Source of the DNA: Lentisphaerota bacterium
GTDB lineage: Bacteria > Verrucomicrobiota > Kiritimatiellia > JAAZAB01
DNA length: 34,081 nucleotides
Direction of reading: 5' to 3'
NCBI GenBank assembly: GCA_012514555.1
Contig: JAAZAB010000501.1
Span: 1-34,081, forward strand
The notes under the pieces were generated by a model. The model searched no databases and was not told the origin of the DNA. It worked only from the letters and a program-made list of their open reading frames with translations. Made by a program: the position numbers and the translations under genes. Shown here piece by piece: positions 1 through 34,081 of this stretch; within the stretch, counting starts at the first letter, position 1, and each line of letters opens with the position of its first letter.

Positions 1-369
1 CGCGATGCGCTCAATGAACTGGCGGGCAATGCCGATCTTGCCAAAGCCCTCGCCGGTAACGACCGCGAAAGCGCCATGTCGTTGTTCAAGGCGTTTGCCA
101 TGTCCCACTCGGGCGTCTACTCGGTGTCGTGGATAGACGGAAAAAGCATCAGCCGGTTCGGGTACCCGCCCGAGAACAGCCTGGTGGATTTCGACCTGAA
201 CACTGACCCCTCCAACTCAGGCGCCCAGTGCGTAAAGTCAATCAAGGAAAAGAAAGAGCGCTCGTTTGAAGACATGCTCCTCGAAGGCGGCCGCGCGCGC
301 TTCACGATTGTCCCTGTGCATGGCGGCGGCGTTTTCCTGGGCGGGCTCCTGCTGATTCAGCGGCTCTGA
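1..369 (+). CDS. C-terminal part of a truncated protein (5' end outside window); possibly a sensory/Cache-like domain
   Basis: Frame 1 is open from base 1 (RDALNELAGNADLAKALAGNDRESAMSLFKAF...) through the listed 97 aa ORF to TGA at 367-369. SGVYSVSWIDGKSISRFGYPPENSLVDFDL resembles an extracytoplasmic sensor domain only weakly. Confidence 0.6.
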   Translation, partial: RDALNELAGNADLAKALAGNDRESAMSLFKAFAMSHSGVYSVSWIDGKSISRFGYPPENSLVDFDLNTDPSNSGAQCVKSIKEKKERSFEDMLLEGGRARFTIVPVHGGGVFLGGLLLIQRL

Positions 370-395
370 GCGCCTGCGCGGGCGCGGTTATGTTC

Positions 396-414
396 AACCC
401 GCAAAATCCGGGTT
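396..414. terminator. Hairpin between convergent genes (AACCCG-caaaatc-CGGGTT), possible bidirectional terminator
   Basis: Perfect 6-bp stem with 7-nt loop located between the + stop at 369 and the - stop at 414; no U-tract. Confidence 0.35.
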
Positions 415-2579
415 CAAGGCCCGCGCCGAGCCTGCCGGCGCAGGAGTTCCCGATTTGCGCTGTCATCAGTTTTCGGCCCGGCGCCGGCATCCAGTCTGAA
501 GCTGCACAGGCGCGACCCGCTTGAAAAATAGATGCGGCCGCCGAGAATATCGGCGCCGGCCATGATGGGCACGGGCGAGCGGGCCAGGATTTCCAGCGAA
601 TATCCGGCAGGATCAACCCTGGCGATGTTGTGCATGAACAGCACGTAGACTGAGCCGTCCGGGCCTCGCACCAGGTTCCGCGGTCCCTGCTGGTAGCTGA
701 ACGGTCCGAACCCGGCCTCCGTTTCAGCCTCATGCACGAGAACCCTGCGGGCCGGGTCAAACACGAAAAATCGCCGGGCATAGGACAGCTGGAGCGAATC
801 CCAGGGCTCAAAACCCGCAAGCCCGTAGACGAGCCCGCCAGGGCCCGGACACAGCTCCGAATACTCCTGGGCGCCGGGCAGCACGGGCGCCTGCCATTCG
901 ATCTTCCTGGTCCCGGCATCCATGATGTACAATACCGCCTCGTTCGCCTTCCTGACGCCGCCGGACCCCGGTCGGGTTGACGTGCCGCCGAGGAACCTGG
1001 AGCCCGCAATGGCCGCCATGCTCATCGTGGTGTGATCGGGAATCACGGCCGAGTGATCCAGGAGCTCGCGCGATCCGGACTGGATATCCCAGAAAAGAAG
1101 GCCGCCGCCTGTCCGGCCGTAGTCCGGGGCGCCGCCAAGGACGAGCGTCCGGCCGTCGGCGGTAATCAGAGCCTTGTGGGGTCGGTCGATTGTCGGGCTG
1201 CATCCGGTCAGGCGCATCGGGTTGGAATCCTTGTTTCCGATCTCGGTTCCCGTCCATGCGCGCGCCGTATCCCATTCGAGAAGATGTCCGCCCGGATACG
1301 CACCGACATACATCCGGCCGCCATGCGGCGTCATTGCGTTCCACTGCCGGAAGCCGGGGCGCCGCGTCCAGGAGTCCGCGCCAGGGTCGAAAATGAAGAA
1401 GTGTGATCCAGCATTTCCACAAATGGTGCCGTCGGGCGTCGCGGCTACGCCCATGATGAGCCCGCCCGCGGTGGAATAGTCGAAGCTCACGCGCTTCGTT
1501 CCGCCGCCGCGCGGGTCTTCGACGGCGAGCAGCCGATTTTCGAGGTCCAGCCCAACCACCCGCCGGCCGCCGGGGAGATTTCCGTGGAACAGGCCCTGGC
1601 TGCCCGTGACCTGCGGCTTTTCACGCATTCCCGGGCCGTCGCCTTCAATCCTGCGCGCTTCGCCCTTGTAGAACTCCATCCGCCCGCCCCGCGAGCGGCG
1701 GGAATGCACATAGACCCTGCCGTTCACTGCGCGGTAGACCAGCATCAAGCTCCGGCCCGGGCGCCCGGCACCGTCTTCCGGCGCAAAGGATTTTACCGAC
1801 CTTGTCAGCGGCTCGAACATGAGAACCTGCGAGTCCGCGAGGCCTACGCCCATGTAAATCCAGCCTGCGTCGTCGGCGGCAATGCTTCGCGGGTATTGCG
1901 CCCAGTCCCTCGGGTACAGGCGGCCGTAATCCTTGAGCTCGCGCGTTCCCGGATCGAAGGAGACAAGGCCGTTTTGCGGAAAGGTCGCGGACCAGATCAC
2001 GCCCCTGTCATCCTCGGTCATGCTCATGGCCATTTCAGGCGTCGTCTCCCGGTGAAAGGTGAACGCGCGCCGCACGGGATCGAACTCGCAGAAATACCCG
2101 CTGAAATGCGTGTACAGCTTGTTTGAGCTGGACAGAATGGAAGCGAACGCAGAGCCGCGGGGCTCGAATGGCATCGGGAACTGCTCGCTCGCGCCCGTGT
2201 CAGGGTCAATCATGAGCAGGGCATAGCCGCCCCGGCAGTCGCCCAACTGGACCAGCACAACATCGCGGCCGGCTCCGTCGGAGGTCGCAATCATGCCGAG
2301 GCATGATGCCGTTGGCGCGGCCATGCCGTGATCGGCAAAACCGTTCCCGAGCTCGACTGTGCCGGGGCGTTCCGGAGCCCTGGCTGAGACCGTCTTGATT
2401 GCGGGCGGCCCGGGGCGGAATATTCCGCGGGCCGCGGCCGCGTCGAGCCTGCCGGCGCAGGCCAGCGCTCCAATCATACACGCGGCCGCCCGGATCGCCG
2501 GCTTGCCGCGCCGCGCGGAGAATGCTTTCGCCCGTTCCGAAAGAGAAGCGCTGCGGCGCTGTTCGCGTGTGTGCCACAT
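414..2579 (-). CDS. Secreted two-module beta-propeller-like protein (A-B module order)
   Basis: Long ORF (listed 414..2684). ATG at 2579 (MWHTREQRR...) follows AAGGAG, and an Ala-rich hydrophobic stretch follows (signal-like). Repeated propeller motifs: FxxFDPxxR, DDAGWIYMGVG, PDGTICG, GGRIYFSSGSRLCSF. Homologous to the ORFs at 26162, 28294, 16656 and 19312. Confidence 0.8.
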   Translation of the reverse strand: MWHTREQRRSASLSERAKAFSARRGKPAIRAAACMIGALACAGRLDAAAARGIFRPGPPAIKTVSARAPERPGTVELGNGFADHGMAAPTASCLGMIATSDGAGRDVVLVQLGDCRGGYALLMIDPDTGASEQFPMPFEPRGSAFASILSSSNKLYTHFSGYFCEFDPVRRAFTFHRETTPEMAMSMTEDDRGVIWSATFPQNGLVSFDPGTRELKDYGRLYPRDWAQYPRSIAADDAGWIYMGVGLADSQVLMFEPLTRSVKSFAPEDGAGRPGRSLMLVYRAVNGRVYVHSRRSRGGRMEFYKGEARRIEGDGPGMREKPQVTGSQGLFHGNLPGGRRVVGLDLENRLLAVEDPRGGGTKRVSFDYSTAGGLIMGVAATPDGTICGNAGSHFFIFDPGADSWTRRPGFRQWNAMTPHGGRMYVGAYPGGHLLEWDTARAWTGTEIGNKDSNPMRLTGCSPTIDRPHKALITADGRTLVLGGAPDYGRTGGGLLFWDIQSGSRELLDHSAVIPDHTTMSMAAIAGSRFLGGTSTRPGSGGVRKANEAVLYIMDAGTRKIEWQAPVLPGAQEYSELCPGPGGLVYGLAGFEPWDSLQLSYARRFFVFDPARRVLVHEAETEAGFGPFSYQQGPRNLVRGPDGSVYVLFMHNIARVDPAGYSLEILARSPVPIMAGADILGGRIYFSSGSRLCSFRLDAGAGPKTDDSANRELLRRQARRGP

Positions 2580-2616
2580 GCGGTCATGATCTCCTTGATC
2601 TTTTCGGCAAAGCCGG

Positions 2617-5600
2617 CTATTCCCATTCCACGACCAGCATGTCGTGCACTTCGAAATCGCGAAGCAGGGCCGTGACGCCGCCATTGCCGGCAGTGAACTT
2701 TACGGCCGTCTTTGTGTCCGGGTAGAAAATGCTTTTCACCGTTTTGCCGGCGTCAGGATTCACGGCCAGCCTGGGCGCTTTCACCAGCGGCAGCCTGGCG
2801 TCGTAGTTGAGCAGGTGCACCATCATGCGGTTATGCCCAGGCTGGCTGCGCAGTGTGACCTCCGTTTCCAGACCCACGCCCGTGATTTCCGCGGGCAGCG
2901 CCGCATTCCGGAACGCAAGCCCGCCCGCAACCATGGCGGCGAGCAGCTCGCGCACGTTCGGCCAGAAATCCTTGCGATTGGGCGCCATCTCCCACTCCGA
3001 ATCAACATGGCACAGCCCGGGATAGATCGGAGTCCAGAAGTAGCAGAGCCCTTCGCCGAACCTGTTGGCGATCAGCGCCGGATCGCCGTTGGCGAACCTT
3101 GCCAGCGTTTCCGCGGAGCCCGGCTTAACCTTGTCATAGCCCAGGGGCATGTCGTACTCGCAAGCGGTTTCCGGTCCGATTCCCGGCAGCAGGGGCGTTG
3201 CCGCGGCCGCGGTCTTGTACGTGCCGATGGACTTGACCGGCTTGATGCCGCGCAGCACATGATGCTGCACTCCGGGGCGGTCCATGCTTGATTCCACGGG
3301 CGCGGGCAGAGCCCCGTGCTTGAAACGCATCGTATCGTTTTCCGCGGGCTTTGTTACGCCGGCAAAGCCGGCATAGTCCGCGCCAAACACGTCGGCCAGC
3401 AGGTAATTCTTTCGCGGCGCCGGCTTCCGGTCAAAGAGCGTGCTTGATCCGCCCGCAATGAGAACCCCGCCCTTGTTTACCCAGTCTCGGACCATTCCCG
3501 CCTGCGCGTCACTGAGCATCTTGACGTCGGCCATTACGAGCACCTTGTAGCGCGCGAGTTTTTTGGGCGACAGGGTTTCGGCCCAGATGACGTCCGCGGG
3601 AACCTGGGACTGCTGCAGGGCGGTCCAGAGCGAAGACTGATGCTGCAGCCAGCGGCCGCCAAGGGAGGAGGCCTCGTCGAACATGCACGCCGTGCTCTCG
3701 CTGCAGAGCTGGGCCACGTTGGCGGCCGACTCGGGAATTGCCAGGTACTCCCTGATGCCGGCCGCCTTCTGGAAAATGGCCCGGAAGCTGTCCCAGCGCG
3801 TGGCGTCCCATGTCCAGTTCGCGCCGGTATTGTATTTGAATATGTGCTCCAGCGCAAAGTTGTAGAAGCATTCCCCGTGCATGAGATGCTGGGCAAACCC
3901 GCGTATCTCGTGGGCCGGCGACGGCGTGTACCAGTTGTAGAACTCGCACATCACAGGCCGGGCTTCCCCGTCCTTATACATTTCCATCAGGAACGCGTTA
4001 TCGCGGCCGAAACACTGGTAGGTTTCCGGCCCATTCACCGTGATCGTATCCCCTGCCGGGCCGGTAAGGCCGATGTACGACGCAAAATGCGACCCCGACA
4101 CGCTGAATGTGAACACGCACCCTTTCCTAAGGCCGCGCAGCCAGTCCTGCGTCTCGCCCCAGTAGTCCAGTATCCGCTCAGCCCCGAATTCGAGGCAGTC
4201 CGTTGACGCGTTCATGCTCTCGGCCATGCTTTCTCTGAACCGCGCATCCTTCGGCGGCAGAACGAAATCGGCGCCCAGCCCCAGCTTGGCGCGGAAATCG
4301 GGCCCGTATTTCTTTGTCAGCCATTCGTAGAAATCGCCCGCCGTGGCCTTGATCCCGGGATATGTCTCCTCGCTCCAGAACCCGACGAAGGCGGGCATGT
4401 CCCGGAGCTTCGCCAGCACCAAGTCGCCAGAAGCCTTCTCGACTCCGGACTGGGGATTGTCCCCGTAATACGGCGCGCGGTACGGAAAGGTGTTCACGGG
4501 CAGAACGTCTATCCAGATCAGGCCCAAGTCCCCGGCAGCCTCGACCAGGCGAGCGTACTGGTCCGGGTCCGCATCCTGGTCGCCCCAGGCATTGTGGACG
4601 CCGGTGAATCCTGCTTCCACAAGGTACGGCAGAAGCGTGTTCCCGTCCTCTTTGAACGACGGCGGCATGAGTATGCCCATCGCGCGGCCGGCCAGCGCAT
4701 TGTGGTTGCGGGTAAGCGCATAGTAGGAATCCTTTGACGACAGGAAATCCGGCTGGCTGACTCCGGGCTCGGCGCGGCCACCCGCCTTGATCCCGGCAAT
4801 GGCCAGCTCGCTGTGCCGCTTCAGCCCGAGCCCCTGGGGGGTCGCATAGATGTTGGCAATAGCGGCGCCGCCCGGCCTGCGGGTCCTGGGAAAGTCGTTG
4901 GTGGATGCCGCGAGCGCCTCAAGCGGCGGCAGCGCCGAGGCGTCCCCGATATGGCCCAGCGCGCGCAGCGCCGTGGTCATCCGCCCGCGCTGCTCGCCGA
5001 TGCGCGCATCGTTCTCGGACAGTATCTTCAGCAGGACCGGAACCGCGGACCTGGCCTTGAGCCAGCCGGCGGACATGATGGCGTTTTCCGCAATGAACGG
5101 ATGCGGATCCCGGAGAAGGGCGACGATCGCTTTTTCAGCACGCGCATCCCCGATCTGGCCCAGCGCCTGGATCGCCCGGCTCTTGACGCGAACATCCGCA
5201 CTGCCGAGAAGGCCGAGCAATGCCGGAACAGCCTCTTTGGACTGCATCCAGCCCAGGCCGAGTATTGCTTCAACGCGGACGTTTTCGTTCCCGTCGGAAA
5301 GCGCGGCAACAAGGGCTTTGGCTGATTTCGGGTCGCCGATGCGTCCCAGTTCGCGCACCGCGTCGAGCCTTTCGGCCGCATTGGTTGAGGCGGCGCCCGC
5401 GATCAGTCCGGGGACTTTCCCGGAGTCGGCCCGCCGCTCCGCCGCGAGGCGCTCGGCCTTTGCTTTTCTCAAAAGGGGGCGCAGCTCGCCTATCAATGCG
5501 TCCGCGCGCTTTTTCACCGTGGCAAGGCGCTCAGCCGGGAGAAGCCTTTCGGCAACCGCGCCTTTGGATTCCGCGGGCTTGTCGGCCAGCAGTTCGTCTA

Positions 5601-6591
5601 TGCTCATCCGCGCTATCCGGGAACGCGCCTTTTCAGTTTCCTTTTCAGCGTTGGCGTTCAGCCGCGCCAAATCCCTGGCAAGAGCGCTGATTTCCGATTT
5701 GGCCGCGCCGCGTTTTGCCTCGGGCACAAAGTCGCTCATGTACTGCAGCATGAGCATCCGGCTTTCCAGCGCAATCGCCATGCTGTTGCGCAAGCCGGGA
5801 ATAAGGCCCGGGCCCGAATCCGGCCCGCGCTCGTTCAAGGTCCAGTTCCACAGCGCCTCCCGGCGCAGAAAGTCTTTGTCCGCCTCCGACTGGCGCTTCG
5901 CCTTTTCGGAATCGGAGAGTTTTGGCGCCGCGGCGAGCCATTCCACGCATTTCAGAAGCACCCGGCGCTCCGTGCCCTGCATGGCATTCGACACCGCATC
6001 CATCCCGATGAATGCTCCGAATATCAGGTACCGCCCTCCGTAGACCTCGCCGTAGACCGCCACCGGGTCATCGCCGCTGACCGCGAACACCTTGCCCAGG
6101 GGCCCGACCTTCACCACCAGGTGGTCCCAGCCGCCGGGACAGAACGGCTTGTCTATCGCCTTTGCAAGCTCGCTATCGCCAAAGGCTGAAACGTACGGAC
6201 CGTTGACCCTGTTGAAGGTGGCGCCAACCTGCGGGAATATCGGCCGGTTCCCGGTGCGAACGTACCCGCTGCGAAAGGCCCCGGCAAGAATGCCGCCGCC
6301 GCCGGCCGCGTATTTCACCAGGCTCCGGCGCGCGTTGAAATCGGCGAAGTTGATCGCATTCCAGCCGCCGGGCAGAAACAGCGCGTCCAGCCCGGCCAGC
6401 TTGGAGTCGTCCGACAAATCCTTGCCCTTGAGAATAATTGTCTGCCAGCCGTCTTCCTGGAGGGTTTTGAGCATTCCGTCCGTTATCTGCGAGCGCGCAT
6501 CGTGCCAAAGCCCAACGGTCTTGCCCCACCCCGCGGCGCAGCAGAGGAAGAATGATAGGAACAACGTGGTTTTCAGTATGTTCATGGGCAA
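2617..6591 (-). CDS. Secreted giant: GATase/BPL_N-like N-terminal domain + HEAT repeats + GH42-like TIM barrel and trimerisation-like domain
   Basis: 1324 aa. Signal peptide NILKTTLFLSFFLCCAAGWG; LPGGWNAINF...GGGGILAGAF (GATase/BPL_N-like); five ~31-aa HEAT units (VRELGRIGDPKSAKALVAALSD...); GFWSEE, LVMADVKMLSDAQAGMVRDWVNKGGVLIAGG (beta-galactosidase trimerisation-like). Start is TTG 6591 (7 nt after AAGGAG) or ATG 6585. Confidence 0.82.
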   Translation of the reverse strand: MPMNILKTTLFLSFFLCCAAGWGKTVGLWHDARSQITDGMLKTLQEDGWQTIILKGKDLSDDSKLAGLDALFLPGGWNAINFADFNARRSLVKYAAGGGGILAGAFRSGYVRTGNRPIFPQVGATFNRVNGPYVSAFGDSELAKAIDKPFCPGGWDHLVVKVGPLGKVFAVSGDDPVAVYGEVYGGRYLIFGAFIGMDAVSNAMQGTERRVLLKCVEWLAAAPKLSDSEKAKRQSEADKDFLRREALWNWTLNERGPDSGPGLIPGLRNSMAIALESRMLMLQYMSDFVPEAKRGAAKSEISALARDLARLNANAEKETEKARSRIARMSIDELLADKPAESKGAVAERLLPAERLATVKKRADALIGELRPLLRKAKAERLAAERRADSGKVPGLIAGAASTNAAERLDAVRELGRIGDPKSAKALVAALSDGNENVRVEAILGLGWMQSKEAVPALLGLLGSADVRVKSRAIQALGQIGDARAEKAIVALLRDPHPFIAENAIMSAGWLKARSAVPVLLKILSENDARIGEQRGRMTTALRALGHIGDASALPPLEALAASTNDFPRTRRPGGAAIANIYATPQGLGLKRHSELAIAGIKAGGRAEPGVSQPDFLSSKDSYYALTRNHNALAGRAMGILMPPSFKEDGNTLLPYLVEAGFTGVHNAWGDQDADPDQYARLVEAAGDLGLIWIDVLPVNTFPYRAPYYGDNPQSGVEKASGDLVLAKLRDMPAFVGFWSEETYPGIKATAGDFYEWLTKKYGPDFRAKLGLGADFVLPPKDARFRESMAESMNASTDCLEFGAERILDYWGETQDWLRGLRKGCVFTFSVSGSHFASYIGLTGPAGDTITVNGPETYQCFGRDNAFLMEMYKDGEARPVMCEFYNWYTPSPAHEIRGFAQHLMHGECFYNFALEHIFKYNTGANWTWDATRWDSFRAIFQKAAGIREYLAIPESAANVAQLCSESTACMFDEASSLGGRWLQHQSSLWTALQQSQVPADVIWAETLSPKKLARYKVLVMADVKMLSDAQAGMVRDWVNKGGVLIAGGSSTLFDRKPAPRKNYLLADVFGADYAGFAGVTKPAENDTMRFKHGALPAPVESSMDRPGVQHHVLRGIKPVKSIGTYKTAAAATPLLPGIGPETACEYDMPLGYDKVKPGSAETLARFANGDPALIANRFGEGLCYFWTPIYPGLCHVDSEWEMAPNRKDFWPNVRELLAAMVAGGLAFRNAALPAEITGVGLETEVTLRSQPGHNRMMVHLLNYDARLPLVKAPRLAVNPDAGKTVKSIFYPDTKTAVKFTAGNGGVTALLRDFEVHDMLVVEWE

Positions 6592-6711
6592 TGAGTTTCT
6601 CCTTTCATATGTTCTCTAAATAGCGCGGCAACGGGGGCGTTTCGTACAAGCGCCCGTTCTTGCGCCTGCTGCCCGGAGGACAGCCGAACACGGCCGCGCA
6701 CGCGCATGACG

Positions 6712-6741
6712 CTCCGGCATGGATGACAGCGGGCGCCGGAG
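6712..6741 (-). terminator. Hairpin CTCCGGC...GCCGGAG just downstream of the M55 gene; terminator-like or processing element
   Basis: Perfect 7-bp inverted repeat immediately 3' of the stop at 6748; no clear U-tract. Confidence 0.3.
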
Positions 6742-6747
6742 TCCGCA

Positions 6748-7596
6748 TCAGCTTTTGCCTTTATCAACCCTGGGCGGATCAATTGGAATGGCCTTCAGCA
6801 GGGCTATGATGCTCGTTGGGTGCGACCCGGTCAGGGTTGTGGCCGGATTGGCCCCGTTTGGCCTGTAATGCTTGATCATTTCAAACGGAGGCTTGAGCGG
6901 TATGATGCCGAACGGCTCGCCGGCGGCGCGCCGGACGGCGCGCTCGGCGCCGGCGCGGATCAGTTTTCGGGCGCGCACCGGATGGATGTGAATTGCGGAC
7001 GTGTTGCGGGCCGCATACTGCGCGGCATCGCACTCGTCGCCGCGCCCGGGCGTTATGCCGCGCTTCACCTCAACGGCTTCAATGCCCGGGACCAAGGCCC
7101 CGGCCTCGCTGCAGAACGCGCGGTCGCCGGAGCCGAAAATGGAGCGCACGCCCAGCTCGCTGGCGCACATGGCAAGCTGGCCGAACTCCCCGACCGGCGT
7201 GCCGTTTATCGTGTATTCGAACTTGGCCATGCTGCCGGTGTGCGCAAGGTGCGCGTATTCCGTGCGCGACATCGCGTGCTGCCCCACCCACGCAATGGCG
7301 TCAAATGTCCGGTCAAGCAGGTACGGGTAGCCCTGGGGCATGCCGCGCATCAGCTCGGCCCGCTCGTCCAGCCGCAGCGGGTCTATGGCGCCGCCGTGCC
7401 CGTCATGAACCAGGAATTCAACAGCGCCCGCGGCGGCAAACCCTTCTATTGCCGCGTTGACCTCAAACGTCAGCAGTTCCCTGCACACATCGAAATAGCG
7501 GCCGTTCGCGTAACACCAGTCCAGGGAATTCATCACGCCGGCCACGCCCTCAGCGTCCGTCATTATGTATATCTTTTTCACGCTTCCGCCTTTCAC
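6748..7596 (-). CDS. M55 family D-aminopeptidase (DppA-like)
   Basis: TDAEGVAG, HDGHGG, VGQHAMS, LAHTG, GTPVGEFGQLA correspond to the metal-ligand and active-site motifs of the M55/DppA family. Start GTG 7596 overlaps the upstream TAG; internal GTG at 7581 (VKKIYIMTDAEG) is also plausible. Confidence 0.9.
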   Translation of the reverse strand: MKGGSVKKIYIMTDAEGVAGVMNSLDWCYANGRYFDVCRELLTFEVNAAIEGFAAAGAVEFLVHDGHGGAIDPLRLDERAELMRGMPQGYPYLLDRTFDAIAWVGQHAMSRTEYAHLAHTGSMAKFEYTINGTPVGEFGQLAMCASELGVRSIFGSGDRAFCSEAGALVPGIEAVEVKRGITPGRGDECDAAQYAARNTSAIHIHPVRARKLIRAGAERAVRRAAGEPFGIIPLKPPFEMIKHYRPNGANPATTLTGSHPTSIIALLKAIPIDPPRVDKGKS

Positions 7597-8393
7597 TAAA
7601 GCTGCCTGATTTTCCCGCCCGCCCGCTTGATGGCAACCCGGGCGGCAATCCGCATGGGCTCGACAAGGGGAACGGGAATATCATTGTCCCGGAGAACCAG
7701 CGGCACCTCCGTGCAGCCGGCGACAATGCCGCGGGCGCCCCTCCGGATCAGGGCAAAGGCCTCGGCAAGAATGGCCTTGCGCGGCGCGCCGCAGGTGACG
7801 CCGGCCTTGATCCCGCCGTAGATGGCGTTCATCACGCGGTCCTGCCCGCCGCGGTCCGGCGTCAGGACCGAAATTCCCACCGCTTTGAAGGCGTCGTGGA
7901 AAATCCCGGTATTGACCGTCCCTGATGTTGCGATGAGGCCAATCTTCCGGATCGCGGGGCGCCTTTTCCTCACGTCCGCCGCCGTTTCATCGAGGATGTT
8001 GATGATCGGTATCGGCGACCGCGCCGCAACGTCGCGGTAGAAATAGTGGGCCGTGATGCATGGAATGACGGCGAAATCCGCTCCCGCCCGGCGCATTGCC
8101 TTTGCCGTCCGGATCAGCATGGGCAGGGGGCTCGGGCCGTTTCCGAGGATATGGGCCACCCGGTCCGGCATCTGAGGGAAGGAACAGACGACAACGGGGA
8201 CATGATCCTGGTCCCGGACGGCGTCTTCCGACTTCACGAGCAGGCTGAAAAAAAGGCTCGTGGCCTCAGGCCCCATTCCGCCCATCACGCCGATCGTCAG
8301 AAAGCGGGGCATGCCGTCATCCGCCGGTTGCCCGGACTGTGTGCCGCGTGTTTTATTGACTTTCCTCACAACGCATTTTCCCCCTTTGTACAA
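7596..8393 (-). CDS. Aspartate/glutamate racemase family protein
   Basis: IGVMGGMGPEAT, VIPCITAHYF and VAGCTEVPLVL motifs of the Asp/Glu racemase family (two catalytic Cys). True start probably inside the ORF (GTG near 8370 or later). Confidence 0.88.
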   Translation of the reverse strand: MYKGGKCVVRKVNKTRGTQSGQPADDGMPRFLTIGVMGGMGPEATSLFFSLLVKSEDAVRDQDHVPVVVCSFPQMPDRVAHILGNGPSPLPMLIRTAKAMRRAGADFAVIPCITAHYFYRDVAARSPIPIINILDETAADVRKRRPAIRKIGLIATSGTVNTGIFHDAFKAVGISVLTPDRGGQDRVMNAIYGGIKAGVTCGAPRKAILAEAFALIRRGARGIVAGCTEVPLVLRDNDIPVPLVEPMRIAARVAIKRAGGKIRQL

Positions 8394-9336
8394 GCCGTAA
8401 CAGCATGGTTCCCGGCCCGTGTATGAAAGCCCGCCGCACAGCCTTCCGGAACAGGCTGAACCGGACCTTGAACGGAAGGCGCCTGTCGAGCTTGAGTATC
8501 ATGCTCATCGTCGAGTCGTCCACGGCGCAGCTCATGTGCCGGTAGTGATTCACAAGTATATCCCTTGCCACCTTCCGCAGCGCGGCGTTGTTTTTCTTCC
8601 CGGGGTTTTCCGAGTATTCGACGAGGCGCCGCAGAACCCGCGACAGGTTCGAGATGCGCTCTTCAGGGACGCTGCCGCGCATGATCGAAAGCTCGTTGTC
8701 CGCCCGGTAATGGTAATACCCCCGGCCGCCGTAGAATATGCCACGGGCCCGGCTCATTGCCATGAAATTGAACAGCAGGTCCTCGCCGATGTAGAGGCTC
8801 TCGTCGAATCGAATGCCTTCGCGCTTGAGCAGCGCCGCGGAATACAGCTTGTTCCAGACAACGGAATTGTCCTTGAACACCACCGCCTCGAACTCTATAT
8901 GCCCGCGCCGCTTCAGGCCCGCCATCCTGAATTCGCGCTCCCGCCCGCCGCGGAGCCGCATGGCTTTGCCTATGACGATCTCGGCGCCCGAGGCGGCCGC
9001 GTCGCCGAGCAGGTTCGCAATCCAGTCCGGCGAAATCCAGTCGTCGCTGTCCGCAAACAAGATGCAGTCGCCCGCGGCATTGTCAATACCCCTGTTGCGG
9101 CAGAAGGAAACGCGCCTGTTTTCGGAATTCCTGAAATAGCGGAAGCGCCTGTCCCTGCCCGCATAACTTTCGGCGACGGCGCCGCTCCCGTCGGCGCTGC
9201 AGTCGTCAACCATGAGGACCTCGAAGTTCGCGTGGGACGAGGCGGCAATGCTGTCCAGCGCCAGGGCGAGCGTCGCCCGGGAATTGTGGAACGGCACAAT
9301 CACGCTTACCTTCGCCGCCTGCGCCGGGCTCATCAT
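8353..9336 (-). CDS. Family 2 glycosyltransferase
   Basis: VSVIVPFHNSRATLALALDSIAASSHANFEVLMVDDCSADGS, GIDNAAGDCILFADSDDW (GT-A fold, DxD). ATG 9336 overlaps the upstream TGA (ATGA). Confidence 0.92.
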   Translation of the reverse strand: MMSPAQAAKVSVIVPFHNSRATLALALDSIAASSHANFEVLMVDDCSADGSGAVAESYAGRDRRFRYFRNSENRRVSFCRNRGIDNAAGDCILFADSDDWISPDWIANLLGDAAASGAEIVIGKAMRLRGGREREFRMAGLKRRGHIEFEAVVFKDNSVVWNKLYSAALLKREGIRFDESLYIGEDLLFNFMAMSRARGIFYGGRGYYHYRADNELSIMRGSVPEERISNLSRVLRRLVEYSENPGKKNNAALRKVARDILVNHYRHMSCAVDDSTMSMILKLDRRLPFKVRFSLFRKAVRRAFIHGPGTMLLRLVQRGKMRCEESQ

Positions 9337-10616
9337 TTTTCGCACTCAAGCGCGGCGCCTGCCGCGTCCTTCCGGACGACCTGGTTGAGCCCCATGCCCA
9401 GCAGCAGAAACACGTAGATGTACGCGATCCGCTCATACAGGTAGGATTCGAACACGTTGTGTATCTCGAAGGCCAGCAGCAGGTACAGCGCGAAGGCGCC
9501 CGCCCATTCGGCACGCCGCCTGAAAAACGTCCAGAGCAGCTTCAGCTTGAAAGCCCACCATGCGATAATGCCGATCAGACCGGTTTCCGCCAGCATGCTG
9601 AAAAATTCGCTGTGCGCGTGCCAGAATGCCCATTCGAACTCCGGATTGTTCAAGTCCACGTGGTCGCGGTTGAACCGCCAGTAGCCAATGCCGTTGACGG
9701 GGTTCTCCCGGAACACATCCACGGCTTTCCTCCAGAACACCAGCCGCCCCCTGTTGCTGCCGTTATGCATGTCGGCCATGGATGCCGCGTGAGCGGCGGC
9801 CGCATGAACAAGGGCGGGCTTGAAAACGTAAAGCCCGCCCACAGCCGCCGCGCAGCACAGGAGCAGGCACGCCATGCTCAGCAAGGCCTGCTTCCTGAAC
9901 TCGAGCAGCAGGATGACCGGGACCAGCGCCAGCAGCGCCAGGTAGGAAGCCCGGACGCGCTGCATCGCGACAAGGGAGGCGAACATAAGCACGTTGCCCG
10001 CGCTGAACAACTTCCATCCCCATCCCTTCTTCCGGACAAAGGTCACGAGGAAGAAAAGGAAGCCTGAGAAGGCGATGATCGAGGAATGCATGAAGAAATT
10101 GGAATAGCAGTATGGCCGGTCCTGCGCATACCCGGTCACGAGCGGCGCAAAAAGCATTCGCGCCATGCCGTAGACCGCCAGCCCCGAGAAAATCAAGGCG
10201 AGCGCATTTTCCAGTTTTCTTATGGGCTTGTACTGGCACATCAGGATCGGCAGGCACACGATCCTTCCGACCTGGAGCACGCGCTTGAGCACTTCCGCGT
10301 CCCAGGTTCCGATCCAGCTTGCCGCCAGCCCGAGAATGGCAATGGCGGTGCAGTATTCCAGCCCGCATCTCACATACCCGCTCTTCCACACTTTCAGGCA
10401 GAAAAGGAGCGCGTAAAAAACGAATATGTGGCTTCTGAGCTCCGCCGTGATCGCATAGGCCGGAATGACAAGCAGGGTCGCCCACGTGTAGAGAAAATCC
10501 GGGTCAATTATCCGCTTCCAGCCCGGCGCCGGATTGTCCGGCCCGCGGGCCCCGGAATCCGCCTGGCTGTCACGGGCCTGGCGTTGCGTCGAATTGCTTG
10601 TGCCGCGTTCGTTCAT
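9333..10616 (-). CDS. O-antigen ligase/polymerase-like (Wzy_C) multi-spanning membrane protein
   Basis: Multiple hydrophobic helices plus NGIGYWRFNRDHVDLNNPEFEWAFWHAHSEFFSMLAETGLIG (Wzy_C-type H-x-HSE..L.E.G..G motif). ATG 10616 (MNERGTSNS) preferred over the listed 10793, which overlaps the neighbouring gene. Confidence 0.85.
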   Translation of the reverse strand: MNERGTSNSTQRQARDSQADSGARGPDNPAPGWKRIIDPDFLYTWATLLVIPAYAITAELRSHIFVFYALLFCLKVWKSGYVRCGLEYCTAIAILGLAASWIGTWDAEVLKRVLQVGRIVCLPILMCQYKPIRKLENALALIFSGLAVYGMARMLFAPLVTGYAQDRPYCYSNFFMHSSIIAFSGFLFFLVTFVRKKGWGWKLFSAGNVLMFASLVAMQRVRASYLALLALVPVILLLEFRKQALLSMACLLLCCAAAVGGLYVFKPALVHAAAAHAASMADMHNGSNRGRLVFWRKAVDVFRENPVNGIGYWRFNRDHVDLNNPEFEWAFWHAHSEFFSMLAETGLIGIIAWWAFKLKLLWTFFRRRAEWAGAFALYLLLAFEIHNVFESYLYERIAYIYVFLLLGMGLNQVVRKDAAGAALECEK

Positions 10617-10627
10617 TTTCGAGGCGC

Positions 10628-11743
10628 TCAATCCGCAAGCTTGATTTCCCTGCCTGAAGCGCCGCCGATGACCAGGCGATCCGGAGTGACTTGCGTGACC
10701 TTTTCGAAATCTGCCTTGACCAGGCCCTGGCCGGGCGTCATGTAGACCGTGAACTGCGCCTTTTCCCCGGGCGCCAGCGACGCGGTCGCCCACGGCTCGT
10801 CCCAGTTCTTGGCGTCAATGTCCCGGGACAGGCTGATTTCAAGCAGGTAGTCGTTGTCCCTGTGGAGAATGCAGGCGAACGGCTGCCGCATGATTGCCTT
10901 GCCCAGCTGCACGGGCGAATAATGGAACAGGACGTATTCCCTGCTCTTCTCGTCGCCGATGACGCTCCAGGACGCAGGCACAAAGGCGTACACGCTGTCG
11001 CCCTTCTTCTCCGGCCCTTCCTTCGGCGCGAAGTCCACAACGCCCTCTATCGGCCACGGCGTCCAGCTGTAGGGCTTGACGCCAAGCTTGTCCAAGGCCG
11101 GCCATTTGAACTCGGTGACCCAGCAGTTTGTGCCCGGAGCGTATATGTAATCGCCGCGGTCATATTTTCCCCCGGCGGCAACGCGGGCATGCCCGACCAT
11201 GATGAACCTGGCCTTGTCGCGGCCCTTGTTTTCAATCTCGTAGTCCATGCGAAGCTGGGCATGCTTTTCCGATGCCACCATCGTTTTGGCAAAAGCCAGC
11301 TCGGTCGTCCTGCCGGTCGTGAAATCAGGATAGCTTATCACGGTCCTGAACGCGAGAGTGGCGACGCCGCCGTCAACCCGGGCGTCTGTCTGCCAGGCCG
11401 CGGTCTTGAGAAGGCCCTTGCTCGCGCCGCGCTTCCTGCTGTCTCCGACCCAGGGCAGGCAGTCGAAAAAGCCGTCGAGGCTCAGGAAGCTTTGCTCCAT
11501 GGTCTCCCGGCGGAAAAAGACATCGTGCCCGGACGGCTTGTAGAAATACGTTGCCGGGAACATGGCCTTGCCGGGAATAATGACGCTTTTGAAAAAAGAG
11601 TTCTCGAGTATCACGGCGCGCTCACCGCTCATGGTTTCTTCGCGCACGCTGATCTTCATCGCGTTTTCCCCCGCCATCGCGGCGCAGCCAATGCAGAATC
11701 CCGTTGCCAGGGCCGCGCGCATTGCCGTTGATGATCGTTTCAC
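10628..11743 (-). CDS. Secreted galactose-mutarotase-like fold protein
   Basis: 371 aa, GTG start, signal-like N-terminus (ALATGFCIGCAAMAGE). Beta-rich pattern ENSFFKSVIIPGKAMFPATYFYKPSGHDVFF...LDYEIENKG...FVPASW...LAPGEKAQFTVYMTPGQG typical of mutarotase-like proteins. Confidence 0.55.
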   Translation of the reverse strand: MKRSSTAMRAALATGFCIGCAAMAGENAMKISVREETMSGERAVILENSFFKSVIIPGKAMFPATYFYKPSGHDVFFRRETMEQSFLSLDGFFDCLPWVGDSRKRGASKGLLKTAAWQTDARVDGGVATLAFRTVISYPDFTTGRTTELAFAKTMVASEKHAQLRMDYEIENKGRDKARFIMVGHARVAAGGKYDRGDYIYAPGTNCWVTEFKWPALDKLGVKPYSWTPWPIEGVVDFAPKEGPEKKGDSVYAFVPASWSVIGDEKSREYVLFHYSPVQLGKAIMRQPFACILHRDNDYLLEISLSRDIDAKNWDEPWATASLAPGEKAQFTVYMTPGQGLVKADFEKVTQVTPDRLVIGGASGREIKLAD

Positions 11744-11794
11744 TCCGGTATTTCCTTTCCTGTTTCAAGTCCAGGTTCGCGGGCAGGCCGCCGC

Positions 11795-13945
11795 TTATTT
11801 TTTCCAGCCGCGCGCCAGCGCCTCATCCGGAAGCATGCGCGCCCTGAGGCTTTCGAAGCTCCCGCCGATCTCCGCCTGCCCCACCACGTCCCAGAGCGAA
11901 GTCTTCATGTGCCGCAGGGCGAGCCCGGCCGCGATCCACGGCTGGGTCCACCCGGTTTCAATGCACCACGGGCCCCAATCGCTGTCGGAATTGGACGCCC
12001 AGTAGTCCCAGTCCCGAAAATTGAATGCCCTGTACCATGCTCCGGAAAGCTCCGGGTGCGTTTCGGAATGAGTTTGAATACGGCAAAGATAGTCTGCCAG
12101 CTTGTCCGCGGCCCGGGCGAATGCCGGGTCGCCCGTGACGGCGGCGGCCTCGTTCAAGCCGATCAGGCCGAAGTTGCACGTGTAGAGCGAATCTGACACC
12201 GGATCGCCGTCCTTTTCGATGAGGCTCGTTTCGCACGTGCCGAAAGCGGAGTTGGTTTTGGCAATGCAGCCCTTGTATTCGCCTTCTCCCTCCCTGATGA
12301 TCTCGCGGATCGCCCCGCAATCTTCCTGCAGCGCGAGCAGGTCCGAGGCCAGGATGCGAAACCATTCGCGGTGCTCGGGCGTGTCGCTCACGCGCAGCAT
12401 CCAGGAGAACGGCAGCATGGCCCGGGCCAGCTCGAGCGAGCCGCTGCCGTTGACCCATTCCCACCGGTCCGGGTACGCGTTGATGAGCGTTTTCAGGCAC
12501 GCTTCGCTCCGCGCCAGGAACGGCTCGAACCGGGTCTTTGTGTAGGCCCATAAGTAACAGGCCGGCAGCCATGCCTGCATGTGAACGGTGTTCTCGACAT
12601 GGTTCTCGCGCCAGTAGAATTCCCAGCCGTTCTCCAGCAGATCGCCCTTCTTCAGGCATCGCCTGCGATGCCCGTTCACGCCGGTCACCCGCAGGTTGGC
12701 CAGCAGGCATCGCGTGATCGCGTCGGACCAGCGCCTGTCCCTGCGCAGCCCCGCAACCGTAAGCGCGCCGAGCAAGGCGCGGGCATTGTCGTCGCCCCAA
12801 TACTTGTCGGGATTGTCCAGCGCCCATGGGAGGAAGCCGCAGGACGGGCCGGCGGGATCCGCGCTCTGCGCGGCGGCGGCAAGGTCCGATTTCAGGAGCC
12901 CGTAATCGAGCAGGTTGCCGGCAAGCGCGCCGTGATTTGGGCGGGCGTTGAGCGCAGCGTCGAAGGCCATGAGCATGCCTGCTTCGCACACGCAGTCGTA
13001 GCGCACGGCGTAGCGCACCGGCTGGCTTCCGTCCTCGCGGATCGAGGAGCTGAAGCCCTCGAGGATTCCGAGAGAGCCGTCGCCGCCGGGACAATCCGCG
13101 CCCGGCCTGTCGAGCAGGTTGAACTTCGTGGACCGGTCAAGGACTTCCGCGGGCCATGCGGCGTGCCGCAAGACCCGGCTATTTTCCATCCAGTCAGCCG
13201 CGCACCGAAGAGCCCGGAGCCCGGCGTCTTTTGGCAGAGGTTCGCCGGGGCCGAAGCAGGGCCGGACCGCCGCGGTCCAGCGCAGTTCCGGCACTTGAAC
13301 GCCGGGCGTCAGCCAGGACAGTATCGCCTGCCATATCGCCTGCCATGCCCGCGCCGGCATGTACCGGCCGGTGACGAACTGGCTGAGCTTGGTTGCGGCC
13401 ACCAGCAGGTTGCCGCGCGGGTGCTCGAAAAGAAGCGGCGTTGTGGGCGTGTTGTCCAGCCCGAAAACGGCCGTGTCCACGCCGACCACGCGGGCAAGGA
13501 CCATGTGCGAGGCGCCCGCATTCACGGGCACGTGGACGCACCCGTTGACCGCGACAATCCGCATCGGGCCAAGCAGTTTGCCGAAAAAGCCCGACACGAC
13601 CACGCCCCGCAATAACTTGTCACGCTCCGGCTTCCCGACATCGAGCCCCGGAAGCGCGGCCGGATACTCGGCATAGATCCGGAGGTTTTTGGCCGCGGCT
13701 TCGGCGAGCAGCGCGGCATCCAGCGCGGTCTGCTTTTCGGGATAGCCGTCGGCAAGGACGGCTACGGCCCCGTTCTCCGGCGCCATCCTGATCGCCTCGG
13801 CCGCAGTCCCGCAGCGCGCCGGGGTCCTGCCCGCGGCCGCGGCAAGAGTCACAAACAAGTCGTTCTCCGGCAGGCACGAGAATACAATACCGCAGCCATC
13901 CGGCGCGGAACGATTTCCCGAGGCAGCCCCCGCTTTAGTTTTCAT
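11795..13945 (-). CDS. GATase/ThuA-like N-terminal domain + six-hairpin (alpha/alpha toroid) glycosidase-like protein
   Basis: 716 aa; HPRGNLLVAATKLSQFVTGRYMPARAWQAIWQAILSWL, then helical toroid-like repeats (NHVENTVHMQAWLPACYLWAYTKTRFEPFLARSEACLKTLI, FGLIGLNEAAAVTGDPAFARAADKLADYL). No obvious signal peptide. Confidence 0.6.
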   Translation of the reverse strand: MKTKAGAASGNRSAPDGCGIVFSCLPENDLFVTLAAAAGRTPARCGTAAEAIRMAPENGAVAVLADGYPEKQTALDAALLAEAAAKNLRIYAEYPAALPGLDVGKPERDKLLRGVVVSGFFGKLLGPMRIVAVNGCVHVPVNAGASHMVLARVVGVDTAVFGLDNTPTTPLLFEHPRGNLLVAATKLSQFVTGRYMPARAWQAIWQAILSWLTPGVQVPELRWTAAVRPCFGPGEPLPKDAGLRALRCAADWMENSRVLRHAAWPAEVLDRSTKFNLLDRPGADCPGGDGSLGILEGFSSSIREDGSQPVRYAVRYDCVCEAGMLMAFDAALNARPNHGALAGNLLDYGLLKSDLAAAAQSADPAGPSCGFLPWALDNPDKYWGDDNARALLGALTVAGLRRDRRWSDAITRCLLANLRVTGVNGHRRRCLKKGDLLENGWEFYWRENHVENTVHMQAWLPACYLWAYTKTRFEPFLARSEACLKTLINAYPDRWEWVNGSGSLELARAMLPFSWMLRVSDTPEHREWFRILASDLLALQEDCGAIREIIREGEGEYKGCIAKTNSAFGTCETSLIEKDGDPVSDSLYTCNFGLIGLNEAAAVTGDPAFARAADKLADYLCRIQTHSETHPELSGAWYRAFNFRDWDYWASNSDSDWGPWCIETGWTQPWIAAGLALRHMKTSLWDVVGQAEIGGSFESLRARMLPDEALARGWKK

Positions 13946-14025
13946 TGCGCCCCCATTATGTGATGAGTTTCATGCCTTGAGATCGGCCCGACGCCGGACG
14001 CGGAAAATTCACGCGGCGCCAGGCT

Positions 14026-15555
14026 TTAGACAGTGCAAGTCGTTTTCCGGGCCGGCGTTGCCGGGCGCGGCACGAAAACGCCCGGAAGCAGGCCGGTCGG
14101 CCGGGAATGATCGACAGCGATCTGGCCGTTGACGATTACCCAGGAAATGCCAACCGGGTACTGGTGCGGCTCGTCGAAGGTTGCCGTGTCCCGAATGGCG
14201 TCAGGGTCGAACACCACCAGGTCGGCCCAGGCGCCCTCGGCAATTACGCCGCGGTCGGCCAGCCTGAGGCGCTCGGCCGGCAGGGCGGTCATGCGGCGCA
14301 AGGCTTCGGACAGCGGAAATATCCCGAGGTCGCGCGAGTAGCGGCCAAGGACGCGCGGACAGGTTCCGTAGTGGCGCGGCTGCGCATGGCCTTCCCGGAA
14401 CTTCACGCTCCACCCGTCGGAGCCCACTGCCGTGAAAGGGCTGAGCATGAAACAGCGGACATCCTCTTCGGCAATGTTATGGAATACGCAGTATATCGCG
14501 GTCTGGTCGGGATACTCCTTCACCACGTCCAGGACGGCGTCCGCAACATCATCGGGCTTGGCCGAGCGCCCGCGCATTCCGGCTATTTCAGCCAGATTGC
14601 GCCCGACCATGGCGGCGTCCGGGGCCGTTGCCACAACAACGCGGGACGTGTCGCCGCCGTACACTCTTTCAAGCTTCTCGGTAAGTTCGGACCGGGCGCG
14701 GGCGCGGACCGCTGGGTCATCGAGCCTGGCGCGCAGGTCCGAAGGCGAGCCCTCCTGGAGCCGCTGTGAAAGCAGGAGCAGAATCCGGCCGCAGCACGCG
14801 GTGTATGGATACTGGTCATGAGTGACGTCTAGGCCGCGCCGGCGGGCGGCGTCAAGCACGGCGATCACCTCGCGGCTGCGTCCGAAATTATTCACGCCAA
14901 CCGTTTTGATGTGGGAAACGTGCGCGGGCAGCCCGGCTTCTTCGGAAATGCGCAGCGTTTCCCCGATCGCGTCCAGAATCCGGTCGCCCTCGTTGCGCAT
15001 GTGCACCGTGTAAATGCCTCCGGCGTCCGCGGCCGGCCGCGCGAGGCGGATCACCTCGGACGTTTCGGCGTAATAGCCCGGGACATATTCGAGCCCGGCC
15101 GAAAGCCCCATGGCGCCCGCGGCCATGTCGGCGGCCACCAGCTCGACCATGCGGCCCATCTCACCCGGGGTCGGCGCGCGGTTGACATTGCCCACAACTT
15201 CCCGGCGCGCCGAGTTGTGCCCGGTCAGAAAAGCGATGTTCGGGCCGCATCGGCCGGCCACGCATTCCGGCAGTTCGGCCGGCAGCCTGCCGAACCCGCA
15301 ATTGCCGCTCACCACGGTCGTCACACCGGCCTGCAGGTAGTTCAGGTTGTGGCCGATTGAGCAATGCGTGTGCAGGTCAATGAAGCCCGGAGACACCGCC
15401 TGTCCGGCAGCGTCAAGGACATGCCTTGCGGAGCCCGAAATTGCGGCGCCAAGCGCGGCTATCCGGCCGTCCTTGACCGCAACGCAGCCGGGCCATGGCT
15501 GACCGGCACTGGCGCCCGCGAAAATCAGCCCGTTCACGATTTTCAAGTCAAACAT
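14026..15555 (-). CDS. N-acyl-D-amino-acid deacylase (D-aminoacylase-like amidohydrolase)
   Basis: PGFIDLHTHCSIGHNLNYLQAGVTTVVSGNCGFG, LPAHVSHIKTVG, ERLRLADRGVIAEGAWADLVVFDP, PVGISWVIVNGQ: the D-aminoacylase branch of the amidohydrolase superfamily. SD AGGAGA upstream. Confidence 0.88.
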   Translation of the reverse strand: MFDLKIVNGLIFAGASAGQPWPGCVAVKDGRIAALGAAISGSARHVLDAAGQAVSPGFIDLHTHCSIGHNLNYLQAGVTTVVSGNCGFGRLPAELPECVAGRCGPNIAFLTGHNSARREVVGNVNRAPTPGEMGRMVELVAADMAAGAMGLSAGLEYVPGYYAETSEVIRLARPAADAGGIYTVHMRNEGDRILDAIGETLRISEEAGLPAHVSHIKTVGVNNFGRSREVIAVLDAARRRGLDVTHDQYPYTACCGRILLLLSQRLQEGSPSDLRARLDDPAVRARARSELTEKLERVYGGDTSRVVVATAPDAAMVGRNLAEIAGMRGRSAKPDDVADAVLDVVKEYPDQTAIYCVFHNIAEEDVRCFMLSPFTAVGSDGWSVKFREGHAQPRHYGTCPRVLGRYSRDLGIFPLSEALRRMTALPAERLRLADRGVIAEGAWADLVVFDPDAIRDTATFDEPHQYPVGISWVIVNGQIAVDHSRPTGLLPGVFVPRPATPARKTTCTV

Positions 15556-15748
15556 GGCAACACGTCTCCTGCCGGCATTTGCGCCAACATTGCCCGGCGT
15601 TCACATGGGTTGCAGCCTGAACGTATGCGCGCATGGAGTCAAGGAAAAACACCGTTGCGCGGCTGCCGCGGCCAAGGCTGCGTCAGGAACGGCGACCGGG
15701 GCCCATGCTTCTCCGAAGCGGCTTCGCAGAGAAAGAGCAATCGGATAT

Positions 15749-16579
15749 TCAGGCGCTCTTTTCATGTTCAAGAAGTCTCATGCCCCGGGCCCATGCCTGC
15801 GCCAGAAAGACGGCCGGGTCCCTGAACTGGGAGTTCCTTATGTCCGCCTCCAGGTGGAGATTCCCGCAATAGCCTAAAGAGTGAAATACCTTTCTGAACC
15901 CATCCCAATCTATCGCGCCCTCGAAGGGCAGGGTATGCGCGTCCGTTCCCGTGTTGTCGTGAATGTGAACCGTAAAGAGCCGGCGCCCGAACTTCTCCAG
16001 GAGCCTGAAACATTTTCCGTTCAGGTTCTCATGCCCTGAATCGTAGCAAAACCCGATGTTCGCATCGTCAAATTCAGCCATGAAATCCTCCAGCACCATG
16101 TCGTAATACGGGTCTTCGCCGTTCTCAAGGGCCAGCTTTACGCCGCGCCCGGCGCCGTACGCCGCCAGCGCGCTTACGCTTCTGCGCCCCTGTTCGATCA
16201 TCTTGTCCCGAACCGGGCCCGGCGGCTGACCGTGCGGCAGCGTTCCATACAGGAGGTGAATCACCAGGATTTTGCACTCCAGCTCAGAGGCGGCGTCCAT
16301 GGCCAGCTCGCACTGGCGCATGCCTTCCCGCCTCCGATTATCTTCAAGCGAGAACAGGAGCGGGCCGTCTCCCGACCACGGCGCGTGAATCGAGTCGAGC
16401 GCCAGGCCGTTCGTACCCAGCAATTTCCGCAGCGCCGCCCGTCCAGGGGCCGTCATTAAACCCGAATACCCGGGATTGGGCCCGAGGGATACGACTTCGA
16501 AACCCGCCTCCCGGATCATCGGGATTGCGCGGTCAAAGGGAATTGTCTCGTCAAACGAAGAAATGGTCGCGAGCTTCAT
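15749..16579 (-). CDS. Sugar phosphate isomerase/epimerase (xylose-isomerase-like TIM barrel)
   Basis: MKLATISSFDETIPFDRAIPMIREAGFEVVSLGPN, CKILVIHLLYG, VKLALENGEDP, IGFCYDSGHENL, LFTVHIHDNTGTDAHTLPFEGAIDWDGFRKVF. Start ATG 16579 chosen over the listed 16618. Confidence 0.85.
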   Translation of the reverse strand: MKLATISSFDETIPFDRAIPMIREAGFEVVSLGPNPGYSGLMTAPGRAALRKLLGTNGLALDSIHAPWSGDGPLLFSLEDNRRREGMRQCELAMDAASELECKILVIHLLYGTLPHGQPPGPVRDKMIEQGRRSVSALAAYGAGRGVKLALENGEDPYYDMVLEDFMAEFDDANIGFCYDSGHENLNGKCFRLLEKFGRRLFTVHIHDNTGTDAHTLPFEGAIDWDGFRKVFHSLGYCGNLHLEADIRNSQFRDPAVFLAQAWARGMRLLEHEKSA

Positions 16580-16655
16580 GCCGGCAAATCCTCTGTGATA
16601 TGGTTTCCCCGACGTCAAGCGTTCACGGCATCAGGGCTGTACGGCCGTGTTCCTC

Positions 16656-19238
16656 TCACTTCCTGGCGGAGCGCTTGAACACCGCGTAAAAAACGCTCAT
16701 CCTTTTGACGCCGCCGGCGTCCTGTTTCTCCAGCGCGGCTTTCTCTTCCGGCTTGAAGCTGATCGTCAAGAGGTTCTCCTGCTCCCTGAGCGCGTCGTCC
16801 GGCACGGGCAATCGCAGAGAGGATGCCTCTTCATGCTTGAACGGCGTCGGCGCATTGAACAATTCCCGGCCGTTAAAGGCCACAATCAGATCGCCCGCGC
16901 AAGGCCCGCCCCGCGCCCGGAGCAGCAGCTCAAAACTGTCGTCCAGGTCTTTTTTCCAGAGCCACCGGCTTGCCTCGGCCGGAATCCCGCTGGGCGCCCA
17001 GGCAACCGCGGGCTGGGCGTTGGCTTCGTTCAGCATCAGCTCATCGAGCATATTGGTGGCCGCGGCAACCGGCTCCCATTGCTGGAACACGCGGGCGGGG
17101 ATGAAATAGTCGCCCTTGCCGGGCTCGTAGTCGCCTGACATCCCGGCCATGCGCCGCTGTTCCAGCGATTCGATCGGGGTCGCTTCGCCCGCGAACATCT
17201 CGTGCGCGCCCCAGTTTGGCGCATTGGCATACACGCGGCCGTCGGTGGCCGTGAACGGGCGCCCCACTCCGTGCCGCCTGGACTTTTGCGGAACATAGGT
17301 TCGGCGCTCGCCCGTTGCAGGGTTGTACCCCACAAGCTGGCCGAGCGTGTTTCCTATGCCGACGTACACCCAGCCGGCATCGTCCGCCGCCATGTAGCTC
17401 GTGTACTGACCCCACCCCTCGCTGTTGATGCTGCCGTGATTGACCAGCTTGCGAGTCTCGGGATCAAAGCTCAGAAGCCCGGCGCCGGAATACAGCGACG
17501 CCCAGATCACGCCGTTGCGGTCCTCGTGCATGGACATGGCGCAGCGCCCGGCGGTGCGCGCCGCAAAGGTGAACGTCAGGGTTTTGGGGTCGAACTCGTA
17601 GAAGTGGCTGCCGTAGTGCGAGTAGAAATACCCGCGCTTGGAATGCCAGACCGCGAACGCATTGTCGCCGGCATAGGGTTCCACCGGAATTTTCAGCGCG
17701 GCGCCGCCGTCAACGTCTATCACCAGCATCTTGTCCGTGCCGCCCATGGCGATCCAGGCCAGTGCCATCCTGTGCCCGTCCCCGTCCACGGCCGCGGTCA
17801 TGCCCCGGTTTTCGGCCGCCATGACCGGCGCCCCATGGCTGACTATCCGGCTGGTTTCCGGGCCGCCGGCGGATTCCGGAAGCGCAACGCTGTTGAGATA
17901 TCCGCCGCTCGCAAAGTAGACGCGGCCGCTGACTATTCCCAGTCCTGCGCCGACGCCCCGGCCCGGCATGGCAATCTCCTCGACCTTGAATGTTCCCGGC
18001 GTGATCCTTATGATCCCCCTGCGCAGCCCGAGGTATATCTTGCCGTCCTGGCCCACTGTAAAGGCCTGATTCCCCGTGTGGCCGCCGTACTTTTCCAAGG
18101 GGTCCTGGTGCACCATGTTCATCTCGACGTGAAAGCGGCGACCCTGATCCGGCTCATCCATTATTGTGCCGGCATCCGATTTTTTTGCGCTGATGGCATC
18201 CATCACATCCTCTTCGTGCAACCGGCTCTCCACCTTGTACACGAGCAGCTTTCCGCCCCCGTCCACGCAGTAGTAGAGGTTGTCAGGCCCGGCCGCCATG
18301 CTCAGAATCTCGCCCGCCTCTTTCAGCGGCCCGCTTTGCCAGACCACCTTGAAGTTTGTCATGTCAAGAATGTAAAGGGCGGCCCGGCCGTGCACGGCTT
18401 TCGTTCCGTGCCCGCCTTTGGGGCTCGTGCCGCAGAGCAGGTTGCCGTCCGGCATGGCCGCAATGGCCATTGTGCTGTAGTCCCGGTACAGGTTCTTGTG
18501 GGTCAACACCGCAGATTTCTTCGTTTCCAGGTTGTAGATGACCAGGCCGCCGCCCACGAACCCGTAGCCCGGCTGGCCGCTGATCATTATGTGCTTGCCG
18601 GCGGGATGCGCAAACGCGTTGCGCGGAATGTTCAAATCCGGCGCAAACCCTCCGAGCCTCAGGGGATTGGCCCCGGCTCCGGCCCCGGGCTCAGGCTCCG
18701 ATATCCGCCGGCCGCGGATGGAGGAAGCAGGAGTCCAGGATATGGGTTTTGACGTGTCGATCAGCCAGAACACTCCGCCGGTGTATTGCCCGCCAAAAAC
18801 GTACTTGCCCTGGACGCGCAGGCTTTTCAACCCAATGCTGTTGCCGGGATAGAAATACAGTTCGTTGAGGGCCGGGTCGTAGACGAACAGCTGGCTGGGA
18901 TGCGCCGTGGCGCCGTATATCTTTCCGTCGGGCCCGGCGCACAGAACGGCTATCTGAATCGCGCCCGCATCGTAATCAAAAGGCACAACCCGCTCCCTGC
19001 CGTCGGCCTCGCGCATGTACAGCTTTCGCCCCTGCAAATCCAGGTTGAGAATCCTGCTGCCGTCGGGAAATTCGTTCAGGGTCCGGGTTCGGTAACCGCG
19101 GATCGGATCGACCTTGACAGGCGGTTTTTGAGCCGCCAGCTTCTGCTCCATGGAACGAAAGCTCTGGCCGGACACTGCCTGTGCCGCCAGCAGGACAAGC
19201 AGAACCACGGCGCCGGCGGTGCAGGATATGTGAGTCAT
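16656..19238 (-). CDS. Secreted two-module beta-propeller-like protein (B-A order) with C-terminal jelly-roll/galactose-binding-like domain
   Basis: 860 aa; ATG after AAGGAG; signal peptide (AGAVVLLVLLAAQAVSG). FPDGSRILNLDLQGRKL...SGQPGYGFVGGGLVIYNLE...DDAGWVYVGIGNTLGQ; C-terminus LIVAFNGRELFNAPTPFKHEEASSLRLPVPDDALREQENLLTI. Confidence 0.82.
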   Translation of the reverse strand: MTHISCTAGAVVLLVLLAAQAVSGQSFRSMEQKLAAQKPPVKVDPIRGYRTRTLNEFPDGSRILNLDLQGRKLYMREADGRERVVPFDYDAGAIQIAVLCAGPDGKIYGATAHPSQLFVYDPALNELYFYPGNSIGLKSLRVQGKYVFGGQYTGGVFWLIDTSKPISWTPASSIRGRRISEPEPGAGAGANPLRLGGFAPDLNIPRNAFAHPAGKHIMISGQPGYGFVGGGLVIYNLETKKSAVLTHKNLYRDYSTMAIAAMPDGNLLCGTSPKGGHGTKAVHGRAALYILDMTNFKVVWQSGPLKEAGEILSMAAGPDNLYYCVDGGGKLLVYKVESRLHEEDVMDAISAKKSDAGTIMDEPDQGRRFHVEMNMVHQDPLEKYGGHTGNQAFTVGQDGKIYLGLRRGIIRITPGTFKVEEIAMPGRGVGAGLGIVSGRVYFASGGYLNSVALPESAGGPETSRIVSHGAPVMAAENRGMTAAVDGDGHRMALAWIAMGGTDKMLVIDVDGGAALKIPVEPYAGDNAFAVWHSKRGYFYSHYGSHFYEFDPKTLTFTFAARTAGRCAMSMHEDRNGVIWASLYSGAGLLSFDPETRKLVNHGSINSEGWGQYTSYMAADDAGWVYVGIGNTLGQLVGYNPATGERRTYVPQKSRRHGVGRPFTATDGRVYANAPNWGAHEMFAGEATPIESLEQRRMAGMSGDYEPGKGDYFIPARVFQQWEPVAAATNMLDELMLNEANAQPAVAWAPSGIPAEASRWLWKKDLDDSFELLLRARGGPCAGDLIVAFNGRELFNAPTPFKHEEASSLRLPVPDDALREQENLLTISFKPEEKAALEKQDAGGVKRMSVFYAVFKRSARK

Positions 19239-19311
19239 GAGATCAAACTCCTTGCATATGCCGCACTCTGACCAATCGCAATATCCGGAGGAATGGAGGG
19301 TAGTCTTCCCC

Positions 19312-21852
19312 TCACTTCCTGGCGGAGCGCTTGAACACCGCGTAAAAAACGCTCATCCTTTTGACGCCGCCGGCGTCCTGTTTCTCCAGCGCGGCTTTCT
19401 CCTCCGGCTTGAAGCTGATCGTCAAGAGGTTCTCCTGCTCCTTGAGCGCGTCGTCCGGTACGGGCAATCGCAGAGAGGATGCCTCTTCATGCTTGAATGG
19501 CGTCGGCGCATTGAACAATTCCCGGCCGTTGAAGGCCACAATCAGATCGCCCGCGCAAGGCTTGCCTTGCGCCCGGAGCAGCAGCTCAAAACTGTCGTCC
19601 AGGTCTTTTTTCCAGAGCCATCGGCTCGCCTCGGCCGGACCCCCGCCGGGCGCCCAAACCGCGCAGGCCCGGCCTTTGACTGCGCCGCCTTTGCCCTCGC
19701 CGGTCGCGCTGTTTTCCGCGTCACCAAGCTCCCAGTTGCGAAATGCACGGGCCGGGATGAAATAGTCGCCCTTGCCGGGCTCGTAGTCGCCTGATTGCTC
19801 GGCCAGGCGCCGCTGTGCCAGAGCCTCGATCGGGGTCGCCTCGCCCGCGTACATTTCATATTCGCCCCACCCGGGCGCCGTGGCGTAGACCCTGCCGTCG
19901 GTTGCAGCCAACGGGCGCCCCACTCCCTGCTGCCTGGACTTCTGCGGAACATAGGCGCGGCGCTCGCCCGTGGCAGGGTTGTACCCCACGACCTGGCCGA
20001 GCGTGTTCCCTATGCCGACATAGACCCAGCCGGCATCGTCCAATGCCATGAAACTGGGGTACTGCCCCCAGGCCTCGTTGTTCATCGCCCCGTGGTCAAC
20101 CAGCTTGCGCGTTTTCGGGTCAAAGCTAACAAGCCCGGCGCCGGGAAAAAGCGAAGCCCAGATCACGCCGTTGCGGTCCTCGTGCATTGACATTGCGCAG
20201 CGCGAGGCAGTGCGTTCTCCAAAGGTGAAGGACAGGGTCTTCGGGTCGAACTCGTAGAAATGGCTGCCGTAGTGCGAATACCATAAGCCGCGGGTGGAGT
20301 GCCACACGGAGAACGCGTTGTCGCCTGCATAAGGCTGCACCGGAATTTTCCGCCCGGCGCCGGTTTCGACATCTACAGCCAGCATGTTATCGGTTCCGCC
20401 CGCGGCGATCCACGCCAAGACGACCCGATTGCCCTTTCCGTCCAAAGAAACAGTCATGCCTCGGTTTTCAGCGGTTCGCACCGGCGCGCCGTGGTTTGCG
20501 ATCCCGCTGTCTTTCGAGGCGCCCGTGGCTTCGGGCAAGGCAATGCTCCTCAGGCATCCCCTGCTCGCGAAGTAGACGCGGCCGCCGACAATGCCCAGCC
20601 CCGCCTCGATGCCGCCCTCCGGCACGGCGAGTTCCTCAACATTGAAGCTGCCCGGCGTGATCCTGACAAGCCCCTTTTTAAGGGCAAGGTACAACTTGCC
20701 GTCCGGGCCGGGCACAAATGCCTGATTGTCCGTATGGTTCCCGTACTTTTCCAGGGCATCCTTGTGCACCATCTTCATCTTGACGTCATAGCGCCGGCCC
20801 GGGTCCGGCTGTTCGGCGCTTCCGGGCAGTGCCCGGCTCTCCACCTTGAACACCAGAAGGCTGCCGTCGCCGTCAACGCAATAGTAGAGGTTGTCAGGCC
20901 CGGCCAGCATGCTCTGAATGGAAAAAGCCTGCTCAAGCGGCCCGCTGTTCCAGACAACTTTCTTGTCGCGCCAGTCGAGTATGTACAGGGCTGCCTGCGT
21001 GTGCGGCGCGGCAGTGCCGTGCCCGCCCCGCGGACTGGTCCCGCAGAGCAGGTTGCCGTCCGGCATGGCCGCAATGCCCATGGTGCTGTAGTCGGGAAGG
21101 AGGTCGGTATGGACGAGCTTCGTGATTTGCCGCGTTTCAAGGTTGTAGATGATCAGGCCGCCGCCCATAAAACCGTAGCCGGGCTGGCCGCTGATCATGA
21201 TGTGCTTTCCGTCCGGATGCGCAAAAGCGTTGCGCGGCATGTTCACGACCGGCGAAAAGGCTCCAAGGTTTGCAGGGTTGTCCGCGGCGCCGGCCGGGGC
21301 CGGGGCCGCGGTTATCGTCCGGCCTGTAACGGACGCCTTTGGGGACGCGGTGATGGGCGCGGACGTATCCAGCAGCCAGAACACCCCGTCAGAGTAGTGC
21401 CCGCCAAACACGTGCTTGCCATGAACGCGCAGGCTTTTGAAGGCGATCTTCACGCTGGGATAGAAAATCAATTCGTCCAGCGCCGGATCATACACGAAAA
21501 GGCGGCTGGGATGGGCCGTGCTGCCGTATATCTTGCCGTCGGGCCCAGCGCACAGAACGGCCACGTAGATGGGGCTCCCCTCGAAACTGATGGGCACGGA
21601 GCGCTCGGCGCCATCCTCCTCGCGGACGACAAGCTTCTTTGTCTCCAGGTTCAGGTCAACAAGTTTGCTGCCGTCCGGAAATTCCCTAATGCTCCGGCTT
21701 GCCTGGCCCCGAATCGGGTCAACGGCAGCCGGCGGGTCTAGTTCAGCCATGATTTTTTCCATCTTTCGCACTCCCTGTGCTTTCCCATTTTCCATGGCCA
21801 GCAGCGACAACGCTACAAACAACCTCGCTGCGAATCCATATTCTACCTTCAA
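19312..21852 (-). CDS. Two-module beta-propeller-like protein (B-A order) with C-terminal jelly-roll-like domain; tandem paralog of 16656..19238
   Basis: 846 aa, colinear with the 860 aa protein over its length; hydrophobic N-terminus (FAARLFVALSLLAMENG); last ~104 aa differ at 3 positions. Listed start is TTG, so the exact start is uncertain. Confidence 0.8.
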   Translation of the reverse strand: MKVEYGFAARLFVALSLLAMENGKAQGVRKMEKIMAELDPPAAVDPIRGQASRSIREFPDGSKLVDLNLETKKLVVREEDGAERSVPISFEGSPIYVAVLCAGPDGKIYGSTAHPSRLFVYDPALDELIFYPSVKIAFKSLRVHGKHVFGGHYSDGVFWLLDTSAPITASPKASVTGRTITAAPAPAGAADNPANLGAFSPVVNMPRNAFAHPDGKHIMISGQPGYGFMGGGLIIYNLETRQITKLVHTDLLPDYSTMGIAAMPDGNLLCGTSPRGGHGTAAPHTQAALYILDWRDKKVVWNSGPLEQAFSIQSMLAGPDNLYYCVDGDGSLLVFKVESRALPGSAEQPDPGRRYDVKMKMVHKDALEKYGNHTDNQAFVPGPDGKLYLALKKGLVRITPGSFNVEELAVPEGGIEAGLGIVGGRVYFASRGCLRSIALPEATGASKDSGIANHGAPVRTAENRGMTVSLDGKGNRVVLAWIAAGGTDNMLAVDVETGAGRKIPVQPYAGDNAFSVWHSTRGLWYSHYGSHFYEFDPKTLSFTFGERTASRCAMSMHEDRNGVIWASLFPGAGLVSFDPKTRKLVDHGAMNNEAWGQYPSFMALDDAGWVYVGIGNTLGQVVGYNPATGERRAYVPQKSRQQGVGRPLAATDGRVYATAPGWGEYEMYAGEATPIEALAQRRLAEQSGDYEPGKGDYFIPARAFRNWELGDAENSATGEGKGGAVKGRACAVWAPGGGPAEASRWLWKKDLDDSFELLLRAQGKPCAGDLIVAFNGRELFNAPTPFKHEEASSLRLPVPDDALKEQENLLTISFKPEEKAALEKQDAGGVKRMSVFYAVFKRSARK

Positions 21853-21924
21853 AACAACCCCGCTTCACCGCTTCACGTTGCACTTCTGCACTCTTCACGC
21901 TCCGCGCCTTCATGGCGCCGGGCG

Positions 21925-24900
21925 CTAGTACTGCACAACAACCATGTCATGCGATTCGAAGCCGCGGAGATTGGCCGAAACCCCGCTTCCGGACGCTTCG
22001 AACGCGACATCCAGGCCCGTGTCCGGGTGGAATATCCGCTTGATTGTCTTCCCTTCAGGCGGGTTGACAAAAATTTTCGCTCCTTGCACCCTGCTGGATT
22101 TCGTGTCGAAATCCAGCAGGTGGACCATCAACCGGTTCTGCTCCGGCTGCCGGCGCACCGTCACCTCCACCTCCTTGGATATCCCGGAAACCTCTATTGG
22201 CAGGGCTGCCTTCCGGTATTCCAGTCCGCCCCTGACCATGGCTGCCAGGAGCTCGCGCACATTGGGCCAGAAGTCGTATTTGTTTGGAGTTGCCTCCCAC
22301 TCTGAGGCCAGGTGGCAGAGCCCCGGATAGACGGGGGTCCAGAAATAGCACAAGCCATTGCCGGCCTTGTTGACGGTCAGGGCCGGATCGCCGTTGGCAA
22401 AGGAGGCGAGAACCTCGGCTGTGCCGGGCTTTACCTTGTCGTAGCCCAGCGGCATGTCGTACTCGCAGGCCGTTCCGGCGGCCACGCCCGGCAGGAGCGC
22501 GGAGGCCTTGTCCGCCGCCTTGTACAAGCCCAGCGACTGCACCGGCTTTATCCCGCGGCAAACGACGCGCGCGAAGTTCTCCTGGTCGGGCCCGGACACG
22601 GCCTTGGCCGCCGCGCCATCGCGCCCGAGGCAATAGGTGTCTATCTTCGCCGGATCGGCGACGCCGATATTGTCCACGTAGCCAAGTCCGAAAAGGTCGG
22701 AGAGCAGGTAGTCTTTACGCTGGAGCGCCCAATGGTCGTACAGGGACGCGGCGCCGCACGCGATCAGGACGCCGCCGGCATTCACCCACTCTCGCAGCAT
22801 TTCCGCCTGCTCTTCGGTTACGATCCTGGCGCCGGCAAGGACCAGCACGCGGTAGCGCCGCAGCTTTCCGGGCGTCAGCGTCTCGGCCCAGATGATGTCG
22901 GAAGGTATATGCGACTGGCTGAGCGCCGTCCACATGGCGACCTGGTGCTGCAGCCACCGGTTTTCGTCCTGAGCGTCAGCGGACGGGTAGAAGCTCGCGC
23001 ACGACAGACCGCTGAGCACGAGCGCAACATTGGCCCCGGATTCGGGGACGGCAACATACTCCCGCATGGAGCGGGCCTTCCGGAAAATTTTCCTGAGCCT
23101 GGCCCAGCGCGAGGCGTCCCACGCCCACATGGGATATTCCGAGGCCTGCTCGAACACCTGGCTAATGTCGTAGTTGAAGAAGCATTCCCCGTGCGCGAGG
23201 TGCTGTGCGAAACCGCGAATGTCGTGCTCGGGCGAGGGGCTGTACCAGTTGCGGAGCCCGCCCATGACAGGACGGGGCTCTCCATCCTTGCACATCTCGA
23301 GCAGAAACGTGTTGTGGCGGCCAAAACACTGGTTTTCCTCGGGGCCATTCAAGTCAATGACAGAACCGGCCCTGCCCGGCACGCCCGGCAGGCTGAACGT
23401 GCCGCCGCCGCTCCCGCTCCAGGCGAAGGCGCAGCCCTTGCGGAAGCCGCGCATCCATTCCTGCGCCTCGCGCAGGGAATCGAGCAGGGTCTCGGCGCAG
23501 TAGAGCATGTACTCCGCCTTCATTGGCGTGCTCCCGCCGGCCGTGGATTCCCGGGCCCGCGCCAGTTCAAGAGGGTCCTTGCCTTCGGCCGCGCCAAGCT
23601 TCTTCCGGAAACCGGGGCCGTGCCTCTTTTCCAGCCACTCGGTGAAGCCGGCCGATGACGCGGGTATGGCCCACTGTGCCTCCTCGCTCCAGAACCCGCT
23701 GAACGCGGGCTCATTCTTGAATGCCATGAGGACGCGCTCGATGTCGTTCTTGTCGGCGCCCGCGCGGAATTGACTGTAGGTCTTGTTGCCGCCCATGGGG
23801 AGAGGATTGATCCAGCGCAAATCCAAATCGCCCGCCGCCCTGACAATCTCCGGGAACTTGCCCTCGTCCGCCTTGCCTACGCCCCACGCCGCATTGACGC
23901 CGGTCATTCCGGCCTCCCAGAGATAGGGCCACAGGAGCGCCATGTCGCCGCCCGTGAAGGAGTCAGGACGGCCTGCCAGGGCGTTGAAATCTCCGGTCAG
24001 GCCATGGAAGGCTGCCGAGGCCGAGAGGAAAGCGGCCTGCTTGATCCCCGGCTCGGGCAGGCCGCCGGCCATGATTTCGGCGGCCGCCGGCCTGGCGTGC
24101 CCCTCCAATCCGGGCGAGAGCGGCGAGGAGAGATAATTCACCCTGTTGTTGCGCATGTCTGACGCCTGGTCCATGGCGATCTTTGCCAGGCTTTGGATGG
24201 CCGGCAGAGCCGCTGGATCGCCGATGTGCCCAAGGGCGCGGATGGCCGACACCATGAGCCCGCGCTGGCCGGCGTTTCGGCGGTCAAAAGTCGAGACAAT
24301 CTTCAGGAGTTCCGGAACGGCCTCCTTCGCCTTGAGCCAGCCGAGAGCCAGGATGGCGTTTTCGCGGACGAAATAGTCCTTGTCGGCCAGCATTCCCAGC
24401 AAGGGCGCTATGGCGCGGGAATCCCCGATCTGGCCGAGGGCCTGTACCGCGCGGCGGCGCATTCGCGGATCGTTCCCAGACGCATGCGCGATCAGATCCG
24501 GAACGGCCTCCTTCGCCTGCAGCCAGCCGAGGGCGATGATGGCTTCAACGCGGACATCCCCGTCCTCGTCCTTAAGCAGCTTCACAAGCGCGGGCGCGGA
24601 ATCCGGGCTGCCGATGCGCCCGAGCTCACTGGCCGCGGCGCGGCGAGCGGACGCTTCCGGCGCCGCGCACTTCCCGATCAGCCCCGGAACGGCCGCCAGA
24701 TCGCGCGCGTGTTCGGCGGCGCGCTTCGCAGCCTTTGCCGCGGCAACAATGGGCCGCAGCTCCGCGATCGCGTTGTCCCCAACGGCCGTCATCGCCTTCA
24801 TCCTGGCCGCGGGCATAAGTTGCTCGACATAGGCGTCTCTTGACTGGGGCGACCTGTCGACCGTCAAGTCGGTGATTGCCATGCGCGAAATCCGGTCAGC

Positions 24901-25878
24901 CATGTCCGCCGCGGCCTTGCTGTAGTTCTCGTCGAGCTGCTTGACGAGCCTCCTCAAATCGCCCTCCGCCGCCATGCACCTGTCATAATCCTTGCCGGAC
25001 AGATACTGCGACATGTGCTGCAGGGTGTACTGCCGGCTTTGCAGAACGAGCGCATGGCGGTTGCGGATAGCGGGCAGGATGCCCGGAGCGCGGTCCGGCC
25101 CGCGCCCGTTCAGCGTCCAGTCCATGGTTTTCTCGCGCCTCAGGAAATCAAGCAACGCCTGCGCCTGGTGCGCGGCCCTGTGGGCCTCGCCGAGCTTGGG
25201 CGCGGCGGCCAGCCAGTCGAGCATCTTGAGCAGCACCTGTTTCGATGTTCCATCCATGGCGTTGGTCGCGGCGGCCATGCCGATCGGCGCGGCGAACACA
25301 ATGTACCGGCCGCCGTACACGCTGCCATGCGCGCCAATCGGGGCGTTGTCGCCCGGGCTGACGGCAAAGATCGTTCCGAGCGGCCCGACTTTCAATACTC
25401 CGTGATCCCGGCCGCCGGTGAAAAACGGCTGGTCTATGGCCTTGGCAAGTTCGGAATCTCCAAAAGAGACGACGGTTGAACCGTTGACCTTGTTGTAGAC
25501 TTCAGCGACCTGCGGGAAAAGGGGGCGGTTGGCCGTGCAGACGTACCCGCCGCGAAATGCCCCTGCCAATATCCCCTTGCCGCCCGCCGCGTACTTGACC
25601 AGGCTGCGCCGGGCATTGAAGTCGGCAAAATCGTACACATTGTTCCCACCCGGCAGGAATACGACATCCATTCCGGCCAGCTTGGCCTCGTTCGCCAAGT
25701 CCGGGGCCGTCAGCATCGTGACCTGCCAGCCTGCTTCCCGAAGCGCTCGGAGCATTCCGTCCGTAATGCCCGAACTTTCATCCCTGTAAAGCCCAAGAGT
25801 CTTTCCCGGGCACATGCCTGTTGCGCACAGCCAGACCAGCGACACGATCGCCGGCAGCGCCCTAGCAATCGAACTCAT
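21925..25878 (-). CDS. Secreted giant: GATase/BPL_N-like domain + HEAT repeats + GH42-like domain; paralog of 2617..6591
   Basis: 1317 aa; SD GGAGG-aaaaa-ATG; signal peptide ALPAIVSLVWLCATGMC. Colinear with the 1324 aa protein (GITDGMLRALREAGW, FADFNARRSLVKYAAGGKGILAGAF, HEAT units, GFWSEE, RGFAQHLAHGECFFNYD, MLREWVNAGGVLIACG, LGYDKVKPGTAEVLASFANGDPAL). Confidence 0.82.
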   Translation of the reverse strand: MSSIARALPAIVSLVWLCATGMCPGKTLGLYRDESSGITDGMLRALREAGWQVTMLTAPDLANEAKLAGMDVVFLPGGNNVYDFADFNARRSLVKYAAGGKGILAGAFRGGYVCTANRPLFPQVAEVYNKVNGSTVVSFGDSELAKAIDQPFFTGGRDHGVLKVGPLGTIFAVSPGDNAPIGAHGSVYGGRYIVFAAPIGMAAATNAMDGTSKQVLLKMLDWLAAAPKLGEAHRAAHQAQALLDFLRREKTMDWTLNGRGPDRAPGILPAIRNRHALVLQSRQYTLQHMSQYLSGKDYDRCMAAEGDLRRLVKQLDENYSKAAADMADRISRMAITDLTVDRSPQSRDAYVEQLMPAARMKAMTAVGDNAIAELRPIVAAAKAAKRAAEHARDLAAVPGLIGKCAAPEASARRAAASELGRIGSPDSAPALVKLLKDEDGDVRVEAIIALGWLQAKEAVPDLIAHASGNDPRMRRRAVQALGQIGDSRAIAPLLGMLADKDYFVRENAILALGWLKAKEAVPELLKIVSTFDRRNAGQRGLMVSAIRALGHIGDPAALPAIQSLAKIAMDQASDMRNNRVNYLSSPLSPGLEGHARPAAAEIMAGGLPEPGIKQAAFLSASAAFHGLTGDFNALAGRPDSFTGGDMALLWPYLWEAGMTGVNAAWGVGKADEGKFPEIVRAAGDLDLRWINPLPMGGNKTYSQFRAGADKNDIERVLMAFKNEPAFSGFWSEEAQWAIPASSAGFTEWLEKRHGPGFRKKLGAAEGKDPLELARARESTAGGSTPMKAEYMLYCAETLLDSLREAQEWMRGFRKGCAFAWSGSGGGTFSLPGVPGRAGSVIDLNGPEENQCFGRHNTFLLEMCKDGEPRPVMGGLRNWYSPSPEHDIRGFAQHLAHGECFFNYDISQVFEQASEYPMWAWDASRWARLRKIFRKARSMREYVAVPESGANVALVLSGLSCASFYPSADAQDENRWLQHQVAMWTALSQSHIPSDIIWAETLTPGKLRRYRVLVLAGARIVTEEQAEMLREWVNAGGVLIACGAASLYDHWALQRKDYLLSDLFGLGYVDNIGVADPAKIDTYCLGRDGAAAKAVSGPDQENFARVVCRGIKPVQSLGLYKAADKASALLPGVAAGTACEYDMPLGYDKVKPGTAEVLASFANGDPALTVNKAGNGLCYFWTPVYPGLCHLASEWEATPNKYDFWPNVRELLAAMVRGGLEYRKAALPIEVSGISKEVEVTVRRQPEQNRLMVHLLDFDTKSSRVQGAKIFVNPPEGKTIKRIFHPDTGLDVAFEASGSGVSANLRGFESHDMVVVQY

Positions 25879-25984
25879 TTTTTCCTCCGCACCTTATGGT
25901 TCAAACTATGCACCAGAATACAACAAGACGGAGCTCCAGATACAGAACAATCTGAACGCCCCGTTCATCCTAAAAAAAGCAATC

Positions 25985-26049
25985 GAATATCCAATATCCA
26001 ACAAGGAACTTCCAACATTCATCGGATTCCTTGGAATATTCCGTGTTGG
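25985..26049. repeat. AT-rich imperfect inverted-repeat element
   Basis: gaatatccaatatccaacaaggaacttccaacattcatcggattccttggaatattccgtgttgg contains CAAGGAA (26002-26008)/TTCCTTG (26027-26033) arms, the palindrome GGAATATTCC (26033-26042) and outer CCAA/TTGG. Composition contrasts with the GC-rich surroundings. Confidence 0.55.
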
Positions 26050-26161
26050 CTGTCAGGCGCTTTGGTTCAGCGGTGGTGCAATCCGGCCTCCCTCCATGGG
26101 AAATGCGGTGCGTGCATGGCGCGATTCGCCTCAAGCCGGATCGTTCCGCCTCTCATGAGCT

Positions 26162-28135
26162 TCATTTTGAAGCGGACGCCGGCCGCGCGGCCGGCGATTG
26201 TCGGGCAACATCGGGCGTTTCGGCGCCGGTCTTAGCATTGTCCGGTAGCTTGAAGCTGCAGAGATGCGAGCTGCTGGCAAAATACAGGCGGCCGTCGAGG
26301 CAGGCGCCGCCGCAGTCGCCGCTTATGGGCAGCGGCGATTCCGCCAGGAGAACAATGTCGCGCTTCTCCGGCCTGAGCCGGCCTATGCCTCTTTCGAACA
26401 GGACATAGAGCTCGCCGCCCGGGCCGGGCACGAACACGCCCGAGCCTTCCGCTGGAATAACCGGGCCGATCTTTTCGCCAATATCCTCCTCGTGAATCAC
26501 CTTGCGCCGAACGGGATCGAAAACGAAGAGCTTCCTCTGGTCCGCAAAGCCATAGACCAGCCCGTCCCTGGCGAGCGCGAGGTCCCTGTAGAACTGCACC
26601 CCGGGAAAGGGCGCCTTGCTCCATTCCACGGCCTTGGTTGCCATGTCCATGATGAAAAGCTCCGCCTCCTTTGCCTTCACCTCTCCGCCCTGGCCCGTGC
26701 GGGTCGCCGTGCCGCCGAGCAGCTTGCCGCCCGGCAGGGCCACGAGGCTGTATGTTGAAAGGTTGGGAGCAACGTTCGTGTGCGCGAGCAGAGTGGGCGT
26801 TTCGGCGCTGCGATCCCAGAACAGAAGGCCTCCGCCCGTGCGGCCATACCCGGGCCGGCCCGCGAGAATTATGGTTTTCCCGTCAGGGTGCGCCAGTATG
26901 CGGCGCGGCGAGTTTATCACCGGCGCGCAAGCGAACAGGACGCGGGGATTTGAATTCGTACGGCCGGGCTCGACCCACTCGCGCGCCGGATCCCACTCGA
27001 GCAGAATGCCGCCCGTGTAGCAGCCGGCGAACACGCGGCCGCCCTGAAGGCAAACCGAATTCCATGGCTTGTACGTGCCGTGCCGGACCCAGCGGTCGCT
27101 GCGCGGATCGTAACTGTAGAACCGCGCCGAATGCATCGTGGTGCCGCTGATCATGCCGTCTGGCGCGACAATGATGCTCCTCATGTTCGAGCCTTCGCTC
27201 TCGTAGTCGAAGCGCACCCGCTTCGCATCGTTGGTAGCCGGCCCGGCCACGACGAGCTCGCGCTCCACGAGATCCACTTTCGCAAGGCGCCGGCCGTCCG
27301 GAAAGGACATCTGGTCCCTTCTCCTTCCGAAAGCCGCCCGCCCGGGCGGCCTGCCTTCGACCTCGCAAGCCGAGCCCGCATGACACTCCAGCCACCCATC
27401 CTTCCTGCCCACTGAGACGTAAACCTTGCCGTTCCCGGCCCGGAACACCGATGCGCTCCCGGGACGCCGGTCCTTCTCGGCAACCAGGGTCTTGACGGTT
27501 TTAGACCTAGGATCGAAAGCGATAGCCTGGAACATGGTGTTCCCGACGCCCCAGTAGACCCAGCCGGCGTCGTCCAGCGACAGGCCGCCCGGATACTGGG
27601 CCCAGTTCTGCTTGTAGAGCTGGCCATAGTCCTTGAACGCGCGAGTCTTGGGATCGAACGAGACAAGACCGCTCTGCGGATAGGTGACAGACCAGATCAC
27701 CCCGTTTTCATCCTCGATGATGTTCATGGCCATCTGCGGGGCAGTGTTTGTGACAAACGTGAACGCCCGCGCAGCGGGATCGTATTCGCAGAAATGGCCG
27801 CCGAAATGAGTGTAAAACCTGTTGCCGCGCGAGAGCAGCGTGGAGTAAGGCGTATCCCCGTCCGCGGGAAAAGGCACGCTCAGCTGCGCGCTCCTGCCCG
27901 TGTCCGCGTCCACCTCCAGGAGCGCAAACGCGCCGCGAACGCCGTGCAGCCAGACCAGCGCCAGGTTGCGGCCCTTCCCGTCAACGGCTGCGGCCGTGCC
28001 GCGATTTTCGCTGACCGGGGCGGCTATTCCATGATCGGCAAAACCTTTGCCCAAATCCCGTGTTGCCGCGCCGGCCGGGCCCGCGAAGATGACCGCCGCG
28101 CTCAGAATGCTTCTTAAACAACGCGCAAATCTCAT
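26162..28135 (-). CDS. Secreted two-module beta-propeller-like protein (A-B order)
   Basis: 657 aa; SD GAGAGGA; signal peptide RSILSAAVIFAGPAGA. LGKGFADHGIAAPVSENRGTAAAVDGKGRNLALVWL ... DDAGWVYWGVGNT ... FPDGRRLAKVDLVERELVV ... GRPGYGRTGGGLLFWD. Confidence 0.82.
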   Translation of the reverse strand: MRFARCLRSILSAAVIFAGPAGAATRDLGKGFADHGIAAPVSENRGTAAAVDGKGRNLALVWLHGVRGAFALLEVDADTGRSAQLSVPFPADGDTPYSTLLSRGNRFYTHFGGHFCEYDPAARAFTFVTNTAPQMAMNIIEDENGVIWSVTYPQSGLVSFDPKTRAFKDYGQLYKQNWAQYPGGLSLDDAGWVYWGVGNTMFQAIAFDPRSKTVKTLVAEKDRRPGSASVFRAGNGKVYVSVGRKDGWLECHAGSACEVEGRPPGRAAFGRRRDQMSFPDGRRLAKVDLVERELVVAGPATNDAKRVRFDYESEGSNMRSIIVAPDGMISGTTMHSARFYSYDPRSDRWVRHGTYKPWNSVCLQGGRVFAGCYTGGILLEWDPAREWVEPGRTNSNPRVLFACAPVINSPRRILAHPDGKTIILAGRPGYGRTGGGLLFWDRSAETPTLLAHTNVAPNLSTYSLVALPGGKLLGGTATRTGQGGEVKAKEAELFIMDMATKAVEWSKAPFPGVQFYRDLALARDGLVYGFADQRKLFVFDPVRRKVIHEEDIGEKIGPVIPAEGSGVFVPGPGGELYVLFERGIGRLRPEKRDIVLLAESPLPISGDCGGACLDGRLYFASSSHLCSFKLPDNAKTGAETPDVARQSPAARPASASK

Positions 28136-28188
28136 TGAATCCTCTCCGCGACGGCCGTACGGTCAACCTTGTCCCCATGTCCCCCAGC

Positions 28189-28289
28189 GGCGCGGATACA
28201 ACAGCCGGGGCGGCCGTGACGGCCGCGCTCCCAGGGGGCTGCAACAGCGAGCCGCACAGAGGCGCGGATACACTGCGCTCCCAGGGGGC
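28189..28289. repeat. Pair of GC-rich direct-repeat modules (GGCGCGGATACA and GCGCTCCCAGGGGGC, each twice)
   Basis: GGCGCGGATACA at 28189-28200 and 28261-28272; GCGCTCCCAGGGGGC at 28225-28239 and 28275-28289, between two propeller genes. Confidence 0.7.
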
Positions 28290-28293
28290 CGCG

Positions 28294-30189
28294 TCACACG
28301 CGGTAGCTGTAAATCCGGGAGCCGGAGGCAAACCAGATGCGCCCGTCCTGCCATGCGCCCCCCGCGGCAATCGCCACAGGCGAGCGCGCAACCCAGGACA
28401 GCTTGAATGTGACCGGGTCCGCCTGCGCGATTCCGTTTCGGAACAGAAGGAAAATCCGGCCGTCCGGCGAAATCACGATCTTGCGCTGGCCCTGCTGCAG
28501 GTGCATTGGGCCGAAACCCGGGGCCGTCTCCTCGCGGTATATGATTTCGCGGCGCGCCGGATCAAAAACAAGGAAAAGCTTCTCTTCGTCCATCAGGCTT
28601 GGCTCGTAAACGCGGAAGTCCGCGAGCCCGTAGATCAGGCCGTCGGGCCCCGCACGCAGCTCCGAATATTCCTGCGCGCCGGGAACAAGGGCGGCATGCC
28701 ACCTTATTTTTTTCGTGGCGACGTCCAGTTCGTAAAGCTCAGCCTCTTTTGCGCGCACCTGGCCGCCCGTGCCCGCGCGCGTTCCGCTGCCGACCAGCAG
28801 GTTGCCGCCAGGCAGGGCTGCAAGCGACATTACACAATGATCGGCCAGCAGTTCCGTGTGTTTCAAGAGCGTGCTCGCGTTGGCCGCCCGGTCCCAGAAC
28901 AGAAGCCCCCCGCCGGTGTACCCGTACCCGGGCGTTCCGCCCATCACGATGGTCCGGCCGTCGGGATGCGCCAGGATGGCGTGCGGCCGGTTGATGTCGG
29001 GCTCGCATATGGCTAGAACCCGGGGATTGCTATCCGGCACGTTTCTGCGTGGCGCCGCCCAGGGCCGGACCATGTCAAGTTCCAGAAGCATGCCCTCGGT
29101 GTACGCGCCGATAAAAACGCGCTCGCCTTGATAATCCAGGACGTTCGTCTGGCCAAACACGTCCTCGTGCCGGCTTGCGCCGGTCGCCGGATCGAAGGTG
29201 AAAAACCGCATCGGAAACGCGGCGCCGCCCCCTATCCTACCGTCCGGCAGCGCGGCCACCTCCATAAGGTGCGCGCCTTCGCTCGGATAATCAAAACGCA
29301 GCGTTTTTTCAGATTGCGCCCCGGGGTCCTCCACCACCATTACGCGGTTCGTCAGGTCAAGCGTCTTGATTCTTCTGCCTGAGGGAAACTCGCGGTGAAA
29401 CGGCCAGATCGAGCCGCCAATGATCTTTTTCTTGTTCTGCGGCGGCTGCCCGGTCAATTTGACGGCCCTGTCGCGGCGCAACTCGTACCACTGGCCGTCG
29501 GACCAGTGCTTTTCATCGGAAAGACCGTAAACCTTGCCGTCTTCATCCCGGTACACATGCGAAGTCGCGTTCGGGACCCGGTCCTCTTCGGCCAGCAGAG
29601 GAACGGCCTTGCCGGATTCCGGATCGAACGCAATGAACTGGCTTAGCGTCTTGCCGACCGAAAAATATATCCAGCCGCCGGCATCCGCCGCCAGCGTATA
29701 AGGATACTGCCGCCAGTCCTGGCAATACAGAGAACCGTAATCCCGAAACTCGCCCGTGCGCGTATCGTACATGCACAAGCTGCTGTCCGGGAATGATGCC
29801 GCCCAAATTCGCCCGCCGTCGTCCTCAGTCATGCCGATTCCCAGCCGCGACTTGGTTTCGTGAACAAACGTGTAGGAGCGCGAAATGAGGTCGAACTCCA
29901 CAAAGCGGTGCTTGAACAGGGTGTAAATGCGGCTTTTAGAGGAAAACATCAGCGCAAACGGAGCATTGCCCTCCGGCAGAAACGGCATCGGGTATATGTC
30001 GGCCTTGCCCGTATCAGCGTCAATCGCCATCAGCGCAACGCAGCCCGAGGAGTCCGCCAGCCATGTCAGCGCCACATCCCGGCCGTCCTTGTCCGCCACC
30101 GCGGCAACCCCGCGGGTGCTGCTGACCGGCACCGCCACGCCATGGTCCACAAAACCGTTTCCACAATCGCGAGCCTTTCCTACATTCAC
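28294..30189 (-). CDS. Two-module beta-propeller-like protein (A-B order), apparently without signal peptide
   Basis: Listed ORF 28294..30216; GTG at 30189 (VNVGKARDCGNGFVDHG) lies 7 nt after AGGAG, so it is the likelier start. Same motifs as the 657 and 756 aa proteins (FVDHGVAVPVSSTRGVAAVADKDGRDVALTWL, GTPGYGYTGGGLLFWD). Confidence 0.8.
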   Translation of the reverse strand: MNVGKARDCGNGFVDHGVAVPVSSTRGVAAVADKDGRDVALTWLADSSGCVALMAIDADTGKADIYPMPFLPEGNAPFALMFSSKSRIYTLFKHRFVEFDLISRSYTFVHETKSRLGIGMTEDDGGRIWAASFPDSSLCMYDTRTGEFRDYGSLYCQDWRQYPYTLAADAGGWIYFSVGKTLSQFIAFDPESGKAVPLLAEEDRVPNATSHVYRDEDGKVYGLSDEKHWSDGQWYELRRDRAVKLTGQPPQNKKKIIGGSIWPFHREFPSGRRIKTLDLTNRVMVVEDPGAQSEKTLRFDYPSEGAHLMEVAALPDGRIGGGAAFPMRFFTFDPATGASRHEDVFGQTNVLDYQGERVFIGAYTEGMLLELDMVRPWAAPRRNVPDSNPRVLAICEPDINRPHAILAHPDGRTIVMGGTPGYGYTGGGLLFWDRAANASTLLKHTELLADHCVMSLAALPGGNLLVGSGTRAGTGGQVRAKEAELYELDVATKKIRWHAALVPGAQEYSELRAGPDGLIYGLADFRVYEPSLMDEEKLFLVFDPARREIIYREETAPGFGPMHLQQGQRKIVISPDGRIFLLFRNGIAQADPVTFKLSWVARSPVAIAAGGAWQDGRIWFASGSRIYSYRV

Positions 30190-30298
30190 GCTTTCTCTCC
30201 TTTCTGGCATGGCCATCCGGCTTCAATACCCCACAACGGCCATGACGCGCAAGCGTAAACCGGCAAAATAAAGGTTCTTGCTCTCGATGCGCATAACT

Positions 30299-30312
30299 GA
30301 CATCATGATGTC
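30299..30312. promoter_or_regulatory. Perfect 14-bp palindrome GACATCATGATGTC in a divergent intergenic region; candidate operator
   Basis: GACATCATGATGTC equals its own reverse complement; lies between the divergently transcribed propeller gene (-) and regulator gene (+). Confidence 0.4.
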
Positions 30313-30365
30313 CTGATAATACCCCGGTAGAAGCGCCATGAATTGTCCGCATTGAAACGCTCGCA

Positions 30366-31847
30366 TTGACCGGCATTGACGCACGGGCATGGAACCGGAT
30401 CGCAGTGAAAAAGGATATTGACAAAAACCTCGGGCCCGGGACTAACGCCATTCTGGAAAGCATATCGGACGGCGTGTTCACGGTTGATTCGGACTGGCGC
30501 ATTACCTCGTTCAACCGCGCCGCCGAGACCATAACCGGCATCAGGCGAAGGGAGGCCGTCGGAAAGCCCTGCTCGGAGGTGTTCCGCGCCAGCATGTGCG
30601 AGTCGGACTGCGCGCTCCGGCACACGGTAAAGACCGGCAGGCAGGTCGTCAATCGCCCCGCTTTCATCGTGGACTCCGCCGGACGCCGCATCTCGATCAG
30701 CGTTTCCACCGCGATCCTTAAGGACGGAAAAGGACGAATGGTGGGCGGCGCGGAAACATTTCGCGACCTGAGCCTGGTCGAGGAATTGCGCAAGGAATTG
30801 ACCGGGCGTTTCGAAATCGGCGACCTGGTGAGCCGCAGCGCCGCCATGAGGGATATTTTTGACGTCATGCCCCAGATCGCGGCCAGCGAAGCGTCTGTGC
30901 TGATCTGCGGTGAAACAGGCACCGGCAAGGAACTCCTGGCGCGCGCCATCCACAACATCAGCCCCCGCAAACGAAAACCATTCGTGGCCGTCAACTGCGG
31001 CGCCCTGCCCGACACATTGCTGGAATCGGAGCTCTTCGGCTATGTGAAAGGCGCGTTTACCGGGGCCGCGAAGGACAAGCCGGGCCGCTTCGCAATGGCC
31101 GAAGGAGGAACGCTGTTCCTAGATGAAATCGGCGATATCAGCCCGGCGCTTCAGATACGGCTGCTGCGCGTCCTGCAGGACAGGAGATACGAGCCGCTGG
31201 GCGGGACCGGAACCCTGTTCGCGGATGTCCGCGTCGTGGCGGCAACGCACTGCGACCTGCCTGCGCAAATCCGCAAAGGGGCTTTTCGCGAAGATCTCTT
31301 CTATCGCTTGAACGTCGTCAAGCTGGATCTCCCGCCTCTGCGGAAGCGAAGGGAGGACATCCCCCTGCTTGCAGAGCACTTCATCGGGCGTTTCAACCGG
31401 CTGCAAGGCAAGGCCGTCACCGGCGCCTCGCCGGATGTCATGGCATTGCTGATGGCTCATGAATATCCGGGAAACGTAAGGGAACTGGAGAATATAGTGG
31501 AACGCGCCTTCGTGCTCTGCGCCTCGGGAAGGATAGAAACGGGCCATCTGCCGCCTGATCTCGCCGGACGGACTGCGGCGCCGGCCGCGCCCGCCGGCGA
31601 ATCCATGAACGCGCAGACGCGCGCCATCGAAGCGCTGGCCATTCGCGATGCCATGGAACGCCGCGGATTCAACCGCCTCGCCGCGGCCCGCGACCTGGGA
31701 ATTCATAAAAGCACGCTGTTCCGGAAAATTAAGGCGTTGGGACTCGTCTTCCAAAAGCATGCAGGACGAGCCGCCAGAAAAGCGGACCTTAATGTGCCGG
31801 CGTCCCGGGAAACCGGTGAGAACCCGCCGGCCGGGCATCGCTCATAA
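30366..31847 (+). CDS. PAS domain-containing sigma54-dependent transcriptional activator (AAA+, Fis-type HTH)
   Basis: PAS (ILESISDGVFTVDSDWRITSFNRAAETITGI), Walker A GETGTGKE, ESELFGYVKGAFTGA (GAFTGA loop), GTLFLDEIGD, REDLFYRLNVVKLDLPPLRKRREDIPLL, C-terminal Fis HTH (AARDLGIHKSTLFRKIKALGL). Listed start is TTG; GTG at 30405 is an alternative. Confidence 0.93.
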   Translation: MTGIDARAWNRIAVKKDIDKNLGPGTNAILESISDGVFTVDSDWRITSFNRAAETITGIRRREAVGKPCSEVFRASMCESDCALRHTVKTGRQVVNRPAFIVDSAGRRISISVSTAILKDGKGRMVGGAETFRDLSLVEELRKELTGRFEIGDLVSRSAAMRDIFDVMPQIAASEASVLICGETGTGKELLARAIHNISPRKRKPFVAVNCGALPDTLLESELFGYVKGAFTGAAKDKPGRFAMAEGGTLFLDEIGDISPALQIRLLRVLQDRRYEPLGGTGTLFADVRVVAATHCDLPAQIRKGAFREDLFYRLNVVKLDLPPLRKRREDIPLLAEHFIGRFNRLQGKAVTGASPDVMALLMAHEYPGNVRELENIVERAFVLCASGRIETGHLPPDLAGRTAAPAAPAGESMNAQTRAIEALAIRDAMERRGFNRLAAARDLGIHKSTLFRKIKALGLVFQKHAGRAARKADLNVPASRETGENPPAGHRS

Positions 31848-31877
31848 ATCGCATTTCCGCGCTTTTATAATATCCGC

Positions 31878-31897
31878 AAGTCGTAATTATGCGACTT
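31878..31897. promoter_or_regulatory. Inverted repeat AAGTCG-N8-CGACTT, candidate upstream activating sequence
   Basis: aagtcgtaattatgcgactt; located ~85-105 bp upstream of the candidate -24 element at 31983. Confidence 0.4.
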
Positions 31898-31982
31898 TGA
31901 CGCCGGCGCCCGGACAAGGGGTTTAGCGCGTATTTCCTTGCCTGCCAACGCGTTGAGGATAAGTCTCGAACAGCGCTCCGGG

Positions 31983-31999
31983 TTGGCACAAAAAATGGT
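31983..31999 (+). promoter_or_regulatory. Candidate sigma54-type promoter (TTGGCAC-N5-ATGGT)
   Basis: ttGGcacaaaaaatGGt: -24 half matches TTGGCAC; the -12 half has GG instead of GC at N10 spacing. 35-50 bp before the ATG at 32035 and directly downstream of a sigma54 activator gene. Confidence 0.4.
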
Positions 32000-32034
32000 A
32001 TATTACTGGTTATGAAACTGAAAAGCGGAGAGGC

Positions 32035-32487
32035 ATGAAGCTGGCGCTGGCAACATGGAACGGAAGGATATCCCCGCTCTTCGATGTGGCGCGCCAGGTT
32101 CTGATGCTCGACATCGAGGGCGGCCGGGTTGTCAAGCGGCACGCTGAATCGCTGCCCGGCACAAATTCGATCGCCCAGGCGAACAGCATTATGGCCCTTG
32201 GGCCGGACGCCCTGGTTTGCGGCGCCATTTCAAAGCCGCTGGCAGGACTGCTGGCGGCCATGCGCGTCCGGGTGATTCCCTTCACCGCCGGCAATGTCGA
32301 GGAAGTGCTGGCCGCCTGGATGGCCAGGACTCTGCCGAACCCGGCGCTGACCATGCCCGGGTGTTGCCGGCAACGCGGGCTCTGCAGTGGCGCCGGAGCC
32401 GGGGATGGAAACAGGCGGCGCTGCCATGAAAAAAGGAGATGTCATGAAAATCGCGATACCGTCAACCGGCAAGGCAACATCCGATAG
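32035..32487 (+). CDS. NifX/NifB C-terminal-like (dinitrogenase iron-molybdenum cofactor biosynthesis family) protein
   Basis: MKLALATWNGRISPLFDVARQVLMLDIEGGRVV...ALVCGAISKPLAGLLAAMRVRVIPFTAGNVEEVLAAW. SD GGAGAGG upstream. Confidence 0.82.
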   Translation: MKLALATWNGRISPLFDVARQVLMLDIEGGRVVKRHAESLPGTNSIAQANSIMALGPDALVCGAISKPLAGLLAAMRVRVIPFTAGNVEEVLAAWMARTLPNPALTMPGCCRQRGLCSGAGAGDGNRRRCHEKRRCHENRDTVNRQGNIR

Positions 32488-32806
32488 CCTGGACCCGCGC
32501 TTCGGACGGGCAAAATTTTTCATCGTCGCGGACACGGCCACGGACGAGGCATCGGCCCATGATAACGCGCAGAACTTGAATGCCGCGCAGGGCGCTGGCA
32601 TCCAGTCTGCGGAAACGGTCGCCAAGCTGGGCGTTGAAGCGGTTGTAGCCGGCAATGTCGGGCCAAAGGCTTTTCGCGTCCTGAACGCGGCGGGCATCAA
32701 GATTTTCCTGGCCCCACAAGGCACGGCGGCTGACGCCATTCGAAAATTCAAGGCCGGCGAATTGAAGGAAGTTTCTTCGGCAAATGTTGAAGGACACTGG
32801 GCATAG
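32444..32806 (+). CDS. NifX/NifB C-terminal-like (dinitrogenase iron-molybdenum cofactor biosynthesis family) protein
   Basis: MKIAIPSTGKATSDSLDPRFGRAKFFIVAD...GAGIQSAETVAKLGVEAVVAGNVGPKAFRVLNAAGIKIF. ATG 32444 preceded by AAAAAAGGAGATGTC. Confidence 0.9.
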   Translation: MKIAIPSTGKATSDSLDPRFGRAKFFIVADTATDEASAHDNAQNLNAAQGAGIQSAETVAKLGVEAVVAGNVGPKAFRVLNAAGIKIFLAPQGTAADAIRKFKAGELKEVSSANVEGHWA

Positions 32807-32836
32807 CGTTCAAAAGGCAGGACGTCCGGCTTCGCG

Positions 32837-32862
32837 CCGGCGGGCAACATGGCGCCCGCCGG
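32837..32862 (+). terminator. Stem-loop CCGGCGGGC-aacatggc-GCCCGCCGG downstream of the NifX-like pair
   Basis: Perfect 9-bp stem 31 nt after the stop; no strong U-tract. Confidence 0.45.
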
Positions 32863-32931
32863 ACAGGTGCGCGGAGCGTGACATAAGCGGGTTAAAGATA
32901 TGGAGTCTCAACCCCCGCTGAAATAACGGCG

Positions 32932-32988
32932 GCGCACAGGCCCCCTGCCCGGCGTGAAACAGGCGAACCTACGCAGCAGGGACTGCGC
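32932..32988 (+). other. Candidate structured leader RNA upstream of the peroxiredoxin gene
   Basis: Nested complementarity: GCGCA/TGCGC, CCCTGC/GCAGGG, GCGT/ACGC, AGG-CGAA-CCT within gcgcacaggccccctgcccggcgtgaaacaggcgaacctacgcagcagggactgcgc. Confidence 0.4.
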
Positions 32989-33091
32989 ATTCGCATAAAG
33001 GAGGATTACGCGCACGGGAAATGCGGCCGCACACGAAACCGTTCCGGCCGCTGATTGCAGGGCATACGGTCAAAACACATCACAAGGAATA

Positions 33092-33808
33092 ATGAAGATG
33101 GAAACGAACACTGCTCAAGCGTACGCAATGCCTCGAATCGGGGAGAAGGCGCCGGCCTTCAAGGCCATAACGACACAAGGCGAGATAAACTTTCCGGAGC
33201 AGTTCTCGGGAAGCTGGGTGATCCTGTTCAGCCATCCCGCCGATTTCACTCCGGTCTGCACCTCGGAATTCATGACGTTCGCCTCGATGGAGCCCCAGTT
33301 CAACAAGGCGAACTGCAAGCTGGTCGGGGTTTCCATTGACGGGCTGTATAGCCATATCGCGTGGCTGCGGGCCATCAAGGAGAAGATCGAATACAAGGGA
33401 ATGAAAAACATCGAGGTCAAATTCCCCCTCATAGAAGACATCACAATGGAAGTCGCAAGGAAGTACGGAATGATCCAGCCCGGGGAGAGCTCGACGAAAG
33501 CGGTGCGCGCCGTGTTCGTCATCGACCCCAAGGGAGTCATCCGGACCATCATCTATTACCCGCTGAGCACGGGCCGGAATTTCGACGAGCTGTATCGCGT
33601 GATCATCGCGCTCCAGACGGCGGACGCCTTTTCCGTGGCAACCCCGGCGGACTGGAGGCCGGGCGACGACGTGATTGTGCCGACGGCCGGCTCCTGCGGC
33701 GTCGCCAAGGAGCGCATGGAAAACAAGGACATGCAGTGCTGCGACTGGTTCTTCTGCACGAAAAAGCTGGCAAAAGACAAGGTGCTTGACGCCATCCTTA
33801 AAAAATAG
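33092..33808 (+). CDS. Peroxiredoxin, Prx6/1-Cys-type with extra C-terminal cysteines
   Basis: ILFSHPADFTPVCTSEF (peroxidatic Cys motif), LVGVSIDGLYSHIAWL, RAVFVIDPKGVIRTIIYYPLSTGRNFDELYRVI, C-terminal DMQCCDWFFCTKK. Confidence 0.95.
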   Translation: MKMETNTAQAYAMPRIGEKAPAFKAITTQGEINFPEQFSGSWVILFSHPADFTPVCTSEFMTFASMEPQFNKANCKLVGVSIDGLYSHIAWLRAIKEKIEYKGMKNIEVKFPLIEDITMEVARKYGMIQPGESSTKAVRAVFVIDPKGVIRTIIYYPLSTGRNFDELYRVIIALQTADAFSVATPADWRPGDDVIVPTAGSCGVAKERMENKDMQCCDWFFCTKKLAKDKVLDAILKK

Positions 33809-34081
33809 CCGGACATGATCCAATTCGCGCACAACGCAGCGGCGGGGGCGCGGGCGTTGTCACGCCGCGTATGCCTGCCCTGCGTTTGCGCGCGCCTTTG
33901 ACCGGGCTGTTACCATGGAATGAGCAGGGAAAACAAACGAGCCCCTGACACCATATGGAAAAACGCCCATGGTGACTCCGATCGTCAACGCGGTGAACCA
34001 CGAATACCGCGACTTCGAAGTCCTGCGGCGCATAACCGACGGCTAAATGGACGGCTATACCTATCACCGGGACGACAAACC

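Follow-up and report, generated by a model that had tools for sequence, protein, structure and literature searches.

Two of the five double beta-propeller proteins encoded in the window (the whole 34,081-nucleotide stretch of DNA that was analysed) carry their modules in circularly permuted order, as supported by BLASTP blocks and by alignment after rotation. The open reading frames P0014 (640 aa, 28294..30216), P0013 (657 aa, 26162..28135) and P0001 (756 aa, 414..2684) have a module A followed by a module B. In P0011 (846 aa, TTG start, 19312..21852) and P0010 (860 aa, 16656..19238; 69% identical to P0011), B comes first, then A, then a C-terminal tail. All five lie on the minus strand, at the positions given in the first-pass annotation. 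The N-terminus of P0013 is signal peptide-like, and the start of P0001 has probably been called too early, its first ~100 codons being untranslated. In many natural cases, circular permutation happened long ago and was inferred by comparing distant proteins, so that the order of events can no longer be read. Here a permuted pair, an un-permuted sister that is 60–67% identical to it and un-permuted paralogs from the same genome are available together. The positions of the cut, the joint and its linker, the signal peptide that was lost and the tail that was gained can all be narrowed down to a few residues.

The dot-plot comparison was done as an all-against-all BLASTP search of the five proteins. 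A matched A and B matched B (27–40% identity, E 1e-32 to 1e-54), as expected of modules in swapped order, while matches of A to B were at the level of noise (best 33 bits, E 2e-4). Generic blade similarity, under which A would resemble B as strongly as it resembles A, was therefore rejected as the cause of the matches. P0013 and P0011 gave the two off-diagonal blocks that had been predicted, and none on the diagonal: module A at aa 6–268 against 433–684 (39%, E 4e-54) and module B at aa 273–638 against 53–445 (32%, E 4e-51). Rotating the A-B proteins in silico allowed an end-to-end alignment of all five. Predicted secondary structure agreed between P0011 and rotated P0013 with a Matthews correlation coefficient (MCC) of 0.83, compared to −0.40 to 0.15 in shifted registers. 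The earlier suggestion of tolerance to permutation in closed or tandem propellers also gains support.

The modules do not coincide with the propellers. DSSP analysis of the AlphaFold2 model of P0013 (pLDDT 91.3, pTM 0.89) counted five blades in A and eight in B. Computation supports a six-bladed propeller 1 (P1), which combines A with the leading B blade (X), and a seven-bladed propeller 2 (P2) made of the rest of B; the AlphaFold model, the coevolution analysis and a natural recombination boundary all point to this division. In P0013, P1 (blades A1–A5 and X) spans aa 43–308 (27212..28009, minus strand) and P2 (B1–B7) aa 318–629 (26249..27184, minus strand). Coevolution across 205 sequences placed A1–X and B1–B7 as the top two of 66 non-neighbouring blade pairs (ranks 5 and 4 among 78 pairs), and the 6+7 split outscored other contiguous splits; an earlier analysis of 87 sequences had too much noise to be relied on by itself. 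Two separate rings are also indicated by the double-propeller fold matches. A single 13-blade ring, and B7 as part of P1, were considered and rejected.

As the propeller boundary lies one blade inside B, the permutation cut falls within P1, and computation supports its placement between blades 5 and 6 (A5|X). A simpler reading is that A and B are themselves the two propellers, and that permutation merely reordered two intact domains. The two clear sequence modules, separated by a long linker, fit with this, as does weak coevolution across A5–X (no signal, rank 48 of 78, 205 sequences). We nevertheless consider it unlikely, given the five and eight blades counted, the lack of support for the closures it needs (A1–A5, rank 61; X–B7, rank 30) compared to A1–X and B1–B7, and a natural recombination boundary at X|B1 rather than A5|X.

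The last blade of the P0013 model has no fourth strand, and the model contains an extra N-terminal strand (aa 26–37, 28025..28060, minus strand), as shown by DSSP; coevolution was silent on a pairing of this strand with B7. L058, the un-permuted sister of the permuted pair, ends just past the third strand of its last blade. In PorZ of Porphyromonas gingivalis, the chain starts with a strand that completes the final blade of propeller 2, and then forms propeller 1 followed by propeller 2 (PMC5121618). By analogy, P2 is probably closed in the same fashion, with the N-terminal strand as the outer strand of B7. In that arrangement P1 would be an insertion within P2, and the two ends of the chain would come together. 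PorZ further resembles these proteins in its two beta-propellers plus a beta-domain, the strand topology proposed here, a short linker between strand and propeller 1, secretion and possible glycan binding, but has 7+7 blades, a T9SS C-terminal domain and an un-permuted order, in contrast to 6+7 blades and a glycosidase tail here (PMC5121618). PorZ was not matched in the sequence search.

In P0011 (all features on the minus strand), blade X is now N-terminal (~aa 55–87, 21592..21690), P2 is continuous (~aa 97–455, 20488..21564) and blades A1–A5 follow it (~aa 462–674, 19831..20469). The joint (aa 439–452, 20497..20538) is a linker of ~12–14 residues between the last B strand and the old N-terminal A strand. 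In P0010, BLASTP and the rotated alignment placed the B module (blade X plus P2) at 17835..19091 and the A module (A1–A5) at 17169..17813, both on the minus strand. The AlphaFold model of P0011 (pTM 0.74) was built from only 54 rows, with 40 B fragments and 12 A fragments in the alignment, and its tail had no confident model; it matched the same known double propellers as the P0013 model in a fold search.

Both permuted proteins end in a glycosidase-type tail (P0011, 19315..19830; P0010, 16659..17168; both minus strand). That of P0011 is homologous to the C-terminal ~170 residues of a GH84-like beta-N-acetylglucosaminidase from the same genome (41% over 169 aa, E 4e-36). This donor-type protein contains PF07555, whereas the permuted proteins lack that catalytic domain: the shared part is the C-terminal region only, and the tail alone gave no Pfam match. 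Judged by this homology, the extra domain is a captured 3′-terminal part of a gene for a GH84-like glucosaminidase.

We next consider where the B-A order came from. Among ~200 near-full-length homologs from many phyla (Verrucomicrobiota, Planctomycetota, Armatimonadota, Hydrogenedentota and others), order inversions were confined to P0010 and P0011, apart from one apparent case outside the window (L031), a weak blade cross-match that we did not count. For further B-A genes the scope was the 80 top-ranking stretches out of 125 confirmed on GTDB 220 genome contigs, and ~1,200 overlapping whole-genome searches in one phylum; viral contigs and plasmids, also searched, held no relative. L058, to which the permuted pair is most closely related, has A-B order (identities of A/B: 0.63/0.64 with P0011 and 0.64/0.58 with P0010). 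In separate trees of A and of B it was sister to P0010 plus P0011, with an SH-aLRT of 100 in both. Among the homologs searched, the B-A form is therefore a tandem pair in this genome only, nested within an A-B clade, rather than a second widespread or old class of equal standing. As all ~200 homologs, L058 included, are A-B, the sequences argue for a single, recent origin of B-A, followed by its duplication.

The permuted proteins could instead have formed by fusion of B and A from two different paralogs, which is improbable. The next-nearest relatives of P1 and of P2 do differ, so that the permuted lineage is chimeric. However, this chimerism is shared with un-permuted L058 and hence predates the permutation, and L058 is sister for both A and B with matching identities, so a fusion of unrelated paralogs after L058 was rejected; this sister-tree comparison treats one gene and two near-identical tandem copies (the duplication route itself) alike. 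An independent recombination switch lies exactly at X|B1, the P1|P2 partition (AU p 7e-6 and 5e-5, for groups named after the first tree pair had been seen), compared to weak values of 0.025 and 0.116 for a partition at A|B.

An assembly or reading-frame artefact might be feared from a fragmented metagenome bin (G000, 571 contigs, 88% complete), but is very unlikely, as two separately diverged copies contain the same permutation and both are open. Between them dN is 0.22 and dS 0.76, and the permuted copies are under purifying selection. That B-A is the ancestral order, suggested solely by the presence of both orders at one locus, is hardly credible given the distribution of A-B homologs and the nested position of the pair in the trees.

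Taken together, we think it probable that the five proteins belong to a single family of double beta-propellers, secreted and uncharacterised, with an ancestral A-B chain that would run from the N-terminal strand (outer strand of the last blade) through A1–A5 and X to B1–B7. In the common ancestor of P0010 and P0011, the meeting chain ends would have been joined via a ~12-residue linker with loss of the signal peptide, while a new start and stop were created in the long A5–X loop of P1. The new start would have acquired a signal peptide of its own, and the new C-terminal end would have been extended by fusion with the final ~170 residues encoded by a GH84-like glucosaminidase gene. The permuted gene would then have been duplicated, with gene conversion homogenising the two tails. 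By the likeliest gene route, an A-B gene would have been duplicated head to tail, B from copy 1 would have become joined to A from copy 2, and the outer halves would have been lost. The duplication and truncation proposed at the outset thus holds as the favoured route, as tandem separate A-B genes are common among homologs (L059, L060, L070), but a fused A-B-A or B-A-B intermediate did not appear among 227 homologous ORFs.

The result would be a continuous P2 inserted in P1, with P1 closed by a whole N-terminal blade instead of P2 closed by a strand. Somewhat less confidently, we favour the view that this was a recent, natural exchange of host and guest (from P1 in P2, by one strand, to P2 in P1, by one blade), in a family whose paralogs also exchange entire propellers, at a different boundary, with both forms coexisting in one genome and the permuted copies under purifying selection. 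That propellers can cope with relocated termini is known from single propellers, both from comparisons of distant families, where circular permutations and differing velcro positions are common (PMC2213659), and from the engineered velcro permutants Pizza and WRAP-T (PMC8458387). In contrast, the present case is natural, concerns a double propeller and has a 60–67% identical un-permuted relative. With that relative still existing, how proteins survive rewiring of the chain becomes directly testable: whether the permuted fold loses stability, which propeller folds first and whether the tail compensates.

The best fold matches of both models were the sensor domains of BT4663/BT4673 (PDB 4a2l, 4a2m and 3ott; E about 1e-16), double propellers that serve in carbohydrate sensing; 4a2l was also the best sequence-profile match (E 6e-10, over a single short stretch). 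Those proteins are membrane sensor kinases with a Y_Y_Y domain, whereas in the present family a kinase domain is absent and Reg_prop (PF07494) scored 15.7 bits, below its gathering cut-off of 20.4. The WD40 double propellers of AIP1/EMAP/Utp (1nr0, 4ci8) are also tandem propellers of similar length (TM about 0.36–0.40), but are eukaryotic 14-blade proteins with ~10% identity.

Homologs occur in a polysaccharide-utilisation locus that also encodes SusC/SusD, heparinase II/III and a glucuronyl esterase, and beside a GH84-like gene. This context of polysaccharide-utilisation loci and glycosidases suggests that the likely role is glycan binding or processing outside the cytoplasm, with the entry faces of P1 and P2 as candidate binding surfaces. 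No Pfam or NCBIfam entry, including those for polysaccharide lyase or glycosidase propellers, scored above its curated cut-off for the family, so that the analysis also describes a widespread secreted double-propeller family without such a model, in a sugar-polymer context.

The neighbouring genes on the minus strand encode a 1317-aa protein with HEAT repeats and GH42M/ThuA-like domains (P0012, 21925..25878; a paralog of P0002), a xylose-isomerase-like TIM barrel immediately downstream of the permuted pair (P0009, 15749..16618; PF01261, E 7e-28), a D-aminoacylase-like amidohydrolase (P0008, 14026..15555; PF07969, E 5e-24), an Asp/Glu racemase family member that scores above the cut-off for the cysteate racemase CuyB (P0004, 7596..8393) and an M55 peptidase of the D-aminopeptidase family (P0003, 6748..7596; PF04951, E 4e-46). 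Divergent from this array, on the plus strand, P0015 (30366..31847) reads in translation as a regulator with a PAS domain and a sigma54-activator-type domain, and homologous ORFs lie near two other members of the double-propeller family.

The five propeller paralogs of the window fall into two classes that differ in the order of two sequence modules, A and B. The window is one entire contig (C473) of a metagenome bin of 3.2 Mb in 571 contigs, and a single minus-strand array holds all five genes. No Pfam or NCBIfam model scored above its cut-off in any of them. In BLASTP among the five, the A-B proteins (P0014, P0013 and P0001) gave colinear full-length matches to each other (43-45% identity), and the B-A proteins P0010 and P0011 were colinear over their full length (69% identity). 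Every A-B versus B-A comparison gave two off-diagonal blocks, one for A (30-40% identity, E 1e-32 to 1e-54) and one for B (27-32% identity, E 1e-40 to 1e-51), and all five proteins could be aligned end to end once the A-B ones were rotated. These blocks and this alignment establish the two orders, related by circular permutation, that the first-pass annotation had described. Matches of A to B were at noise level, so the modules are distinct and do not simply share generic blade similarity, the outcome that was to count against the claim. DSSP strings of the AlphaFold models of P0011 and P0013 agreed with an MCC of 0.83 over 594 aligned residues, compared to -0.40 to 0.15 in shifted registers. 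As called, the 756-aa ORF (P0001, 414-2684) overlaps its upstream gene and has ~100 surplus N-terminal residues, and it matches the family better if started further downstream. P0014 (28294-30216) is called without a signal peptide and differs in this from its paralogs; a start or sequence error is possible.

The P0013 model (87 sequences, pLDDT 91.3, pTM 0.89) has thirteen blades, read by eye from its DSSP string as A1-A5, X (the first blade of module B) and B1-B7. In Foldseek, both models hit double propellers, with BT4663 as the top match. The last blade of P0013 is three-stranded, and one additional ordered strand (aa 26-37) lies ahead of A1. In PorZ, the double propeller of Porphyromonas gingivalis, the chain begins with a segment that supplies the outermost strand of propeller 2's last blade, and four linker residues then lead into propeller 1 (PMC5121618). 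This reading fits P0013, with a linker of five residues rather than four, and its N-terminal strand would then complete propeller 2 (P2) as the outermost strand of B7. Ring membership was tested by mean-field coevolution (205 sequences, 163 effective), with scores normalised by blade size. B1-B7 and A1-X were the top two of 66 non-neighbouring blade pairs, and a 6+7 split outscored 4+9, 5+8, 7+6, 8+5 and 9+4. The fold is thus a 6+7 double propeller, permuted inside one ring. The circular permutation stands, but the modules are not the rings: the cut, A5|X, lies inside propeller 1 (P1), and the ring boundary is X|B1.

The cut and joint can be placed by comparison with L058, the closest relative of the permuted pair among the searched loci, which is A-B and 60-67% identical to P0011. 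The L058 chain stops at HLMSISL, directly behind the third B7 strand; its mature N-terminus reads approximately EDITDHGVPVSAAENRG. In the joint region of P0011, CLRSIALPEATGASKDSGIANHGAPVRTAENRG, these old ends are bridged by ~12 residues, with loss of the signal peptide. The A5-X loop of L058 is AGEATAIDAEEPPVKPHPRRGGGSSVVREWPDGS; the first conserved stretch of P0011 is DPPAAVDPIRGQASRSIREFPDGS, and its blade A5 ends in AGEATPI before the tail, showing that the loop was split near its middle. Compared to engineered propellers with velcro closure (PMC8458387), the permuted P2 is continuous, so its velcro 1-3 closure is lost, and the permuted P1 gains termini between blades.

Within the same genome, five more places on other contigs matched, and all that had both modules were A-B. 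A scan of GTDB 220 genome contigs (best 80 of 125 confirmed stretches) left 78 loci, from Armatimonadota, WS1, Zipacnadia, Planctomycetota, Lentisphaerae, Verrucomicrobia, Hydrogenedentota, Gemmatimonadota, Latescibacterota, Poribacteria, Omnitrophota, Bacteroidota and others; among these the order was A-B in every locus with both modules visible. Further homologs from overlapping sets of 289, 346, 198 and 384 genomes of the phylum were all A-B. A profile pass over all ORFs of all loci yielded 227 homologous ORFs, of which 198 were nearly complete. Among them the order was inverted only in the window's own two genes, which several overlapping loci contain, and in one case in L031, rejected as a weak cross-match. 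L058 was sister to P0010 and P0011 in separate A and B trees (SH-aLRT 100 in both). Thus, while both orders do occur in the locus, the B-A order is derived, apparently by a single, recent event. P0010 and P0011 paired in both trees (SH-aLRT 99 and 98), and the pair therefore arose by duplication after the permutation.

The L058 (5911-7836)/P0010/P0011 lineage is itself chimeric, with P1 from one subfamily and P2 from another. Per-blade identities switch between X and B1, from the subfamily of L059, L063, L171 and L173 to that of L070, L184 and L185. The P1 and P2 trees were discordant and forced agreement was rejected (p 7e-6 for P1, 5e-5 for P2; both optimistic, as earlier trees suggested the test groups). 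Natural exchange thus took place at X|B1, which differs from the permutation cut inside P1, and this switch supports the 6+7 ring boundary independently of coevolution. L070, L100, L120, L129, L184 and L185 make up a subfamily with a large insert near blade B2, present in four of the five tandem genes of L070.

The last ~170 residues of P0010 and P0011, directly after A5, are a captured glycosidase tail: they match (41% over 169 aa, E 4e-36) the C-terminus of a GH84-like protein (PF07555, E 2e-16) that the same genome encodes. Another GH84-like gene, whose version of the tail is weaker, is found directly upstream of an A-B propeller gene. Over the last ~95 tail codons (16659-16946 and 19315-19602) P0010 and P0011 are 95-99% identical in DNA and 93-100% at fourfold sites, compared to roughly 70-80% for DNA elsewhere and ~50-65% for fourfold sites over most of the propellers, indicating recent gene conversion of the tails. 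The propellers (dN 0.22, dS 0.76) indicate purifying selection on both copies.

What could have produced the B-A order? We infer tandem duplication, fusion and trimming. A-B genes often stand head to tail, four of them in L059 and five in L070, and in L060 one frame opens no more than one codon from the preceding stop. B of one tandem copy would be fused to A of the next, and trimming of the outer halves would leave B-A, in few steps overall. No fused intermediate was seen among the 227 homologous ORFs of the profile pass. Permutation as such is known among propellers, and is frequent where distantly related single propellers are compared (PMC2213659). The permuted paralogs, correctly seen at first pass and now better resolved, are a real case of recent natural permutation in which one ring of a double propeller was cut and a tail captured.

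P0013, P0010 and P0011 have signal-peptide-like N-termini. GH95 or GH141-like genes adjoin other family members, and a Bacteroidota member has SusC/SusD genes on one side and a heparinase II/III-glucuronyl esterase fusion on the other. Our best guess, somewhat favoured, is that the family binds or processes glycans outside the cytoplasm; a catalytic role seems rather unlikely. Near-invariant Y181, Y373, N396 and Y430 of P0013 are candidate residues of putative binding faces. In Parapedobacter pyrenivorans (L097, 40-13505) a polysaccharide-utilisation locus holds a propeller, an amidohydrolase, the heparinase II/III-glucuronyl esterase fusion, SusC and SusD. A 1536-aa protein (L062, 7969-12576) fuses an A-B propeller to an N-acetylmuramoyl-L-alanine amidase (Amidase_3) with fn3 and Ig domains, and a 1112-aa protein of the window's own genome (L002, contig C243, 172-3510) has FG-GAP repeats and an ASPIC/UnbV-like domain ahead of an A-B propeller. 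Neighbours in the window include HEAT/GH42M-type proteins, an M55 D-aminopeptidase, an Asp/Glu-family racemase and a D-aminoacylase-like amidohydrolase. The last three form a D-amino-acid-type cluster (6748-8393 and 14026-15555), and the racemase passes the cut-off for cysteate racemase. The array also contains two ~1320-aa paralogs (2617-6591 and 21925-25878) that combine HEAT repeats with a GH42M/ThuA-like region, each adjoining a propeller gene; the locus may hold a partial duplication.
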